A stretch of 64,000 nucleotides of DNA from Streptomyces sp. 846.5 (GTDB lineage Bacteria > Actinomycetota > Actinomycetes > Streptomycetales > Streptomycetaceae): NCBI RefSeq assembly GCF_004365705.1, contig NZ_SOBN01000001.1, forward strand, positions 1,938,555 to 2,002,554. Reading direction: 5' to 3'. The notes beneath the pieces were generated by a model. The model had not been told where the DNA came from. It was given only the letters and a program-made list of their open reading frames with translations, and did no database searches. Shown here piece by piece: positions 1-64,000 of the stretch. A program made the translations under genes and the position numbers. Each line of letters begins with the position of its first letter. Within the stretch, counting starts at the first letter, position 1.

Positions 1-515
1 TCACCGATGGAGTGGTCGTCGCTGTAGAACTGCGCCGCCGCGTTCTGATCATCTGTCCAGATCCGCAGCGACAGCCGGCCGTCGCCGTCGCTCTCGTTCT
101 TGGTCCGGGCGGCGGAGGTGACGTCGCCGGCGTAGCGCACCGCGCCGCGGTCGGCCCGAAGCGGGGTGGTGGACCCGGCGATGTCGGTGGCTGTCGGCTG
201 TGTGGCTCCGGTGAGCGTGAAGATGGGGTCGTAACGAGTGACCTGCTCCCCGTTCCAGGTGTCGTCCGCGACGAACGCCGAGGTCAGCTGAGTTCCGACG
301 GGGGCTGTTGAATCCGGCGTCGCGGTCAGGACGATCGTCGCGGAAACGATCGTTCCTGGCACCACCGCTGGGCTGATGTTGAATTGCAGGTAGGACGCCT
401 GAGAGTCGGCTGCATCGATGCCACCGGCGTTTCGAACGCCGAGCGTGGATGCCCACCGGCGTGGTCGGGGGGTTGCGCCGACGGTGTCGGTGTCGAGCAC
501 CGGGTGGATGACCAT
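1..515 (-). CDS. DNRLRE/CBM-like secreted carbohydrate-active protein, C-terminus beyond the left edge
   Basis: The minus strand from 515 to the window edge is an open frame without stops. It reads as a beta-sandwich of the DNRLRE/CBM96 type, with the typical SYLQF-N-I-S segment followed by alternating hydrophobic strands (VSATIVLTATP, LTSAFVADDTW). Such modules sit in secreted polysaccharide-degrading enzymes. The ATG at 515 is the only start after an in-frame stop at 573-575, yet the codons between them encode a Pro/Thr/Ser/Gly-rich linker that looks coding, and no signal peptide is in this frame. Another frame starting at 649 encodes a basic N-terminus with a hydrophobic stretch, so a frameshift near 570 may have separated the export signal from the enzyme. 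The gene follows the sugar transporter genes in the same direction. Confidence 0.5.
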   Translation of the reverse strand, partial: MVIHPVLDTDTVGATPRPRRWASTLGVRNAGGIDAADSQASYLQFNISPAVVPGTIVSATIVLTATPDSTAPVGTQLTSAFVADDTWNGEQVTRYDPIFTLTGATQPTATDIAGSTTPLRADRGAVRYAGDVTSAARTKNESDGDGRLSLRIWTDDQNAAAQFYSDDHSIG

Positions 516-667
516 GGTCGCGGTCGGGCCCGTCCCCGGACCGGACTGGGACGGATCAGTGGGAGTAGCGCTTCAATCAGCCAGGACACGGCATGGGGGA
601 CGCCGCGCACGGCGGTTGCGACCGGCGACGGGTTGCTGCGGGTGGGCATGGGTTCGGGCGGTGACGG

Positions 668-1555
668 CTATTTCAGGGCGCCCAGGGTTACGCCGCTGCG
701 CCAGTAGCGCCGCATGGCGACCATCAGGGCACCCAGCGGGATGATCGAGAGCAGGGCGCCGGTCAGCACCAGGCTGGTCAGGTCGACGCCCGACTCCAGG
801 CGCTTGCCGCTCCAGTCGTACAGGCCCAGTGCGAGGGTCCAGTTCTTCTCGCTGTGCAGCATGGTCAGCGGCAGGAAGAAAGCGTTCCAGGTGCCGACGA
901 AAGCGAGCAGGAACACGGTGGCCGCGCCGGTGGTCATCATCCTCAGCACGATGCTGAAGAAGATCCGCACCTCGCCGGCGCCGTCCATCCGGGCCGCCTC
1001 CAGGAGTTCGGCCGGGATCGCCGCCTCGGTGTAGACCGTGGCGAGGTAGACGCTGAACGGGTTGATGCAGGTCGGGATGAGCATCGCCCAGGGCGTGTCC
1101 ACCAGACCCAGGTGCGAGAACAGCAGGTAGAGCGGCAGGGTCAGCAGCGCGGTGGGGACCAGGAACGAGACGATGATCAGCCCGAAGGCCAGCCGCTTGC
1201 CGTGGAACTCGAACCTGGCCAGTCCGTACCCGGCGGCCATCGCGATCAGTGTCCCGGCCAGGGAGCCGCCGCCGGCGTAGAGCAGGGAGTTGGCGATCCA
1301 GCGCAGGTAGATCCCGCCGTCGTAGGTGAACACCTGCCTGACGTTCTCCCACAGGTGCATGCCGGAGAACCACAGGCCGTTGCTGGAGTAGAGCGCCGGC
1401 TGGTCCTTCGTGCTGGCGACCAGCAGCCACCAGACCGGGGCCACCGAGTAGAGCACGAAGGCGGCCAGACCCAGTGTGATCAGCGGCTTGGCGTGCTTGG
1501 CGGCGGGAGTGCGCGCCGCACCGCCGCGGCCGCGAGGACTGCTGAGGACGCTCAT
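668..1555 (-). CDS. Carbohydrate ABC transporter permease, MalG type
   Basis: This 295-residue integral membrane protein is one of the two transmembrane subunits of a CUT1 sugar importer. A basic N-terminus precedes a first membrane segment (about residues 25-45), and five further segments follow. The EAA loop that docks the ATPase is visible as EAARMDGAGEVRIFFSIVL, where the G of the motif follows the D as expected. Its ATG lies inside the stop of the upstream permease (4-base overlap 1552-1555), so the two are translationally coupled. No ATPase gene is in the locus; CUT1 importers of actinomycetes usually share a distant MsiK-type ATPase, which is inferred here. Confidence 0.93.
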   Translation of the reverse strand: MSVLSSPRGRGGAARTPAAKHAKPLITLGLAAFVLYSVAPVWWLLVASTKDQPALYSSNGLWFSGMHLWENVRQVFTYDGGIYLRWIANSLLYAGGGSLAGTLIAMAAGYGLARFEFHGKRLAFGLIIVSFLVPTALLTLPLYLLFSHLGLVDTPWAMLIPTCINPFSVYLATVYTEAAIPAELLEAARMDGAGEVRIFFSIVLRMMTTGAATVFLLAFVGTWNAFFLPLTMLHSEKNWTLALGLYDWSGKRLESGVDLTSLVLTGALLSIIPLGALMVAMRRYWRSGVTLGALK

Positions 1556-2520
1556 GACTGCTTCCGGTTCGTCAGGCGGTAGAAGAAGAAGGATGCCGCG
1601 CCGACGACGACCGCCAGGATGACGGACAGAGCCGAGGCGTAGTTGTAGTTGCCGGAGACGAACGCCTGGTTGTAGATCATCATGATCGGGGTGAAGTTCT
1701 GGGTCACCGTCTGCGGGGTGACGTGTCGGAACAGGGCCGGCTCGTTGAAGATCTGCAGCATGCCGATGATGGAGAGCATGCCGGTCAGCACCAGAGCGGT
1801 ACGCACGAACGGGACCTTGATGGACCAGGCGATGCGCAGCTCCGAAGCGCCGTCCACGCGAGCGGCGTCGAACAGCTCACGTGGCACGGCCTGCAGCGCG
1901 GAGTAGATGATCAGCATGTTGTAGCCGATGCCGTGCCAGGTCAGCAGGTTGCCGATGGACGGCCAGACCATCGCTGGGGCGAAGAAGTTCCAGCCGAATC
2001 CCAGCGTCTTGCCGAGCGGGGTGAGCGGGCCCACGTCGGGGCTGTACAGGTTTACCCAGATGATCGCGGCGACGATCCCGGGGATCATGTAGGGCACGAG
2101 CAGCAGGATTCGGAAACTGTTCGCCAGGCGCGGCTTGGCCGCGTCCAGCAGCAGGGCCATCATCAGGCTGACGCCGAGCATGACGGGGATCTGGACGCAG
2201 GCGAACAGGAAGGTGCGCAGCACCGCACCCCGGAAGTCCGGATCGGACAGGCCGCGGGTGAAGTTGCGCAGCCCCACGAAGACCGTGGAGTTGGATCCGC
2301 CCAGGCCCAGCCCGGAGGACTGGACCAGGAACAGGCTCTGGTAGATCGCGTAGCCGAACGGCAGCAGGAACAGCAGGACGAAGCCGAGGAAGAAGGGGGC
2401 AGTGAACCCCGCCCCCTTCCATGCCTGGGCTCCCAGGCGCGGGCGGTGCCGGGCCGGTCGTGGGCCGGGGTCCGGACCGGCGGCGCCGGTCACCGGCGCG
2501 GTGATGGTCTGACCGGACAT
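1552..2520 (-). CDS. Carbohydrate ABC transporter permease, MalF type
   Basis: This 322-residue membrane protein is the partner permease of a CUT1 importer. A Pro/Arg-rich cytoplasmic N-terminus (about 1-35) is followed by a strong first membrane segment around 38-58 and five more. The EAA loop reads FDAARVDGASELRIAWSIKVP. It lies between the binding-protein gene upstream and the MalG-type gene with which it overlaps by 4 bases. The usual MalF/MalG pairing and length support the call; the sugar cannot be read from the permease itself, but the neighbouring xylosidase and apiosidase-like genes suggest a plant-cell-wall oligosaccharide. Confidence 0.93.
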   Translation of the reverse strand: MSGQTITAPVTGAAGPDPGPRPARHRPRLGAQAWKGAGFTAPFFLGFVLLFLLPFGYAIYQSLFLVQSSGLGLGGSNSTVFVGLRNFTRGLSDPDFRGAVLRTFLFACVQIPVMLGVSLMMALLLDAAKPRLANSFRILLLVPYMIPGIVAAIIWVNLYSPDVGPLTPLGKTLGFGWNFFAPAMVWPSIGNLLTWHGIGYNMLIIYSALQAVPRELFDAARVDGASELRIAWSIKVPFVRTALVLTGMLSIIGMLQIFNEPALFRHVTPQTVTQNFTPIMMIYNQAFVSGNYNYASALSVILAVVVGAASFFFYRLTNRKQS

Positions 2521-2607
2521 CAGTGGAGCTCCTTGGATCGGTCGGCCCGGCGGCCGTGTTCAGAGCGGAGGCCGCCCGTGAGAGGCCAGGAGGCCTCGCA
2601 GGATGTG

Positions 2608-3957
2608 TCAGCCTTCGACGCTGATGCCGCGGGACTTGAGGTCGCTGACGGTCCACTGCTGCATATGGGCGAGCAGCTGCACAGCGGTCTGCTGCTTGTT
2701 CATCACCTTCGCCCAGCCGGAGGCCATCTCCTGGCCCATCGCGGTCCAGTCCGGCCCGTAGGTCCAACCCGTCACGATGGTCGGCACGCTGTTCACGATG
2801 ATCGGCTTGGCCGCGGCCGTGTTCGAGCCGAGGAGCTTGGCGGAGATCACCTTGTCCAGGTACGGCGTCGCGTCGGCAACTGCGGGGTAGAACCCCGATC
2901 CGGTGGCCGGGTCCGCCATGGTCCCGACCGCGCCGGGGTTGGTCGACATCCACAGCGCCGCTTCGGCGGCCTGCGCCGTGTCCTTGCACTGCTTGGTGAC
3001 CACGGTGATCCCGGCGCCGTTGTTGGTGCCCGCGGGGATGGCGGCGCTCTCGCCGTCAAAGGTGGGCCAGGGGGCCAGCGCCCACTCTCCGTCGGACTTG
3101 GTGAAGTTCTTCACCATGCCGGACATCTGCCAGGTGGAGATCTGCCGGGTGACGGTACCGCCGTTGTCGTAGTTGCGCTGGACCGCGGCGTAGTCGGCGA
3201 AGGAGATGCTGGAGTTCAAGCCGCCGTCGATGATCTGCTGGACCACGGCGGCGGCCTTGAGTGAGGCGGCGGCCTGGAAGTCGACCTTCCAGGAGCTGCC
3301 GTCGATGGTGTACCAGTGCGCTCCCGCCTGCATCGCCAGGGTGATCAGCGAGGTGGGGTCCTCCCCGGCGAAGTTCGTGATGTGCACGCCGTGCGCGGCC
3401 AGCACCTTGCCGTCGGCGATGAACTGGCTCCAGGTGGCGGGCGCGGTCAGGCCGTACTTCTTGAAGACGTCGGTGCGGTAGATGGTGAAGGCGGGCGAGG
3501 TGGTGGTCGGGACGGCATAGACCTTGCCCTGGATGGTGGAATAGGCGTACGCGGCGGCGCTGAAGTCGGCCTTGTGCGGGTCGGTCCACTGGGTGATGTC
3601 CGCCGGGATGCCCTGGGCCACCAGGGAGGTGAGGTTCTCGGCACTGTTCTGCACCAGGCACGGCGCGTTGCCGGCCTTGACGGCGTTGCTCAGCGTGGTC
3701 AGCGCGGTGACCGCGTCGGTCAGCTTGGTGTACTTCAGGGTCACGCCGGGGTGGCTGGCGTTGAAGGCCTTCACCAGGGCCTGCTGGCCGTCCTGCCAGC
3801 CCCAGAAGTCCAGAGTGACCGGCTTTGCGGAGCTGCTACCCGTTGTCGCGCCACCGCCGTTGCCGCTGCTGCAGGCAGCCAGCACGCCCGCCATTCCCAT
3901 CGCCAGCCCGGCGCACAGAACTCTTCGCCCTGCCGGGTGCAGCTTTGCTCTACGCAT
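2608..3957 (-). CDS. Extracellular sugar-binding lipoprotein of a CUT1 ABC transporter
   Basis: The 449-residue solute-binding protein begins at the ATG at 3957, not at the longer frame upstream, because GGAG sits just before it and the following residues form a lipoprotein signal: RR, a hydrophobic core, then the lipobox VLAAC with Cys at residue 29, followed by a Ser/Gly-rich linker. The mature part shows the SBP_bac_1 pattern (LDFWGWQDG near the start, then FNASHPGVTLKYTKL). It captures the sugar outside the membrane for the two permeases encoded directly downstream; the gap of about 90 bases contains no gene. The LacI gene is divergent, which suggests substrate-induced control. Confidence 0.93.
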   Translation of the reverse strand: MRRAKLHPAGRRVLCAGLAMGMAGVLAACSSGNGGGATTGSSSAKPVTLDFWGWQDGQQALVKAFNASHPGVTLKYTKLTDAVTALTTLSNAVKAGNAPCLVQNSAENLTSLVAQGIPADITQWTDPHKADFSAAAYAYSTIQGKVYAVPTTTSPAFTIYRTDVFKKYGLTAPATWSQFIADGKVLAAHGVHITNFAGEDPTSLITLAMQAGAHWYTIDGSSWKVDFQAAASLKAAAVVQQIIDGGLNSSISFADYAAVQRNYDNGGTVTRQISTWQMSGMVKNFTKSDGEWALAPWPTFDGESAAIPAGTNNGAGITVVTKQCKDTAQAAEAALWMSTNPGAVGTMADPATGSGFYPAVADATPYLDKVISAKLLGSNTAAAKPIIVNSVPTIVTGWTYGPDWTAMGQEMASGWAKVMNKQQTAVQLLAHMQQWTVSDLKSRGISVEG

Positions 3958-4316
3958 GGTGACTCCTTCGTCCGGGGCGTTCCCGCCCTGCGCTTGGTGT
4001 GTGGTGACCGTGCGGACGTACACGGCCCCCGCCGCTCCCGAAGCGGCCGACTGGGGGCTTGTGATCGTCTCTGATTGCGGTGAATCGAGCAGTAGTTTCG
4101 ATACAGTTTCAGGTGGCCGACTCACGGGCTTGGGGTGTTGCCTGCGGTGGGCGGTTGCAAACGTAGGATTGCCACCAGGTAACGTCAACGGCTAGGTGAC
4201 CTGCTGTCGAAAGGTCGAAAAACTTTCGACCGGTGGACCGGCGCATGCCTCTCCCGGTCGGCCCTGGGAGAGGGCGCTTGTGCGTCCGGCAGATCAACAC
4301 CACGAGGAGATGCCGA
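3958..4316. promoter_or_regulatory. Divergent promoter region between the transporter operon and the LacI gene
   Basis: This 359-base gap separates two divergent starts and has no convincing gene. It contains the perfect palindrome listed at 4214-4230. A second, imperfect pair of TTTC half-sites (GTTTCGATACAGTTTC, 4095-4110) lies on the transporter side and shares the CGAAA core on the opposite strand. The arrangement fits one LacI-type protein controlling both directions. Confidence 0.55.
4214..4230. promoter_or_regulatory. Palindromic operator GTCGAAA-N3-TTTCGAC
   Basis: A perfect 7-base inverted repeat with a 3-base centre lies 87 bases before the LacI start. CGAAA...TTTCG half-sites are typical of LacI-family operators controlling sugar genes in Streptomyces, so self-regulation by the adjacent repressor is the simplest reading. 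That assignment is inference. Confidence 0.6.
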
Positions 4317-5369
4317 GTGAAACAGGTGGGACACGGACCGACCATGGCCCAGGTGGCTCGCGAAGCGGGTGTCTCGGTCCCCACGGTCTCCAAAGTCCTC
4401 AACGGCCGCGAGGACGTCGCGGCCAAGACCAGGCGCCATGTCGAGGAAGTGCTGCTGAGGCTGGGCTACCAGCGCCGGGGCTTGGACAACCGGCCCGCCA
4501 CGGGACAGCGGGCGCGCACGGTGGACCTGATCGTGCACTCGCTGGACACCACCTGGACCGGTGAGATCCTCGCCGGAGCCGAAGGAGCCGTCCAGGAGGC
4601 CGGACTGCACCTGGCGGTCAACGCCATGCTGGGTCGCACCTGGCACAACCGGGCCACCCGCGGATGGCTGGACCGCATAGCGGCACGCGGCACCGCCGGC
4701 GTGGTCACCAACCTCGCGCACGTCTCCGCCTCCGAACTCGCGTGGTTCGAGCAGAACGCGATCCCGTACGTCATGATCGATCCGGCCGCCGCCCCTCCCC
4801 CGCAGGCGTACTCGGTAGCGACCACCAATTGGGAGGGCGCGCGCAGCGGTGTGCAGCACCTGCTGGACCTCGGCCACCGCCGGATCGCGCTGATCGCCGG
4901 ACGACGCAGCCGGTACTGCAGCGAACTGCGGGTCGAGGGCTACCGGTCCGCGATGCGCGCCGCCCACGTACGCATCCCGCCCAGCTACATCCGGCACGGC
5001 GATTTCGACGGACAGGTCGCCGGCGAACAGATGCATGCCCTGCTCGACCTGCCGGAACCACCCACCGCGGTCTTCGTCTGCTCCGATCCGATGGCCCTCG
5101 GCGCCCTGCGCTCCATCCGCGAGCGCGGCCTGAGCGTGCCGCACGACATCAGCGTCGTCGGCTTCGACGACCTGCCCGAATCCCGCTGGGCGGTGCCGGA
5201 GCTGACAACGGTGCGCCAGCCGCTCGCCGAGATGGGTGCGGAGGCGATCCGCACCCTGGTACGGATCATGGATGGCGAGGCGCCGGACAACCGCCGCATC
5301 GAGCTGTCGACCCGGCTGATGGTGCGCGCCAGCACCGCACCGGTTGCAGCCGGGACCACCGACGCCTAA
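4317..5369 (+). CDS. LacI-family transcriptional repressor of the sugar locus
   Basis: This 350-residue regulator has an N-terminal LacI helix-turn-helix (MAQVAREAGVSVPTVSKVLN, about residues 10-29) and a periplasmic-binding-protein-like effector domain (from about 65), ending in the usual hinge to the sheet segments. The GTG at 4317 is chosen because GAGGAG lies about seven bases upstream; the longer frame from 4233 would run across the palindromic operator, and ATG 4344 has no ribosome site. The divergent position opposite the transporter operon and ahead of the glycosidase genes suggests it represses both until an oligosaccharide binds. Confidence 0.93.
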   Translation: MKQVGHGPTMAQVAREAGVSVPTVSKVLNGREDVAAKTRRHVEEVLLRLGYQRRGLDNRPATGQRARTVDLIVHSLDTTWTGEILAGAEGAVQEAGLHLAVNAMLGRTWHNRATRGWLDRIAARGTAGVVTNLAHVSASELAWFEQNAIPYVMIDPAAAPPPQAYSVATTNWEGARSGVQHLLDLGHRRIALIAGRRSRYCSELRVEGYRSAMRAAHVRIPPSYIRHGDFDGQVAGEQMHALLDLPEPPTAVFVCSDPMALGALRSIRERGLSVPHDISVVGFDDLPESRWAVPELTTVRQPLAEMGAEAIRTLVRIMDGEAPDNRRIELSTRLMVRASTAPVAAGTTDA

Positions 5370-5572
5370 GCTCCCGTTTCGAATCGAGTCACCGTCAGAC
5401 ACCGCCGGGTTTCCCCGACCCCTCCGATGTCGACGTTCAGGTGTGCCGTGGCGCACGGGCCCCACCCTTGTGAGGCGGCCCTGCGGGCCCGTCCTTCCGG
5501 CAACCGTGCCGTTCCCACCCCTCCAGGTGGGATCGACCGCGATCCGGACCGCACACCTGGAGTTCTCCTCCC

Positions 5573-7282
5573 ATGGCAGTGACCCCTATGGCCGGCCTCG
5601 GCGCGGCCGACCCGATCCCGCAGCCATCCATACCCGCGATCCACAATCCGGTGCTGCGCGGCTTCCACCCGGACCCCTCGATCCTGCGTGTCGGCGCGGA
5701 CTACTACCTGGCCACCTCCACCTTCGAATGGCTTCCCGGGGTCACCCTCCACCGCTCCCAGAACCTGGTCGACTGGGAACCGCTCGGCGGCGCGCTCGAC
5801 GAACCACGGCTGCTGGACCTGGTGGGCACCGTGGACTCCGGCGGCGCCTGGGCGCCGTGCCTGAGCCATGCGGACGGGCTGTTCTACCTCGTCTACACCC
5901 ACATGGTCAGCAACATCGGGCCCTACCGCGACCTGCAGAACTTCGTGGTGACCGCCCCGTCGCCGACCGGCCCCTGGTCGGACCCCGCGCCCCTGCACAA
6001 CCGAGGGTTCGACCCCTCCTTCTTCCACGACCAGGGCCGCACCTGGATGGTCGCGATGGACTACGAACACCGACCGGGGCGGGACAACTTCGCCGGCATC
6101 ACCCTTCAGGAGTGGTCCCGCGAGCAACGGCGCCTGGTCGGACCGATCCACCGAATCCTCAGGGGCACCGGACCAGGCGTCACCGAGGGGCCGCACTTGT
6201 ACCACCGCGACGGCTGGTACATCCTGCTGGTCGCCGACGGTGGCACCGGCACGGGCCACGGAGCGGTCGCCGCCCGAAGCCGCACGATCGAGGGCCCCTA
6301 CGAACTCGATCCCGCAGGACCGCTGATCACCACGCGCGACGACAAGGGAAACCCGCTGCAGAAAGCCGGACACGGATGCCTGGTGGAAACCCCGGACGGC
6401 CAGTGGTACATGGCGTACCTGTGCGCCAGGATGCTGCCCGACAACGGGCCCAGCATCCTGGGACGCGAGTCCGCCCTGGCCCAGGTTCAGTGGAGCCCCG
6501 ACGGCTGGCCCCGGATCAGCCGCCGGCGTCCCGCCCTCGTGGTCGCCACGCCGGCAGCTGCCACGTCTCCCGGCCTGGACTCCGAGAACAAGGACAGCCC
6601 CGTCGAAGCCGGCGCGACACAGTACACACCGACGTACCGCTTCCGCGACAACTTCAACGACCCGGGCCATGACGGCTCACTGGACCCGAGGCTGCTGACA
6701 CTGCGTCTGCATGCCGACCCGAGCTGGGTCGACCTCCGCTCACGCCCCGGTCACCTTCGGCTGCGCGGACAGCAGTCCCTTGCCTCCGCACACCGCCAGA
6801 GCCTGGTCGCCCACCGGCAGACGGCCCTGAACGCCGAAGCGCGTACCCTGCTCGACTTCCGCCCCACCAACCCCCGGCAGATGGCAGGCCTGGTCCACTT
6901 CTACAACACCAAACTCTGGCACTACCTCCACCTGACCTGGGACGAACGGGACGGACGAGTGCTGCGACTGGGCAGCCTGAACTACCAGACCTATACCGAG
7001 AGCGCCGTGGTCCCGGTCGAAGGCGATGCACCACTGCACCTTCGAGCCCGAGCGCAGGCTGCGACCGTCCGCTTCGCCTGGTCCCTCGACGGAGTCGAGT
7101 GGCAGGCAATCGGGCCGTCCCTCGACGCCTCACTGCTCTCCGACGAGTACGCCACCCGCTCCGTCTCCGGCCGCATCGTCAACTGGGGCTTCACCGGCTC
7201 GGTGTTCGCTATGGCAGCCCAGGACCTCACCGGCGCCGGCCTCAACGCCGACTTCGACCTCTTCGACTACCGCGAGATCTGA
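5573..7282 (+). CDS. GH43 beta-xylosidase (exo-acting, intracellular)
   Basis: This 569-residue glycoside hydrolase removes non-reducing xylose or arabinose residues from oligosaccharides. The five-bladed beta-propeller begins with NPVLRGFHPDPS, giving the catalytic base Asp34. FDPSFFHD supplies the pKa-modulating Asp147 and TEGPHLY the general acid Glu205, the same spacing as in long GH43 xylosidases with a C-terminal sandwich. The C-terminal part (about 350-569) matches the concanavalin-like beta-xylosidase C-terminal domain. There is no signal peptide, so it acts on imported oligosaccharides. The ribosome site is weak; ATG 5588 is an alternative start. A 203-base gene-free gap separates it from the LacI gene. 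Confidence 0.92.
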   Translation: MAVTPMAGLGAADPIPQPSIPAIHNPVLRGFHPDPSILRVGADYYLATSTFEWLPGVTLHRSQNLVDWEPLGGALDEPRLLDLVGTVDSGGAWAPCLSHADGLFYLVYTHMVSNIGPYRDLQNFVVTAPSPTGPWSDPAPLHNRGFDPSFFHDQGRTWMVAMDYEHRPGRDNFAGITLQEWSREQRRLVGPIHRILRGTGPGVTEGPHLYHRDGWYILLVADGGTGTGHGAVAARSRTIEGPYELDPAGPLITTRDDKGNPLQKAGHGCLVETPDGQWYMAYLCARMLPDNGPSILGRESALAQVQWSPDGWPRISRRRPALVVATPAAATSPGLDSENKDSPVEAGATQYTPTYRFRDNFNDPGHDGSLDPRLLTLRLHADPSWVDLRSRPGHLRLRGQQSLASAHRQSLVAHRQTALNAEARTLLDFRPTNPRQMAGLVHFYNTKLWHYLHLTWDERDGRVLRLGSLNYQTYTESAVVPVEGDAPLHLRARAQAATVRFAWSLDGVEWQAIGPSLDASLLSDEYATRSVSGRIVNWGFTGSVFAMAAQDLTGAGLNADFDLFDYREI

Positions 7283-7328
7283 TCCAGCATCGGAGATCTC
7301 GCACATCCACCTAACGGAGGTCCGCTCC

Positions 7329-8234
7329 ATGTCCGCCCTGCCCGACCGCATACTGTTCGGCGCCGCCTACTACCACGAGTACCAGCCCCACCAACGGCTC
7401 AAGACCGACCTGGACCTGATGGCGGAGGCGAAGTTCTCGGTCATCCGCGTCGGCGAATCGGTGTGGTCGACCTGGGAGCCTACGAGCGGCCGGTTCGACC
7501 TCGACTGGCTGGAGCCGGTGCTCGACGGCGCCCCCTCGCGCCAGGCGCCGTTCCTGGTCACGCGGGACGCGATGACGCCAGAGCTCGCCGCGCGACGCCA
7601 CCGGGTCCTGCTCGTCCCCGGCCTCTACCTCGCCGAGGATGCGACGCTCGACTGGCTCGCGGCGTACGCCGACCACCTGGGCCGCGCCCGCCACGAGCCC
7701 GCACCAGGGCGTCTGGCAGTCGCTGCGGGTGTGCACTACGACGAATTCAGCAATCTGCCGAGCGATCTGCGGCTGCGCGCCGCTCCCGGTTCCCCGCTCG
7801 ACCTGCCCCACGACGCCACGGCGACCCGCTGGGCCGACGCCCTGGTGCCGCTGGACGCCGAGACGCTCGTCGAATACGACCACCCGCACTTCGGCCGCTG
7901 GCCCGCTGTCACCACCCGCGCGCACGGGGCGGGACGGGTCACCTGCGTGGGCACCGTGCCCGGTCCGGCCCTGGCGCAGACCCTGGCACGGTGGTTGGCA
8001 CCGGCCCCGGTCAGCGGCTGGCGAGACCTGCCCGGCTCCGTCACCGCCACCACTGGCACCTCCACCGACGGAAGGAGCGTCCACATCGTCCACAACTGGA
8101 GTTGGAACCCTGTGCGGATCGAGGCCCCCACAGCACTGTCCGACGCCCTGGACGGCAGATCCACGGCTTCGGGCGGCCCGATCCAGCTCGATGCCTGGGA
8201 CGTGCGCGTCTTCGTGGCCGGAGAGAGCCGATGA
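7329..8234 (+). CDS. GH42 beta-galactosidase-like protein lacking the catalytic barrel
   Basis: The ATG at 7329 follows a good GGAGG site and the first ~58 residues are the standard GH42 N-terminus (FGAAYYHEYQP, VIRVGESVWSTWEP, FDLDWLEPVLD). The sequence then jumps directly to the GH42 trimerisation and C-terminal beta domains (HRVLLVPGLYL, GRVTCVGTVP, VHIVHNWSWN). GH42 enzymes are normally about 650-700 residues; this one has 301 and lacks about 350 residues of the TIM barrel, including both catalytic glutamates. The frame is intact across the deletion and the stop overlaps the next start, so the gene may survive only as a translated spacer or a binding protein. A hydrolase function should not be assumed. 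Confidence 0.8.
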   Translation: MSALPDRILFGAAYYHEYQPHQRLKTDLDLMAEAKFSVIRVGESVWSTWEPTSGRFDLDWLEPVLDGAPSRQAPFLVTRDAMTPELAARRHRVLLVPGLYLAEDATLDWLAAYADHLGRARHEPAPGRLAVAAGVHYDEFSNLPSDLRLRAAPGSPLDLPHDATATRWADALVPLDAETLVEYDHPHFGRWPAVTTRAHGAGRVTCVGTVPGPALAQTLARWLAPAPVSGWRDLPGSVTATTGTSTDGRSVHIVHNWSWNPVRIEAPTALSDALDGRSTASGGPIQLDAWDVRVFVAGESR

Positions 8235-9781
8235 CGACCGCCCTCCTGTGCCAAGGCGCCTGGCGCGCATGCGAAATCGAACTGGCCGCCGCCCACCAGC
8301 ACCAGAACCCGTACGTCACCGTCGACGTCTGGGCCGACTTCACCCACGATGACGGCACGACGCTGCGACGTCCCGCCTTCTACGACGGAGACGGCACCTG
8401 GCGCGTGCGCTTCGCCTCCCCGCAGACCACCGGCACCTGGCACTGGGCAACCGACGCCACTGTCGACGACCCGGGGCTGCGCGGTGCACGGGGAACGATC
8501 CAGGTCGACGCTTCCGCCGCACGCAACCGCTTCGAGCAGCACGGCTTCTGGCGGATGTCCCCCGGCGCCCGCAGCCTGGTCCATGCCGACGGCGCTCCTG
8601 CCCTGCTGGTCGCGGACACCGCATGGGCGCTGCCGTGGCGGGCGACTGTCGAGCAGACCCGCGTCTACGCCGCCGACCGGGCAGCCAAGGGCTTCAATGC
8701 GGCGCTGCTGATGACGGTACAGCCGGACATGCGCGCCGTCGGCCCGCGTGAACGCGGTGCCGACGAAGGATTCGACGTCGGGTTCGAGGACCTGCCGGGC
8801 GGCCGGCTGAACGAGCTGAACCCGTCGTACTTCCAGTACCTCGACCAGCTGATCGACGTCCTGTCGGAGCACGGCATCGTCCCCGTGCTGCAACCGGTCT
8901 TCCAGGGCTTCGGCTGGAAGGGCCTGGACACCGCCGGCACCGTCGTACCGCCGCAGGAGTACGCACGCTACTGCCGCTACCTCGTCGCCCGTTACGGCGC
9001 CCGACCAGCTGTCTACCTCGTCGGCGCCGACGAATCCGGCGAGGAGCGGCAGGTCGCCGCGGGCGGCGCCGAGGTGCACCACTGGGACTGCTACGGCCAG
9101 CCGACCGGTGTGCACTACCGCCCCCACGGCCACAACCGGGCCCACCAGGACGCCGACTGGCTCGACTTCCAGTGGTGCCAGACAGGCCACAGCGGCGAGC
9201 ACGTCCCGGAGCGGGTCGCCGACATGTGGCGCAACACCCCTGCCCGGGCTGTGGCCAACGGCGAGCCGACCTACGAGCAGACACTCCACGCGTGGCGAGG
9301 CTCAGGCTGGTGGCAGGGGAACGAGGCATGGGGCAACCTGTGCGCCGGCGGCACCATGGGCGTCGTCTACGGAGCGGCCAATGTGTGGCAGTGGCGGCAG
9401 CGGCCCGAAGAGCCGGGCCAGGCCCAGGTGTTCCTCGCACCCAGTGGCGACTGGCGCAGCGCGCTGGACTTCGAGGGCGCCGCATACGTGGGCCTGGTCG
9501 GGAAGATCCTGGACGGCCTGCCGACCACGGACATGCAGCCGAGCTGGGACCTCTGCCTATGCCCGCACGGCCTGAGCGTGCCGGGCCGGCTGTACATCGC
9601 CTACCAGGAGTTCGGCGGCACGCTGCAGCTCGCTCGTACGCAGGAACTGCCCCGCACCTACCGCGTCATCGATCCCCGGAGCGGAGAGACGTTGCGCCGC
9701 GGCAGGCTCGAACCGGATGTCGCGGTCATCGACGACGAGCACGCACCCGCACCGCGTCTCGTCGTCTTCTGCGACGAGTAA
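8231..9781 (+). CDS. Apiosidase-like glycoside hydrolase (DUF5060 + DUF4038)
   Basis: This 516-residue protein starts at the ATG overlapping the stop of the GH42-like gene. The first ~100 residues look like a DUF5060 beta-sandwich (NPYVTVDVWADF, FYDGDGTWRVRF, TGTWHW). The rest is the DUF4038 (apiosidase-like) barrel, with segments such as LLVADTAWALPWR, GFNAALLMTVQPD and EHGIVPVLQPVFQGFGWKG. Characterised relatives act on apiose or other pectic side chains. No signal peptide is present, so it probably works on imported fragments with the GH43 enzyme. Apiose specificity is family-level inference only. Confidence 0.82.
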   Translation: MTTALLCQGAWRACEIELAAAHQHQNPYVTVDVWADFTHDDGTTLRRPAFYDGDGTWRVRFASPQTTGTWHWATDATVDDPGLRGARGTIQVDASAARNRFEQHGFWRMSPGARSLVHADGAPALLVADTAWALPWRATVEQTRVYAADRAAKGFNAALLMTVQPDMRAVGPRERGADEGFDVGFEDLPGGRLNELNPSYFQYLDQLIDVLSEHGIVPVLQPVFQGFGWKGLDTAGTVVPPQEYARYCRYLVARYGARPAVYLVGADESGEERQVAAGGAEVHHWDCYGQPTGVHYRPHGHNRAHQDADWLDFQWCQTGHSGEHVPERVADMWRNTPARAVANGEPTYEQTLHAWRGSGWWQGNEAWGNLCAGGTMGVVYGAANVWQWRQRPEEPGQAQVFLAPSGDWRSALDFEGAAYVGLVGKILDGLPTTDMQPSWDLCLCPHGLSVPGRLYIAYQEFGGTLQLARTQELPRTYRVIDPRSGETLRRGRLEPDVAVIDDEHAPAPRLVVFCDE

Positions 9782-9820
9782 GTGCGCGCGGCACCGTGCC
9801 CCGCCACGCTACGCCGCCGC

Positions 9821-10435
9821 TCAGGCAAGCAGCGCCTGGGCGGTTGCGCGGTCGGTCACCAGGACGTGCAGCAGCCCACCGCGCAGTGCGCCACGGATCG
9901 CCTCGTGCTTGCGCTCGCCGCCGGCCACGCCCACGCGGCGCTCCACGGCCAGCAGTTGCTCGCGGCTGATGCCGATGACCCGCTCGTCCAGCGCGGAGGA
10001 CACGGGCTTGCCGTCGGCGTCGAAGAAGTGCAGGCAGATGTCGCCGACCGCGCCCATCCGCTCCAGAGCGCCGAGCTCCTCCGGGGCGAAGGCGTTGCCG
10101 CTGCGGGCCAGGGTGCTCGAAGGGCGCACCTCACCGACGCCGACCAGGGCCACGCTCAGGTCGTCCAGCTGTCCCAGCGACGCGGCAACGAACGGGTCCT
10201 GGCGCAGCACCTGGGCACTCTCGGCCGAGCCGGCCAGGCCCGGGGCCGGCAGATAGGAGGCCTCTGCCGCGGCGAGCTGGGCCAAGCGTCCGGTCAGCCG
10301 GGTGGCGTGCGCCGCGGCAGCCGGATCCCCCACACCGCCCACCGCCTGGACGATGCGCACGTCGCGCAGACCGGGGACGGGCTCCATGGCTTCCACCGTG
10401 GCCAGCAGGGAGGCGCTCCAGGACGAGAGGCCCAC
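9821..10435 (-). pseudogene. SorC/DeoR-type sugar-binding regulator lacking its DNA-binding domain
   Basis: The open frame encodes the effector domain of a SorC-family regulator: GLSSWSASLLATVEAM at its start is the conserved phosphosugar-binding entry, followed by VRIVQAVGGVG and later HFFDADGKPV and GGERKHEAIRGAL near the end. Such proteins are normally about 310-330 residues with an N-terminal helix-turn-helix. Here the in-frame codons just upstream (GDV before VGLSS) still belong to the family, but a stop interrupts them a few codons further back, and recognisable fragments are scattered over other frames up to about 10690. I read it as frameshifted and without a DNA-binding domain. It is convergent with the hydrolase operon, whose regulator it may once have been. 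Confidence 0.65.
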
Positions 10436-11343
10436 AACGTCGCCGGGAGGACGGCACCGCGCTCACCCTTGCCCGGGGAGAGTCCCAAACCCCCCCGGTT
10501 GACACCGTCAACGGCGGTGGCCCGGGTCGTGAACGCGGACGGCGGTTCGCCCGCACCCTCGTCCGCGCGTCGACGCCGATCGCACGTCCCGAGGCGTTGC
10601 GCGAGGGCAGTGCCACCGGCGAGCGGGGCTGCCGGGGCCTGATCGCACGCGCCGCGGGTTGCGCAGTCGACTCTCGCCTGGCGCTGCCGTCCCGGGCTCA
10701 ACCGATCATCGCTCGCGAATCAGAGTTCTCGGCCCACTTGTTCCGGGCGAGGGATGGCCGCAACACGTGGAGTCTTGATGGCGAACGCCAGCTCAACGTG
10801 CGCCGGATACGCCAGAGAACGACGCCTCGGCGTCGTTCACGACCGGACCGCCGTCTGGCGGGGCGCCAGGACCCCTTGAGACGTTTCAGCAGCCCGGGGG
10901 AACAGGGAGGGCTGGTGCTCTGGTGCTATGGCGAAGAGCCCCAGGGGACGCCTGTCGCCCGATGTGGCACCGACGGTGAGGCGGCTCGGGGCCGGGGGAA
11001 TCCGGATGTAGAGAACGCTTGCCACGCTAGCGAGGTCGATACTGCCGGTCAGCGAAACAGGAGTGCAGCCGTGATCGGGGGCCAGCAATACCCGGTATGA
11101 GCTGCGAAAAGGTAAGCCTGTAGACCCTCTGGTGCGGCGAGTGGGAAACCTGGGCGACAACGGATCGAAACACAACCGTCCCTGAGTATTGCCCTGCGAG
11201 CACCTGGGCCTTACGTTTCCACACAAGCGCTTGCTGTTCGGGAGCCCTGAGAGGCGTCTGCCCCCGGCCGCCGTGCGCTGCTCCAATCGCCGTTCGGGCC
11301 CAGAGCCGCAGAGCGGCACCCCACCCGGAGCCAAGGAGCTTGC
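10436..11343. other. Gene-poor stretch with decayed regulator 5' end and a LacI-type palindrome
   Basis: The first ~250 bases hold out-of-frame remnants of the SorC-type regulator on the minus strand. The rest shows no reading frame with actinomycete codon bias or family resemblance. The only clear signal is the palindrome at 11224-11233, ahead of the decayed exported-protein gene. Confidence 0.5.
11224..11233. promoter_or_regulatory. Palindrome CAAGCGCTTG, LacI-type operator candidate
   Basis: A perfect 10-base palindrome with the central CG typical of LacI-family operators lies 111 bases before the start of the decayed Tat-exported gene. It probably controlled that gene; no cognate regulator is adjacent. 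Confidence 0.4.
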
Positions 11344-12040
11344 ATGAACGACCTCGTCGAACGACGTAGCGCCCAAAGACCACGGCGGCATGAGCCGTCG
11401 CAGCGTGCTGCGGACGGGCGCACTCGTCAGTGCCGCCGCCGTGGTGGCCGGTCAGTGGTGGACCCCCCGGCGCGCCGCCGATTGGTGGGGGGTACGAGTG
11501 CTTTCACCATGAGGGTCGACCTGCAGGTGGCCAATTACGTGTCGGTCAAGTTCTGGGGTGGTGACTACGCCCCGGTGCTCGAACTGGGCTGGCGCTGCAG
11601 ATCTTCCTGAACGGCGAGGTCCTGGGCTGGCTGGACCAGGGCGTGGTGGACAGCCTGGACCAGATCGACGTCGGACCCCGCCGCCCGGGCGGCTTCTACT
11701 GCCACACCCTGCCCCTGCCGCTCGCCGCCACACAGGGCATCGGGTAGAAGAACCTGTCCGCGGTGGCTCCGTAGGCCCAGATGCGGCCCATCGCGCGGAT
11801 CTCGATCTCCAGCTCGGTCTTGACCACCCCCTTACGGGCGATCTACCGCGCGTACACCCACACGTCCGCGTACTTCCAACCCGCCGCGGACGACGACTTC
11901 GGGACGACCGACACCGCGGCAACCCGGCCCAACACCGACGCCACGCAGATCGCACTGGCCACCACCCGCGTCAGGAACGACCAGATCAAGATCCTCTACA
12001 ACAGCAACGCCGCCAAGACGGACGCCAAAAAACGGAGGCC
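11344..12040 (+). pseudogene. Decayed Tat-exported protein of a carbohydrate-related family
   Basis: An AAGGAG site precedes the ATG at 11344. The coding signal then moves through all frames. After a one-base loss near 11376 the frame yields a twin-arginine signal (MSRRSVLRTGALVSAAAVVAG from 11390). Another frame gives NYVSVKFWGGDYAPVLE, a third LQIFLNGEVLGWLDQG with PRRPGGFYCHTLPLPL, and after an in-frame TAG at about 11746 a further frame gives RAIYRAYTHTSAYF. From memory these blocks resemble a streptomycete family of Tat-exported proteins annotated near glycoside hydrolases. At least three frameshifts and two stops make it non-functional. It runs up to the start of the beta-helix gene. 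Confidence 0.6.
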
Positions 12041-12044
12041 AACA

Positions 12045-13121
12045 ATGATGAAGTTGGGCAGTCGGAATCAAATCCGATCGAGATCATCCGCCCCCAATAC
12101 GAGTGCTGCACTCAAACTCGCACTCAAGCTGATCATTGCCATGATGGCGATAGCAATCTACCTCACCTCAGTCCCGAATTTGGCACTTGCGGACGGGGCG
12201 CCGGCAACGCTGCCGGCACTGCCGGCCCAAGTCGCGTCGCCCGTGTTCAACGTAAGCCCCGGAGGAAATATCCAGGCAGCAGTGGATGCGGCATCCAAGG
12301 CAGGCGGGGGAACAGTGAACCTTGCGTCCGGCAGGTTCGACATCACCGCGCCCATCATCCCTCGAAGTAATGTCACCATCCAAGGTCAAGGTTCGACCGG
12401 CTCGGGGCTGACGACCCTCTACAACGCACTCGGGACCGACATGGTGATCATGGTAGATGGCCGGAGCGGCGGGCTGAACAACATCATTTTCCGCAGCTTC
12501 AAGGTCGACTGCGCCTTGTCGCGTACCCAGCGTAGCTACGCCAGCGATCCGGGAAAGAACTACGGCATCTACCTCACGGACACCAGCGCCTCGAATGACC
12601 GGGTACTTTTCGACAACGTTCAGATCACCCAGTGCCTCATGGGTCTCCAAGCCAAAGGCACGAGCGATCTGACCATCCGGACCAGCAACATCCATGACAA
12701 CGGCGGTGTTCTGTACTACAGCCACAACGTCTATCTTCGACGGGTGTCAAAGGCCAACGTACAGAACAGCACGCTGTCTGACGGCTCCACGGCAAACGGC
12801 CTCAACATCTCCTACTCCGACAACATCACCGTGCAAGGATCCACCCTCAGCAACAACTACTTCCGCGGCGTTCGGGCGGCCGACTCGACCTACATCGACT
12901 TGCTCAGCGACACGGTGAACGGAAACGGCGAAACCGGAATCATCATGAACTCCGAAGCCACCGGCGTCGACCAGTTCCGCATCATCGGTGACACGGTGAA
13001 GTCCAATTCGGTGGGAATCTCTACGTCGTCAAACTCCAGCAACGGCAGTGTCTGGAACGACATAGTTTCTGGAAACGGGACAAATCTCAGCATCGATTCG
13101 TCTTCGACGTCGGTCAGGTGA
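12045..13121 (+). CDS. Secreted right-handed parallel beta-helix protein (pectate-lyase fold)
   Basis: This 358-residue protein starts at ATG 12045 (GGAGG six bases upstream). A basic, Ser/Asn-rich n-region and hydrophobic core (ALKLALKLIIAMMAIAIYL, about 27-45) ending at ALADG form a signal peptide. The mature part opens with GGNIQAAVDAASKAGGGTVNLASG, the classic entry of pectin-lyase-fold proteins, followed by repeated N-x-[IV]-x2-[ST]-x2-N coils (SNVTIQGQG, SDNITVQGSTLSNN). Such folds bind or cleave polyuronates; no lyase catalytic set could be assigned. Base composition is lower than its neighbours (35 G/C of 60 at 12241-12300), which suggests separate acquisition. The promoter may be shared with the decayed gene in front. 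Confidence 0.8.
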   Translation: MMKLGSRNQIRSRSSAPNTSAALKLALKLIIAMMAIAIYLTSVPNLALADGAPATLPALPAQVASPVFNVSPGGNIQAAVDAASKAGGGTVNLASGRFDITAPIIPRSNVTIQGQGSTGSGLTTLYNALGTDMVIMVDGRSGGLNNIIFRSFKVDCALSRTQRSYASDPGKNYGIYLTDTSASNDRVLFDNVQITQCLMGLQAKGTSDLTIRTSNIHDNGGVLYYSHNVYLRRVSKANVQNSTLSDGSTANGLNISYSDNITVQGSTLSNNYFRGVRAADSTYIDLLSDTVNGNGETGIIMNSEATGVDQFRIIGDTVKSNSVGISTSSNSSNGSVWNDIVSGNGTNLSIDSSSTSVR

Positions 13122-13301
13122 TCTCGCACCGGACCGGCTCGGCGAGCGCTCGGCCGCTGTTCAACACCTGCTGCTCCCAGGAGTTTTGACGAGGTGGAGC
13201 TCCGACACCATCCCGTCCTCGGCCCACCAGCTGACGGCCCGTCGGCGTTCCGGTGCGGACCAGTCCTCGATGCTCACCGGCAGAGGATGAACCCCACAGG
13301 A

Positions 13302-13718
13302 TCAGTCCGCAGTCCCGGGCGGCACGACCCACTGGGTGGGCTGGCCGGTAACGGCGGCAATCATGTCGAAGTCGCCGTCGTAGTGGAGCACGGTGGCACC
13401 ATGGCGTTGCGCCGTGGCCGCGATGATCAGGTCGGCCATGGACAGTGCCCGCCAGTTGCCCTCCTCCACGAGTCGGGCCTGCACCGCGATCGCCGCGTCC
13501 CATGCCTCGTCCGGCGTCGGGAGCCAGTCGAAGCCCTGGAACTCGTCCCGAATACGGTCGGCGTCGGACTTGGACCGGGCGCTGTACAGGATCTCTATCT
13601 CCACGGCCCCACACACGGCAAGCCGCCCTGCCGAGGAAAGCGGATCCAGGATGCTCGCCACCGAAGGCTGGGGCCAGAGCGCAAAGGCGGACCTGTCGAG
13701 CAGGTAGCGCACGCTCAT
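13302..13718 (-). CDS. vapC: VapC-type PIN-domain toxin (copy 1)
   Basis: This 138-residue PIN nuclease, a tRNA/mRNA-cleaving toxin by family, starts at ATG 13718, which overlaps the antitoxin stop by 4 bases; a longer frame upstream only re-reads the antitoxin. Metal-binding acidic residues are at the expected places: Asp8 (RYLLDRSA), Glu40/Glu42 (GAVEIEIL), Asp96 (MADLIIA) and Asp114/Asp116 (YDGDFD). The ending TQWVVPPGTAD is typical. It differs from copy 2 at only seven of 138 positions. The Thr or Lys usually following Asp8 is Arg here (Lys in copy 2), which may affect activity. Confidence 0.92.
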   Translation of the reverse strand: MSVRYLLDRSAFALWPQPSVASILDPLSSAGRLAVCGAVEIEILYSARSKSDADRIRDEFQGFDWLPTPDEAWDAAIAVQARLVEEGNWRALSMADLIIAATAQRHGATVLHYDGDFDMIAAVTGQPTQWVVPPGTAD

Positions 13719-13930
13719 ACCGCCTGGTGCGGTTCCTGGCCAGCGGGCACCGCACCCGTGAGCTCGGGAAGGCCACCGGACTTCAACCACTCCGCGAACG
13801 ACTCCCGCTTGCGCCGCTTGACCACGTCTTCCAGCGCCGCGTTCACCGTGGCCACCTTCGTCGTGGTACCGAAGATCTCTGCCGCAGCCGCGAGCTTCGC
13901 GTCATCCAGATCGATCACCGTACGAGCCAC
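13715..13930 (-). CDS. vapB: VapB-type antitoxin (copy 1)
   Basis: This 71-residue antitoxin starts at GTG 13930, preceded by GGAGG at good spacing; a TTG at 13942 in the same frame is less likely. The N-terminal ARTVIDLDD is the DNA-contacting beta-strand of VapB dimers. The helices that follow (KLAAAAEIFGTT, VNAALEDVVKRRKRE) complete the ribbon-helix-helix, and the C-terminal tail (SFAEWLKSGGLPEL) would wrap the toxin. It is the first gene of the pair and overlaps vapC by ATGA, so the complex probably represses its own promoter. Confidence 0.9.
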   Translation of the reverse strand: MARTVIDLDDAKLAAAAEIFGTTTKVATVNAALEDVVKRRKRESFAEWLKSGGLPELTGAVPAGQEPHQAV

Positions 13931-14252
13931 GCCACCCTCCAACCACAGAACCTTCGCCCCACCGCACCACGATACGAAATTCGAGCAAGGTTGATATCAA
14001 GACCCCGGCAAGCCTGCCCTGCCAAAACCACAACAGGTGCTGTCTGACGATCGAACGCGTTCAAAATCGAGATGGTGAAGTCCCGGCCCACCCACCCGCC
14101 TCCAAATCCCCACCTGCGCGGATGGTTTTCCGGCACCCACACAGATGCTGGACCTGGGAGACGGGCAGGCGCAGAGGGTTGCTCCTGGGCACGGCGCAGC
14201 CGTTGACGGAAGCGGTGGTCGAGGCGAAAGCAGCCGCCTTGGCCGACTGCGG

Positions 14253-14885
14253 TCAGCTGGGAGAGGAGACGGTCCGGTCCTGGATGTGGTCGATCATCGA
14301 GTCGAGGGCGACCTCCAACGGCCGGACCCGGCGCTGCAACTGGGTCAGCAGCAAACCACCCTGAAGTGCCGCGAGGGTGGCCAGGGCGAGGTCCTCGGGG
14401 TCGCCGTCGAGTTCTCCGCGCGCGTGCATGGCGCTCAGGCCGGCCCGGATGGCGGCCTCCCAGCGAAGAAAGCCTGAGGCCACAGCCAGGCGCGCCTCGG
14501 GATTGCTCTCGGCCACTTCGCTCCCCAGGGAGCCGATCGGACAGCCGCCGCGGCACTGGAGCCGCTTCTGATACTCAACCAGGCCGTCGCGCCATCGGCG
14601 CAACCCGGCGACGGTATCCAGGCGGTCGAAGTGCGGGGCCTGTGCGTCCAGTACGGCCTGGGCCTGGTGGTCGATGACGGCCAGCAGGAGTGCCTGCTTG
14701 TCGGCGAAGTAGTGGTAGATCTGCGATCCGCTGACCCCTGCGGCCGCTCGTACGTCCTCCAGGGTGGCCTCGGTCAGGCCGCGTTCGTACATTAGCTGCG
14801 CCGCGGCGGCCACGATCCGCTGCCGCGTCTCGCGACCCTTGCGGGTGAGCGGCTTGCCCGCCGACTGCCTGGCCTCGGTACTCAT
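14253..14885 (-). CDS. TetR-family repressor with LmrA/YxaF-type C-terminal domain
   Basis: The 210-residue regulator begins MSTEARQ at ATG 14885; a longer frame to 14978 would cross the divergent promoter. The helix-turn-helix lies at about 30-60 (TLEDVRAAAGVSGSQIYHYF) and is typical TetR. The ligand domain contains RRWRDGLVEYQKR, CRGGCPIGSLGSEVAE and LRWEAAIRAGLSAM, as in LmrA/YxaF-like regulators. It is divergent from the short-chain dehydrogenase gene with only 96 bases between starts, where two copies of CAACCCATTYYTTGC lie. The usual reading is that it represses itself and that gene. No strong ribosome site is visible. Confidence 0.9.
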   Translation of the reverse strand: MSTEARQSAGKPLTRKGRETRQRIVAAAAQLMYERGLTEATLEDVRAAAGVSGSQIYHYFADKQALLLAVIDHQAQAVLDAQAPHFDRLDTVAGLRRWRDGLVEYQKRLQCRGGCPIGSLGSEVAESNPEARLAVASGFLRWEAAIRAGLSAMHARGELDGDPEDLALATLAALQGGLLLTQLQRRVRPLEVALDSMIDHIQDRTVSSPS

Positions 14886-14916
14886 GGTACCCAAGCCTAG
14901 CATTTTCTGGATTGGA

Positions 14917-14964
14917 CAACCCATTTTTTGCCCGCCACAGTGGGCTGTGCAACCCATTCCTTGC
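14917..14964. promoter_or_regulatory. Two direct repeats CAACCCATTYYTTGC between tetR and SDR genes
   Basis: CAACCCATTTTTTGC (14917-14931) and CAACCCATTCCTTGC (14950-14964) are spaced 33 bases apart, about three helical turns, within the 96-base divergent gap. Their position suggests the operator of the TetR protein, although TetR sites are usually inverted rather than direct. Confidence 0.5.
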
Positions 14965-14981
14965 TTCTGGAAGGACACGTC

Positions 14982-15716
14982 ATGGAACTCACCGGCAGGA
15001 CAGCCCTGGTCACCGGCTCGACCGGCGGCATCGGCGCCGAGGCGGCCAAGCTTCTGGCCGCCTCCGGCGCCGATGTCCTGGTCACCGGCCGCAACACCGA
15101 ACGCGGCGCGGCCACCGTCCGGGCCATCACCGGCACCGGCGGCATCGCTCGCTTCGTCGCCGCCGACCTCGCCGACCTGGCCTCGCTGCGCCGCCTTGCC
15201 GACGTGGCCGGCCCCGTGGACATCCTGGTCAACAACGCCGCGATCTTCCCCGCCGCCCCGACCCCCGCACAGGACGAGGAGAGCTTCGACGCCACACTGG
15301 CCGCCAACATCAAGGCCCCCTACTTCCTGACCGCGGCCCTGGCCCCGGCCATGGTCGCCCGGGGCTCGGGCAGCATCATCAACGTCAGCACCATGGCCGC
15401 CCGCATCGGCATGCCGGGACTGTCCGTCTACAGCGCCACCAAAGCCGCCCTCGAATCACTGACCCGTACCTGGGCCGCCGAGTTCAGCCCCGCCGGCGTA
15501 CGCGTGAACACCGTCGCCCCCGGCCCCACCCTGACCGACATGGTCCTCGCCACCATGGGCCAGGAAGGCGCCGACCAGATCGCCAAGACCACCCTGCTCG
15601 GACGCCTCGCCACACCCCGCGAGATCGCCGAGGTCATCCACTTCCTCGCCACCGACCGCTCCGCCTACCTCACCGGCGCCACGCTCGCCGCCGACGCCGG
15701 CCGCACCGCCGCCTGA
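14982..15716 (+). CDS. Short-chain dehydrogenase/reductase (classical SDR)
   Basis: This 244-residue NAD(P)-dependent oxidoreductase has the full classical SDR set: TGSTGGIG at 11-18 (dinucleotide binding), NNAA at 84-87, catalytic Ser136, and Tyr150 with Lys154 in YSATK, then APGPTLTD after the active site. It starts at ATG 14982, after AAGGA. The substrate cannot be read from the sequence. Position opposite the TetR gene suggests induction by a small, perhaps toxic, molecule. A GC hairpin 11 bases after the stop probably ends the transcript. Confidence 0.93.
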   Translation: MELTGRTALVTGSTGGIGAEAAKLLAASGADVLVTGRNTERGAATVRAITGTGGIARFVAADLADLASLRRLADVAGPVDILVNNAAIFPAAPTPAQDEESFDATLAANIKAPYFLTAALAPAMVARGSGSIINVSTMAARIGMPGLSVYSATKAALESLTRTWAAEFSPAGVRVNTVAPGPTLTDMVLATMGQEGADQIAKTTLLGRLATPREIAEVIHFLATDRSAYLTGATLAADAGRTAA

Positions 15717-15726
15717 CATCGACCGA

Positions 15727-15749
15727 GGGGCGGGCGGGCCACCCGCCCC
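15727..15749. terminator. GC-rich hairpin after the SDR gene
   Basis: GGGGCGGG and CCCGCCCC form an 8-base stem around a 7-base loop just after the SDR stop. There is no U-tract, as is common for actinomycete terminators. Confidence 0.6.
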
Positions 15750-15753
15750 GTTG

Positions 15754-16077
15754 TCAGTCGGCTCCGAGCAGGACGTCCGCGCTCTGCCTGACCACGCTCC
15801 GGTGCCAGCCCAGCACCGTCTCTGGTCGGACCAGCGGGCCCAGGCTGCGCAGTATTTCGCGGGGCAGCGAGGCCAGGAGCGCGGCGAGGAAGGCACGGTC
15901 CTCGGGCGCGAACCGCGCCCTGCTTCAGCCCAACTGCCGCTCCAGAACCGTGATCTGATGCCGGAGCGCGAGGATCTCCACATCCTTGGCCCGCTCGCCC
16001 ATCGGCAACAGACGCAGCGCGGCAAAGGTCTTCGTAACGGTCAGGTAAGCCAGGGGCAGCAGCACAGTCGACCTCAT
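15754..16077 (-). pseudogene. N-terminal fragment of an IS3/rve-type transposase
   Basis: Read from ATG 16077 the strand encodes a hydrophobic start and then VEILALRHQITVLERQLG, the hallmark of integrase-type transposases of streptomycete IS elements. A TGA interrupts it at 15925-15927. The same frame resumes with RFAPEDRAFLAALLASLP and VRPETVLGWHRSVV and stops at 15754. Only about the first hundred residues remain; the catalytic core is gone. It resembles the N-terminus of the dead element at 33220. Confidence 0.75.
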
Positions 16078-16186
16078 GCCGCGACCGCCGCACCCAGCCG
16101 CCCGACGGGGACGACCGGCGCGGATGAGCCGAACAGCCGTTGAACATGCTCAAGACCCACACCAAGCCGCTCCGCCCAGGAACCCC

Positions 16187-16948
16187 CTACAAGTCCCTCA
16201 GCTGCACGGATGGGTTTTCGGCAGGAGCAACCCGGGAGTCCAGTACCTCGACGATCTCGCCCGAGGCCACGTGCATGGTGCGGAACACGCGCGCCAGCGG
16301 AACGCCCGGTGGAATTGCCAGTACCACCGCCTCTTGTGGCGTCGGCATCCTCATCTCCAGATTCTCCACGAACTGCACGATGCGCTGCTGGATCGGACCC
16401 TCAGGGTCCTCGATCAGGGCACTGACGCCGCCCTTGACACGCTTCGGCTCCGCCACGGCCGCGCCTGCGAATCGCGACGCCAAATAGTAGGAGTCCACCA
16501 GTTGCATCGGCTCACCGTCCACGACATACAACAAGCGACGCACCACCATCGGAGTGCCATCCGGCACCTGAAACCGCTCGGCGACCTCGGGCGCCGCCGA
16601 CACCATCTGGTCCACACCGAGAAGCTGTTGCACAGCTGTACGCCCCTGCGCCGCGGCCTCGGCCGAGTAGTTCGGCGCACCAGTGGCGCGCCGCAGCCGG
16701 AAGTTCGCGCCAGTAGTGAGCATCTGCACCGCCGGCCGAGGGCGGACGAAGACGCCCTTGCTCTGGTGGCTGACGAGCAACCCGTCAGCCTTCAAGAGCG
16801 CAATCGCCTTGCGGACCGTGACCCGCGTCGTGCCATAGCGGTCCTTGAGCTCGTTCTCCGACGGCAGTTGCGTGCCCGACGTCAGCTCACCAGACAGGAT
16901 CGCGGCGCGCAGCGATTCGGCGATCTGCCGGAACAGGGCCTCAGCCAT
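16187..16948 (-). CDS. GntR/HutC-family transcriptional regulator
   Basis: This 253-residue regulator has a winged helix at 1-70 (ALFRQIAESLRAAILSGEL, QLPSENELKDRYGTTRVTVRKAI) and a UTRA ligand domain after about 90, including VVRRLLYVVDGEPMQLVDSYY and VFRTMHVASGEIVEVLDS. The start is ATG 16948; GGAGG lies close in front and a second one farther back. A TGCATATGCA palindrome 19 bases upstream may be its operator. KorSA-like GntR proteins occur on Streptomyces integrative elements that use tRNA-Pro, and a tRNA-Pro fragment lies 1 kb away, but a metabolic regulator is equally possible. Confidence 0.9.
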   Translation of the reverse strand: MAEALFRQIAESLRAAILSGELTSGTQLPSENELKDRYGTTRVTVRKAIALLKADGLLVSHQSKGVFVRPRPAVQMLTTGANFRLRRATGAPNYSAEAAAQGRTAVQQLLGVDQMVSAAPEVAERFQVPDGTPMVVRRLLYVVDGEPMQLVDSYYLASRFAGAAVAEPKRVKGGVSALIEDPEGPIQQRIVQFVENLEMRMPTPQEAVVLAIPPGVPLARVFRTMHVASGEIVEVLDSRVAPAENPSVQLRDL

Positions 16949-16966
16949 GGGCCTCCATCCTCCGCT

Positions 16967-16976
16967 TGCATATGCA
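16967..16976. promoter_or_regulatory. Palindrome TGCATATGCA upstream of the GntR gene
   Basis: A perfect 10-base palindrome lies just before the GntR start, within the short gap to the PPOX gene. It is an AT-richer island in GC-rich DNA and a plausible autoregulatory site. Confidence 0.4.
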
Positions 16977-17010
16977 TGTACGGCGAGACGATACGCCAGC
17001 CTCCAAGTAG

Positions 17011-17430
17011 TCAGCCTCGGTACGACCACCCGGAGATGCGCCCCACCGCAATGGCGACCACCGGGCCCGCTGGTACATGCTCGCGGTATTGCGGGTAGCA
17101 CCCGGCCAGGAGTTCGACCGCGGAGTTCCGGGCGTCGCCGCACTCCCAGATTCTCGCGCGGCCGTCGGCGCGGACCCACCACAGGGCTTCCCAGTCGTCG
17201 GAGTAGTGGTCGACCAGGACCGACACCTGCGGGTTCTCGGCGATGTTCCGCAGCCGGCGCAAGTTCATCGACGACTTGGGCTTGTGGTCGATCACGAAGT
17301 ACAAGTGGGTGCCGTCGAACGCGTAGGTGATCGGGACGAGATGCGGTTCACCGCCGACGGATGCCGTGGCAAGGCGGGCTACGCGGGCGCGGCGAAGGCG
17401 CCGATCGGCCTCGGCAGGTTCGAGCTCCAT
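17011..17430 (-). CDS. PPOX-class F420/FMN-binding split-barrel protein
   Basis: This 139-residue protein begins at ATG 17430 (MELEPAEADRRL); upstream codons in the frame look non-coding. RVARLATASVGGEPHLVPI, then HLYFVIDHKPKS and a VSVLVDHYSDDWEALWWVRADG block match small split-barrel flavin/deazaflavin proteins of the Rv0121-like group. Members reduce substrates with F420H2 or merely bind cofactor; the substrate is unknown. It lies 62 bases ahead of the GntR gene in the same direction and may share its transcript. No clear ribosome site is seen. Confidence 0.85.
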   Translation of the reverse strand: MELEPAEADRRLRRARVARLATASVGGEPHLVPITYAFDGTHLYFVIDHKPKSSMNLRRLRNIAENPQVSVLVDHYSDDWEALWWVRADGRARIWECGDARNSAVELLAGCYPQYREHVPAGPVVAIAVGRISGWSYRG

Positions 17431-17988
17431 GGCGGGACGGTACCGCGAGTAGGGAAGTAAAGGCGGATCTCCGGCACAGGCGCGTCTCGATCCTCCGCGA
17501 GATATCGGCACGCCGCTGCGTGTCGCAGGACCCGGCGCAGGGGAGTAGCCCCGCCACATACGCCGTCGAACACCGGCTGGCCGTAGCGCGCCGTCGACTT
17601 CCGACCTCGCGCCTTCCGTGGGAGCGCTGAACTCGCGGGAGCTGCAGTTGACTTCTTTGACTACCCGTCAGGCGGACGCCGAGGACCTCAACGACCCCTT
17701 GACCAACGACCCCCTTCGCGCACCCGGCATTACCCAAAAGCAGCTCAAGTCATTTGCAGGTCAACCGGCGCATCGGGCTCCGCGCACACCCATCGGCCGG
17801 AAGACTCCGCACCTCGACCCGATCGAGTGACGGCAAATCAACCAGGATTGACTTGGGAGCGCCCTGGGAGTAAGGGGCTGCCAATCCGCTCCCAAAATCA
17901 TTCGCGCCGAGAGGCGTCGAAACGACTCAGGGTCTGTATCTGATGAGTCAGGTACAGCCCCTGGCCTGCGACTATGGACTACCCTCCG
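17431..17988. other. Gene-free stretch preceding a tRNA-Pro fragment
   Basis: No frame here shows codon bias or family resemblance. The stretch is less GC-rich than its surroundings near 17640-17960 and lies directly outside the tRNA-Pro fragment, consistent with the flank of an integrated or excised element. No integrase remnant could be read. Confidence 0.45.
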
Positions 17989-18035
17989 AGTCGGGACGAC
18001 AGGATTTGAACCTGCGACCCCCTGCCCCCCAGCAA
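17989..18035 (-). other. 3' half of tRNA-Pro(GGG), attachment-site-like
   Basis: On the minus strand the segment reads from a GGG anticodon region through GGGGTCGCAGGTTCAAATCC to TGTCGTCCCGAC. This is the variable region, T-arm (GCAGG TTCAAAT CCTGT) and 3' acceptor strand of an actinomycete tRNA-Pro(GGG). The matching 5' half (acceptor, D-arm) is absent upstream, so it is not a functional tRNA. Integrative elements such as pSAM2 use the 3' end of tRNA-Pro as attachment site and leave such fragments behind; this is the most likely origin. Confidence 0.75.
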
Positions 18036-18233
18036 TGCCGACAAGCTTGCTCTGGTCCTCGCTTCAGCACGCGGCTCGCCGCCGCTCCCAACCAGTACAG
18101 AGCCGCTCGCCACTTCTGGTCCGCAGTTCAACACCGGCAGCTCCCAGAATTTTTGACGATTCAGAAGCTTAGACAGCATTGTGTCCACAGCTCGAGGGTT
18201 GCCGCGGCCTTGCGATGCGGTCCCTGCAGCCGA

Positions 18234-18650
18234 TCAGTCTGCGGTCCCGGGCGGCACGACCCACTGGGTGGGCTGGCCGGTAACGGCGGCAATCGTGTCG
18301 AAGTCGCCGTCGTAGTGGAGCACGGTGGCACCATGGCGTTGCGCCGTGGCCGCGATGATCAGGTCGGCCATGGACAGTGCCCGCCAGTTGCCCTCCTCCA
18401 CGAGTCGGGCCTGCACCGCGATGGCGGTGTCCCATGCCTCGTCCGGCGTCGGGAGCCAGTCGAAGCCCTGGAGCTCGTCCCGAATACGGTCGGCGTCGGA
18501 CTTGGACCGGGCGCTGTACAGGATCTCGATCTCCACGGCCCCGCAAACGGCAAGCCGCCCTGCTGAGGAAAGCTGATCCAGGATGCTCGCCACCGAGGGC
18601 TGGGGCCAGCGTGCTAAGGCGGACTTGTCGAGCAGGTAGCGCACGCTCAT
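18234..18650 (-). CDS. vapC: VapC-type PIN-domain toxin (copy 2)
   Basis: This 138-residue PIN toxin has the same acidic residues as copy 1 (Asp8, Glu40/Glu42, Asp96, Asp114/Asp116). Seven substitutions separate the two: R9K, F12L, L14R, P26Q, F60L, A75T and M119T relative to copy 1. The start ATG 18650 overlaps the end of the damaged antitoxin frame. Because the linked antitoxin has lost its N-terminus, neutralisation may depend on the copy-1 VapB acting in trans, or the toxin may itself be inactive. Confidence 0.9.
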   Translation of the reverse strand: MSVRYLLDKSALARWPQPSVASILDQLSSAGRLAVCGAVEIEILYSARSKSDADRIRDELQGFDWLPTPDEAWDTAIAVQARLVEEGNWRALSMADLIIAATAQRHGATVLHYDGDFDTIAAVTGQPTQWVVPPGTAD

Positions 18651-18863
18651 GCCGCCTGGTGCGGTTCCTGTCCAGCGGGCACCGCGCCCGTGAGCTCGGG
18701 AAGGCCACCGGACTTCAGCCACTCCGCGAACGACTCCCGCTTGCGCCGCTTGACCACGTCTTCCAGCGCCGCGTTCACCGTGGCCACCTTCGTCGTGGTA
18801 CCGAAGATCTCTGCCGCAGCCGCGAGCTTCTCGTCATCCAAGGTCGATCACCGTACGAGCCAC
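18647..18863 (-). pseudogene. vapB: VapB antitoxin (copy 2) frameshifted in its DNA-binding strand
   Basis: Aligned with copy 1, one extra base after the codons for ARTVID turns the normal start at GTG 18863 into a nine-codon peptide that stops at TGA. The remaining frame can restart only at a TTG (18841) as MDDEKLAAAAEIFG and is otherwise intact to its end at 18647. Such a product would keep the dimer helices and the toxin-binding tail but lack the beta-strand that contacts the operator. Translation of the restart is uncertain. Confidence 0.8.
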
Positions 18864-19068
18864 GCCACCCTCCAACCACAGCGCCTTCGCCCTACCTCAC
18901 CACGATACGAAATTCGAGCAAGGTTGATATCAAGACCCCGGCAAGCCTGCCCTGCCGACAGCAGCAGCAGTTCAATCTGACGATTGAACGCGTTCAGAAT
19001 CGAGACTCCGAAGTCCGGCCCGTCCATCCGATTCCCGCCTCCCACCTGCACGGATAGATTTTCTACAC

Positions 19069-19191
19069 CTACAGGAGCAGACCGTGAAGACGCACGTCAG
19101 CCGCATCCTGACAGAGCTCCGCCCGCGCGACCGCACCCAGGCGGCCGTCTTCGCCTACGAGACGGGACTGGTCCGCCCGAACGGCCGGTGA
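19069..19191 (+). pseudogene. C-terminal tail of a LuxR/NarL-type response regulator
   Basis: In the frame ending at TGA 19189-19191 the codons read TVKTHVSRILTELRPRDRTQ and then AAVFAYETGLVRP. This is the recognition helix and last helix of a LuxR/NarL HTH output domain. Everything before the HTH is missing, and the homology begins where the VapBC repeat similarity ends, so an integration or recombination event removed the 5' part. Confidence 0.75.
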
Positions 19192-19385
19192 GCAGCGGCA
19201 GGCGGTGAGCAGAGGCCGCCCCCCGATCGGCGGGGCCGACCGGCGTGTTGCCCTGGTGGGGGTGATGTGGGGAGACTGTGACGCAGCTGCTCGGGGGGAA
19301 CGGTGGAACGGCCCCTCGCCGCACCTTCAGTCCGCCCCCTCCCGTCCGAGCGACGGGCCATCAGCACCGAGGAAGTAGCACGCTC

Positions 19386-19778
19386 ATGGGTTGGTACCTG
19401 GCAGTTCTACGCAACTACGCGGGCTTCCGCGGCCGCGCGGCGGGCCTGGAGTTCTGGGTCTTCTTCCTGTTCCAGGCCGTGATCCTGGGCGCCCTGTACC
19501 TCCTCGGCATCGCGATCCACAGCCAACTGCCGTTCCTGGTCTACAGCCTGGCCACCGCCGTACCGACCTGGGCAGTGATCGTCCGCCGACTCCACGACAC
19601 CGGCAGGGGCGGCTGGTGGATCCTGTTCCTGCTGCTGCCGATCGTGGGCACGATCGTGGTGCTGCTACTGATGGCGGACGAGGGCGAACTCGACGAGAAC
19701 CGGTTCGGCCCGCAGCCGCACCGCAGGATCCCGCCGCAGCGCGGCCAGCTCAGTCAGCCGCAGGCTCACGCGGGCTGA
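19386..19778 (+). CDS. DUF805 membrane protein
   Basis: This 130-residue inner-membrane protein starts at ATG 19386 (MGWYLAVLRNYAGFRGRA) behind GAGGAAG; a longer frame from 19278 is less likely. It has three to four membrane segments: FWVFFLFQAVILGALYLLG, FLVYSLATAVPTWAVIVRRL and WWILFLLLPIVGTIVVLLL. The RRLHDTGRGGWW motif between the last two is diagnostic of the DUF805/YhaH family. The function is unknown. A bidirectional hairpin terminator follows. Confidence 0.9.
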   Translation: MGWYLAVLRNYAGFRGRAAGLEFWVFFLFQAVILGALYLLGIAIHSQLPFLVYSLATAVPTWAVIVRRLHDTGRGGWWILFLLLPIVGTIVVLLLMADEGELDENRFGPQPHRRIPPQRGQLSQPQAHAG

Positions 19779-19848
19779 CGTCCGGCGCATGCCGTCGTCT
19801 CTGACGCCGTCTTTGTGACACCCCGGGCGACCAAGGCAATGTCCCTCA

Positions 19849-19882
19849 CCAGATCTCCGCCGCGAGGTCGGCGGAGATCTGG
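19849..19882. terminator. Bidirectional hairpin terminator
   Basis: CCAGATCTCCGCC and GGCGGAGATCTGG form a perfect 13-base stem with an 8-base loop, between the convergent DUF805 gene and the sigma-factor operon. Confidence 0.75.
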
Positions 19883-19914
19883 CCGGTGCGGCTCGCTCAG
19901 GGAGGCCCCCGTCG

Positions 19915-20706
19915 TCAGCGGCCGGTGAACCCGCCCCAGACCGAGCCGGTGCCGCCCACCCCACCGGCGTCCACCCGGTAGCTGTCGGCTGCGGCGCTGC
20001 GCGCACCCGTGATGTGGTTGAACTGGGCGGCGAACTCGTGCTGGCCGACCTGCACGGTCAGGCCCGGCTTGAGCACCCAGCGGAAGACCAGCGAACTTAT
20101 GGTCCGCTGGACGGTGACGGTGAAGTCGTCGCTGGGCAGCGTCCGCCACGTGCCGGTCTCCCGCACGGCGGCGGTCAGCGCGATGTGCACTTCCACGGTG
20201 AGCGAGGTGAGCGGCGACGTCGTACTGAGGGTGACGTCGTTCTCCTCCCAGTACACCGAACTGTGGGCGCTCACCGAGCCGGCCGACCGGAGCGGCCCGC
20301 TCTGCAGCTGACTCGCGGCAGCAGAAGCCGAAGCCGAAGGCAAGCTGCTCGGGGACGCCGACGGGACGGCACTCCCGCTGCTGGGAGCGGCCGATGTCGG
20401 GGTCGGGGCCGCCGAACGCGCCGATGGGGTCGGCGACGGCACGGCGGTGGCGGGGCCGACGATTCCCGCGGACGGGGACGGGGACGGTTGGACGATGGCG
20501 GCGACAGCGAAGCCACCGGTCGCCAGGCCGAGGGCCGCGGCCAGGCCGACGAGGACGGCTCGCGGCCCCGACCTGGCACGCGAGCGCGAGCGATGCCGGA
20601 TGACGGGGGCGACGGCGCCTCTGCGGACGCGGGCGGCCATCCGGTCGTGGTCCGGCTGATAGGCCTGGGCGCTCTCCCGCAGTTGACGCTTGATCTCCCG
20701 GCTCAC
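19915..20706 (-). CDS. Membrane-anchored partner of the SigE-like sigma factor (putative anti-sigma)
   Basis: This 263-residue protein overlaps the sigma gene stop by 4 bases. A charged cytoplasmic N-terminus (about 1-48) is followed by one membrane segment (AVLVGLAAALGLATGGFAVAAI). A long Ser/Pro/Ala-rich linker (about 72-135) leads to an extracytoplasmic beta-rich domain. The topology is that of a one-pass anti-sigma factor. No zinc-binding HxxxCxxC motif is present, so it is not a classical ZAS protein. The outer domain probably senses an envelope signal. Role assigned by context. Confidence 0.65.
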   Translation of the reverse strand: MSREIKRQLRESAQAYQPDHDRMAARVRRGAVAPVIRHRSRSRARSGPRAVLVGLAAALGLATGGFAVAAIVQPSPSPSAGIVGPATAVPSPTPSARSAAPTPTSAAPSSGSAVPSASPSSLPSASASAAASQLQSGPLRSAGSVSAHSSVYWEENDVTLSTTSPLTSLTVEVHIALTAAVRETGTWRTLPSDDFTVTVQRTISSLVFRWVLKPGLTVQVGQHEFAAQFNHITGARSAAADSYRVDAGGVGGTGSVWGGFTGR

Positions 20707-21233
20707 CGGTTCCTCCTCCCAGCCGCGAAGTCCCCGGCCGCTCGTGCGCCCAGTATTCCCTCCAACTCAGCCAGCCCCTTGGAGGTCTGGCTTTTCACCG
20801 TGCCGACGGATATCCCCAGCGCCGCCGCGGTCTCCTTCTCCGACAGGTCGAGGGCATGGCGCAGCACCACGCAGGCCCGTTTGCGGAACGGCAGCCGGAC
20901 CAGCGCCGCGCGGACGTCCAGCACCGCCGCCAGGTCCGGCAGGTCCGCCTGCTCCGGGTTGCGGGACCAGAACAGTGCGACCCGGCGTCGCTCCCGCACC
21001 GCGCTGCGGATCCGTTCGCGTGACATGTTGGCCACCACGCCGCGCGCGTAGGCCAGGGGTTGGTCGGCTGAGCGCATGCGGTCCCAGCGCTGCCACAGGG
21101 ACACCAGGGCGTCCGCGGCAAGGTCGTCCGCGGCCTCGGATTCGCCGGTCAGCAGATGGGCGAACCGGGCGAGTTCGGTGTAGTGGCGTTCAAAGAACGC
21201 GTGGAACTCCGCGGACGTGTCATCGAGGAGCAT
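20703..21233 (-). CDS. SigE-family RNA polymerase sigma factor (ECF)
   Basis: The 176-residue sigma factor starts at ATG 21233 behind a G-rich site; the longer frame upstream lacks codon bias. Region 2 (EFHAFFERHYTELARFAHLL, then DLAADALVSLWQRWDRM) and region 4 (LPFRKRACVVLRHALDLSE, then GISVGTVKSQTSKGLAEL) are separated by a short linker, as in the actinobacterial SigE family. It would direct transcription in response to release by the downstream membrane protein. The 116 bases before the start are the likely autoregulated promoter. Confidence 0.9.
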   Translation of the reverse strand: MLLDDTSAEFHAFFERHYTELARFAHLLTGESEAADDLAADALVSLWQRWDRMRSADQPLAYARGVVANMSRERIRSAVRERRRVALFWSRNPEQADLPDLAAVLDVRAALVRLPFRKRACVVLRHALDLSEKETAAALGISVGTVKSQTSKGLAELEGILGARAAGDFAAGRRNR

Positions 21234-21349
21234 GTCCCCCGGCCGTCCTCTCCCAGCAGTGTGAGCGCTAAAATCAGGGCGAAGCGTAGCAAGTCCCAAC
21301 AGTGGATCCGGGCGACGGCCCTCCGAACCGGTCCACTGCCGGGCCCCGG

Positions 21350-23194
21350 CTACCTGAGCGCCGTACCGCCGGACCTGTGGTAGGCGACCGTCTTGCCGAT
21401 CAGGTTTCCGCCGTCGGTCTCCACGGACGTCTGCTCGCCCTGCCCCGCACCGAACAGCAGCGCGTCGACGTGTGCGGCCGCCACCTGGTCCATGTGCGCG
21501 AAGAACCAGTCGACCTTGTCGTCCTTGTAGTGGTTCAGGGTGTTGTTCTGTGCCATGTTGCCGAGCGGGATCTGCCACAGCGCCACCGGCTTGCCCATGG
21601 ACTCGGCCATGGTCCGGTAGAAGGCCAGGGCGGCGGCGGCCTTCTGGGCGGTCCAGAAGTGGTCGGAGCCGCCGTGGGCCGGCTGTGCGTACCAGCCGGA
21701 GTCGCGGTCAGACACATCGGCGACCAGGACGTCGGCGTTCTCTGCGCCGAGGCTCCGGTAGGTCTTGACGCAGCCCGGGATGTCGCTCTGCCAGTTCCAG
21801 CAGGTGAGGTGCAGGCCCACGGTGGCGTTGGGCGCATAGGTGCGGGCCATCGAGATCAGGCAGCGGGAGAGTCCGGCGGCGCTGTTCTCCTGCGATCCGC
21901 AGTCCTTCGGGTCGGCGCTGGTGACCTTCGCGGGGACCTGGTGCGGATCGCCGAGGGACTGCACGTAGCCCCAGAAGTCGGGTTCGATGTCGATCATGTC
22001 GTGGGACTTGCCGATCTTCTGGAGGAAGAAGCGGTAGTCGTCGAGGTACTGGGTGAGCAGGTCCGCCCTGTTGATGGCCTTGACCTCGCCCGGACCGTCT
22101 CCCTCGCCCGCCATGTCCCCGAGGTCGCGCAGCGAGTACCAGCTCCAGAGCATCTTCTGCGGGCGCGGGCTGCCCTGGTAGGTCGCCTGCGCCGTGACGC
22201 TGTCCCGCCAGGTGACGTAGGTGCCCGGTGCTGTGGTGTTGCCGTTCCAGCAGCCCCACCAACCGGACCAGGCGTCCGTGCAGCGCGCCGCCGAGTAGGC
22301 GGCCGAGGAGGGTGCGGGCTTACTGTGCACATAGGCGTACCGCATGTCGAACGGCGCGGCGGCTGCCGAGGCGTCGGACATGGAGCCGCCGATGAGCACC
22401 TTGCTGCTGCCCATGAAGCTGACGGTCGAGCTGCCGCCCGAGGCCGCGGGCGAGGTTGCGGCCGACGGAGTCGTCCGGCTCGGGGTCCGGCTCGCGGTGG
22501 CACTGCCGCTGGCGGCTGCACCGCCGGCGCCGGGGGACGTTGCGGCCGGCGGGGTCGTTGTGCCCGGGGCCGGGTTGGTGGGGGCGCTGCCGACGCTGCC
22601 GGCCGGGACGAGCTGCCACTGCTGGTCGGCGCCGCCCGAGTCGCGGCTCTGCACGACACTGCTGCCGTCGCCCTTGCCGGCGCCGCGGACGCCGACGGCC
22701 ATGCCGCTGAAGCGATTGACCAGGCGCACCGTGCCGCCCTTCGACTTCACCGGCTTGAACTGCTGGTTGGCGCCGTTCAGATCGCTCCACTGCACCATGC
22801 TGGAGCCGTCGGTCCTGGACCAGCCGTAGTCGTCAAGCACCTTGCCGGAGTGCCGGTTCTGCAGCCGGAAGTACCCGTCACCGGCATCGACGAACCGCCA
22901 CTGCTGGTTGTCCGCGCCGATGCGCCCCCACTGCACCACCGCCGCGCCGTTGTTGGTGGCCTGGGCGCGGTCGTCCAGCACCTTGCCGCTGTTGCTGTTG
23001 ACCAGGACGTACCAGGTCTTTGAATCCACTGTCCCCGCTGAGGCCGATCCGATCGCGACCACGGAGCCGGCCGTCACGGCCAGGGCCACGGAGGCCCAGA
23101 AGCCCTTGTGTGTGAACAGCCGACGGCGACGGCTGCGGGCATGGCCGCCGCCGGCACGATGACCCCCGGGCGCTTCGGTTGGGCGAGACGACAT
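21350..23194 (-). CDS. Secreted ricin-B lectin with C-terminal hydrolase-like domain
   Basis: This 614-residue exported protein starts at ATG 23194 (GTG 23206 is an alternative). Basic residues RSRRRRLF and a hydrophobic core ending at ASAGTVD form a signal peptide. Residues ~55-185 are a beta-trefoil carbohydrate-binding module with three QxW-type repeats (NQQWRF, NQQFKP, DQQWQL). A Thr/Pro/Ala/Ser linker follows (~190-250). The C-terminal ~350 residues contain MLWSWYSLRDLGD, SHDMIDIEPDFWGYV, VGLHLTCWNW and VALWQIPLGN, in an order that suggests a TIM-barrel hydrolase with acidic catalytic residues. I could not place it in a named GH family. Confidence 0.8.
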   Translation of the reverse strand: MSSRPTEAPGGHRAGGGHARSRRRRLFTHKGFWASVALAVTAGSVVAIGSASAGTVDSKTWYVLVNSNSGKVLDDRAQATNNGAAVVQWGRIGADNQQWRFVDAGDGYFRLQNRHSGKVLDDYGWSRTDGSSMVQWSDLNGANQQFKPVKSKGGTVRLVNRFSGMAVGVRGAGKGDGSSVVQSRDSGGADQQWQLVPAGSVGSAPTNPAPGTTTPPAATSPGAGGAAASGSATASRTPSRTTPSAATSPAASGGSSTVSFMGSSKVLIGGSMSDASAAAAPFDMRYAYVHSKPAPSSAAYSAARCTDAWSGWWGCWNGNTTAPGTYVTWRDSVTAQATYQGSPRPQKMLWSWYSLRDLGDMAGEGDGPGEVKAINRADLLTQYLDDYRFFLQKIGKSHDMIDIEPDFWGYVQSLGDPHQVPAKVTSADPKDCGSQENSAAGLSRCLISMARTYAPNATVGLHLTCWNWQSDIPGCVKTYRSLGAENADVLVADVSDRDSGWYAQPAHGGSDHFWTAQKAAAALAFYRTMAESMGKPVALWQIPLGNMAQNNTLNHYKDDKVDWFFAHMDQVAAAHVDALLFGAGQGEQTSVETDGGNLIGKTVAYHRSGGTALR

Positions 23195-23629
23195 TCCTGT
23201 GCTCACTTTCAGCTGTGGTGTCCGACCGGACCCCCCGGTCCGACACCACCCAGTTGCCGCCGTGGGCCGAAAGGTTGCCGCGGGCGCAGAAATCTCTGTC
23301 GAAGTTCTGGCCCGGTTTCGGCCCCAGGCAAGGTTGCGGATCAGCAACAAAGATGGGATGACTTCTCCCGCGTCCTGGCGGCTGCGTTTTCCGAAAACCC
23401 CATGCCAGCCCGTGTTATCGCGGCAATCTCGACGAAAGTCCAGGCAGCCCTCTCACGCCCGGGTCCATGCATACATCCGTCAAGGGCGTGGCGATGGCCC
23501 CGCAGGACAAGGCCGCGATACTCAGGTTGAATGCGCAGTGTCCGGCTGGTTGCTGAGCATATTCGGGGCGACATCGTCCTCGCGGGGCGATCCGAATTGC
23601 AGCCCACTGACGCGATGCCCTCCATCGGG
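23195..23629. other. Gene-free stretch
   Basis: These 435 bases lie between the lectin gene start and the end of the DUF1003 gene. I see no reading frame with real codon bias, no strong hairpin and no repeat. Confidence 0.5.
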
Positions 23630-24067
23630 TCACGACCTCTCGCGCCGCAGAGCCGCCTTCTCTTCTCCGGCCAGCAGCCGTTGGTGCAGCTCACTGGTCA
23701 TGGCGTGGATGGCGCGGGTCAGTTCGGTATTGGTCTTCAGCTCAAGCTCCTGCTCGACGAAGTCGTGGTCGGCCTTGGCCTGTTGGAACGCGGCCTGGCG
23801 GTTCTGGCCGATCATCACGAAGGTGGAGAGGAAGATCGCCTCCAGTGAGACCACCAGGGTCAGCGTCGGCCAGGGGCTGTCTTCGGCCAGGAGCATCCAC
23901 GCGGCGAAGCCCACCGCGTGGATGTAGACGAAGAGCATGGAGCCGGCGAACTTGGTGATGGCGTCCGCGATGCGTACCTGTAGGTCGGAGGCCTGCCGGG
24001 CCAGGTGGGCGGCGACCACGGGGTGGTGCTGAGGGGGCTGCGCCCGCTGCGGGTCCGATTGGGGCAT
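23630..24067 (-). CDS. DUF1003 membrane protein
   Basis: This 145-residue protein begins at ATG 24067 with AGGAAAG in front. Two closely spaced membrane segments (ITKFAGSMLFVYIHAVGFAAWM and LTLVVSLEAIFLSTFVMIGQNRQ) are followed by a charged helix carrying HDFVEQELELKTNTELT. This is the complete DUF1003 pattern. Members are small membrane proteins of unknown function; the Asn-Arg-Gln motif after the second helix is conserved. Confidence 0.92.
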   Translation of the reverse strand: MPQSDPQRAQPPQHHPVVAAHLARQASDLQVRIADAITKFAGSMLFVYIHAVGFAAWMLLAEDSPWPTLTLVVSLEAIFLSTFVMIGQNRQAAFQQAKADHDFVEQELELKTNTELTRAIHAMTSELHQRLLAGEEKAALRRERS

Positions 24068-24411
24068 GAGGATTGTCTTTCCTGCGGATGAGTAAGGCCT
24101 CGGTAGACCGGGACACGCGCTGCCGACCGCGCCGGATACAGCCCTCGAACAGCGGGACCCGCTGTGACGGAAACCGTGCCCACGGATTCGTACCGCCGGC
24201 TCGCGATGGCACGGCAGGATCGGCGGCCGCGGCTCACCGCAGGTCCGTCATCCGGCGCCGTACCCGAATCTGTCCGGGCATGCCGAGCGGTGTCGCCGGT
24301 GAACGGCCCGTCCCGGACCTCGACGTGACGGACCGGTACGTCGCAGCGGGGGTGGATTGTCCGGCTCGGCACTGGCGGTGATGCCGAGCCGGACATCATG
24401 CGGAAGTTTCC
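24068..24411. other. Intergenic stretch containing one terminator
   Basis: No gene is visible between the coiled-coil gene and the DUF1003 gene. The only structure is the hairpin at 24359-24394. Confidence 0.5.
24359..24394. terminator. Hairpin terminator after the coiled-coil gene
   Basis: GTCCGGCTCGGCA and TGCCGAGCCGGAC form a perfect 13-base stem with a 10-base loop, 18 bases past the stop of the minus-strand coiled-coil gene. Confidence 0.75.
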
Positions 24412-24825
24412 CTACTGGGCGGCGAGATCGTCGGCGTCGGCGCGAGCGAGTACGGCGTCCACGACAGCGTATTCGGCCTGGTCCAGCATGTAGTACGCCA
24501 GGGCGATCGCGTCGGCCGCATCCTGTTCGGCGTCATCGGCGCTGCGTTCGGCCCGCTTGAGGTCGCGTTCGGCCTTGTGCTCGGCGCTCGCCGCGCGGCG
24601 GTCGGCGAAGTGCTTCTCCACCGAGGCGTGGACGTCACTGAGCCGGCCCTGTGCTCGGGCCTTGGCCTCGTCGGCCTTGGCTCCAGCGGCGTCCAGGGAC
24701 GCCTTGAGGCTGGTCTCCTTCGCCTCCAGCTGCTCGCGGTTCTTCGCCTTGGCAGCCGTAGCAGTGTCCTCGACCTTCTTCGTCCGGTCCGCAAGCTTGC
24801 TGAGCTGGTCCGAAAGCTTGTCCAT
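24412..24825 (-). CDS. Alanine-rich coiled-coil protein
   Basis: The 137-residue protein starts at ATG 24825 (AGGA seven bases upstream); the longer frame to 25503 only re-reads the HdeD-like gene. It is almost entirely helical, rich in Ala, Lys, Glu and Asp with heptad spacing (SDQLSKLADRTKKVEDTATA, KETSLKASLDAAGAKADEAK, ERDLKRAERSADDAEQDAAD). It has no membrane segment. Small proteins of this kind often lie near stress genes in Streptomyces; no function can be assigned. Confidence 0.8.
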   Translation of the reverse strand: MDKLSDQLSKLADRTKKVEDTATAAKAKNREQLEAKETSLKASLDAAGAKADEAKARAQGRLSDVHASVEKHFADRRAASAEHKAERDLKRAERSADDAEQDAADAIALAYYMLDQAEYAVVDAVLARADADDLAAQ

Positions 24826-24905
24826 GGTGATTCCTATCTCGTGAAGTTGATTCGTGGGGTCGCGGATATCGCGTGGCACGGGCCGCGCCCGCGCCACGCT
24901 CGCTT

Positions 24906-25436
24906 CTAGGCCGCTCTCTGCCGCAGATGGAACGAGAGGACGATCCCCGAAGCCCCGTACATCAGGCTGAAAAGGCCGAACACGGTCGCCAGGGACAGCG
25001 CGCCCACGTCCGGTCGGACGAAGAGCGCGAATGCCAGTGCGATGGATGTCAGCCCGGTCAGCATGAACATCGCCCGCTCTCCGGCGGACTCGCCCTCCTG
25101 GGATGCCATGCCGATTTCGACAGCGCCCGTGACCAGCGCTCACGCGGCGACCCAGAGGGTGAGTGCCAGAGCCGTGATGCCCGGCCACAACAGCGCGGCG
25201 GCCCCGCCCGTGGCGGACAGCATGGCCAGCAGCAGCCAGCCGAAAACCGGCCCCGCCCGGTTGCTGTTGAATGTGCGAACGACGTCGTTCGCCGCGGCGA
25301 AGAAGGCGTAGAAGGCAAACAGGTAGACGAATGTGCCCACAGTAATGCCGGGCCACACAAGCGATACCAGTCCGAACGCAACCGCGAGGATGCCACGCCA
25401 CAACAGTGCGTTGGGTGAACTGATGATGGTGATCAC
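24906..25436 (-). pseudogene. HdeD/DUF308 membrane protein split by one nonsense codon
   Basis: The frame from ATG 25436 encodes LWRGILAVAFGLVSLVWPG and GWLLLAMLSATGGAAALLWPG, the paired-helix repeat of HdeD proteins, and ends at TGA (25140-25142) after LTLWVAA. The same frame continues beyond it as ALVTGAVEIGMAS with two more helices to 24906. Replacing the TGA by TGG would give an intact 176-residue HdeD protein of normal length with the expected Trp. This looks like a recent single-base inactivation, or a sequencing error. Confidence 0.85.
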
Positions 25437-25526
25437 TTCCCTTCTCGACCGGCCGTGGATCAGTTGCGGGTACGCCGGACTTGGCCGGACCGCTGTGAGA
25501 CAACGCCGGGTTGTACAGGCGTTGCC

Positions 25527-25925
25527 ATGCCTCTGACCGACCTCTTTCCCAGCCCTGAGGCTATGGCCCTACGGCTCGCGCCCCATCCGCTATTTGACTG
25601 CACTACCGTGCAAATCAGGCCGCGCAGGTTCGGAGCGGCCCAGGTCGGCCGCTGCGAGCGGGCGCTCCGAGCAACGCCAGCGGCTGCTTCCCGCGCGGCT
25701 GGTGGTCTACTTCGTGCTGGGGCTGGCACTGTGCTCGCCTGCTCCATATCTGGAAGTGATGCGCCATCTCGTCGAGGGCTGCAGGGGCTGGGGCTGCTGG
25801 GCAACTGGCGTGTTCCGGCGAAGTCCTCACTGTTCAGGGCCCGGCAGCGGCTGGGCCCTGAACCGCTGCGTGTGCTGTTCGCCACGACGGTGAACCCGAT
25901 GGCCACCGAGGGACGCCTGAGGCGT
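25527..25925 (+). pseudogene. IS4-family transposase, N-terminal remnant
   Basis: Starting with MPLTDLF at 25527, the transposase signal moves between frames. EQRQRLLPARLVVYFVLGLA and YLEVMRHLVEG are in one frame; NWRVPAKSSLFRARQRLGPE and LRVLFATTVNPMATEG are in another. These are successive blocks of the N-terminal domain of IS4-type transposases of Streptomyces. The catalytic DDE core is missing because another dead transposase begins at once on the opposite strand. Confidence 0.75.
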
Positions 25926-25929
25926 TCGC

Positions 25930-26526
25930 CACCACCGGCGCAGCTTCTGCCCTTCCGGCCGAAGGTCTCGGCGAGCGCGGTCACGCCGGCCTTCCCGCCA
26001 GGCACCTTGCCGATCTCGACCTTTCGGCCGTAGCGCTTGTCCCACTCCGGCTCCACCAGCGCCAGCAGCCAGTGGGGCGCCTGCACCGCGAGCTGCTCCA
26101 ACGCCGCCCGCACACTCTCACCGGCCAACTCCAGGCGGCTGAGCCTGCGGACGGCGGCGAGCACGTGCGTGGCCTCGGTGCGCTGGTGGCCGCCGGCCTT
26201 GAGCAGCCCGGCCTCGACCAGGCGGTTCAGCATCACCTGCAGCAGCCGGTCGGCCCCATCCCCCTCGGCCAACCGGGCCGGAACTCGCACAGCACCGAGT
26301 GGTCGAAGCCGGGATCGTTCAGCTCCAGTCCCAGGGCACACTTCCAGTCGATCCTCGTGCGGACCGCGTTCGCCGCGGCTCGGTCGGACAGGTTCTCCGC
26401 GAACTGCAACACGCTGACCAGCACCAACTACCCCGGCGACAACCCCGGCCGCCCGTCACACGGATACAGGTCCGCGAAGCGGGCCCCTCCCCGAGACACC
26501 ACCCCGCTCACTTCAGCGAACCGCAT
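25930..26526 (-). pseudogene. IS1182-family transposase, N-terminal remnant
   Basis: From ATG 26526 the minus strand reads MRFAEVSGVVSRGGARFADL, a TAG, then VSVLQFAENLSDRAAANAVR and IDWKCALGLELNDPGFDHSV. After a one-base loss it continues with RLAEGDGADRLLQVMLNRLV and THVLAAVRRLSRLELAGES. This is the characteristic N-terminal order of IS1182-type transposases. The stop, the frameshift and the missing C-terminal half make it dead. Confidence 0.8.
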
Positions 26527-26583
26527 AACGGACGCTACGTCAGCACCCCGCACAAGATCGCCAACAGAGTCACCGTATTGCCC

Positions 26584-29412
26584 CTACGGGGCCCGGGTGT
26601 GCTCGTCCATTGTGATCATCGCCTTCAGGGCGCTGCTCAGAGCGGCGCGCGAGGTGATGCCCAGCTTGGGATACAACCGCTGCAGATGGGAGCCGACCGT
26701 GCGGTGGGAAAGGAAGAGCCGTTCGCCGATCTGCTTGTTGCTCAGGCCGATGGCGGCCAGTTCAGCGATCTGTCGTTGCTGGGCGGTCAGCGCGGACGGC
26801 GGTGTGTTCACCCGGACGGAGCCCACGCCGCTGGCACGCAGTTCGTTGCGGGCTCGCTCGGCCATCGCCCTGGCACCGATCCGGTCGAATGTCTCGAACG
26901 CGGAGTTGAGGTGCTGGCGGGCGCGGCTGTCGCGTGTGCGGCGCAGCCATTGTCCGTAGGCGAGTTGGACTCGTGCGTGTTCCCATGGCCAGCGGGCCGC
27001 TTCAGGCAGGGCCAAGGCGGCTTCGAACAACGGGCCGGACTCGGCGTCGGGGGCAGCCAGGGCCGCGGCCCCGGCCACGATCAGCGCAGTACGGGAGCTG
27101 ATGCGGGAGATACCGGCCCGCCGAGCGGCGATGACGTGGGCGTGTGCCTCATCGGTGCGTCCGGTGCGGGCCGCCGCCTCCACCAGGTCGAGGCCCAGCC
27201 AGCGGCCCGGGACACCGGGGCCGGGGGCGTTGGACGGGTCGACCCGGCAGGCCTGAACGTACGCTTCCTCGTAGTCGCCCTGGCACAAGGCCGCGAGGGT
27301 GCGGGCTTCCCGGCCGTACGACTCCGTCACCTCCATCCAGCGAGGCGCCGCCGCGTTGGCGTTCTCGTCACCCCGCGCCTGTGCGAGGTCCGGCGTGCCA
27401 CGCCGAGCGGCACCCGCCGCCAGCAGGGCTCGAAGCTGACGCTCCCAGAAGAGATAGCCGTGGACGCCGGCCAGTTCCAGTCCCTCCCGCGCCAGCTTTT
27501 CCGCCTCGTCCCACCGGCCGTGGGCGTAGGAGTCGTGGCAGAGCACCACCAGTCCGGGAATGAGCATGCCCATCGTGCCGCCCTCGCGTTCCCGGTAAAC
27601 CATGCGGAGCACCGGACACCGGTAGTCGGCCAGGCAGTCCATCGCGGTGGCCGCGAAGGCCAGGGGAATGAGCTGCCACGGTGCCGCGTCCTCGGGTACC
27701 GCCGCGAAGGCGTCCGCGAGACCGCTTCGGATTGCGTCGGGGCTGCGGGCGGGGTTGACGTAAGCCTCGTAGCATAGTTGGAACGGGATCACCTCGTCAG
27801 GTGCGAACCGGGCCATGGCCTGATCGAGCAACTTCCACGGCTCGGGCCGCAGGGCACAGATGCTGACGAGCAGCAGGGCATACAGGATTCCGTAGCGCTC
27901 CCAGCCGCCGTCCTCGGGGGTGCTGATGTCCTCGTCCAGGGCCCGGGCCAGTAGCCAGTAGGCGGCCTCGACATCGCCGTCACCGTGGCTGACGACATGG
28001 GCCTTGGCGGCGAAGAGCAGACTGGTGCGCATGCCTGGTACCTGCTCCGCGGCCGCCAGTAACCTCCTCACCTGGTCGAGTTGGCCGGTGAGGGCCGCGA
28101 GGTAGGCGGCCTCGACCAGACGCCGGGACCGGTCGGCAGGCCGCGGACTGAGCTCGCCGGCCCGTACCAGGGCTGCCACCGCTGTGGACGCGGGCGCGCG
28201 CCGCCCACCGCGGATGGTCGTCCCGGCCAGGGCTCCGGACCCGGCGGCGGACGGCCCACCACGCCGCCAAGAGGTCAGGGTCGTCTCGTCCAGCGCCCGG
28301 GCCACCGTCTCGTCGGGTTCGTCAGTGGCCTCGGCGAGATGCCATGCCCTGCGCTCGGGGCTGCCTTCCAGAGACGCGGCCAGCGACTTGTGTGCGGCTC
28401 GGCGCTCGGGCAGCGGTGCCGTCTGCGTGATCGCCGCGGCCGTCAGCGGGTGGTGGAACACCACGCCGTCGGCCGTATACGTGAAGTCCACACCCGCATC
28501 CCGGGCAGGAGCGAGGTCGTCGGACTCCGAGGAGCGTCGCGCGGCGGTCCGCAGCGTCCGCAGATTGGCATGGGGTTCCAACGCGGCCAGAAGCAACATC
28601 TCGCGGGTCGGCGCGGGGAGTTCCTCAAGGGATGGAGCGAAGGCCGCGTGGAGCCGCCTGGTCAGAGGAAGGTGATCCGGCAACGGGTCCTGGCCGGAGC
28701 GCTGCCGGTCACTGAGCGCGGCGGGCAGTTCCAGCAGGGCGCGTGGATTGCCCGCGGCGCTCGTGAGGATTCTTTGGCGTACGGCCGGTCCCAACCCTGG
28801 CCAGCGGGCATCCAGCAGCTCGGCGGCCGGTTCCTTTTCGAGCGGCTTGACCGTGTGCTCGGGCAGTCCGCTGCGGTGAAGGAGGCCGTCGGCCTTCGTG
28901 CGTGCGGCACCCAGAAAGAGGACGGGGTTTTCCGCGATGCGGCTGGCGACGAACCCCAGTACGGCCGCACTGGCAGAGTCGAACCACTGGATGTCGTCGG
29001 CGAGGATCAGCAGCGGATGCTCGGTGGCGACCGTGCCGAGCAGGGTCAGTACGGCCATCGAGACCAGCGGATCCGTCGACTGCTCCGCCGTCATGGAGAG
29101 GACTCGCCGGAGGGCGTCCCGGCTCTGGTCGTCGACCCTGTCGACGTGATGGCGCAGCGGGTAGAGGATCTGATGCAGAACCGTGAAGTCGACCCCGGCT
29201 TCCGACTGCACACCGAAGGCGCGAAGCACGCGAACTCCCCGGGCCGTCGCACGTGATGACGCTGATTCCAGAAGCGCTGTCTTTCCCACTCCGGGCTCAC
29301 CACGCAGCAGGAGGCCCGCGCTGACCAGACCGGGGTGCCTGAGTAGCGAGTCGACCAGATCCACCTCGGCCGCGCGCCCCAGAAGAAGGGGCTCCATCGT
29401 AGGTTGCGTCAC
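26584..29412 (-). CDS. Large LuxR-family (LAL) ATP-dependent regulator
   Basis: This 942-residue regulator has an N-terminal AAA/STAND ATPase with Walker A GEPGVGKTALL and Walker B LLILADDIQW, a long helical TPR-like middle, and a C-terminal LuxR HTH (LTAQQRQIAELAAIGLSNKQ, HRTVGSHLQRLYPKLGI). GTG 29412 is chosen because GGAGGAG lies five bases upstream; ATG 29433 is the alternative. LAL proteins switch on pathway genes such as sugar or antibiotic clusters. None of the immediate neighbours suggests a target. Confidence 0.92.
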   Translation of the reverse strand: MTQPTMEPLLLGRAAEVDLVDSLLRHPGLVSAGLLLRGEPGVGKTALLESASSRATARGVRVLRAFGVQSEAGVDFTVLHQILYPLRHHVDRVDDQSRDALRRVLSMTAEQSTDPLVSMAVLTLLGTVATEHPLLILADDIQWFDSASAAVLGFVASRIAENPVLFLGAARTKADGLLHRSGLPEHTVKPLEKEPAAELLDARWPGLGPAVRQRILTSAAGNPRALLELPAALSDRQRSGQDPLPDHLPLTRRLHAAFAPSLEELPAPTREMLLLAALEPHANLRTLRTAARRSSESDDLAPARDAGVDFTYTADGVVFHHPLTAAAITQTAPLPERRAAHKSLAASLEGSPERRAWHLAEATDEPDETVARALDETTLTSWRRGGPSAAGSGALAGTTIRGGRRAPASTAVAALVRAGELSPRPADRSRRLVEAAYLAALTGQLDQVRRLLAAAEQVPGMRTSLLFAAKAHVVSHGDGDVEAAYWLLARALDEDISTPEDGGWERYGILYALLLVSICALRPEPWKLLDQAMARFAPDEVIPFQLCYEAYVNPARSPDAIRSGLADAFAAVPEDAAPWQLIPLAFAATAMDCLADYRCPVLRMVYREREGGTMGMLIPGLVVLCHDSYAHGRWDEAEKLAREGLELAGVHGYLFWERQLRALLAAGAARRGTPDLAQARGDENANAAAPRWMEVTESYGREARTLAALCQGDYEEAYVQACRVDPSNAPGPGVPGRWLGLDLVEAAARTGRTDEAHAHVIAARRAGISRISSRTALIVAGAAALAAPDAESGPLFEAALALPEAARWPWEHARVQLAYGQWLRRTRDSRARQHLNSAFETFDRIGARAMAERARNELRASGVGSVRVNTPPSALTAQQRQIAELAAIGLSNKQIGERLFLSHRTVGSHLQRLYPKLGITSRAALSSALKAMITMDEHTRAP

Positions 29413-29470
29413 TGGCTCCTCCGATCGAGTCATGTTCGATGATGCCTCATTCCGAGGTGGCCCCTTCGGG

Positions 29471-29790
29471 CTATGCGATGAGAGCCTCGGACACGGCCCA
29501 CAGGCGGGCCGAGTTCTCGGGGTCCAGAGCGTAAGGGGCGACACCGTTGACCGCCAGCAGGGCGAAGTTCAGCGGGGCGAAGCGTGCGGCATCGGCCCGG
29601 GCCAGGGCGTGGGCAGCGAGCAGACGCTCGGCGCGAACGGGGTCGCGCCGGCGCGCCGGCGCACCGGCCCTTCGCACCAAGCGCGGAATCCGTCGCTCGA
29701 AGGCGGAACCCGCGGTAAGACGGGTGCGTGTTGCCAGTCGGCCTCACGGCGCACGCGCAGCCAGACCGAAAGGCTGTCAGTAGCGGTCAT
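29471..29790 (-). pseudogene. Small unrecognised gene with a probable frameshift
   Basis: ATG 29790 overlaps the end of the upstream gene and opens MTATDSLSVWLRVRREADWQ, which then loses codon bias. From about 29640 a different frame continues with coding character to 29471 (RAERLLAAHALARADAARFA, then LWAVSEALIA). Joined, they would make a protein of about 104 residues translated with the gene in front. I do not recognise the family. The frameshift could also be a reading error. Confidence 0.4.
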
Positions 29791-30520
29791 GGAGATCCTC
29801 CAGAGCCGCCCTTTCGCGGTGGTCCTGATAGGGGGCGTAGCCGGTGAGGCCGACGGCGAGGTTCTCACCGACGGAGTCGATCAGTGTCCGTTCAGGGGTG
29901 ACCCAGCTCTTGAACCGGCCGCCGATCGCGCTCCCCACTGCTCGCCCTGCTTCGGCTTGGTTCATGCCCGTGGTAGCGAGGAACCAGCCCAGAACTATCG
30001 AGGCCTGCCCGTACCAGCCGCCCTCCGCTCCCGAGTCCAGCACGTACGTCACCAGCCGGACGCAGGCCCGCTCCAAGTACCAGCTGCGATCCTCGGGTGA
30101 GGCGTCCGGCGGCGGCGCCAGTTCGGCGAAACGCTGAGCCGTCCGCTCCAACCACTCCCGCCACTCCAACAGCGCGGCTACCACGCGTGCTGCGGTTTCA
30201 TCAGGGGTCGTCACCGAGCTTGGCCCGCCGACCCAGCTACCGATAGGCCCGCCGTCGTAGTAGCGCCAGCTCCATCCCCAGGCCCAGCTGCCGTATCGCT
30301 CCCGGATGATCGCGTCCACCTGGCTTTCACACCAGCGTTCGCCCTGCCACCAGCCGGCCATACCGGAGAGCACCGGCGGCACCCACTCGCGGACCAGCGA
30401 GCGCAGGTGGCCGTCCTCATCCTCGTCCCAGGCGAAGGGGTGGCGCGCCGGATCGAGTTCACCCCAATTCCGAACGCCCGAGGCGGTGATGGGGGGCACA
30501 CGGTTCCCCGGGAAGGGCAA
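29777..30520 (-). CDS. Unrecognised protein, about 247 residues
   Basis: The frame has good actinomycete codon bias and encodes a Trp-rich protein with no signal or membrane segment (GWWQGERWCESQVDAIIRER, WAWGWSWRYYDGGPIGSW, LEWREWLERTAQRFAEL). The start is doubtful: TTG 30520 is the first usual start, but coding character extends a few codons upstream to a possible CTG. Its end overlaps the next small gene. I know no family for it. It could be an actinobacterial protein of unknown function. Confidence 0.6.
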   Translation of the reverse strand: MPFPGNRVPPITASGVRNWGELDPARHPFAWDEDEDGHLRSLVREWVPPVLSGMAGWWQGERWCESQVDAIIRERYGSWAWGWSWRYYDGGPIGSWVGGPSSVTTPDETAARVVAALLEWREWLERTAQRFAELAPPPDASPEDRSWYLERACVRLVTYVLDSGAEGGWYGQASIVLGWFLATTGMNQAEAGRAVGSAIGGRFKSWVTPERTLIDSVGENLAVGLTGYAPYQDHRERAALEDLHDRY

Positions 30521-30524
30521 GGTG

Positions 30525-30914
30525 TCACGGTTGTACGTCAGCGCTGGTCACTCTTTCCGTCCGATGTGATCGGCCCACCAGTCTCGGCTCGAAGCCCCCG
30601 TGCCGCGAACGGTTTTCCGGACCGCACCTCCGGTGCGGCCATCCATGCAGAACCTGTAGCCCGTTCTCATCGTCCCCAACCGACGGTTCCCGCAACGGCC
30701 GGCGCCGGGTCTCGGTCAGGCGGATGCTCGCAAGCGACCGAGCCAGGCGCAAATCCGATCCGCCTCGCCCGCTCGCGACGCATCTCCGACCGATCCGTCC
30801 TGCGTCGGACGCGTCGATCCAGTTGATCATTGCTGCGAGGTCCATGTCTCCGGTGAACTCGCCAGCTGCCAGCAGGGCCCAGGCACGACACTCCGCCACC
30901 GTCTGGACCGTCAT
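30525..30914 (-). CDS. Possible small protein, doubtful
   Basis: ATG 30914 opens MTVQTVAECRAWALLAAGEF and DMDLAAMINWIDASDAG with plausible codon use, but the second half (Arg/Gly/His-rich) looks non-coding. It may be the surviving 5' end of a decayed gene rather than a functional one. Confidence 0.3.
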   Translation of the reverse strand: MTVQTVAECRAWALLAAGEFTGDMDLAAMINWIDASDAGRIGRRCVASGRGGSDLRLARSLASIRLTETRRRPLREPSVGDDENGLQVLHGWPHRRCGPENRSRHGGFEPRLVGRSHRTERVTSADVQP

Positions 30915-31084
30915 GTGACGGGAAGCGATCAAGCAGCCCACGGGAACCGACCTTCCGGCCTCTCAGTCCCTGCACCTCAACCGCTCTCAAGAACACCCCG
31001 TTCCACGACCGATCTCTATGGGGCGAGCCGTCGAGGTCGACCTTCCAGGCGACGCGGCGCCTTGCTAGCTGCAACGATGCTGCG

Positions 31085-32578
31085 ATGTCCTCCCCTGATC
31101 TTGCCGAGCCGTGGTTGCGAGGTATCGCGGCCAACCCGGCTGCGCCGAGCGAGGTACTGCTGCGTCTGCTGACCGTGCGAGCGCGCTCGGTCTGGACGAT
31201 CCTGTGCGAGGAGCGGGACCTTCCCGCTGACGTCGTCGAGGCAGTAATAGCGCACCCGGAGCGCGCGGTCCGCCGCGGCTTCGCCCGCAACCGGCACGCC
31301 GCCGTCCGACAGCGCAGCCGACTGGTCTGCGACCCCGACGCCCTGGTGCGCGCCGGCGTTGCCTCCGGTCCTCGCCCCCGCCTGGGCAAGGTCCTGGCGC
31401 TGCCGGACGATGTCCTGGAAACCCTGCTGGCCGCAGACGACAACGACCTGGGCCAATTGCTCACGGCCAACGAGATCAAGCAGGAGCTGGAGTTCTCGGG
31501 GCAGATCCCGCAGGCGTTCCGCCACCGGATGCCCGACCATCCGAACCCCGCTCTGCGGGCCCAGGCCGCCAGCTTGTGGCTGTGGCTCACCCCGGGACAG
31601 CGGGACACACTCCTGGCCGACCCGAACCCTGCGGTATGCGAAACCGCGCACCGCAGCAGCCGCATTCTGGACCCTGCCGCGATGGAAGCCGAGCTACCAG
31701 AGCGCGACTGCCACCACCGGTCCCTTCTACTGGTCAACTACACCATCTCCCGCAACGTCGCCGAGCAGTGCCTCGCCGAGCGACGCGACCTGTGGCCACT
31801 CGCCTACAACCCCCACACACCCAGCGACATCGTCGCTCGCCTTGCCCATGACCCCGATCCCAAGGTGCGTGAACGAGTCGCCTCCCGCGCTGATCTGGAC
31901 CCGGCGCTGCTGGCAGAACTGGCCCAGGACCCGGACGCCACCGTGCGGACCCGGGCCCAGCTGCAACCACTCCCGCGCACCTGGACGCAGCGCAGCGCCA
32001 TCGATCGGATCATCGGCCACGCAGCCGAGAGCATCGGCCCGGTCGGCGAGATGCTCATCGAGCCGAACACGAGCTGGTACGAGACGTGCGCGGTATCCGC
32101 GGATCCGCTGCTGCGCCGCGTTGCCGCGACCTGCCCCGGGCTGCCCGAGGAACTCGTGCACCTGCTGGCCGACGACCCTGACGCCGACGTGCGCCACCTG
32201 CTGGCCTACAACCATACACTGGCACCGCCCGCCATCATCCTCGACGCGTTCATCGCCACGCCGGGCCAACGCGGGTACCTGCTCACGCTTCCCCGATTGC
32301 CCCGCACCGGCCTGCATCACCTCCTCGACCACGACGACCCCGACGTTCGCGCCCTGGCCGCCGCCGACACCACCCTGGCCCAGCCGCCCGTCCACCTGCT
32401 CGCCGACCCCGAGCCGCAGGTGCGCCGAGCCGCGGCGGCCAACCCACTCCTTCCCCTCGACCTGCTCGCATCACTCCTGAACGACCCAGAGCTGGCCGAA
32501 GGGGCAGCAGCCAACCCGAGGCTGCCTACTGAACGCCTGCATGAACTGCTCGACCACTGCGGGCTCACCCCGCGGTAG
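31085..32578 (+). CDS. Leucine-rich-repeat-variant (LRV/HEAT-like) repeat protein
   Basis: This 497-residue soluble protein is built from ~24-residue helical repeats with the signature [LP]xxLLxxLAxDPDxxVRxxVAxxP: LVCDPDALVRAGVAS, VARLAHDPDPKVRERVASRA, LLAELAQDPDATVRTRAQ, LVHLLADDPDADVRHLLA, LLDHDDPDVRALAAADTT. LRV and HEAT solenoids bind other proteins. There is no enzymatic domain, signal or membrane segment. ATG 31085 has a weak ribosome site. It is flanked by unknown genes, so no partner can be named. Confidence 0.85.
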   Translation: MSSPDLAEPWLRGIAANPAAPSEVLLRLLTVRARSVWTILCEERDLPADVVEAVIAHPERAVRRGFARNRHAAVRQRSRLVCDPDALVRAGVASGPRPRLGKVLALPDDVLETLLAADDNDLGQLLTANEIKQELEFSGQIPQAFRHRMPDHPNPALRAQAASLWLWLTPGQRDTLLADPNPAVCETAHRSSRILDPAAMEAELPERDCHHRSLLLVNYTISRNVAEQCLAERRDLWPLAYNPHTPSDIVARLAHDPDPKVRERVASRADLDPALLAELAQDPDATVRTRAQLQPLPRTWTQRSAIDRIIGHAAESIGPVGEMLIEPNTSWYETCAVSADPLLRRVAATCPGLPEELVHLLADDPDADVRHLLAYNHTLAPPAIILDAFIATPGQRGYLLTLPRLPRTGLHHLLDHDDPDVRALAAADTTLAQPPVHLLADPEPQVRRAAAANPLLPLDLLASLLNDPELAEGAAANPRLPTERLHELLDHCGLTPR

Positions 32579-32580
32579 GG

Positions 32581-32835
32581 CGACCCACGACTCCCCCAAG
32601 ATCATTCTGCGGAGACCGCGGCCCGCCGAAGCCGCCCCGGACCGATGACGACCCGGACGAGCACGGTCGCGGCATGGACATCGTCACGACCCTCGCCACC
32701 TGGGTCGAGATCCTTCAGGACGACAGCGGCCGACACGTCCGTGCCAGCCTGCGTGTCCTCCAGCGGAGAATTTCTGGCGCCGCTGCTCCGGGACCCACCG
32801 AGGGAATCACCGCGTGTGACCGACGCCACTCATAA
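32581..32835 (+). pseudogene. C-terminal remnant of an anti-sigma-type HATPase
   Basis: The frame ending at TAA 32833-32835 carries DDDPDEHGRGMDIVTTLAT, the G-box of small GHKL ATPases (serine kinase/anti-sigma type) common in Streptomyces, followed by VEILQDDSGRHVRASLRVL. The expected preceding segment appears in another frame just before, and no N-terminus exists. It is a truncated remnant directly upstream of the leader-peptide gene. Confidence 0.5.
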
Positions 32836-32936
32836 GATCCGCCGAGGGCTGTAACCCGGCACCCGTCGAGCTGCGTAGAGCGTACGGAAAGAGTTCCACA
32901 CCCGCCTCCGGGCGCACGTGAATGGAAGAGGAAACC

Positions 32937-33158
32937 ATGCGCAACAACACCGAGTCGCAGATCGAGACCCACGAGATCTCCGACAGCGAGCTGGACAACA
33001 TCTCCGGAGGTGTCGCCAGCGCCACCGTCAGCCTCCTGGGCTACGGCGCCTCCGTGGGCATTGGCGACGTTGTCGGGACTGCCAAGTCCGTGGTCGCCAC
33101 TCTGCCCGTTTCGCCGCTCCTGAGCCTCGCCTCGGTGCAGACCACCCCGTCACTCTGA
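32937..33158 (+). CDS. Double-glycine leader peptide precursor (bacteriocin/lanthipeptide-like)
   Basis: ATG 32937 has GAGGAAA directly upstream. The 73-residue product has an acidic leader ([18 protein letters not shown], residues 8-25) ending in the Gly-Gly cleaved by C39-peptidase exporters. The presumed core of 48 residues is Val, Ser, Leu and Gly-rich, has GASVG and other Gly pairs that could pack helices, and contains no Cys, so a lanthionine ring is impossible. From memory, short Streptomyces proteins labelled type A2 lantipeptide share this leader. No transporter, modifying enzyme or immunity gene lies nearby. A strong hairpin follows the stop. Confidence 0.8.
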
Positions 33159-33169
33159 CAGTGGTCGAT

Positions 33170-33201
33170 CAGGACTCTGGAACCCGCGTTCCAGAGTCCT
33201 G
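33170..33201. terminator. Strong hairpin after the leader-peptide gene
   Basis: CAGGACTCTGGAAC and GTTCCAGAGTCCTG form a perfect 14-base stem with a 4-base loop (CCGC), 11 bases after the peptide gene and 18 before a dead transposase. It could be the terminator or a terminal structure of that IS. Confidence 0.75.
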
Positions 33202-33219
33202 CGGCTGTCGAACCCAGGA

Positions 33220-34012
33220 ATGAGCGAGAAGGACAAAGACGCAGAGATCCTCGTCTTGCGCCACCAACTCGCCATCCTGCAACGACAGGTCACCAAGCCC
33301 ACGATCACATGGCCGGACCGCGCCGTCCTCGCGGCACTGCTGCACCAGCTGCCACGGTGGAAGCTGCGCCGACTCCATCTACTGGTCTCCCCCGGACACC
33401 TTGCTGCGATGGCACCGTGACCTGATCCGCAGACGCCACGCGAAGGACTCACGTCCCAAGCGCCCCGGCCGGCCGAGAACCGTCCGCTCCATCCGCCTGC
33501 TGGTGCTCCGACTCGTAGATGAAAATCCGGGATGGGGCTACCGGCGCGTGCACGGCGAACTGGCCGCCCTCGGCATCAAGGTCGCCGCCTCCACCGTGTG
33601 GAACATCCTCCACGAACACGGCATCGACCCCGCCCCGGAACGCGACCATCGACTTCTTCGAGACCCGCACCCTGACCGGAGCCCGCCTCACCGTCCTGGC
33701 CGCGATCGAACACGCCTCACGGCGCAACCGGATCCCCGGCGCCACCGCCCACCCCACGGCGCAGTGGGTGACCCAAGTCGGACGCAATCTCGCCATGGAC
33801 CTCCAGGACGCCGACGTACGCGTCAAGCGCCTGATCCGGGACCGCGACGTCCGTTACCCCGCCGCCCTCGACGCCCTGCTCGCCGACGAGGGCATCGAGA
33901 CCTCAGTGAGCAGGTTCACCACCAGCGCGACGCGCCCGACCTCCGTCAGCGGCGACTGCTCGACGCCCCAGGGCTCCCCTTCGAGCGGGCCGTCGAAGTC
34001 CCGGCCCCTGGT
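33220..34012 (+). pseudogene. IS3/rve-type transposase, frameshifted
   Basis: ATG 33220 begins [20 protein letters not shown] and continues [20 protein letters not shown]. The next frame carries [31 protein letters not shown] and STVWNILHEHGIDPAPE. A third frame carries FFETRTLTGARLTVLAAIEH and LIRDRDVRYPAALDALLADE, the rve catalytic core with its second Asp region. At least two frameshifts and loss of the C-terminus make it inactive. Its right edge abuts a truncated desaturase gene on the other strand. Confidence 0.85.
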
Positions 34013-34144
34013 CTAGGGCACGTACTCATGCGGCATCCACTCCTTGAAGACCCCCAGATGTCGGTTCAACTCCCGCTCCACCACCTCCTCCAGGACGTGC
34101 AGCAACTGGACGTCGGACAGATCTCGGGGCCGTTGGGGGCTCAC
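34013..34144 (-). pseudogene. 5' fragment of an acyl-ACP desaturase gene
   Basis: GTG 34144, ten bases after GAGGAG, starts a frame reading DLSDVQLLHVLEEVVERELN then RHLGVFKEWMPHEYVP before a stop at the IS junction. This is the N-terminus of diiron acyl-ACP desaturases (LNRHL..AKEWFPHEYVPW); the iron ligands and the remaining ~280 residues are gone. The ribosome site and a perfect inverted-repeat operator remain upstream, so only the gene body was lost when the transposase arrived. Confidence 0.75.
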
Positions 34145-34169
34145 GGGCGGTGGTCTCCTCGGATACACG

Positions 34170-34204
34170 AACCTACGGTTGCGCAGGTTCCGCCACCGTA
34201 GGTT
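34170..34204. promoter_or_regulatory. Inverted repeat AACCTACGGT-N15-ACCGTAGGTT
   Basis: Two perfect 10-base arms flank a 15-base centre, 25 bases before the truncated desaturase start. The arm sequence resembles TetR-family operators of fatty-acid desaturase genes in actinomycetes (recalled, not checked). It is now an orphan operator. Confidence 0.65.
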
Positions 34205-34333
34205 TCCGCCCGGCCCGCTGTCCGGGGCCGTTCGGCCCTACTTCCGCCGGACAGCACGCCCGGCCGGCCCCCTTGGATCAGGGCCGGTCGGCCGCTGCTG
34301 CGTCGGTCAGCCTCAGCATGATCGGCACGTCAA

Positions 34334-34474
34334 TCACTTCTTGAGCTGTAGGAGCAGCAGCAACCATTGTGCCCAGTCTGCACTGTGCCCGTCTCTGGCC
34401 AACACCGCGACGAGGGCCACCACGAGAAGGGCGGGCGGCAGTCGGGGTGTGATGGGCTTGCGGCCCTCTTCCAT
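34334..34474 (-). CDS. Possible 46-residue single-pass membrane peptide
   Basis: ATG 34474 (AGAGGA eight bases upstream) opens a short frame with good third-position GC. A basic N-terminus (EEGRKPITPRLPP) is followed by a hydrophobic segment ALLVVALVAVLA, then ARDGHSADW and a second hydrophobic tail ending QLKK. It could be a small membrane protein or remain untranslated; no family is recognised and it stands alone. Confidence 0.4.
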   Translation of the reverse strand: MEEGRKPITPRLPPALLVVALVAVLARDGHSADWAQWLLLLLQLKK

Positions 34475-34932
34475 GATTGGTTCCTCTTGCTCTCGGTCCA
34501 ACCGCTCTGCGGTTGGGGCGTCGTCGGTGCCTCCGCGGGGTCCGTCCACCTGTACCTGGAAGTTCGGCCCCTTCCCACAAGACCAGCTCATCCGGCACCC
34601 GGGAAGGTCGTTCTCCTATGCCCGGACAGGGCTGGACAACGTTCGGACGGCCTCGGACAGGGGCCTTTCGGACGAGGGTAGGGCCACGGTCCGCTCCGGC
34701 GGTGGCGTGGAGACCGTTGGTGCTGGTGGAGCCTGATCGCTCACAGCACGGAGCACCGACGCACATTGCCCAGGGAGTGGTGTCCTGGAGCCGAGGTCGT
34801 TGAGGGGCTGCTGGGTGCGGACGCACAGTGACTGTGGGGATTCGGTGAGCGATCGCCGCTACCCTGATAGAAGCTCTGTGGTCCGTTCACAGGTATGGGC
34901 GCGGTATGCCTCCGCGCTTCGAAGGGGGACCC
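34475..34932. other. Upstream region of the STAND-WD40 gene, no gene seen
   Basis: No coding frame with family resemblance or strong bias was found in these ~460 bases. The last 100 bases before 34933 presumably contain the promoter of the large STAND gene. Confidence 0.45.
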
Positions 34933-37900
34933 ATGCCGGACGGCGAGCCCACTCTGCCCGAGCCGAGTCGTATCGCGACCTCGCAGGATTTCGGCAGGGA
35001 GCTCACCCTCGCCAAGGAGCTGACCGGGCTGACGGTGCGCCAGTTGGCGGGTATGGCCGCAGTGCCGCGCGGGACAGTTCAAGGATACCTCCGAGGCGAC
35101 CACCTGCCGCCCTCCGGTTACCTGGAGCCCTTCAAACGGATACTGGTGGCATGTGGGCAAGGCGAGCCGGACCGGATCGCGAACTGGCTCGAAGCGCTGA
35201 ACCGCGCCCGACGCGCCCCTGGACGCAGGCATGCCTCGAGCCCGTCGCCGTACCGAGGACTGACCGGCTTCGGGGAGGACGACGCTGAGTGGTTCTGCGG
35301 CCGCGAGGAACTCACGCGGCTCGTCGTGGGCCGGTTGAAGCAGCGGGTCACGCTGGGGGGTGAACCGCTTGTGGTCGTGGGGCCGTCCGGTGCGGGCAAG
35401 TCGTCCTTACTCAGGGCCGGAGTGCTGCCCGCGTTGGAGGATTGCGGATACGCCCCTGTTGTCTTCACCCCGGGGGCGCATCCCCGCCGTGCGTACGACA
35501 TCGTGGCAAGCAGTGCAGTGCCGGGTAAACCAACCGTTCTGATTGTCGATCAGTTCGAGGAGGTATTCGCCCGCGAGGTGACTGATGAGGAAAGGCAGTG
35601 GTTCATCAACGTCCTGTGCCAGCCGCGCTCGGACGCCGCGGTCGTACTCGGGATCCGGGCGGACTTCTACCCGCAGGCGCTCCGCCATCCCCTGCTGGCT
35701 GAGGCCATCCAACACGACCAGGCGGTGGTCGGGCCCATGAACGTCGAGGAGCTTCGGCAGGCGATTGAAGAACCCGCACGCCGAGCGAGGCTCGACGTCG
35801 ACGAAGCACTCATCGAGTTGGTGCTGCGGGAATTGGTTCCCCGAACCAGCGGAGCGGTGTCCGGAGCAGCCCACGACCCCGGGGCGCTGCCGCTGTTGTC
35901 CCACGCACTGCAGAGCGCCTGGGAGCGACACCGGGGCGGCAGACTGACGGTCGGCGACTACCTCGCGGGCGGAGGCATCGCTCGCTCAATCGCCCAGAGC
36001 GCCGACGCCGTGTACGGGGCACTGTCCGATCTGCAACGGGAAACCACCCGCCACCTCTTTCGGCGGTTGGTACGCATCGGCCGGGACACGGCAGACACCC
36101 GCCGCAGGGTCTCCCTGAGCGAGATCCTCGACGGGCACACCGATGCCCAGGTTGAGGACATAAAGGATATCCTCGACCGGTTCACCACCGCACGCCTGCT
36201 CACCGTTGGAACGGACACGGTCGAGATCACCCATGAGGCGCTGCTGAGGGCCTGGCCGCAACTGCTCGAATGGCTCGACGCCGACCGTGACTGGCTCCGC
36301 CTGCACCGCCGAATAGGCTTTGCGGCCGATGAGTGGCGCTCCGCGGGTCGTGATCCTGACGCGCTCTACCGTGGCGGACTGCTGCAGCTGGTACTCGAAT
36401 GGGTCGACAATCCCGGCTACCGCAGCGAACTCAACGCCACCGAGAGCGAGTTCCTCAATGCCGGCCTGCAGCACCAGCAGGACGATGACGTCCGCACTCG
36501 GCGTCGTGTCAAGCACCGCTACCAGGTCGTCGCCCTGCTGGTGGTGCTGGTGGTTGTCGCGGCGAGCGTGGCGGCCTTTGCACGCCAGCAACAGGTCGAG
36601 AACTTTCGTCAGCAGACGCAAGCCTTGTCTCGGGCAGTGGCCAACGAAGCCGACCGTCTGCGTGGTAATGACGTGGCGCTGTCCATCCAGCTGGCGCTCG
36701 CTGCGTACCGGATCTCCCCGACACCGGAGGCTCTCTCCAGCCTCCTGGACTCCACCGGCGTCACGCCCGACACGCAACTACGACCCGCAGGAAGTGCAGC
36801 CGAGTCGATCGCAGTCAGCGGCCATCTGCTCGCGGCGGGCACCACGAACGGCACGGTCCAACTGTGGACTACTGGGCAAGGACGCATCACACCCCTCGGC
36901 CTACCTCTCGCCGCTGCCCACGGCACGGTTACGTCCGTCGCGTTCAGCCATGACGGGTACCTCCTCGCTGCCGGCGGGCAGGATCGGCGGATCCGCCTGT
37001 GGAACGTCCGCGACCCAGCTCGACCGCGCACGCTGGCGGTTCTGGGCGGCCCCAACAGCAGGATCATGTCCGTCGCGCTGAGCTCCGACGGCCGCAGGCT
37101 GGCTGCCGGAACCGGTGACGGGACGGTCTGGCTGTGGAATCTCGTGAACCCAGCCCGAATCGAAACAGGGGTAACGCTCCACGGCCCCACCCGCACCGTT
37201 GAGAGCGTCGCCTTCACACCGGACGGGAGCACACTGGCCGCAGGCGCCGACGACTCCACGGTCCGCTTGTGGCAGGTGGCCAACGCAGCCCATCCCACTC
37301 CCCTGAGCGTGGCGCGCATGCCGATCGGCAACGTGTTCTCCGTCGCGATCAGCCCCGACGGGCGCACCCTGGCAGCCGGTTCGAGCGAGGGCCACGATGT
37401 GTACCTGTGGAATATCGCCGTTCCGACGCGACCGCAGTCCCTCGGCGCCCCGTTGACCGGCCCGACCGCGTGGGTCAACGCAGTGGCTTTCAGTCCCGAC
37501 GGACGCACTCTGGCCGCGGGCGCTTCCGATGGCCAGCTCTGGCTCTTCGACTTGGCAACCGACAAAGCCATCAGGGAGTTGCCCCATCCCCAACCGGTCA
37601 CGGCCGTCCAATTCACGGCTGACGGCACACCGGTGACGGTCACTGTTGATGACGGCGTCATTCACTGGTGGCGTACTCCCGGCGCGGTCATCCTCGGGGC
37701 CAAGGACTCGATCTTCTCCGTCAGCTTCGATGGCGACGGGCACCGGCTAGGCATCGGGCCCGGGGCCAACGACAACACCCTGTCGGTATGGGACCCCACC
37801 GACATCCACCGCCCCGTGCGGCTGGGCCCGTTCCTGCTCGGCGACCCCGGAACCGGGAGTTTCTCGGGCTCGGGAGCACTCTCGCCCGATGGCAACGTAT

Positions 37901-38742
37901 TCGCCGTTGGAGACCTCGATGGCACGATCCAATTGTGGGACACCAGCCACCCGGCGCATCCCGTCCGCCTGGGCGGCCCAATCCCTGCCGCAACCAAGCT
38001 CATCGAGTTCGTGGCCTTCGAACAGGGCGGGACACTACTGGCTGCGGCCTCCGACGACGGTACCGTCCACCTGTTCAATACCACTGCCCCACGCCACCCG
38101 GTCGCGCTTTCAACCATCACCACACCAGGGACCGGTGAAATCTTCCAGACCCTCTTCAGCCCCGATGGAAGACTGCTCGTGGCGGCAAGTAGCGACAACC
38201 ATGCCTACCTGTACAACATCGCCGACCGAGCCCGACCGGTCTTGCTGGCATCCCTGGGAGGATTCTCCAACGCCGTCTACTCAGCGGCTTTTGACTCCGA
38301 CGGCCACCTCCTGGCCGTCGGCAGCGCCGACGGCACTGTCCGTGTCTGGAACCTGTCCCGCCCTGGACACCCCACAGCCTCTGGTCAAGAGCTAAGCGGA
38401 CCGATCGGCTACATCTACTCGATGGCATTCGCCCCTGGCCAAGACCTCCTGGCGATCAGCGGCAACGAAGACGGCACCATTTGGCTCTGGAATCTGGCCA
38501 ACCCAGAGCGCCCCCTGCACCTCGCGACCCTGAACGGACCCGCGAACGGCGTCTTCTCCGTTGCCTTCAACCCACACGACCACACCCTCGCGGCAGGCGG
38601 CGTCAATCACACAGTCCAACTCTGGAACATCGACCCGACATCCGCAGCAACTTGGATCTGTTCCATTGCAGGTCAACCCATCACCCGCGCCCAATGGCAG
38701 CAGTATGTCCCGGGCCGTACCTACACCCCGCCCTGCTCCTGA
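34933..38742 (+). CDS. HTH - nSTAND1 NTPase - membrane segment - WD40 repeat protein
   Basis: This 1269-residue protein starts at ATG 34933 behind GGGGG. Residues ~20-60 are an XRE-like helix-turn-helix (FGRELTLAKELTGLTVRQLA, PRGTVQGYLRGDHLPP). Residues ~105-420 form a STAND NTPase with Walker A GPSGAGKSS (150-158) and Walker B VLIVDQFEEVF (202-212), and a winged helix after it. One membrane segment follows at ~530-548 (VVALLVVLVVVAASVAAFA). The rest is about 13 WD40 repeats, each with D-G and a strand ending in LW, VW or LY. Such proteins sense a ligand through the propeller and oligomerise on ATP. Roles in signalling, development or phage defence are possible; no effector domain is fused. 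Confidence 0.9.
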   Translation: MPDGEPTLPEPSRIATSQDFGRELTLAKELTGLTVRQLAGMAAVPRGTVQGYLRGDHLPPSGYLEPFKRILVACGQGEPDRIANWLEALNRARRAPGRRHASSPSPYRGLTGFGEDDAEWFCGREELTRLVVGRLKQRVTLGGEPLVVVGPSGAGKSSLLRAGVLPALEDCGYAPVVFTPGAHPRRAYDIVASSAVPGKPTVLIVDQFEEVFAREVTDEERQWFINVLCQPRSDAAVVLGIRADFYPQALRHPLLAEAIQHDQAVVGPMNVEELRQAIEEPARRARLDVDEALIELVLRELVPRTSGAVSGAAHDPGALPLLSHALQSAWERHRGGRLTVGDYLAGGGIARSIAQSADAVYGALSDLQRETTRHLFRRLVRIGRDTADTRRRVSLSEILDGHTDAQVEDIKDILDRFTTARLLTVGTDTVEITHEALLRAWPQLLEWLDADRDWLRLHRRIGFAADEWRSAGRDPDALYRGGLLQLVLEWVDNPGYRSELNATESEFLNAGLQHQQDDDVRTRRRVKHRYQVVALLVVLVVVAASVAAFARQQQVENFRQQTQALSRAVANEADRLRGNDVALSIQLALAAYRISPTPEALSSLLDSTGVTPDTQLRPAGSAAESIAVSGHLLAAGTTNGTVQLWTTGQGRITPLGLPLAAAHGTVTSVAFSHDGYLLAAGGQDRRIRLWNVRDPARPRTLAVLGGPNSRIMSVALSSDGRRLAAGTGDGTVWLWNLVNPARIETGVTLHGPTRTVESVAFTPDGSTLAAGADDSTVRLWQVANAAHPTPLSVARMPIGNVFSVAISPDGRTLAAGSSEGHDVYLWNIAVPTRPQSLGAPLTGPTAWVNAVAFSPDGRTLAAGASDGQLWLFDLATDKAIRELPHPQPVTAVQFTADGTPVTVTVDDGVIHWWRTPGAVILGAKDSIFSVSFDGDGHRLGIGPGANDNTLSVWDPTDIHRPVRLGPFLLGDPGTGSFSGSGALSPDGNVFAVGDLDGTIQLWDTSHPAHPVRLGGPIPAATKLIEFVAFEQGGTLLAAASDDGTVHLFNTTAPRHPVALSTITTPGTGEIFQTLFSPDGRLLVAASSDNHAYLYNIADRARPVLLASLGGFSNAVYSAAFDSDGHLLAVGSADGTVRVWNLSRPGHPTASGQELSGPIGYIYSMAFAPGQDLLAISGNEDGTIWLWNLANPERPLHLATLNGPANGVFSVAFNPHDHTLAAGGVNHTVQLWNIDPTSAATWICSIAGQPITRAQWQQYVPGRTYTPPCS

Positions 38743-38754
38743 TGACCACATTGC

Positions 38755-39002
38755 GCCGGAACCACAGCAGTAGGCGGCGGTCGTGGTCAACCAGAGCGGC
38801 CCCCTCGCACCACATGTCGTCGAGCCAGCCGCTGGTGCTGTGGCGCAGCGCGTTGTCCACCTGGCGGCAGGAACGGAAGCAGCGGGTCGCCGCCCCGGGT
38901 CCGTAGGCAAGGTCCAGAGTGAGCGCGCCGGCTCCCCCTGTGTGATCGGTGAAGCGACCAGTCGCCGTTCTCCACCACGATGTACTGAGCGCGCGATCCC
39001 AT
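38755..39002 (-). pseudogene. Frameshifted small conserved protein
   Basis: ATG 39002 opens MGSRAQYIVVENGDWSLHRS; a second frame then gives GAGALTLDLAYGPGAATRCF, NALRHSTSGWLDDMWCEGAA and LVDHDRRLLLWF. Joined, they resemble a family of small streptomycete proteins beginning M-G-[ST]-R-A-Q-Y and ending in V-D-x-D-R-R-x-L-L (recalled, not checked). The role of the family is unknown. Confidence 0.5.
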
Positions 39003-39013
39003 GGGCTAGGCCG

Positions 39014-40036
39014 CTAAAAGCATGCAGCGTCAGGGGGTGCGGCCGGGGCTCCGGGGACGACGCCTACGGCACACCTTGTCCGGCAAGGGGTCTCCTGATT
39101 CCCGGCGGCGCGGTGGGTGCGCTCGATGCCTTGCCCCCAGTACGTTCCGGCAACCAAGAGCATCGCGCCGAACACCGCGGGGACGGTGAACCGTTCGCCA
39201 CCGAGGCTGATGCCCGCCGCGACGGCCCAGATCGGTTCGGTGCCCATCAGCAGACTGGCCCGGCTGGGAGAGGTGCGCTGCACCGCCCAGGTCTGGGCGA
39301 GGAAGGCGAACACGCTGCAGAACAGGGCGAGGAAGACGAGCTGGCCCCAGATTGCGGCATGAGCGTGGCCGAGCGTCGGCAGGCTGGTCGCGGCGGGCAC
39401 CGCGAACAGCGTGGAGCCGACCACCGTCTGGACAGCCGTCAGGTGCAGCGGCCGCACGGCGCGGCCGTTCGTGAGCCGTCCCACGAGCGTGACGTGTACC
39501 GCGCGCACCAGTGCAGCGGCGAGCATCAACAGGTCGCCCACCTGGGGAGCGTGGAAGCCGCGGCTGGAAATGAGCAGTCCGACGGCCAGGAGGCACAGGC
39601 CCGTGGCGGCGAAGAAGCGCAGGGGCAGCCGGCCGTTGCCGGCTGTTCGGTCCAACAGCGGGGTGAGCACGATGGTGAGACTGATGATCAGACCGGCATT
39701 GGCTGCGCTGGTGTGTGCGACGCCGTACGTCTCCAGTACCAGGACAGCTGCCTGGGTGATCCCCAGCAGCGTTCCGGCGCGGACCTCATCGCGGGTGCAG
39801 CGCCGGTGCCGAGGGCGGGCGGCGACGAGGGTGAGGCAGGCGAGGGCGGAGAGCGCATACCGTGCGAACAGCACCGTCAGGACCGGCAGGGCATGGGTGG
39901 CCGTCTTCGCGGCCAGGTAGCTGGAACCCCAGACGACGGCGACAAGGAGAAGCACTGCGTCAGTGCGGCGGGTTTGGAGCACGCTCCTACGCTGCACCCA
40001 CCCGAGCTTGAAGCCAAGGCCAAGCTTCTTCACCAT
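39014..40036 (-). CDS. DMT-superfamily (EamA) transporter
   Basis: This 340-residue membrane protein has ten segments in two EamA halves: VLLLVAVVWGSSYLAAKTA at the start, ANAGLIISLTIVLTPLLDR in the first repeat, and LLMGTEPIWAVAAGISLGGE in the second. The 5+5 pattern and the Pro in TP/EP helices identify a drug/metabolite exporter. The start is uncertain: ATG 40036 is only 26 bases from the divergent LysR start, and the first ~24 residues are not conserved-looking, so a GTG further in may be used. The LysR gene opposite probably controls it. Confidence 0.88.
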   Translation of the reverse strand: MVKKLGLGFKLGWVQRRSVLQTRRTDAVLLLVAVVWGSSYLAAKTATHALPVLTVLFARYALSALACLTLVAARPRHRRCTRDEVRAGTLLGITQAAVLVLETYGVAHTSAANAGLIISLTIVLTPLLDRTAGNGRLPLRFFAATGLCLLAVGLLISSRGFHAPQVGDLLMLAAALVRAVHVTLVGRLTNGRAVRPLHLTAVQTVVGSTLFAVPAATSLPTLGHAHAAIWGQLVFLALFCSVFAFLAQTWAVQRTSPSRASLLMGTEPIWAVAAGISLGGERFTVPAVFGAMLLVAGTYWGQGIERTHRAAGNQETPCRTRCAVGVVPGAPAAPPDAACF

Positions 40037-40062
40037 CACTTAAGTTTCACTACACTGTGGGG

Positions 40063-40986
40063 ATGAATGAGCGGCAGTTGCGGATCTTGCGAGAGCTCGG
40101 CGAGTTGGGAAGCGTGACGGCGGTCGCGGAGGCGCTGATGATGACCCCCTCGGCGATCTCACAGCAGCTCCGGCTGCTACAGCGCTCACTGCCCGTCGAA
40201 CTCACCGAACGGGACGGAAGGCGGCTGGTGCTGACCGAAGCGGGGCAGGTCCTGGCCGGCGCGGCGATCGAGGTGGAGACCGCGCTGGCCCGGGCGCGGC
40301 ACACCATCGACGAGTTCGTCGACCAGCCGGACGCAGGCGTGTCGGTGGCCGCCTTCCACAGCGCGGGCTCGGCATTCTTCCCGCTACTCCTGCGTAGCCG
40401 ATCCGTCCCTGGGAGCCCGCGGCTCTCCCTCGCCGATGAGGACGTCTCGCAGGACCACTTCCCGCAGCTGACCCGCGACTACGATCTGGTCCTCGCCCAC
40501 CACCTGAACCCGGCACCTCCGTGGCCGCGTGCCGTCACCGCCACCACACTGCTGCGTGAACCGCTCGACGTCGCCATGCCGACCGACCACCCGCTCGCCG
40601 TCAAGCGGCGTGTCACCCCACGCGACGTCGCGGACCAGCCGTGGATCACCGTCCACGACGGCTTCCCGCTGATGTCCACCATCGACGCCATCGCGGCCGC
40701 CGCAGGCCGCCGGTTGGACATCGCCCATCGCATCAACGAGTTCGCAGTGGTTGCCGAAGCAGTCGCCGCCGGCGGCGGTCTGGCCCTGATGCCCCGCTGG
40801 ACGACTCGTCCACATCCCGAGCTCGTCCTCAGACCCCTCAGCGGCGTACACAGCCGCCGTGACATCGATGTGCTCCATCGCCCCGAACGCGTCGCGCGAA
40901 GAGCCGTACAGACGGTGCTCACCGAACTCCACCGTGCCGCCGCGACGATCCAGAACCGAGACGCGAAGCGGATTCGGATCCCTTGA
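40063..40986 (+). CDS. LysR-family transcriptional regulator
   Basis: This 307-residue regulator has the LysR winged HTH at 1-60 (MNERQLRILRELGELGSVTA, MMTPSAISQQLRLLQR, RRLVLTEAGQVL) and a substrate-binding domain (HSAGSAFFPLLLRS, LDVAMPTDHPLAVKRRV, AVAAGGGLALMP). The ATG at 40063 follows GTGGGG; GTG 40057 is possible. It is divergent from the DMT exporter with 26 bases between starts, so both promoters must overlap and at least one message is nearly leaderless. The inducer cannot be predicted. Confidence 0.92.
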   Translation: MNERQLRILRELGELGSVTAVAEALMMTPSAISQQLRLLQRSLPVELTERDGRRLVLTEAGQVLAGAAIEVETALARARHTIDEFVDQPDAGVSVAAFHSAGSAFFPLLLRSRSVPGSPRLSLADEDVSQDHFPQLTRDYDLVLAHHLNPAPPWPRAVTATTLLREPLDVAMPTDHPLAVKRRVTPRDVADQPWITVHDGFPLMSTIDAIAAAAGRRLDIAHRINEFAVVAEAVAAGGGLALMPRWTTRPHPELVLRPLSGVHSRRDIDVLHRPERVARRAVQTVLTELHRAAATIQNRDAKRIRIP

Positions 40987-41132
40987 GCGAGCCTGGGTAC
41001 GGGCGTGGCAGTAGGGGTACCAGGAACCCCGGTAGGAAGAGCACGACACCGAAGTTCCCTCGAGAGCGTCGGGCAGGGGAGAGCTCCTTTGGGCCAGGCA
41101 GGTTGACCGCGGGGGCGGGGAAGGCGTCCCCA

Positions 41133-41507
41133 CTACAGGGGTACGTGGATCCGTTTGCTGACGGTTTGGTGCGTTCTGCGCCATAGCGACTGGGCGAAGA
41201 CGAGGGCGGCGGGGTGGTGGACGTGCCACAAGGTCTGGTTGAGCAGGCGGCGGATCTCCTCGGCGGTGTAGTCGATCAGGCGCTCGAAGAGCCCGGGCGT
41301 CGGGGGCGCGGTGCCGCTATTCCAGCGGCGGGTTCGGAGAAACGGGCTGATGGCCGTCTCGAAGTCGACCTTCGCGTCGTCATCGTCATAGCCGGCGACG
41401 ACGAACCGGCACAGGGCGTCATCGAAGACGGGAACGGGAAGAGGCGAACTCACGTAGTCGCCGAAGTCAGCATCGACGGTCACGAGGCCGAGGCCGGGGA
41501 TCTCCAT
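41133..41507 (-). CDS. DUF6985-like small protein
   Basis: The 124-residue product begins MEIPGLGLVTVDADFGDYVS and continues PVPVFDDALCRFVVAGY, a pattern I associate with the DUF6985 family of unknown function. The C-terminal half is helical (LFERLIDYTAEEIRRLLNQT). There is no signal or membrane segment. Such genes are often scattered among polymorphic immunity-like proteins, but no toxin is seen here. Confidence 0.6.
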   Translation of the reverse strand: MEIPGLGLVTVDADFGDYVSSPLPVPVFDDALCRFVVAGYDDDDAKVDFETAISPFLRTRRWNSGTAPPTPGLFERLIDYTAEEIRRLLNQTLWHVHHPAALVFAQSLWRRTHQTVSKRIHVPL

Positions 41508-41988
41508 GCGCGCACTCCACGGCCTCCATCGAGAGCCCCGGACAGCACGGGCACGCTACGACCCCAGGGGGTCAATTCTGCGGGACTGGTGGGTGGTCAA
41601 TTCTGCGAGAGCGTTGACAGCGTCCTCGAAAGCTGGAGCATCGGGCGTGCACAAGCGGCGGCAGCCTCCTCTCCTCAGGTCACACAGGGATGCGAGGCCG
41701 GACTGACGCAGCATCGCCGCTGGTCAGTACCATGGTCAGAATCGCTGAAATTCCCCGGCCGATATCACCAGGCCCCCTGTTCATTCTCAGTGATAATACT
41801 CGGCCTGGACGGCTGTTCATTCAATGAGAACCAAGCGGAATCTCCCTCCTACCGCCCTGTCGAGATTCGCGGATGACCTTTCTTCTGAAGTAATTGTGTT
41901 AGCGTCTCGCTCACGCCGGAGCAGCGGGTCGAAATCCCGGACCTGCGGACCGGCGAAGGTTATGGATACGTTTGCAAGGAGTCGTCGA
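41508..41988. other. IS21-type end and upstream region of the transposase
   Basis: This 481-base gap contains the paired GGTCAATTCTGCG motifs (41571-41608) and an AT-richer stretch before the transposase start. No gene is seen. Confidence 0.5.
41571..41608. repeat. Tandem GGTCAATTCTGCG motifs, probable IS21 left end
   Basis: GGTCAATTCTGCG occurs at 41571-41583 and again at 41596-41608. IS21-family elements carry repeated transposase-binding motifs of this GGTCAATT type at their ends, and an IstA-like gene starts 380 bases downstream. Confidence 0.6.
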
Positions 41989-43323
41989 ATGCTCACCCGA
42001 GAGGAATACGACGAGGCCTGCCTGCTGCGAGGGCAGGGATGGTCGGTCTCCGCGATCGCCAGGCACCTCGGCCGTGACCGCAAGACTGTCAGGTCGTACC
42101 TGGAGGGGCGTCGCGAACTCGGTGTCCGTCGCTCGCCCGAGGATTCCCTCCAGCGCTACGTGCCCTACTGCAGGCAGCGATTGTCGGACGCCGCCCATCT
42201 GCCGGCCAGCGACCTGCACAACGAGATCGTCGAGCTCGGATACACCGGTAGCTACTCGACGTTGACCCGGGCTCTGCGCAAGCATCGGCTGCGTCCGCTG
42301 TTCCCACTGTGCTGCCGCAACCTCGGCGTCGCCGCGCAGAGTCGGGACCAGCAGGGAAATGATCATGTGCACTTCGCCCTACTGCGCCTGCTGAACCCGC
42401 CGCCCCAGTGGGGCTGGGGGAGCTGCGCCTACCTGACCGTCGCCAGGCTCAGCTCTTCCGGCCGCTGGAGAGCGGTCCTGGTCGAGAGCGAGGGCTTCGC
42501 GTACGTGGTCGAGGCGGTCGACGAAGCCCTACGGCGCCTGGGTGGAACCGGCAGCACCTGGTCTCTGGACGCCTCGATGACGGCGGGAGCGGGGATGGCC
42601 GGTCATGGGACGCACGACTTCGTCCAGGTAGCCGACTACTACCATGTCACTTTGGAGATCGACCCGCAGCAAACGCCTTCACTCTCGGCGGAGGACTTGC
42701 GACAGATCATGTGCGCGTGGCGGACGATCAGCGCCACCTGCCCGCTCCCCATCGCACAGGATCGGTTCGATCAGCTCACTGCCCGGCTGGACGTGCGTCG
42801 GACTCCGGTGTCGAACCGGTGCGAGGCCAACGGACAGACCCTTCTGCTGCCCCTTCCTGACTCTGCCTATCCAGCTCAGATGTGCGTGAAGAGGTCGGTG
42901 GCCCCTCGCGGGCTGGTCTCCTTCCGGGGCAATACGTACATCATCGCCCTCGATCTGGTCGGCGCTACCGTGGAGGTGCGCTGGCGCGTCGGCGAGGCCC
43001 ATCTGTCGATCGCCTCCGCGGACGGGGCCTTCATCGCCCACCACGCCCTGGCACCGCGTGGTGCCAGACGCACCGTCACCGGCTCCGTGGAGCCCGTCAC
43101 CCCGGACCGGCGGACGAGACCTCCACGGCGGCCCCAGCCCGCGCCCTGCTGTCGGGGCGGTTACCTGCCTCCCTCGCCCGCGGCTCTCGGCGAGGCGCGG
43201 CGTCTGCGTTCCGCGGATGCCACGGGTACGCAGCACTCGCCCGACCGTCAGGCCCGTGCGTGCGCGGGCGCCGGCGCGCAGGGCGGGTCCGGTTGGGGCG
43301 ATCGAAGCGCCGGTGGGACTTGA
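41989..43323 (+). CDS. IS21-family transposase (IstA-like), C-terminus altered
   Basis: This 444-residue protein starts at ATG 41989 with AAGGAG at ideal spacing. The N-terminal HTH (MLTREEYDEACLLRGQGWSV, RHLGRDRKTVRSYLEGR) is typical of IstA. The core is divergent but ordered as in Mu/IS21 transposases, and the C-terminal beta-barrel is visible (APRGLVSFRGNTYIIALDLV, GATVEVRWRVGEAHLSI). The last ~60 residues turn Pro/Arg-rich, and a family-like YAALARP appears in another frame, indicating a frameshift near the end. No IstB gene follows. Probably immobile. Confidence 0.75.
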   Translation: MLTREEYDEACLLRGQGWSVSAIARHLGRDRKTVRSYLEGRRELGVRRSPEDSLQRYVPYCRQRLSDAAHLPASDLHNEIVELGYTGSYSTLTRALRKHRLRPLFPLCCRNLGVAAQSRDQQGNDHVHFALLRLLNPPPQWGWGSCAYLTVARLSSSGRWRAVLVESEGFAYVVEAVDEALRRLGGTGSTWSLDASMTAGAGMAGHGTHDFVQVADYYHVTLEIDPQQTPSLSAEDLRQIMCAWRTISATCPLPIAQDRFDQLTARLDVRRTPVSNRCEANGQTLLLPLPDSAYPAQMCVKRSVAPRGLVSFRGNTYIIALDLVGATVEVRWRVGEAHLSIASADGAFIAHHALAPRGARRTVTGSVEPVTPDRRTRPPRRPQPAPCCRGGYLPPSPAALGEARRLRSADATGTQHSPDRQARACAGAGAQGGSGWGDRSAGGT

Positions 43324-43349
43324 CGCCGGGCGGGGCGAGAGGGCGTCCC

Positions 43350-44618
43350 TTATGCCGGGTCCTGCCGTCTGCCCGGCCTGGGCCTGGTCATGTCCCGGTA
43401 CAGGTGCTCCAATTGGTTGATTTGGGCCGAGCCGCGTTCGGTGCGGCTGATCAGGTCCCGGTTGGCCAGGCGTTGGGCCCGGGGCAGTGGGGTGGCGGCG
43501 GTGAGGGCATCGGCCAAGGTGGCGGGCAGCGGGTCGGGGAGCAGGTCGGCGTGCAGGCCGTCGGCTACCAGTTCCCGGTATGGAGGGATGTCCCCGAGGA
43601 GCAGGCGGCAGCCCGCTGCTGCCGCCTCCAGGACTGAGGAGCTGCGCTGGTCGGCGTGGGGCACCGAGACTGCGACCTGGCTGGCGCGCATCAGGGCGAA
43701 CAATTCGGCTTGGCCGAGGAGGTGATCGATCACTGTGATGCGGTCGGCGAGAAGCGCTGTACCGCGGCGCAGCGTCGCCTGGTAGTGCTGTTGTGCGCGG
43801 GCTGGACCGGGTTGGGCGGGCCGGTGGCCGGCGAGGAGTACGAGGTGCAGGTCGGGTCGCTCCTGTGCGGCGTGGGCGAAGGCGTCGAGGATCTCCTGTG
43901 TTCGGTAGACCTGTGAGCTACTGCGGATCGACAGCACGACGGTGGAGTCGGCGGTGATGCCGAATCTGGCGCGTGTCTGCCGGGGATCGGCGCCGTCGTT
44001 GCTGTCGAGGAGGATGTCGGGCACGCCCCAGGACAGGACGGTGATCCGGGAGGGGGTGATCCGGTAGCAGTTCGCGACCTTCGCGGCGACTTCCCGTGAG
44101 GTGGGCAGGACCTGGTCGGCGCGGCGCAGGGCGAGTCGGGCAACCAGGGCGCGGCCTGGATGGTGGTCGGCGGCGCGCAGTTCCGAGCCCCAGGGTGTGA
44201 CCAGGACGCGCGTCGTACGGATCGGCAGTGCCAGGGACAGCGCCCCGTGTACACCGAGCGAATGGACGTGGATGACGTCCGGCCGAGTGCGGCGCACCTC
44301 GCGGCGCAGCCAGCCGGCCGCGCGGAGCACCCGCCACGGCCACCGGGCTCCGACTGCGGGTGCGCACGAGAGACGCCAGGCCTCAGTACCCCTGTCCGGG
44401 CCCGGATCGTGCCAACTGCACACCGTCACCGTGTGCCCGAGCGCCGCCAGAGCGTCTGCCCAGCGGCGGGTGTGGGCCGATGTGGCCGGGGCGAGGAGCA
44501 GCAGGCGCAGTGGCGGGGTGGAGGAGCGGGGCGTGCCCGGCTGCCCGGGAGCGGGGTCAGGGTCAGGGTTGGGCACGGCGTTCCCCGAGTACGAATCGGC
44601 TCTTGGCGGCTGCGGCAC
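43350..44618 (-). CDS. GT4-type glycosyltransferase
   Basis: The 422-residue enzyme has a GT-B fold: an N-terminal Rossmann half with LRLLLLAPATSAHTRRWADA and DVIHVHSLGVHG, and a C-terminal nucleotide-sugar half with SIRSSSQVYRTQEILDAF and QRSSSVLEAAAAGCRLLLGD, the GT4 E-x7-E-like region. It would add one sugar to a lipid-linked repeat unit at the inner face of the membrane. GTG 44618 lies inside the upstream gene (56-base overlap); a later GTG is possible, since the first ~36 residues are a Pro-rich extension. Confidence 0.85.
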   Translation of the reverse strand: MPQPPRADSYSGNAVPNPDPDPAPGQPGTPRSSTPPLRLLLLAPATSAHTRRWADALAALGHTVTVCSWHDPGPDRGTEAWRLSCAPAVGARWPWRVLRAAGWLRREVRRTRPDVIHVHSLGVHGALSLALPIRTTRVLVTPWGSELRAADHHPGRALVARLALRRADQVLPTSREVAAKVANCYRITPSRITVLSWGVPDILLDSNDGADPRQTRARFGITADSTVVLSIRSSSQVYRTQEILDAFAHAAQERPDLHLVLLAGHRPAQPGPARAQQHYQATLRRGTALLADRITVIDHLLGQAELFALMRASQVAVSVPHADQRSSSVLEAAAAGCRLLLGDIPPYRELVADGLHADLLPDPLPATLADALTAATPLPRAQRLANRDLISRTERGSAQINQLEHLYRDMTRPRPGRRQDPA

Positions 44619-45552
44619 GCAACCGCCGCACGGGGCCGTGGGTGTAGTGCTCCCAGCCGGCGGCTGCTGTCAGCCAGCGCGGGTCTGCGAGGAGCCGACC
44701 GGTTGCGGTCAGCAGGGAGACGTGCAGGCAGTGGTAGGCCAGGCTGGCCGGGGCGTGGTGCCGCAGGTCGTAGCGGGTCCAGTAGCCCAGGTCGAAGGCG
44801 GTCAGGGATTCGCGGATGCGGTCCGCTGCCGGTGCGGCGCGATCGCCGCCGAGTTGACGGCTCAGTTCGTGCAGGCCGAACAGCGCGAAGACGGCGCCGT
44901 TGAGGATGTGGCTGGCCGGATCGGAGGGGCATTCCTCGGGAAACGGCCGGCCGTGTTCGTCGTAGTGCGAGCAGCCGCCCGCCTCCAGCGGCCGCAGCAT
45001 GAGTTCCGTCGCGCCTTGGCAGGCGTCGAGGTAGGAGTGCTGCCCGGTAGCGGCGTATCCCCGCAGCATTACCGACGCCGCGAGGCCTTGGGCCATCGCC
45101 GAGTACCAGCCCGGGGTCACCCCGTAGCGTGGCACGGGGACCGGGTACCGCCAGCCGCCGTTGCCGTCCTGGGTGGCGCGCAGCCAGTCGGCCTGGTTGA
45201 GCAGGGCTTGAACGTCCGGTGGGTGGTCGGTCGGGGCGTGGGGGTACCAGCCGGTGCTTCGGGCCTCGGTGTGCCGGGCCAGTGCGTAAAGGCTCATCGA
45301 GACGGGGTTGTGGTAGAGGTCGCCGGTTGCCGCTTGGGTGAGGACCAGCCCCGCGCGGTCCAGGACGGTCCGGGCGGTCATCGGTCGCAGGTCGAGTGGA
45401 TAGCGGTCCGGGGGGCCGGCAGCCGGTGGGTGGGGGGCCGGTGGGTGGATGGGTGGTCTCACGTCGACGGGGAAGCTGGGCCTTCGCAGATCGGCCAGTC
45501 CTGTGCGCAGGAGCGTGCCTGGCCCTGGCCGGGTCTTCGCCTGGCCGGTCAC
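44563..45552 (-). CDS. D-glucuronyl C5-epimerase-like protein
   Basis: This 329-residue protein matches the D-glucuronyl C5-epimerase C-terminal domain almost block by block: GGWRYPVP, TPGWYSAMAQGLAASVMLRG, EAGGC, FPEECPSDPASHILNGAVFA, LFGLHEL, then YDLRHHAPASLAYHCLHVSL. Family members convert D-glucuronate to L-iduronate in heparan-type polymers. Here the substrate would be a uronic-acid residue of the polysaccharide made by this cluster. There is no signal peptide, unlike Golgi enzymes, so it may act on a lipid-linked or precursor form. Its start overlaps the glycosyltransferase stop (ATGA). Confidence 0.85.
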   Translation of the reverse strand: MTGQAKTRPGPGTLLRTGLADLRRPSFPVDVRPPIHPPAPHPPAAGPPDRYPLDLRPMTARTVLDRAGLVLTQAATGDLYHNPVSMSLYALARHTEARSTGWYPHAPTDHPPDVQALLNQADWLRATQDGNGGWRYPVPVPRYGVTPGWYSAMAQGLAASVMLRGYAATGQHSYLDACQGATELMLRPLEAGGCSHYDEHGRPFPEECPSDPASHILNGAVFALFGLHELSRQLGGDRAAPAADRIRESLTAFDLGYWTRYDLRHHAPASLAYHCLHVSLLTATGRLLADPRWLTAAAGWEHYTHGPVRRLRAAAAKSRFVLGERRAQP

Positions 45553-46769
45553 GCGGGGCCCCGGCGCGACTGGCCGCGGCGCCGGCGTGCCGCGAGTGCC
45601 TGGTGGTAGAGGTCGTTCACCTGGTCGACGGTGCGGGTGATGTCGAACTGGCGGAGCGCGAGTTCCCGCCCGCGGGCTGCCAGTTCGCGGCGTCCGACCG
45701 GATCGGCGACCAGCGCGGCCACGGCCTGTGCGAGTGCGGCCGGGTCGGCGGGCGGGACCAGCAGTCCGGTGCGTTCGTGCTGGACGGTGTCCGGCAGGCC
45801 GCCGACGTTGGTGGCGACCACTCCTTTGAGCATGAGTAGTGCCTCCACCACGGTGTAGCAGGCTGATTCGTCCATGGATGGGTTGACCAGCACGTCCAGG
45901 CCGGCCATGACTGAACCGATGTCGGTGCGAAGGCCGGTGAACCGGATCCGGTCGGCAACTCCGAGGCGGGCGGCGCGTTCCTCCAACTGGTGCCGGTAGT
46001 GGCCGTCTCCGATCAGTTCGTCACCGACGATGAAGAACGTCGCGCTGGGATGGCGGCGCAGGACCAGCGGTACGGCGTCGATGAAGACTTCGTGTCCTTT
46101 CACGCCGATCTGTCGGAAGTCGCGGAAGTTGCTGGGGTACATGTAGGCGACCATGCCGATCGCGGGAGTGGCTTCGGTGATCGCGAATTCGGTGCGGAAC
46201 GGCTGTGCGGGCGTGGCGGGGTCGAATCGCTGCACGTCGCAGCCGTAGTAACTGACCTCGACAGCCCGTGCGCCCATGGCCCGGTAGCGAGTGGCGATCG
46301 CCCGGCACGAGCCTAGTACGAGGTCGTCCCGGCGCAGGGAGAGCCGGTCCAGGATCCGAAAGGGTGCCATGCGCAGGTGGACCAGGCCCGGCACTTGGGA
46401 GACCATCAGCGCGCGTCGGTGGCAGGCGGTGGCGGCCCGCGCGGCCAGCATCGCGATGATCAGATGTGCGTGGACGACGTCCGGCCGATAGTGCCTGACG
46501 AACCGGGTGAGCTGCCACTGTCCGCGGATGAGGCTCGGCCATTGCCGTGGGTGGCGGGAGAGACCGAACGCGATGATCTTCACCTGGACGCCGTCGATAG
46601 CGCGCAACCGGTCTGCGAGCGGGCCCTCGCGTGGCAGCACCGCGCAGACCTGGTTCCCCAACCGGGCCAGGCCGTGGACCTGGTCGTGGAACCAGCTTCC
46701 GCCGACAGCGGTCGAGGTGATCTGAAGGATCCGCAGCGGCTGCGGCTTTCCGGTCATGGGCGCGTTCAC
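45549..46769 (-). CDS. GT4 glycosyltransferase
   Basis: The 406-residue GT-B enzyme opens with LRILQITSTAVGGSWFHDQV and shows DVVHAHLIIAM, SQVPGLVHLRMAPF, RFTGLRTDIGSVMAGLDVLV, then NPSMDESACYTVVEALLM and GLPDTVQHERTGLLVPP. That is a complete GT4 acceptor/donor set with the E-x7-E region. It belongs to the four-gene minus-strand operon with the C5-epimerase and the flippase-polymerase, all joined by 4-base overlaps. GTG 46769 is coupled to the upstream stop; ATG 46757 is an alternative. Confidence 0.93.
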   Translation of the reverse strand: MNAPMTGKPQPLRILQITSTAVGGSWFHDQVHGLARLGNQVCAVLPREGPLADRLRAIDGVQVKIIAFGLSRHPRQWPSLIRGQWQLTRFVRHYRPDVVHAHLIIAMLAARAATACHRRALMVSQVPGLVHLRMAPFRILDRLSLRRDDLVLGSCRAIATRYRAMGARAVEVSYYGCDVQRFDPATPAQPFRTEFAITEATPAIGMVAYMYPSNFRDFRQIGVKGHEVFIDAVPLVLRRHPSATFFIVGDELIGDGHYRHQLEERAARLGVADRIRFTGLRTDIGSVMAGLDVLVNPSMDESACYTVVEALLMLKGVVATNVGGLPDTVQHERTGLLVPPADPAALAQAVAALVADPVGRRELAARGRELALRQFDITRTVDQVNDLYHQALAARRRRGQSRRGPA

Positions 46770-49510
46770 CGTCCCGCCGGGGCCGGCATCAGCACCGGTG
46801 CACCTGCCGGGGCCGGGACCCGCACCGGCGCCGCGGCCGGTGTTCGTCGTCCGGCGGCCAGGACGATCAGCAGCAGGCCGGCCAGCAGGGGTGGCACCAG
46901 CAGCACTTCGCCGAACGCCGAGCAGATCCCGGCACCGGCCAGTGCCAGCAGCGCCGCCTGTCCCGCGGGCTCACCCGATCGGATCGCGGACCATGCCCGG
47001 CGCGTGCCGAGCACGGTGAGCAGGCCGATGCCGACGGCACCGAGCAGACCGGTCTGCGAGAGCACGGTCAGGTAGGTGTTGTGCGCGAACTCGAGCCGGG
47101 GGAATTGCAGGAACATCGAGTTGTAGCTTCCGGTGGCGTGATAGTAAGTGGGCAGCAGACCGGCGAAGTTCAGGTAGCCGACACCGAAAACCGGATGCGC
47201 GTCGAACATCCGCAGTGCGCTGCTCCACAGGTCGAGCCGCACCGCGGAGTCGCTGTCCAGCGCGCTGCCGCCCAGCACCGAGCCGAAGCGGGCGGCGATC
47301 GCCGCCGGCAGCAGCGGCATCAGGCACGTCAGGCCGAGACCCAGCGCCAGGAGACTGCGCAGTGGGCTGCGCAGGGTGCGGATCGCGAGCACCACGATGC
47401 CTGCCAGATAGGCCGCGCGGCTGAGCGAGTAGGCGACGCCGACGGTAAGGACGAGCATCGCGGCCCAGCAGGCCAGCCGGGGCAGGCCCGCTCGTACGCC
47501 CGGGGCGCGTGCCAGCACAACGGCGCCCGCCATCACGAGCAGCGCGCCCACGGCGTTGTGATTGGCCGTGCCGGGCTGGGTGATGGCCAGCAACGCGACA
47601 TCGTCGGGGGCTTTGTCCCCGTTGTTCGCGAACACGGAGCCTGCCTGCGTGATCTCGACCAGGGCGAGTGCCACGCTGCCGCAGCAGAACAGCACAAGCG
47701 CCCGGTCGAGTGTCGTCCCTGGCGCCGCGAGCAGCGGCAGCAGCAGCAGTGGCGCGCAGACCAGCAGCAGGTACTGCCAGTTGCGGGTGCCCCACGCGTC
47801 GGTGCCGCCCATCACGGCGCTGGCCGCGCCGAGGTAGCCGACCGTGCCGACCGTCACCCAGAATCCCGCGGGCCGGGGCCGGACGATGCCGCGGCCATGG
47901 ACGGCGCGGCTCAGTACGCAGATCAGCATCAGGGCGACCAGCCGCTTCGGTGTCACCAGCGAGGCTCCCACCTCGGACTGCGACAGCGGCACAACCAGCG
48001 CGAGCGCGTACAGTCCCGCGTCCGGTACCAACAGGAGGACCACTGCGACGACGCCCAGTGCGACGGCTGCGGCGGCCTGGGCCGATGCGGAGGCCAGCAA
48101 GGCGGCCGTCGCGGCGGTGGGCAGCACCAGAGCGGACAGGAGAATCGACCGGCCGCTCACCGCGGACCAGCACGGCCAGGCGCGCGCGTCCCGCCAGCGG
48201 CGGCGCAACCGCGCCGACGGCCGGGACGTCCCGATGACGGCCCCGCCCACCCGAAGCCGGCCGGCGCCGGCGGCGGCGCCCAGCAGGGCATGACGGCCGA
48301 TCATGGCTGCGAACACCAGATAGCCGGCCGAATCGGCGGCAGCGGCGCCGACCGCTCCGTAACGCGGCGTCAGCGCCGTAAGCAGCGTGAGATTCACGGC
48401 GGCGCCCACGCCGGTCGCGGTGACCACCGGCCGCAGCAGGTCCGTCGCCGCGAGGTAGGCCTGCAGCGAACGGCTGGCCCCGACCAGCACCAGCCCGGGG
48501 AGCATCGCCCACACCACCCACGCGGCACCGGCGTACGGCTGCCCGTAGATCACAGGGATCACGACGGGTGCACCCAGCGCCACCACCATGGCCAACGCGG
48601 CGGTGGCCGCGAACACGGTCCCGGCGATCCGGGTCGCGGCCCGTGCGTCGACCGCGCCCGAGGTCACGCGTGGGAACAGCACCAGCGCGACGGTGGTCGG
48701 CAGCAGGGAGAGCGCTTCGGCGATGGGCAGCGACACGGCGTACAGGGCGACCGCGCCGGCTCCGGCCAGCAATTGGACCGCGGGCACGTCCAGTCGCAGC
48801 ATCCCGTAGTGCAGCATATTCGGCAGATACGCCTTGACCGCGAAGCTGCCGAACCGCCGGACCGGCACCGGCTCGCCGTCCGGGTGGACCCGGACGGCGG
48901 CCACGGCCAGCAGCACCACGGCGCCGACCGCTTGCCCGGCCAGCACACACAGGAAGCAGTGGGAGACCGTCAACGATCCGGTGGCCAGCAGCCCTACGAC
49001 GCCGGCCAGGTAGCAGGCCGACGGCGTGGCAGTGGCGAGGCTGTACGTCATGACGCGGCCGCGACCGATCTCGGCCGTGCCGAGCAGCGTGGTCAGCAAG
49101 GACGCCGGGCACAGGGCCGCGGAAAGCAACGCGAGGCGGAACGGCACGTCGAGCAGCACGAGCGGACACAGGCGGCCGAGCAGCAGCCAGAGCCCGGCCA
49201 CCGCCGATCCGCACACCAGCGAGTACACCAGGCTCCACCGCACGATCTGACGGAACGCGGTGTGCGAGACACCCGCGAAGCGGGCATTGGCGTTGTCCAT
49301 GCCCAGGACCGACACGATGCTCAGCACCGCCGGGACCGAGACCATGACCGCGAGGATTCCCCGGTCATGCACTCCGAGGCTACGCGCCGAGACCACACCC
49401 GCCGCGCAACCCATAGCGGTGGCCAGGACCCGGGCCGCGAGCGTGCCGCCGACCGCGCCGGGGCTCACGCCGGGCAGTCGGGAGCACATGCGGTCGATGA
49501 TCTGCTGCAC
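46766..49510 (-). CDS. Single-chain Wzx-like flippase fused to a Wzy/O-antigen-ligase-like polymerase
   Basis: This 914-residue membrane protein starts at GTG 49510 (GGAGG ten bases upstream). Residues ~1-445 read as a MATE/polysaccharide flippase: VLATAMGCAAGVVSARSLGV, DNANARFAGVSHTAFRQIV, YLPNMLHYGMLRLDVPAVQL and SLQAYLAATDLLRPVV. After an Arg-rich loop near 450, residues ~470-914 form an O-antigen ligase/polymerase with ten or so helices and the large outer loop DLWSSALRMFDAHPVFGVG, EFAHNTYLTVLSQTGLLG. The frame is uninterrupted through the junction. Repeat-unit flipping and polymerisation are normally separate Wzx and Wzy proteins. Confidence 0.88.
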   Translation of the reverse strand: MQQIIDRMCSRLPGVSPGAVGGTLAARVLATAMGCAAGVVSARSLGVHDRGILAVMVSVPAVLSIVSVLGMDNANARFAGVSHTAFRQIVRWSLVYSLVCGSAVAGLWLLLGRLCPLVLLDVPFRLALLSAALCPASLLTTLLGTAEIGRGRVMTYSLATATPSACYLAGVVGLLATGSLTVSHCFLCVLAGQAVGAVVLLAVAAVRVHPDGEPVPVRRFGSFAVKAYLPNMLHYGMLRLDVPAVQLLAGAGAVALYAVSLPIAEALSLLPTTVALVLFPRVTSGAVDARAATRIAGTVFAATAALAMVVALGAPVVIPVIYGQPYAGAAWVVWAMLPGLVLVGASRSLQAYLAATDLLRPVVTATGVGAAVNLTLLTALTPRYGAVGAAAADSAGYLVFAAMIGRHALLGAAAGAGRLRVGGAVIGTSRPSARLRRRWRDARAWPCWSAVSGRSILLSALVLPTAATAALLASASAQAAAAVALGVVAVVLLLVPDAGLYALALVVPLSQSEVGASLVTPKRLVALMLICVLSRAVHGRGIVRPRPAGFWVTVGTVGYLGAASAVMGGTDAWGTRNWQYLLLVCAPLLLLPLLAAPGTTLDRALVLFCCGSVALALVEITQAGSVFANNGDKAPDDVALLAITQPGTANHNAVGALLVMAGAVVLARAPGVRAGLPRLACWAAMLVLTVGVAYSLSRAAYLAGIVVLAIRTLRSPLRSLLALGLGLTCLMPLLPAAIAARFGSVLGGSALDSDSAVRLDLWSSALRMFDAHPVFGVGYLNFAGLLPTYYHATGSYNSMFLQFPRLEFAHNTYLTVLSQTGLLGAVGIGLLTVLGTRRAWSAIRSGEPAGQAALLALAGAGICSAFGEVLLVPPLLAGLLLIVLAAGRRTPAAAPVRVPAPAGAPVLMPAPAGR

Positions 49511-49580
49511 GTGGAAACGCCCTCCGAATTCATCAGCGAGCACAACACGACGATTCAACCACGCACGGTAGCTTTCCAAG

Positions 49581-49598
49581 CACGCACAGTGGTGCGTG
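49581..49598. promoter_or_regulatory. Inverted repeat CACGCAC-N4-GTGCGTG between divergent EPS operons
   Basis: A perfect 7-base inverted repeat lies in the 141-base gap between the flippase-polymerase and epimerase starts. It is a candidate operator for co-regulation of both operons. Confidence 0.45.
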
Positions 49599-49651
49599 TT
49601 CACGGGCGCCACCCTTCCGGTGCCCGCTGCACTACGTCGAGAGGGTCGGCC

Positions 49652-50767
49652 GTGAAGGTGGTCAGCGTCGTTGGCGCGCGTCCGCAGTTCGTCAAACTTG
49701 CACCAATCGCCCGGCAGTTGGCCCTGCGCTGCGACGAGCACGTGATCGTCCACACGGGCCAGCACTACCACCCGCTGCTCTCCCAGTCCTTCTTCAGCGA
49801 ACTGCGCATCCCGCCACCTGACGTGAACCTGGAAGCCGGCTCGGCCGAACCTGCGGCACAGACGGGCGAGATGCTCACCCGACTGGACCCGCTGCTCGCG
49901 CGGACGCGACCGGACTGGGTGCTGACCTACGGCGACACCACTTCCACCCTCGCCGCAACCTTGGCGTCCGCCGCACAGAACCTGCCGATCGCGCACGTGG
50001 AATCGGGCCTGCGGTCCTTCGACCGCACGATGCCCGAGGAACGCAACCGGATCGTGGCCGACCATCTGGCCGACCTGCTCCTGGCGCCCACTGCGGCGGC
50101 GATGGCGAACCTGGCAGCCGAAGGCCTGGCCGCCCGCGCCGTGCTCACCGGTGACCTGATGGTGGACGCGCTTCGCACCGTTACCGACCCCTCGTCCGGG
50201 CCCCCCGCAGCACTGCCCCCGTTCCTCGCCGACCACCGGGGCCCCTATCTGCTCGCGACCGTGCACCGCCAGGCCACCACCGACGACCCCGAACGGCTGT
50301 CGGCCGTGGTCGCCGCCCTCACTGCCTGTCCGCACCCGGTCTGGCTGCTGGTCCACCCCCGACTCGCCGCCCGCTGCCGCCAGTTCGGCATCGACCTCGA
50401 CGGCGGCTCACTGCGCGCCGCCGACCCACTGCCGTACCCCGCCATGATCGCCGCGCTGGCCGCGGCTGCCGGGCTCGTCACCGACTCCGGGGGCCTGCAG
50501 AAGGAGGCGCTCGCCCTCGGCGTCGCCTGCACCACCCTGCGCGCCGAGACAGAGTGGCCGGAAACCCTGGTCGACGGCTGGAACGTCCTGGTCCCCGACC
50601 CCCGGGAGCTGCCCGCGGCCGTGGCCAGGACCCGCCCGACCGGGAGGCCACCCAGCCCGTTCGGCGACGGCCGCGCCGCCGCCGCAATCGTCACGGAGCT
50701 GGCGTCGCGGGCCCGCCCAGCAGCCGGGCCCGCGAAGGCGCACACCCGCGCGAGCGTGACGGCATGA
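49652..50767 (+). CDS. wecB: UDP-N-acetylglucosamine 2-epimerase (non-hydrolysing)
   Basis: The 371-residue enzyme starts at GTG 49652 (GAGAGGG upstream); the long open frame extending to 47081 is only antisense to the flippase-polymerase. VVSVVGARPQFVKLAPIARQ, HTGQHYHP, LTYGDTTSTLA, HVESGLRSFDRTMPEERNR and DSGGLQKEALALG match WecB/WbpI enzymes that interconvert UDP-GlcNAc-type and UDP-ManNAc-type sugars. The usual THR-x-EN motif is TVHRQATT here. In this cluster it may act on UDP-GlcNAc itself or on the 2,3-diacetamido uronic acid form. Confidence 0.92.
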   Translation: MKVVSVVGARPQFVKLAPIARQLALRCDEHVIVHTGQHYHPLLSQSFFSELRIPPPDVNLEAGSAEPAAQTGEMLTRLDPLLARTRPDWVLTYGDTTSTLAATLASAAQNLPIAHVESGLRSFDRTMPEERNRIVADHLADLLLAPTAAAMANLAAEGLAARAVLTGDLMVDALRTVTDPSSGPPAALPPFLADHRGPYLLATVHRQATTDDPERLSAVVAALTACPHPVWLLVHPRLAARCRQFGIDLDGGSLRAADPLPYPAMIAALAAAAGLVTDSGGLQKEALALGVACTTLRAETEWPETLVDGWNVLVPDPRELPAAVARTRPTGRPPSPFGDGRAAAAIVTELASRARPAAGPAKAHTRASVTA

Positions 50768-52077
50768 AGATCTGGATCTTCAACCACTACGCGGCGCCCC
50801 CGGACTGCGCGGCCGGCACCCGGCACTACGACCTCGGCCGGGCGCTGGTCTCGGCAGGACACGAGATCACCGTGTTCGCCAGCAGCTTCAACCACTTCAG
50901 CAGACGCGAGGAGCGGCTCGCCCCCGGCCGGAACACGGCCGTCCGCGATGTCGACGGCGTCCGGTTCCTGTGGGTCCGCACCCTCCCGTACACCGGCAAC
51001 GGATACCGCCGGTTCCTCAACATGTGCAGCTACGCCGTACGCGTACTGCCCGCCCAGCGGGACCTGGACCGGCCCGACGTCATCGTCGGCTCCAGCGTCC
51101 ACCCCGCCGCGGTACTCGCCGCCTGGCTCGCCTCGCGTCGCCGTGGCGCCCGCTTCGTCGTCGAGGTACGCGATCTGTGGCCGCAGACCCTGATCGACAT
51201 GGGCGTGCTGCGCGCAGGCGGAATCCCCGCCCGGGTGCTGCGGCTGGCCGAGTCGTTCTGCTACCGGCGCGCGTCCGCGGTGATCTGCCTGCTGCCAGGG
51301 GCGGCCGCCTATCTCAGGGCCCGCGGCGTCGCGCCCGACCGGATCCACTACGTGCCCAACGGCATCAGCGACCTTCCCCCCGCCGCCGATGACGATCCGT
51401 CGCTCCCGCCGAACCTTCGCGAGCACGCGCCGCACGTCACCGAACTGATCGACCGGATCAGGGGCCTGCGCGCACAAGGATGCCTCACCGCCGGATACGT
51501 CGGCTCGCACGGCCCCGCCAATGCCCTCGACACCATCGTCGCCGCCGCGGCCCGGCTGCACGACGCCGGGCGGCCGCCGGTCGTCGCCGTGCTGGTCGGT
51601 GACGGGCCGCAGAAAGCCGCCTGCCGCAGGCTCGCGGACGAACTGGGCGTCGACAACGTGCTGTTCTGGCCCCCCGTGCCGAAGAGCGCTGTTCCGGCCG
51701 TGCTGGCCGAACTGGACGTGACGCTGTTCTGCCTGCGCGACGTCGCGGTCTTCCGCTACGGCCTGAGCAGCAACAAACTGTTCGACTACCTGGCCTGCGG
51801 CAAGCCCGTGCTGTTCGCCAGCAACGCCCCGGGCGGACCGGTGCGTGAGTCCGGCGGCGGGATGTGCGTACCGGCCGAGTCGCCGGCCGCCATCGCCGAA
51901 GCACTGACCGCGCTGGCCGCGATGAGCGAGCACGAGCGCGAGACGATCGGGCAGCGCGGCCGCACCTGGGTCTACCGGCACCACGGAACGACCGCCCTGG
52001 CCATGGCATTCCTCGCCGCGGTCGGTCAACCGGCCGCGGCCGGCCCGACGAACGCCAAGGCGGAGGCACCGCGGTGA
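50764..52077 (+). CDS. GT4 glycosyltransferase, WbuB-like
   Basis: This 437-residue enzyme starts at ATG 50764, overlapping the epimerase stop. MKIWIFNHYAAPPDCAAGTR is the characteristic start of WbuB-type transferases that add N-acetyl-fucosamine-like sugars. ARFVVEVRDLWPQTLIDMGV, VLVGDGPQKAACRRLADELG, YGLSSNKLFDYLACGKPVLF and GPVRESGGGMCVP complete the pattern. It probably adds an amino sugar to the lipid-linked unit. The tail overlaps the acetyltransferase start. Confidence 0.93.
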   Translation: MKIWIFNHYAAPPDCAAGTRHYDLGRALVSAGHEITVFASSFNHFSRREERLAPGRNTAVRDVDGVRFLWVRTLPYTGNGYRRFLNMCSYAVRVLPAQRDLDRPDVIVGSSVHPAAVLAAWLASRRRGARFVVEVRDLWPQTLIDMGVLRAGGIPARVLRLAESFCYRRASAVICLLPGAAAYLRARGVAPDRIHYVPNGISDLPPAADDDPSLPPNLREHAPHVTELIDRIRGLRAQGCLTAGYVGSHGPANALDTIVAAAARLHDAGRPPVVAVLVGDGPQKAACRRLADELGVDNVLFWPPVPKSAVPAVLAELDVTLFCLRDVAVFRYGLSSNKLFDYLACGKPVLFASNAPGGPVRESGGGMCVPAESPAAIAEALTALAAMSEHERETIGQRGRTWVYRHHGTTALAMAFLAAVGQPAAAGPTNAKAEAPR

Positions 52078-52685
52078 CACTCCATATCGTGGGTGCGGGC
52101 GGATTCGGCCGTGAGACGCTGGACGCCGTACGGCGGTCGGCGACGACGCCAGAGGTGGTCTTCGTCGACGAACACCCGGCCGCCACGCAGGTGAACGGCT
52201 GCCCGGTCCTGCAGCCGGACCGCCTGCACCTGGCGGTACCGGACCAGCACGAGTTCGTGGTCGCGATCGCCGACCCCGCGGTACGGCGCCGGCTTGCCGA
52301 CCGGTTCGAGGACCGGGGCGTGCGGCCGGCGACCGTGATCGACCCATCGGCCGTGGTCTCCGCCGGGGCCACGATCGGGCCGGGCTGCGTGGTACTGGGC
52401 CAGGCATTCGTCTCCACCGGCACCGTCCTGGGCGCCCACGTCCAGGTCAACTACCACGCCAGCGTCGGTCATGACACGGTGCTGGAGGACTTCGTGACGA
52501 TTCTTCCGGGAGCCAACATCGCCGGCAGCGTGACCATCGGCGCAGCGTCAACGGTCGGCACCAACGCCGCGGTCCTCCAAGGCCGGCGGATCGGCCCGCG
52601 CGCGACCGTCGGCGCCGCGGCGCTGGTGACCCGCGATGTGGCCGCCGGTCACCTCGTCATCGGCCTGCCCGCCCGACCACGTTGA
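52074..52685 (+). CDS. NeuD/PglD-family sugar O/N-acetyltransferase
   Basis: The 203-residue protein starts at GTG 52074 (GGAGG upstream, GTGA overlap). An N-terminal Rossmann-like half (LHIVGAGGFGRETLDAVRRS) precedes a left-handed beta-helix of hexapeptide repeats (TIGPGCVVLGQAFVSTGTVL, ASTVGTNAAVLQGRRIGPRA, VTRDVAAGHLVIGLPAR). This is the NeuD/PglD architecture. PglD acetylates the 4-amino group of UDP-sugars to finish UDP-diacetamido-bacillosamine, and the partner dehydratase and aminotransferase are in the cluster. Confidence 0.92.
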   Translation: MTLHIVGAGGFGRETLDAVRRSATTPEVVFVDEHPAATQVNGCPVLQPDRLHLAVPDQHEFVVAIADPAVRRRLADRFEDRGVRPATVIDPSAVVSAGATIGPGCVVLGQAFVSTGTVLGAHVQVNYHASVGHDTVLEDFVTILPGANIAGSVTIGAASTVGTNAAVLQGRRIGPRATVGAAALVTRDVAAGHLVIGLPARPR

Positions 52686-52735
52686 CCCGCCTGCGCACCC
52701 GCCGCGGGCCGCCCACCGGTCCGCCGGCGTCCGGG

Positions 52736-54061
52736 TCACCCAGCCGGGACCACGGCCGGGGCAGCCGGGGTCCCGCTGCCCAACGCCAGGCGGGGCACGC
52801 CGCGCCACAGGAGCGGATCGGTCACCGACCTACCGTCCAGCAACGCGGCGACACCGGGCAGATCCGCCGGCCCGATCCGGGCGTACTCCCGGTGATCCGC
52901 CTGCACGATCGCGACATCGCACGGTTCGCCCAGGTGGTAGGGGTGCAGGCCGAGCGCGGCCAGTTCGGCGTCGTCGTACAGCGGATCGTGCACAAGCGGG
53001 ACCGCGCCCTGCTCGGCCAGCGCACGCACCACCGGCAGCGCCCCGGTGAACGCCGTCTCCTTCACCCCGCCGCGGTAGGCGACGCCGAGCACCGCGGCGC
53101 GCCGGCCGCGCAGACCTCCGGCCAGGTCGGACAGCAGTCCCACCGCCCTGGCCGGCATCGCGTCGTTGATCTCGCGGGCCAGCAACGGCAGCCGGGCAGC
53201 CGGATCACCGGCCGCGTACAACCACGGGTAGACCGGGATGCAGTGCCCGCCCACGGCGATCCCCGGGCGGTGCAGATGGCTGTACGGCTGGCTGTTCGCC
53301 GCCTCGATGATCGGCAGCAGGTCCAGCCCCGCGTCCTGCGCGAAACAGGCGAACTCGTTGGCCAGCGCGATGTTGACGTCGCGATAGGTGGTCTCGGCCA
53401 GCTTGGCCATCTCGGCGGCCTCGGCCGAGCCCAGGTCCCAGACCCCGTTCGGCCGCCGCAGATCGGGCCGCTCGTCGAACCGCAGCGTGCCGGCGTAGAA
53501 CGCTGCCGCACACTCACCCGAGGCCCGGTCGATGCCGCCGACCAGCTTGGGATAGCGGGCCAGATCGGCGAAGACGCTTCCGCTGGAGACCCGTTCCGGG
53601 CTGTGGCAGACGCTGAAATCGGTCCCCGGACGCAACCCCGAGGCGGCCGCGAGCCGCGGCGTGATCCGGCGCCGGGTGGTGTGCACGGGCAGCGTCGTCT
53701 CCACGACCACCAGGGACCCGGGGCGCAGACCGGCACCGACCGCGTCCACCGCCGCGTCGAGCGCGCGATAGTCGGGCCGCCGGTCGGCACCGATGACCAG
53801 GGGCACCACGATGACGACCACGTCGCTACCGGCGGCCGCCACTGTGGCGTCGGTGGTGGCCCGAAGCCGGCCTTGGCTCCTGGCCTCGGCCAAGCGGCCG
53901 GACAGCCCCGGCTCACCGGGGAAGGGCGGCCGCCCCGCCATGACCTCTGCCACCACTCGCGCACTGATGTCGGCGCCGGTCACCCGGTGTCCCGCCGCCG
54001 CGAAGGTCACCGCAAGCGGCAACCCGATCTTGCCCAGACCCACCACCGTGACCACGGCCAT
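52736..54061 (-). CDS. wecC: UDP-N-acetyl-hexosamine 6-dehydrogenase (WecC/WbpA type)
   Basis: This 441-residue enzyme oxidises C6 of a UDP-HexNAc to the uronic acid in two NAD-dependent steps. It starts at ATG 54061, one base inside the previous stop. VVTVVGLGKIGLPLAVTFAA is the nucleotide fold; Lys220 and Asn230 lie in AEMAKLAETTYRDVNIALAN; the catalytic Cys274 is in GGHCIPVYPWLY. Its neighbour is the Gfo/Idh/MocA gene, as in WbpA-WbpB pairs. Whether it takes UDP-GlcNAc or UDP-ManNAc is not visible. Confidence 0.93.
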   Translation of the reverse strand: MAVVTVVGLGKIGLPLAVTFAAAGHRVTGADISARVVAEVMAGRPPFPGEPGLSGRLAEARSQGRLRATTDATVAAAGSDVVVIVVPLVIGADRRPDYRALDAAVDAVGAGLRPGSLVVVETTLPVHTTRRRITPRLAAASGLRPGTDFSVCHSPERVSSGSVFADLARYPKLVGGIDRASGECAAAFYAGTLRFDERPDLRRPNGVWDLGSAEAAEMAKLAETTYRDVNIALANEFACFAQDAGLDLLPIIEAANSQPYSHLHRPGIAVGGHCIPVYPWLYAAGDPAARLPLLAREINDAMPARAVGLLSDLAGGLRGRRAAVLGVAYRGGVKETAFTGALPVVRALAEQGAVPLVHDPLYDDAELAALGLHPYHLGEPCDVAIVQADHREYARIGPADLPGVAALLDGRSVTDPLLWRGVPRLALGSGTPAAPAVVPAG

Positions 54062-55233
54062 CAAAACCACCGCCGTGATCCCGCAGCCGGCACGTAACCC
54101 GCCACCAGCATCGGCAGGGCCGCGGCCGGTGACTGCCCCGCGCCGAGCAGGGCCGCGGCTCGATCCGCGCCCGGCGGCGCCGGGACCAGGGCCGCAGCCC
54201 GGACCGAAGCGGGCCGGGCCGCGTCCACCGGGGCGGTGGCGGCCGGCACCTCGACCATGGCCGCCGGGTGCGTCAGAATCGCCGCTGTCACGTCCATCAC
54301 CTCCGCACCTGCCTGCATCGGCACCACGTCGCCCGCTCCAGCCGCGTGTCCTCGCACGGCGGCCACGAATCCCTCCAGTTCCGCCACCAGCGGCTCCGGT
54401 CCCACCGGCTCGAACCGGTCGGCGCGGCTGCCCGGCAGTGGCACCCGCCCACCGCGGCCCGGCATGGCCCCGCTCTGTTCGTGGCCGTAGAACCACAACG
54501 TTCCGTTGAGCAAGTCGCCACGCAGGCAGCCGAGTTCCCCCGTCACGGTGATCTGCCGCCGCTTGACCGGGGAGAGCCAGTTGACCAGGTGGTTGACCAC
54601 CGTGCCGTCCTGCAGGACGCCGACCACCGCGGCCAGGTCCTCATGGCCGCTGGCACCGGCCACCTGGCTGGTCACCGCCGACACCTTCACGTACGGCGCC
54701 CCGGCGATCCACCGGGTCAGATCGATGTCGTGGCTGGCCAGGTCCAAGATCACCCCGACGTCGCGGATCCGCCGCGGGTACGGCCCCTGGCGGCTCGTGG
54801 TGATCTGCAGCACCGTGCCGACCTCACCGGTACCGATCCGCTCCCGCAGGGCACGCACCACCGGGTTGAACCGCTCGATGTGCCCGACACAGCCGACCAG
54901 AGCAGCTCGCTCGAAGTCCGCCGCCAGCATGCGAGCCTCGTCCGCGCTGGCCGCCAGCGGCTTCTCGATCAGCGTGTGCACCCCCGCCGCGGCCAGGCGG
55001 CTGCCGATGGCCGCATGCATCAGCGTGGGCGCGGCCACCACGCACAGGTCCAGATCCAACTCCAACAACCGGTCCAGATCCGGAAAAACCGGCACGCCGC
55101 CCACCATCGGGCCGGCACCCGGATCCGGATCGCAGGCCCCGACCAGGCGCACACCCGCCAGCGCGGACAGGACCCGGGCGTGGTGCCGCCCCATGCTGCC
55201 CAGTCCGACCACCCCGGCCCGCAGTACGCTCAT
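54061..55233 (-). CDS. Gfo/Idh/MocA oxidoreductase (WbpB/WlbA-like)
   Basis: The 390-residue dehydrogenase has the Rossmann start RAGVVGLGSMGRHHARVLSA, the EKPLA strand-turn (VHTLIEKPLAASADE) and the HDIDLTRW helix of the family. The C-terminal ~70 residues are an Ala/Pro extension. In WbpA/B/E/D pathways the corresponding enzyme oxidises C3 of UDP-GlcNAcA to the 3-keto sugar, which an aminotransferase then converts. It sits directly between the 6-dehydrogenase and an aminotransferase gene, the same gene order as in those pathways. Confidence 0.88.
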   Translation of the reverse strand: MSVLRAGVVGLGSMGRHHARVLSALAGVRLVGACDPDPGAGPMVGGVPVFPDLDRLLELDLDLCVVAAPTLMHAAIGSRLAAAGVHTLIEKPLAASADEARMLAADFERAALVGCVGHIERFNPVVRALRERIGTGEVGTVLQITTSRQGPYPRRIRDVGVILDLASHDIDLTRWIAGAPYVKVSAVTSQVAGASGHEDLAAVVGVLQDGTVVNHLVNWLSPVKRRQITVTGELGCLRGDLLNGTLWFYGHEQSGAMPGRGGRVPLPGSRADRFEPVGPEPLVAELEGFVAAVRGHAAGAGDVVPMQAGAEVMDVTAAILTHPAAMVEVPAATAPVDAARPASVRAAALVPAPPGADRAAALLGAGQSPAAALPMLVAGYVPAAGSRRWF

Positions 55234-56471
55234 CGCTCACCGGCCAGTTCCGGCACGTCCACGGCCTGCGGCGACGGAAGCGCCCCCGCGAGCGAGCGGC
55301 CCAGCGGAGGGGCGCCGGCTGGCGCTGCCGTAGTTCCCGGCACCGTGGTCGCCCGGCCGACCGCGGCGATCACCGCATCCGCGATCTCAGCCACCTCCGC
55401 CTCGGTCAGCCGGTGGTGCACCGGGAGGGACACCATCGCCTCCGCGACAGCCTCGGTGACCGGCAGCACGGGCCGCACCCCCAAGGCGTGGGCGCCGCAC
55501 GCGCCGTCGGCGAAGACCGGTTGCCGGTGCACCGGCGGGAAATAGATCCGCGCCTCGATGCCCCGGCTGAGCAGGTCGGCCAGCACCTGGTCCCGGATGC
55601 CCGGAAGCAGACACGTGTACAGCAACCAGGTGCCTTGCACTTGGGGGGCCCGGTACGGTGTCGCCAGGCCTGCCAGCCCGGAAAGCCGCCGGGTCAGCGA
55701 TCCCGCGATCACCCGCTTCCGCTCCAGGATTCCGTCCAGTCGGCGCAGTTGGACCCGGCCGATCGCGGCCTGCATCTCCGTCAGGCGCCAGTTGTGGCCA
55801 AGACTCTCGTGCCGGTACAGCCGGGTCTGGCCGTGGTTGCGCAGCAGCATCAGCCGCTCGGCGATGCCCGGATCGTCGGTCAGCACGATGCCGCCCTCTC
55901 CGGTGGTGATGTTCTTGGTCGGCGTGAAGCTGAACATGGCCGAGCGGCCGAAGGTACCCACCGGCCGGTCCCGGTACCCGGCGCCGGCCGCCTGCGCGGC
56001 GTCCTCCAGCAGCACGACGCCACGCTCGGCGCACACCTGCGCCAGCGCGTCCAGGTCGCCGGGTTGTCCGCCGTAGTGCACGGTCAGCACGGCCCGGGTC
56101 GCGGGGGTGATCCGGGCCGCGACCGACACCGGGTCCAGGTTGAACGTGCGCGGGTCGATGTCGGCGAACACCGGAGTGGCCCCGACATGCCGCACCGCGG
56201 TCGCGGTGGCGATGAACGTCATCGACGGAACGATCACCTCGTCACCGGGGCCGATGCCCTCGGCGAGCAGCATCGCGGCCAGCGCGCACGTCCCGGTGCA
56301 GAAGGTCACGCCGAACCCCGCCTGGTGCCGGTCGGCGAACTCCCGTCCGAAGGCCTCGTTCTCCGGGCCGTTGGTCAGCGTGCCGCTGCGCAACACCCGG
56401 CGCACGGCATCCAGTTCCTCCTCGCCGAGTTCGGGGCGGCTGAGCCGGATTCGGACGTCGTTGTCAGGCAT
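55230..56471 (-). CDS. DegT/DnrJ/EryC1 sugar aminotransferase
   Basis: This 413-residue PLP enzyme starts at ATG 56471 (AGAGGA upstream; an earlier frame is unlikely). VPSMTFIATATAVRHVGATP, Asp157 in LLEDAAQAAGAG, the PLP-binding Lys186 in FTPTKNITTGEGGI and NHGQTRLYRHESLGHNWRLT identify the family. It overlaps the initiating transferase gene and lies one gene away from the 4,6-dehydratase, so it may aminate the 4-keto sugar (PglE-like) or the 3-keto uronic acid (WbpE-like). A second enzyme of this family is fused at 62004. Confidence 0.92.
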   Translation of the reverse strand: MPDNDVRIRLSRPELGEEELDAVRRVLRSGTLTNGPENEAFGREFADRHQAGFGVTFCTGTCALAAMLLAEGIGPGDEVIVPSMTFIATATAVRHVGATPVFADIDPRTFNLDPVSVAARITPATRAVLTVHYGGQPGDLDALAQVCAERGVVLLEDAAQAAGAGYRDRPVGTFGRSAMFSFTPTKNITTGEGGIVLTDDPGIAERLMLLRNHGQTRLYRHESLGHNWRLTEMQAAIGRVQLRRLDGILERKRVIAGSLTRRLSGLAGLATPYRAPQVQGTWLLYTCLLPGIRDQVLADLLSRGIEARIYFPPVHRQPVFADGACGAHALGVRPVLPVTEAVAEAMVSLPVHHRLTEAEVAEIADAVIAAVGRATTVPGTTAAPAGAPPLGRSLAGALPSPQAVDVPELAGER

Positions 56472-57126
56472 CTGAGTGCATCCTCTCTGGTCTGCGGGCA
56501 ATGGGATCGGCGTCGTGGCTGACGGTCGTACCGCCATGGGCCAGCACCGCCCAGACGGTGAGCAGCAAGATGGTCAGATCGAGCCGCAGGCTCTGATGGC
56601 GCACGTAGCGCAGATCCCATTCGATCCGCTCCGGCCAGCCCAGCTGCTGCCGGCCGTGCACCTGCGCCAGCCCGGTCAGGCCGGGCACGGCCCGCAGCCG
56701 CTCCCGCTGCCGATCCGTGTACCGGCGCACCTGGTAGGGAAGCGTGGGCCGCGGCCCGATCAGGCTCATCTCCCCCCGCAGCACGTTCAGCAGCTGTGGC
56801 AGCTCGTCCAGGGACAGGCGGCGCAGCACCCGGCCGACCGTGGTCACCTGAGCGAGGTCACCGCCGTCGGGCAGGCCGGGCTCGCCCACGACGTTCCCTA
56901 TGGTGCGCAGTTTCCACAGCATGAAGGGGCGGCCGTCGTGGCCGACCCGCTGCTGGCGGAACAACGCCGGCCTGCCGTGCGCGAGCAGGTGCGCCGCCGC
57001 CGCGGCCGCGCACAGCACAGCGGCCGGCACCACGATCAGACACACCACGACCAGGTCCAGTAACCGCTTGCCGCGGTAGGGCGAGGCAAGCGCCACGTGC
57101 TGCTCGGGCACGGTCGGGGCGATCAC
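56464..57126 (-). CDS. Initiating polyprenyl-phosphate sugar-1-phosphate transferase
   Basis: The 220-residue bacterial sugar transferase has one hydrophobic segment (LLDLVVVCLIVVPAAVLCAA) after the KR motif of the reentrant helix, then HGRPALFRQQRVGHDGRPF, LRRLSLDELPQLLNVLRGE and MSLIGPRPTLPYQVRRY. That is the conserved core of PglC/WcaJ-type enzymes. It is short and PglC-like (about 200 residues), so it probably transfers a HexNAc-type sugar phosphate to undecaprenyl phosphate to begin the repeat unit. GTG 57126 overlaps the dehydratase stop. Confidence 0.95.
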   Translation of the reverse strand: MIAPTVPEQHVALASPYRGKRLLDLVVVCLIVVPAAVLCAAAAAAHLLAHGRPALFRQQRVGHDGRPFMLWKLRTIGNVVGEPGLPDGGDLAQVTTVGRVLRRLSLDELPQLLNVLRGEMSLIGPRPTLPYQVRRYTDRQRERLRAVPGLTGLAQVHGRQQLGWPERIEWDLRYVRHQSLRLDLTILLLTVWAVLAHGGTTVSHDADPIARRPERMHSDA

Positions 57127-58934
57127 CGGCCGACCCCTGTTCGTCCGGGCGACGGCGCGGAAAGCGGCGAGGGAATCGAAGCGGTGGCGGCTGCGCCGGC
57201 CAGGGCCGCGCGCACTGTGTCGGGGTCGGCCAATGCGTCCAGCCCGGTCACCTCAGCAGGCTCCAGCGGTGGCACCGGTACCTGCCTGACCAGCGGATGG
57301 CGCGGCCGGTGGTCCGCTTCCCCGGCTCCGAGCAGATCCTCGGTCAGCTTCTCGCCCGGTCTCAGCCCGGTGAACACGATCTCCACCCGGTGCGACGCCG
57401 CCGCCGCCATCCGGCGTGCCAGATCGGCGATCCGAATCTGCTCCCCCATGTCCAGCACGAGCACCTCACCGCTGCGGCCGACGGCCACGGCTTGGAGCGT
57501 GAGCTGCACGGCCTCGGTGGCTGTCATGAAGTACCGGGCGACCTGCGGATGCGTCACCGTGACCGGGCCGCCCGCAGCGATCTGCGCGGACAGTGAGCCG
57601 AGCAGCGAACCCCGGCTGCCCAGCACATTCCCGAACCTGACGGAGACCCAGGTCCCCGGCGCCGGGCCGGCTCGGTGCGCGGTGAGCCGTTCGGCGATCC
57701 GCTTCGACGTGCCGAGGACGCTCACCGGGTCCGCGGCCTTGTCGGTGGAGATGTTGACGAACGACCGGACACCGTGGGCGGCGGCCGCCTCCAGCACGTT
57801 CAGCGTGCCGATCACGTTCGTCTTCAGCGCCTCGCCGGGGTACCGCTCCAGCAGCGGCAGATGCTTAACCGCCGCCGCATGGAACACGATCTCCGGCCGC
57901 GCGTGGGCGAAGACCTCCTGGATCCTTGCAGCGTCCCTGATATCAGCGAGCACGGTCTCGTCGGAGTCGAGCAGTGCGCGGCCGTGCAGGGCGAGTTGGA
58001 CTGCATGCAGAGCCGATTCGTCCCGGTCCAGCATCACCAGTGACGCCGGGCCCAGCCGGTGCAACTGGCGGCACAGCTCCGCCCCGATCGAACCTCCGGC
58101 ACCGGTGACCAGGATCCGGCGCCCGGCGAAGTGCGCGGCCGCCGACGTCAGATCCAGGCAGACCTCCTCGCGGCCCAGCAGGTGCGTGATGCGCGGGTCG
58201 CGGACCCCGTCGATCCGCGCGGAACCGGTGACCAGTTCGTCGATCGGGGGGATCACCTTGGCGATCAGACCTGCCGCTTCGGCGGCTGTCACCAGCTCCC
58301 TGATGAGCCGTCCGTCACCGCGGCCACCGGCGATCGCGACCACCATGACTGTGGCCCCGGTCTCGGCGGCCACCTCGGCGATCCGCTCCCGGCCGCCGCG
58401 TACCGGCACGCCGCAGACCCGCAGCCGGCGTTTGCCGGGATCGTCGTCCAACAGGGCCATGGGCCGATACCGGGCGCCGCGTTGACTGATCAGCCGGTGC
58501 ACCAGCTGCGTGCCCGCGCTGCCGGCACCGAACACAATCACTTTGACCGCAGCCGGCGCGGGCCGCTTCGGCCTGCGCCGGACGGCCGCGATCGTGGACC
58601 GCTCAGTGATCATCCCCAGCACGCCGACCACGGCCGCGATCAGGGCCTCGGCCGGCCTGCCGCCCACCAGCGGGAGCCGCGGGACACTCACCATGACGAT
58701 TCCGGCGAGCGCACCGGAAGCCGCCACCGCGCCCAACTCCGCGCCGCTCCCGGGCTGGAACCGACCGGAGTACAACCCGCACACAGCGCCGGCCAGGACC
58801 GCGACCACGCAGGTGGCGACGCAGGCGACACCCAGATCGCCGGGGGCGGCGAGCAGACCGGCACCGCCCCTCAGGGCCAGTCCGGCAATCAACAGGCCAC
58901 CGGCCCAAGCGGTGGCATCAGCAGCGCCGCGCAC
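57123..58934 (-). CDS. Membrane-bound NDP-sugar 4,6-dehydratase (CapD/PglF/WbpM type)
   Basis: The 603-residue protein starts at GTG 58934, with GAGGG six bases upstream; codons farther up have low third-position GC. Four membrane segments come first (WAGGLLIAGLALRGG, VACVATCVVAVLAGAVCGL, then two more), followed by a cofactor-linked Rossmann region (VKVIVFGAGSAGTQLVHRL) and the catalytic SDR domain (ILVTGAGGSIGAELCRQLHR, FVNISTDKAADPVSVLGTSK, FGNVLGSRGSLL). Long enzymes of this family make UDP-4-keto-6-deoxy-GlcNAc. It supplies the aminotransferase and NeuD/PglD-like acetyltransferase of the cluster. Confidence 0.95.
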   Translation of the reverse strand: MRGAADATAWAGGLLIAGLALRGGAGLLAAPGDLGVACVATCVVAVLAGAVCGLYSGRFQPGSGAELGAVAASGALAGIVMVSVPRLPLVGGRPAEALIAAVVGVLGMITERSTIAAVRRRPKRPAPAAVKVIVFGAGSAGTQLVHRLISQRGARYRPMALLDDDPGKRRLRVCGVPVRGGRERIAEVAAETGATVMVVAIAGGRGDGRLIRELVTAAEAAGLIAKVIPPIDELVTGSARIDGVRDPRITHLLGREEVCLDLTSAAAHFAGRRILVTGAGGSIGAELCRQLHRLGPASLVMLDRDESALHAVQLALHGRALLDSDETVLADIRDAARIQEVFAHARPEIVFHAAAVKHLPLLERYPGEALKTNVIGTLNVLEAAAAHGVRSFVNISTDKAADPVSVLGTSKRIAERLTAHRAGPAPGTWVSVRFGNVLGSRGSLLGSLSAQIAAGGPVTVTHPQVARYFMTATEAVQLTLQAVAVGRSGEVLVLDMGEQIRIADLARRMAAAASHRVEIVFTGLRPGEKLTEDLLGAGEADHRPRHPLVRQVPVPPLEPAEVTGLDALADPDTVRAALAGAAATASIPSPLSAPSPGRTGVGR

Positions 58935-59813
58935 CGCGCGCCCTCGGCATCGTGCGGCAAGGCGTGTCAGCCCGCCATTACTGGCGCAATCACCTTTCAA
59001 CTGTCCCGCGCATCCTTCGCTTTCCGCGGGTGTCCCTGTGGACACCGTGCTCGCGATGCATACACATTCGTGATGCGTAATCGAACGACTACGCGTCGCT
59101 CCCAGAGCATAGGAGCGGCGAACACCGGTCCCGGCGCAACCAGGACGCGTCCGGCGCGCTGCTCGGATCCGCCCCACCCACCGACCGGAGCCGGCGAGCC
59201 GCGCCGAACCGGACGGCGAGAGCCACCCCGTTTCGACGGGCCGGCTTCCAATGGCGCTCGCCACCACGCGGAAAGCAGGGCCGAGTTGACCCTTCGTGTA
59301 TGCAAATATCCGCCGCGCGGAAGGCAATTCACTGTGGGACATCCCTCGGGACCCCATTCATGAAAGCCCTGAATTCGCCTGTGCCGCAGTGCAGTTGGGG
59401 ATGAGCAACAGCAGCCCGGACGGCTTCCGGACGCGCGGTTCAGCACGGTGGCCCGATCCGCACGGCCCGGTCGCCGACTGCTCCGTCGCGCGTCCGCGGC
59501 GAGCGGACGTCGACCGTCCGCCCACCGGACCGCAGACCCTTGAAAGTGCGAAATCCGACTCGCGTCCGGGCGACGACGCTAACCAAAAACGACCACTTCA
59601 CTGCGGCGATCTCTTTCCGACCGCACCCGCGCCGGCCCGTCTCGACTCGGCGGACTGCCATGGGGCGCTCAGTGATTATCCCCAAGCAATTCGGATATGA
59701 CGCGCGGCGGCGGGGCGACATGACGTCATCGCGCAGTCGTGTGCCTACTATTCATCACGTACACAGTCCGTGACCATGTGCGACGAAAAGCACGCCGGGA
59801 GGGCGAGAAAGAC
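58935..59813. other. Gene-free divergent control region of the EPS cluster
   Basis: These ~880 bases separate the dehydratase operon (minus) from the tyrosine-kinase operon (plus). Frames here have poor codon bias, and no protein family is recognisable. The length suggests complex regulation of the cluster. The last bases contain the GGGAGG site of the kinase gene. Confidence 0.5.
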
Positions 59814-61322
59814 ATGACGCTTCGGAGTTTCCTCGGACTGATCAAAGAACGCTGGAAGCTCGTCATCGTCGTAACACTCCTCGCCGCAGCGATGAGCGTC
59901 GTCGTGACCGAGCGAACCACCCGGATGTACGCCTCGAGTCTTTCCTTCTTCGTCTCCGCACAGACCGACTCGTCCAACGTCATCCAGGCCTACCAGGCCA
60001 ATCTGCTGTCTCAGCAGAAGGTTCAGTCGTACGCCAATCTGCTGACCGGCCACGTGCTCGCGGCGGCGGTCGTGCAGGCAACGGGACTGCCCATCTCCGC
60101 GGCCGAGTTGCAGTCGCGGATCTCCGCGCAGGCGGTGCCACAGACCGTGCTGCTGCGCGCCACCGTGACCAGCGGGTCACCGAGACAGGCGCAGCAGATC
60201 GGACGGGCGATCGCCGCGATCTTCCCAGATCAGATCAACAGTCTCGAACACACCGCCACCGGGAAGACCTCGACCGCGGTGGTCCAAGTGGTCGAGCCGC
60301 CCAGCTATTCGGCCGTGCCCGTCTCACCGAAACCGATCCGCAATGTGTCCGCCGGGCTCGCCCTGGGTCTGCTGGCCGGCCTGGCACTGGCCGCCGCCGC
60401 ACGCTCGCTCGACACGTCGCTGAAGACCTCGGACCAGGTCAGTCAGGTCCTCGGTGGCAAACCTGTGCTCGGGCTCATCCCGTACGACCCGGCCGCCCGC
60501 AACAACCCGCTGCTCAACGAGGACCAACTGGGCTGTGCGCGTATGGAGGCGTTCCGCAAGCTCCGGATCAGCTTCGGCTTCGTCGAGGTGGACAAGCCGC
60601 GCAAGGTCATCATGTTCACCAGCGCGGTGCCGAAGGACGGCAAGAGCACCACCGTCTGCAACCTCGGAATCGCGCTGGCCACCGTCGGCACCCGGACCGT
60701 CGTCGTCGACTGCGACATGCGGCGGCCCCAGGTCGGTCGATACCTCGGTCTGCCCAACGGGGCCGGCCTGACGGACGTGCTTCTCGACCGAGCACGTCTG
60801 GAGGACGTCGTCCAGAGCTGGGGCGACGACGGCCTCGACGTGCTGACGACCGGAATGCTGCCGCCCAACCCGGGCGATCTGCTGGGGTCGCGAAAAATGG
60901 AGCAGCTGATCGAGAATCTGCGGGCACGCTACGAGGTCGTGCTGCTGGACATGCCGCCCGTCCTGGCGCTCGCGGACGCGGCCGCGGCCGGCCAGTACTG
61001 CGACGGCGCGATCCTGGTGACCCGCCACGGCCGGACCAGAGCCGCACAGTTGCGCCGTGTCTGCGAATCGCTGACGTCCGCCGGCACCCCGGTTCTGGCC
61101 GGGGTACTGAACATGGTGCGCTCCCGCGACAACGGCGGCGGCCGGTACAACTACGGTTACGGCTACTACCAGGCCGACAAGGCCCAGCGGGACGGAGTCC
61201 GGGTGGGCGTGCACACCCAACCCGCCCGAGCCGATGCGGGGGCCCCGACGCAGCTCCCGCAGGACCTGGATCTTGCCGGGGGCCGCGCGCTGACGTCTGA
61301 CGCGGCACCGCCGGCAGTCTGA
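59814..61322 (+). CDS. Wzz-type chain-length regulator fused to BY-kinase
   Basis: The 502-residue protein starts at ATG 59814. Two membrane segments (about 16-32 and 178-196) enclose an outer Wzz domain. The cytoplasmic tyrosine kinase follows, with Walker A SAVPKDGKST (270-279), Walker A' VVVDCDM (296-302) and Walker B VLLDM (376-380). A tyrosine cluster RYNYGYGYY (444-452) is the likely autophosphorylation site. BY-kinases govern polymer length and export in Wzy pathways. The LMW phosphatase encoded next would reverse the phosphorylation. Confidence 0.95.
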   Translation: MTLRSFLGLIKERWKLVIVVTLLAAAMSVVVTERTTRMYASSLSFFVSAQTDSSNVIQAYQANLLSQQKVQSYANLLTGHVLAAAVVQATGLPISAAELQSRISAQAVPQTVLLRATVTSGSPRQAQQIGRAIAAIFPDQINSLEHTATGKTSTAVVQVVEPPSYSAVPVSPKPIRNVSAGLALGLLAGLALAAAARSLDTSLKTSDQVSQVLGGKPVLGLIPYDPAARNNPLLNEDQLGCARMEAFRKLRISFGFVEVDKPRKVIMFTSAVPKDGKSTTVCNLGIALATVGTRTVVVDCDMRRPQVGRYLGLPNGAGLTDVLLDRARLEDVVQSWGDDGLDVLTTGMLPPNPGDLLGSRKMEQLIENLRARYEVVLLDMPPVLALADAAAAGQYCDGAILVTRHGRTRAAQLRRVCESLTSAGTPVLAGVLNMVRSRDNGGGRYNYGYGYYQADKAQRDGVRVGVHTQPARADAGAPTQLPQDLDLAGGRALTSDAAPPAV

Positions 61323-61344
61323 GCTGACGGCGCACACGCCCCCG

Positions 61345-62007
61345 ATGAACACCTTCCAGCTCCGGTTTGTCTGCACCGCGAACTTGTGCCGGTCACCGCT
61401 GGCCGAGCGCATCGCGGTGCACCGCATGCCGCCGACCACGGCCACGCCGCCGTGGCTTGTGGTGACCAGCGCGGGCACCAACGCCCGCAACGGCATGCCG
61501 ATGCATCCACTGGCGGCGTGTCAGCTGACCGAAATCGGCGCCGATCCGGTCGGCTTCAGCAGTCGTCGCCTGACCGCCGCCATGGTGGCCGAGGACGACC
61601 TGGTGCTCACCGCCGACCTGGCGCAACGCGACGCCGTGGTCGCACTGTGCCCAGGAGCGTCCCGACGCACCTTCCTGATCGGCGAGTTCGCCCAACTGGC
61701 GGACCACCCTCAGGTGCCCGTCGACCGCTCCCTGCCACCAGCTGTCGGCGGTGCGCCGACCGAAACACCGGAAAGCCGGGCCCACGCCGCGCGGGCCCTG
61801 GTCGCGACGGCGGCCCGGTACCGGGGCCGGGTGCCCTGGCATGAACCGACCGTCGACGAGATCGCCGACCCGGACGGCAGCGAGGCCACCATGACCGCCT
61901 GCGCCGAGGAGATCGACCGCGCGGTGACCCGGATCATCCTCATCCTCGCCGGCGTGACGCCCACGCCGGCCCCCCTTCCGACGCGAGCAACGGATCAACG
62001 ATCATGA
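61345..62007 (+). CDS. Low-molecular-weight protein-tyrosine phosphatase
   Basis: The 220-residue enzyme has the P-loop [14 protein letters not shown], giving the catalytic Cys10 and Arg16 in CX5R, and the general acid Asp175-Pro176 in DEIADPDG. It is longer than the usual ~150 residues owing to an insert at ~120-160. Its position directly after the BY-kinase follows the Wza-Wzb-Wzc logic: it would dephosphorylate the kinase tyrosine cluster. The ribosome site before ATG 61345 is weak; its end overlaps the next gene. Confidence 0.9.
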
Positions 62008-63740
62008 CAACCACACCGACGACCGGCCACCGCACCCCTGACCGGAACGCCGCCACCACTCCCCCACAGCCGCTGATCAGTCCTCCACTGGTCCACCCGA
62101 CCGCGGAGGTCGAACCGGGCGCCTCCGTCGGAGCCGGCACCCGCATCTGGCACCATGCCCAGGTCCGCGCAGGCGCGGTCATCGGCCTGCAGTGCGTGCT
62201 CGGCAAGAATGTCTTCGTCGACGACGGGGTGGTCGTCGGCGATCTGGTCAAGATCCAGAACAATGTCTCGCTCTACCGTGGCGTCCAACTGGCCGACGAG
62301 GTCTTCGTCGGCCCCGCCGCAGTGTTCACCAACGATCTGCGTCCACGCGCAACCGGTCCCTGGCAGGTCCTCGCCACCAAGGTGCACCAGGGAGCCTCCA
62401 TCGGGGCCAACGCCACGATCGTGTGCGGCATCGAGATCGGTGAGCGGGCCATGGTCGGCGCCGGGGCAGTGGTCACCCGGCCGGTGCTCCCGCATCAGCT
62501 GGTCGCCGGAAACCCCGCCCGGCCTCGGGGCTGGGTCTGCGGCTGCGGCACGGTGATCTCCCGCGCCGCGACGCCGCCCGCGCGCCTCGACTGCGACAGC
62601 TGCGCCACGGATGCCGCGAACCCGCCGGCCCGCAAGCGGAACCGCATCCGCATGGGCATGCCCCAACTGGGCACCGAGGAGGAGTCGGCCGTGCTCGCGG
62701 TCATCCGGTCGGGCCGGCTGACCTGCGGTCCACGGGTGGAGGAGTTTGAGCGGGCCTTCGCTGCCGCGCACGGTGCCGCCAACGCGGTCGCGGTCAGCAA
62801 CGGCACGATGGCGCTCGTCGCGGCGCTACGCGCACACGGCATCAGCACCGGTGACGAAGTGATCACCAGCCCGCTGACCTTTGCCGGGACGCTGAGCGCG
62901 CTGCTGGAGGCGGGCACCACGGTGCGCTTCGCCGACATCGGGGACGACTTCCTGCTGGATCCGGGGGCTGTCGCCGCCGCGATCACACCGCGGACCCGGG
63001 CCGTCATGCCGGTCCATCTGTACGGCTTGCCCGCGGACATGACCGCGATCACTGAGCTGGCCGAGCAGCACCGGATCACAGTGATCGCGGACGCCGCGCA
63101 GGCGCACGGCGCGCTGGTTGCCGGGCGGTCCGTCGGCGCCGCCTCGACAGCGGCGTTCTCCCTGTACGGCAGCAAGAACATCACCTGCGGCGAGGGCGGC
63201 GTCGTCACCACCACGGACGACGAGGTCGCCGACCGGCTGCGGCTGATCCGCAATCACGGAATGCGGGGCCGGTACGAACACCTGATGCCGGGCTCGAACT
63301 ACCGCCTCACCGAGCTGCAGGCAGCGATCGCCACCGTCCAACTGGGCCGGCTGCCCGAGATCAACCGGCGGCGGGCCGCACACGCGGCCCAGCTCACCGC
63401 CGGTCTGGCAGACCTCCCAGGGCTCATCACTCCGCGGCAGCCCGCGGACCGCCTGCACGCTTGGCACCAGTACACGGTCCGGCTCACCGGCGAGGCGCAG
63501 ATCGGACGGGACGCCCTGATCACTGCGCTGGAGCGCGACGACATCGAGGCCAGCGTGTTCTATCCCAGGCTGGTCTTCGACTACGACTGCTACCGGGAGC
63601 ATCCCCGGATCGTGCGCGACGCCGTGCCGCGGGCAGAGCTGGCCAGTACTCAGGTACTCTCCCTCCCCGTCCACCCGGGACTGACCACCGCGGACCTCGA
63701 CCGAGTGGTGATCAGCGTGCGGCGCGCACTGGGCGGTTGA
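62004..63740 (+). CDS. Fusion of UDP-sugar N-acetyltransferase (WbpD-like) and DegT aminotransferase (WbpE-like)
   Basis: This 578-residue protein joins two consecutive enzymes. Residues ~28-175 are a left-handed beta-helix acetyltransferase ([56 protein letters not shown]), with a WHH motif supplying the catalytic His. Cys179, Cys181, Cys197 and Cys200 may form a zinc knuckle linking the halves. Residues ~212-578 are a DegT aminotransferase with PLP Lys391 in [14 protein letters not shown] and Asp363 in [10 protein letters not shown]. In the WbpA-B-E-D route the aminotransferase acts just before the acetyltransferase, so the fusion couples them. ATG 62004 overlaps the phosphatase stop. Confidence 0.92.
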
Positions 63741-63794
63741 AGACCTCGAACCACCCGGCTGAGCCCTCACCCCCCACCCACCGGTCCGGCGCGC

Positions 63795-64000
63795 TCACGA
63801 GCACCGGGCGGCGACCACCTGGGTGGTCTGCGGCCGCACAAGCGGCTGGACCGGAACCGCCGGGGACAGGGCCGAGGCCGGCTCGCGCAGATGAAGGTCC
63901 ATCTCCCGGGCCTGACCTGGAATCAGTTCGACCTGCGCGGACAGCAGGAGATGACTGCGCTCCACGCTCGGCGACATCAGCAGCGGGCGGCCGTCCAATT
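63795..64000 (-). CDS. C-terminal end of a protein entering from the right edge, possibly DUF4012-like
   Basis: The minus-strand frame is open from the window edge to the stop at 63795. It reads SVERSHLLLSAQVELIPGQA, MDLHLREPASALSP and VPVQPLVRPQTTQVV before ending in ARCS. A VPVQPLVRP-type ending is what I recall for streptomycete DUF4012 proteins found in exopolysaccharide clusters; the assignment is tentative because most of the protein lies outside. It is convergent with the fusion gene. Confidence 0.5.
   Translation of the reverse strand, partial: LDGRPLLMSPSVERSHLLLSAQVELIPGQAREMDLHLREPASALSPAVPVQPLVRPQTTQVVAARCS

What the first reader, a model, noticed from the sequence alone, without database searches (positions are those of the whole stretch)
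43350..64000. Exopolysaccharide cluster with genes for two diamino-sugar pathways
Seen directly: a CapD/PglF-type 4,6-dehydratase, two DegT aminotransferases (one fused to a hexapeptide acetyltransferase), a NeuD/PglD acetyltransferase, a UDP-HexNAc 6-dehydrogenase, a Gfo/Idh oxidoreductase and a UDP-GlcNAc 2-epimerase, together with PglC-like initiation, three GTs and Wzx/Wzy/Wzz/Wzb functions. From the known PglF-E-D and WbpA-B-E-D-I pathways, the set can be divided into one route to UDP-diacetamido-bacillosamine and one to UDP-2,3-diacetamido-mannuronic acid. A polymer combining both with an epimerised uronic acid would be unusual for an actinomycete. The split is inference.
Basis: partly seen in the sequence, partly recalled or inferred. 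Interest (0 to 1): 0.75.

Follow-up and report, generated by a model that had tools for sequence, protein, structure and literature searches.

The report
Two-diamino-sugar polysaccharide cluster, fused flippase-polymerase
A soil actinomycete carries a gene cluster for a surface sugar polymer that probably combines two rare diamino sugars; it also encodes a sugar flippase and polymerase fused into one protein, and an epimerase that may reshape one of the sugars.

Summary
In detail: 15 genes (43350-63740) encode a Wzx/Wzy-type polysaccharide pathway with two diamino-sugar gene sets. The split gains support: the Streptomyces humidus cluster lacks the 2-epimerase, 6-dehydrogenase, Gfo/Idh and HexDegT but keeps dehydratase, DegT1, NeuD and PglC-like transferase; a second, utr-like set lies elsewhere in that genome. 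The 2-epimerase has the Trp and Tyr of UDP-GlcNAc3NAcA enzymes. Corrections: ManNAc3NAcA is already NMR-proven in Streptomyces (PMC13274773); the Gfo/Idh is not WbpB-like; neither aminotransferase falls in the Gfo-linked clade, so which acts at C3 rests on context. Two things were not named. Wzx and Wzy form one 907-aa protein, intact in four other species (63-75% identity); in a 394-genome class sample no other genome gave one match over both halves (two candidates scored per genome). A GlcE-like C5-epimerase, apparently cytoplasmic, is in 5 of 5 clusters. In 396 genomes of the phylum, 26 of 31 with that family also have a high-scoring, mostly Trp-type 2-epimerase, against 16 of 365 without it, which suggests epimerisation of ManNAc3NAcA to L-GulNAc3NAcA. 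All chemistry is inferred.

The parts
43350..44618 (-). GT-A: GT4-type glycosyltransferase (start uncertain)
   Evidence: Glyco_transf_4 71.3 bits; orthologue in the 4 relative clusters
44563..45552 (-). C5epi: GlcE-like uronyl C5-epimerase, no hydrophobic segment that would suggest a signal or anchor
   Evidence: PF06662 114.7 bits; PDB 4pw2 82 bits; Foldseek top GlcE on a weak model; hydropathy
45549..46769 (-). GT-B: GT4-type glycosyltransferase
   Evidence: Glyco_trans_1_4 106.9 bits
46766..49489 (-). Wzx-Wzy fusion, 907 aa: flippase part about residues 1-397, Arg-rich variable linker about 398-447, polymerase part about 448-907
   Evidence: no internal stop in the window or the 4 relatives
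49652..50767 (+). UDP-GlcNAc3NAcA-type 2-epimerase (WbpI/utrH-like)
   Evidence: PDB 8sxv 272 bits against 131 for 1vgv (E. coli UDP-GlcNAc enzyme by recall); Tyr93 and Trp302
50764..52077 (+). GT-C: GT4-type glycosyltransferase
   Evidence: Glyco_trans_4_4 86.8 bits
52074..52685 (+). NeuD/PglD-type sugar N-acetyltransferase
   Evidence: TIGR03570 198.9 bits over cut-off; PDB 4m98 111 bits
52736..54055 (-). UDP-sugar 6-dehydrogenase (start uncertain, up to 54070)
   Evidence: TIGR03026 289 bits over cut-off; PDB 4r16 211 bits
54061..55233 (-). Gfo/Idh, likely sugar 3-dehydrogenase
55230..56471 (-). DegT1: sugar aminotransferase, likely C4 (PglE-like role)
56464..57126 (-). PglC-like monotopic phosphoglycosyl transferase
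   Evidence: PDB 8g1n 117 bits
57123..59357 (-). CapD/PglF-type 4,6-dehydratase (true start may be near 58934-59000)
   Evidence: PDB 5bju (WlaL protein; PglF by recall) 223 bits against 127 for the next type
59814..61322 (+). Wzz plus ATPase domain (Wzc-type co-polymerase)
   Evidence: AAA_31 32.1 bits over cut-off; Wzz 21.7 bits below cut-off; start
61345..62007 (+). Wzb-type low-molecular-weight phosphatase
   Evidence: LMWPc 56.6 bits
62004..63740 (+). HexDegT: hexapeptide acetyltransferase fused to DegT aminotransferase
   Evidence: Hexapep 63.3 and DegT 378.6 bits; 3mqg 145.5 bits for the acetyltransferase part

Best explanation
The cluster makes a surface polysaccharide by the Wzx/Wzy route. 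The dehydratase, DegT1 and NeuD make UDP-diacetamido-bacillosamine or a close 4-amino relative, which the PglC-like enzyme puts on the lipid carrier. The 6-dehydrogenase, Gfo/Idh, HexDegT and 2-epimerase make UDP-ManNAc3NAcA. Three glycosyltransferases complete a repeat of about four sugars. The cytoplasmic C5-epimerase converts the diamino-uronic residue of the lipid-linked unit to its L-gulo epimer. One fused Wzx-Wzy protein flips and polymerises the unit, under control of the Wzz-ATPase protein and Wzb. Shown here: gene content, conservation, fusion, residue signatures and co-occurrence. Inferred: every reaction, the sugar order, the cellular site and the substrate of the C5-epimerase.
For: S. 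humidus lacks the four genes of the second route in its cluster, and its genome has a single 2-epimerase match, beside its best Gfo and HexDegT matches, in a utr-like set elsewhere. DegT1's sister in G627 lies beside CapD, NeuD, PGT and a GT-C relative with no comparable Gfo in the 19 kb read. 2-epimerase residues and scores. PglF and PglC as best solved relatives. Fusion intact in the window and the 4 relatives, with linkers of different length. C5-epimerase in 5 of 5 clusters with four of the five GlcE residues kept (list from PMC13308652). PF06662 with a 2-epimerase of 255 bits or more in 26 of 31 genomes against 16 of 365, p 6e-25, or 8 of 12 families, p about 1e-4; such a gene 5-9 kb away in 7 of 37 other PF06662 loci read.
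Against: Neither aminotransferase sits in the Gfo-linked clade. 2-epimerase position 16 is Leu, not the Ala of the Thermus enzyme, although the utr-like enzymes read share Leu. GlcE's Tyr500 is Cys in all five. A locus with a distantly similar core (L204) has C5epi, GT-C, PGT, CapD and DegT but no ManNAc3NAcA genes in 17.7 kb. 30 of the 37 PF06662 loci read showed no such 2-epimerase nearby, some cut short by contig ends. The Kitasatospora cluster lacks NeuD and the hexapeptide domain. Six of the seven neighbouring loci are one family and have a hydrophobic N-terminus, unlike the window protein.
Confidence: 0.55

Rival explanations
1. Aminotransferase roles are swapped: DegT1, translationally coupled to the Gfo/Idh, makes the 3-amino sugar with NeuD, and HexDegT makes the 4-amino sugar.
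For: DegT1 and Gfo/Idh overlap by 4 bases; Gfo-linked DegT genes elsewhere are adjacent to their Gfo; DegT1 and HexDegT are equally close (both 42%) to the utrA-like protein of S. humidus.
Against: S. humidus keeps DegT1 with CapD, PGT and NeuD while Gfo and HexDegT are missing from the cluster; DegT1's sister is in a CapD-NeuD-PGT locus; HexDegT carries a domain nearest to 3mqg, and a hexapeptide gene lies directly upstream of 13 of the 21 Gfo-linked DegT genes.
Confidence: 0.2
2. The uronic acid is plain ManNAcA from a WecB/WecC-like pair, and Gfo plus HexDegT make a neutral 2,3-diacetamido glucose.
For: The 6-dehydrogenase is nearer to UDP-ManNAc dehydrogenases (229 bits, under cut-off) than to TviB (98 bits); best PDB relative 4r16 is named a UDP-ManNAcA dehydrogenase; the Gfo/Idh resembles a UDP-GlcNAc 3-dehydrogenase.
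Against: The 2-epimerase has Trp where UDP-GlcNAc enzymes have Arg (PMC10622841) and scores 272 bits to the UDP-GlcNAc3NAcA enzyme against 131; all four genes are absent together from the S. humidus cluster; the same enzyme types form the utr set whose S. griseus product is ManNAc3NAcA (PMC13274773).
Confidence: 0.12
3. The C5-epimerase acts on another uronic acid (for example GlcA to IdoA, as in heparan sulfate), and its link with ManNAc3NAcA genes is only shared lineage or polysaccharide richness.
For: GlcE is the family's namesake; L204 has it without ManNAc3NAcA genes at the locus; 20 of the 26 co-occurring genomes belong to three families, f23, f27 and f44.
Against: Family-level test still 8 of 12 (p about 1e-4); genomes whose only 2-epimerase matches score lower carry PF06662 in 4 of 131 cases against 26 of 42, and all 10 lower-scoring ones sampled are Arg-type; the only uronic acid route encoded in the window's cluster is this one.
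Confidence: 0.35
4. The Wzx-Wzy fusion is an assembly or frameshift artefact.
For: At the three other Wzx loci read (L003, L004, L007) Wzx and Wzy are separate genes.
Against: The window and four separate genome records have it without internal stop, with linkers of different length in frame.
Confidence: 0.01

Closest known systems
Pgl pathway of Campylobacter (PglF-PglE-PglD-PglC, diacetamido-bacillosamine)
   Same: PglF-like 4,6-dehydratase with hydrophobic segments, DegT aminotransferase, NeuD/PglD-type acetyltransferase, PglC-like transferase with SLDELPQ
   Different: Sits with Wzx/Wzy, not an oligosaccharyltransferase; acetyltransferase nearer to 4m98 and 4m9c (111 and 94 bits) than to PglD-type 3bss (46 bits)
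Wbp pathway of Pseudomonas aeruginosa (WbpA-B-E-D-I)
   Same: 6-dehydrogenase, Gfo/Idh, DegT, hexapeptide acetyltransferase and UDP-GlcNAc3NAcA-type 2-epimerase
   Different: Gfo/Idh of another subfamily and probably the 6-dehydrogenase too; acetyltransferase and aminotransferase fused; step order open
utr teichuronic acid cluster of Streptomyces griseus (PMC13274773)
   Same: Same five enzyme classes; product ManNAc3NAcA proven by NMR there
   Different: 41-59% identity to the utr-like set of S. humidus (S. griseus genes not compared); paper text has no Wzx (0 occurrences); polymer attached to wall teichoic acid
GlcE heparan sulfate C5-epimerase
   Same: PF06662 domain, four of five catalytic residues
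   Different: 329 aa, matched only to the C-terminal part of GlcE chains, no export signal seen; Cys for Tyr500; probably acts on a short lipid-linked unit (inference)
Agl32, archaeal C5-epimerase on an N-glycan tetrasaccharide (PMC13308652, abstract and section 6 read)
   Same: Short oligosaccharide substrate, single helical domain
   Different: Reported there to lack the GlcE residues, which the window protein mostly keeps
Separate Wzx and Wzy proteins
   Same: Polysacc_synt_3 and Wzy_C domains
   Different: One polypeptide here

Membership tests
Diacetamido-bacillosamine (Pgl) pathway | PglF-type dehydratase | tested here: met
   5bju (PglF by recall) 223 bits against 127 for the next type
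Diacetamido-bacillosamine (Pgl) pathway | 4-keto-specific aminotransferase | tested here: inconclusive
   DegT1 sister in CapD context (100/100), but 4ztc (PglE by recall) only 106 bits and PglE was not in the tree
Diacetamido-bacillosamine (Pgl) pathway | NeuD/PglD acetyltransferase | tested here: met
   TIGR03570 198.9 against 160.8
Diacetamido-bacillosamine (Pgl) pathway | PglC-type phosphoglycosyl transferase | tested here: met
   8g1n best, 117 bits
Diacetamido-bacillosamine (Pgl) pathway | Sugar product | not testable with these tools
   needs chemistry; the 4-epimer is not excluded
ManNAc3NAcA (Wbp/utr) pathway | WbpI-type 2-epimerase | tested here: met
   272 against 131 bits; Trp and Tyr met, Ala not
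ManNAc3NAcA (Wbp/utr) pathway | WbpD-type acetyltransferase | tested here: met
   3mqg (WlbB by recall) 145.5 bits, best for that domain
ManNAc3NAcA (Wbp/utr) pathway | WbpB/WlbA-type Gfo/Idh | tested here: not met
   3q2k 48 bits against 7bvj 116 bits; the works-like claim stands, the orthologue claim does not
ManNAc3NAcA (Wbp/utr) pathway | 3-keto aminotransferase of the Gfo-linked clade | tested here: not met
   HexDegT outside the 24-row clade
ManNAc3NAcA (Wbp/utr) pathway | UDP-sugar 6-dehydrogenase | tested here: met
   TIGR03026 289 against 189.8; WbpA subfamily not shown
GlcE / PF06662 C5-epimerase | Pfam cut-off | tested here: met
   114.7 against 23.3
GlcE / PF06662 C5-epimerase | Catalytic E499, Y500, N510, Y560, Y578 | tested here: inconclusive
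   E207, C208, N218, Y261, Y273 invariant in the window and 4 orthologues: four of five kept (positions carried over by alignment and spacing)
Wzx/Wzy-dependent pathway | Wzx, Wzy, co-polymerase, initiating transferase | tested here: met
   the Wzz model itself is below cut-off

The most novel reading that the evidence does not exclude
PF06662 proteins of Actinomycetota are largely not glucuronyl but 2,3-diacetamido-mannuronyl C5-epimerases that make L-GulNAc3NAcA, and in this cluster one works in the cytoplasm on the lipid-linked repeat, which a natural flippase-polymerase fusion then moves and polymerises as one machine.
Probability: 0.35. Interest if true: 0.78.

Novelty: new variant of a known kind. 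Interest (0 to 1): 0.55.

Why it matters
Flippase and polymerase are usually separate proteins; a natural fusion kept in five genomes makes their coupling directly testable. The epimerase link gives a candidate gene family for L-gulo diamino-uronic acids. A ManNAc3NAcA polymer is a receptor of Streptomyces umbrella toxins (PMC13274773, passages read), so such polymers matter in bacterial antagonism.

Tried and rejected
Structure prediction of the fusion gave pLDDT 36.5 and was not used. The C5-epimerase model is weak (54.9); its Foldseek match to GlcE (E 2e-5) agrees with sequence but adds little. Rejected: the idea that long open frames at other Wzx loci (889-961 aa) were further fusions; at the three read (L003, L004, L007) Wzx and Wzy are separate genes. 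Rejected: G799 as a second hexapeptide-DegT fusion; a stop codon separates the two. NCBIfam could not separate C3 from C4 aminotransferases; the best models (PseC, ArnB) stay below cut-off. The first automatic frame choice for the 2-epimerase signature failed in 20 of 40 stretches and was replaced by tblastn. The 255-bit line between high and lower 2-epimerases was chosen after seeing the list, and that search scored at most 5 candidates per genome, so misses are possible. My first family-level test counted one family twice; recomputed. Phrase searches for a Wzx-Wzy fusion showed no report of a natural one in the listings seen (12 of 36 papers listed; 2; 1, PMC3412221, not opened). Searches for a GulNAc3NAcA epimerase: 2 papers, one on Bordetella short-chain dehydrogenases for an L-galacto diamino-uronic acid, start of abstract seen; 15 of 152 listed; 20 of 388 listed; none of the titles listed names such an enzyme. 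That GulNAc3NAcA occurs in P. aeruginosa O antigens is recalled.


Full report
What is there. On the minus strand run GT-A, C5-epimerase, GT-B and a Wzx-Wzy protein; then on the plus strand 2-epimerase, GT-C and NeuD; then on the minus strand 6-dehydrogenase, Gfo/Idh, DegT1, PglC-like transferase and dehydratase; then on the plus strand Wzz-ATPase, Wzb and HexDegT. Of the 11 junctions between same-strand neighbours, 7 overlap by four bases (coordinates in parts). The window lies in a 9.03 Mb genome; the two closest named relatives of its Wzx-Wzy protein are Streptacidiphilus species, so it is probably from that group (inference).

Conservation. One scan of named bacterial genomes with the Wzx-Wzy protein found 24 pattern matches, of which 4 encode relatives: Streptacidiphilus pinicola, S. 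melanogenes, Streptomyces humidus and Kitasatospora sp. DSM 101779. I annotated 34-38 kb around each. Dehydratase, PglC-like, DegT1, GT-C, Wzx-Wzy, GT-B, C5-epimerase and GT-A are in 5 of 5 clusters, the window included. Wzc and Wzb relatives are also in 5 of 5, but in S. humidus they are only 35-37% alike and lie at the other end. The S. humidus cluster lacks the 2-epimerase, 6-dehydrogenase, Gfo/Idh and HexDegT. The Kitasatospora cluster lacks NeuD and the acetyltransferase half of HexDegT. The whole S. humidus genome has one 2-epimerase match, and its best Gfo and HexDegT matches lie within 12 kb of it, in a locus with a 6-dehydrogenase and a hexapeptide gene whose content fits the described utr cluster (PMC13274773 passages and section 9). 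That this locus is utr is inference from gene content; the S. griseus genes were not compared, and the 6-dehydrogenase was not searched genome-wide. So the four genes behave as one unit and may be replaced in trans.

First sugar. The dehydratase is closest to PDB 5bju (WlaL, PglF by recall; 223 bits against 127), the transferase to PglC (117 bits), the acetyltransferase to a pilin-glycosylation enzyme (4m98) and 4m9c. In a tree of 49 aminotransferases DegT1 and its four orthologues join (100/100) a protein of genome G627 whose locus has dehydratase 65%, GT-C 40%, NeuD 36% and PglC-like 52% and no Gfo of this type.

Second sugar. The 2-epimerase scores 272 bits to the Thermus UDP-GlcNAc3NAcA enzyme and 131 to 1vgv, the E. 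coli UDP-GlcNAc enzyme by recall. Of the three positions named in PMC10622841 (section 10 read) it has Tyr and Trp and keeps Leu for Ala; the utr-like enzymes read do the same. Among 30 sampled 2-epimerases of 255 bits or more, 29 have Trp and one Arg; among 10 lower-scoring ones none has Trp. HexDegT's acetyltransferase part is nearest to 3mqg. In 13 of 21 Gfo-linked loci a hexapeptide gene directly precedes the DegT, so HexDegT looks like that pair fused; but its aminotransferase is outside the Gfo-linked clade of 24 (94/88) and joins two others, one beside a 31% Gfo.

Wzx-Wzy fusion. The 907-aa ORF has no stop; flippase-like residues to about 397, an Arg-rich linker (11 Lys+Arg in 50 residues) and a Wzy_C part. 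All four relatives are single ORFs of 911-956 aa with linkers of different length. In 197 genomes of the order and 394 of the class, no match other than the window's own covers both halves; a few overreach the boundary, such as 12-495 in G627 and 10-467 in G592. These searches scored only the best 4 and 2 candidates per genome.

C5-epimerase. The protein is 320-329 aa in all five, without hydrophobic segment, so it probably works in the cytoplasm before flipping (inference). Of GlcE's residues E499, Y500, N510, Y560 and Y578 (list from PMC13308652 section 6) four are kept and Y500 is Cys. PF06662 is found in 31 of 396 sampled phylum genomes; 26 of these also have a 2-epimerase of 255 bits or more, which 42 of 396 have in all (the same handles appear, so I take it as the same sample). 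Of those 42 the residue was read in 37: Trp in 36; five were not read. Genome-level p is 6e-25, but relatives are not independent, and 20 of the 26 fall in three families. By family, 8 of 12 PF06662 families have both in one genome against 6 high-2-epimerase families among the rest, p 5e-5 to 1.1e-4 for 77 to 70 families (the number of families is taken from the labels). Of 43 other PF06662 matches I read 37 loci: in six of another class, all one family, a 2-epimerase lies 5-9 kb away (Trp read in five), with aminotransferase, acetyltransferase or a distant Gfo/Idh in view in four; in G014, of the window's family, it directly precedes a utrJ-like gene, with a utrH-like gene 5 kb on. The other 30 showed none nearby. 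Against this reading too, L204 has the epimerase with core genes like ours and no such sugar set.

Verdict. The two-route reading is probably right in outline; the second sugar is already known in Streptomyces. The new points are the conserved fusion and the epimerase link. All chemistry is inferred.

Noticed in passing
41824-43323: Transposase-like ORF (Mu-transpos_C_2, 30.6 bits) directly borders the cluster.
   Followed up: no
L079 (G000:C4:66000-85000): The same genome has a second polysaccharide locus with dehydratase, DegT, PglC-like gene and, as separate genes, a Wzx relative preceded by a Wzy-like gene, the opposite order to the fusion.
   Followed up: partly
L069 (G583:C21:134000-153999): S. 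humidus carries a utr-like ManNAc3NAcA locus; partly similar ones lie in S. melanogenes (L075) and S. pinicola (L078).
   Followed up: partly
L160 3425-5907: In G014 a PF06662 gene sits 114 bases upstream of a utrJ-like acetyltransferase in a utr-like cluster.
   Followed up: partly
L198 5130-18973: A cluster of another class of the phylum joins a PF06662 protein with hydrophobic N-terminus, PglC-like gene, Wzy_C protein, LytR-type protein and ManNAc3NAcA genes.
   Followed up: partly
L204 39-17579: Distantly similar core cluster with a pyruvyl transferase and FemAB-like gene, C5-epimerase but no ManNAc3NAcA genes.
   Followed up: partly
L076-L077: Kitasatospora cluster lacks both acetyltransferases; a relative of the hexapeptide domain (46%) lies elsewhere in the genome.
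   Followed up: no
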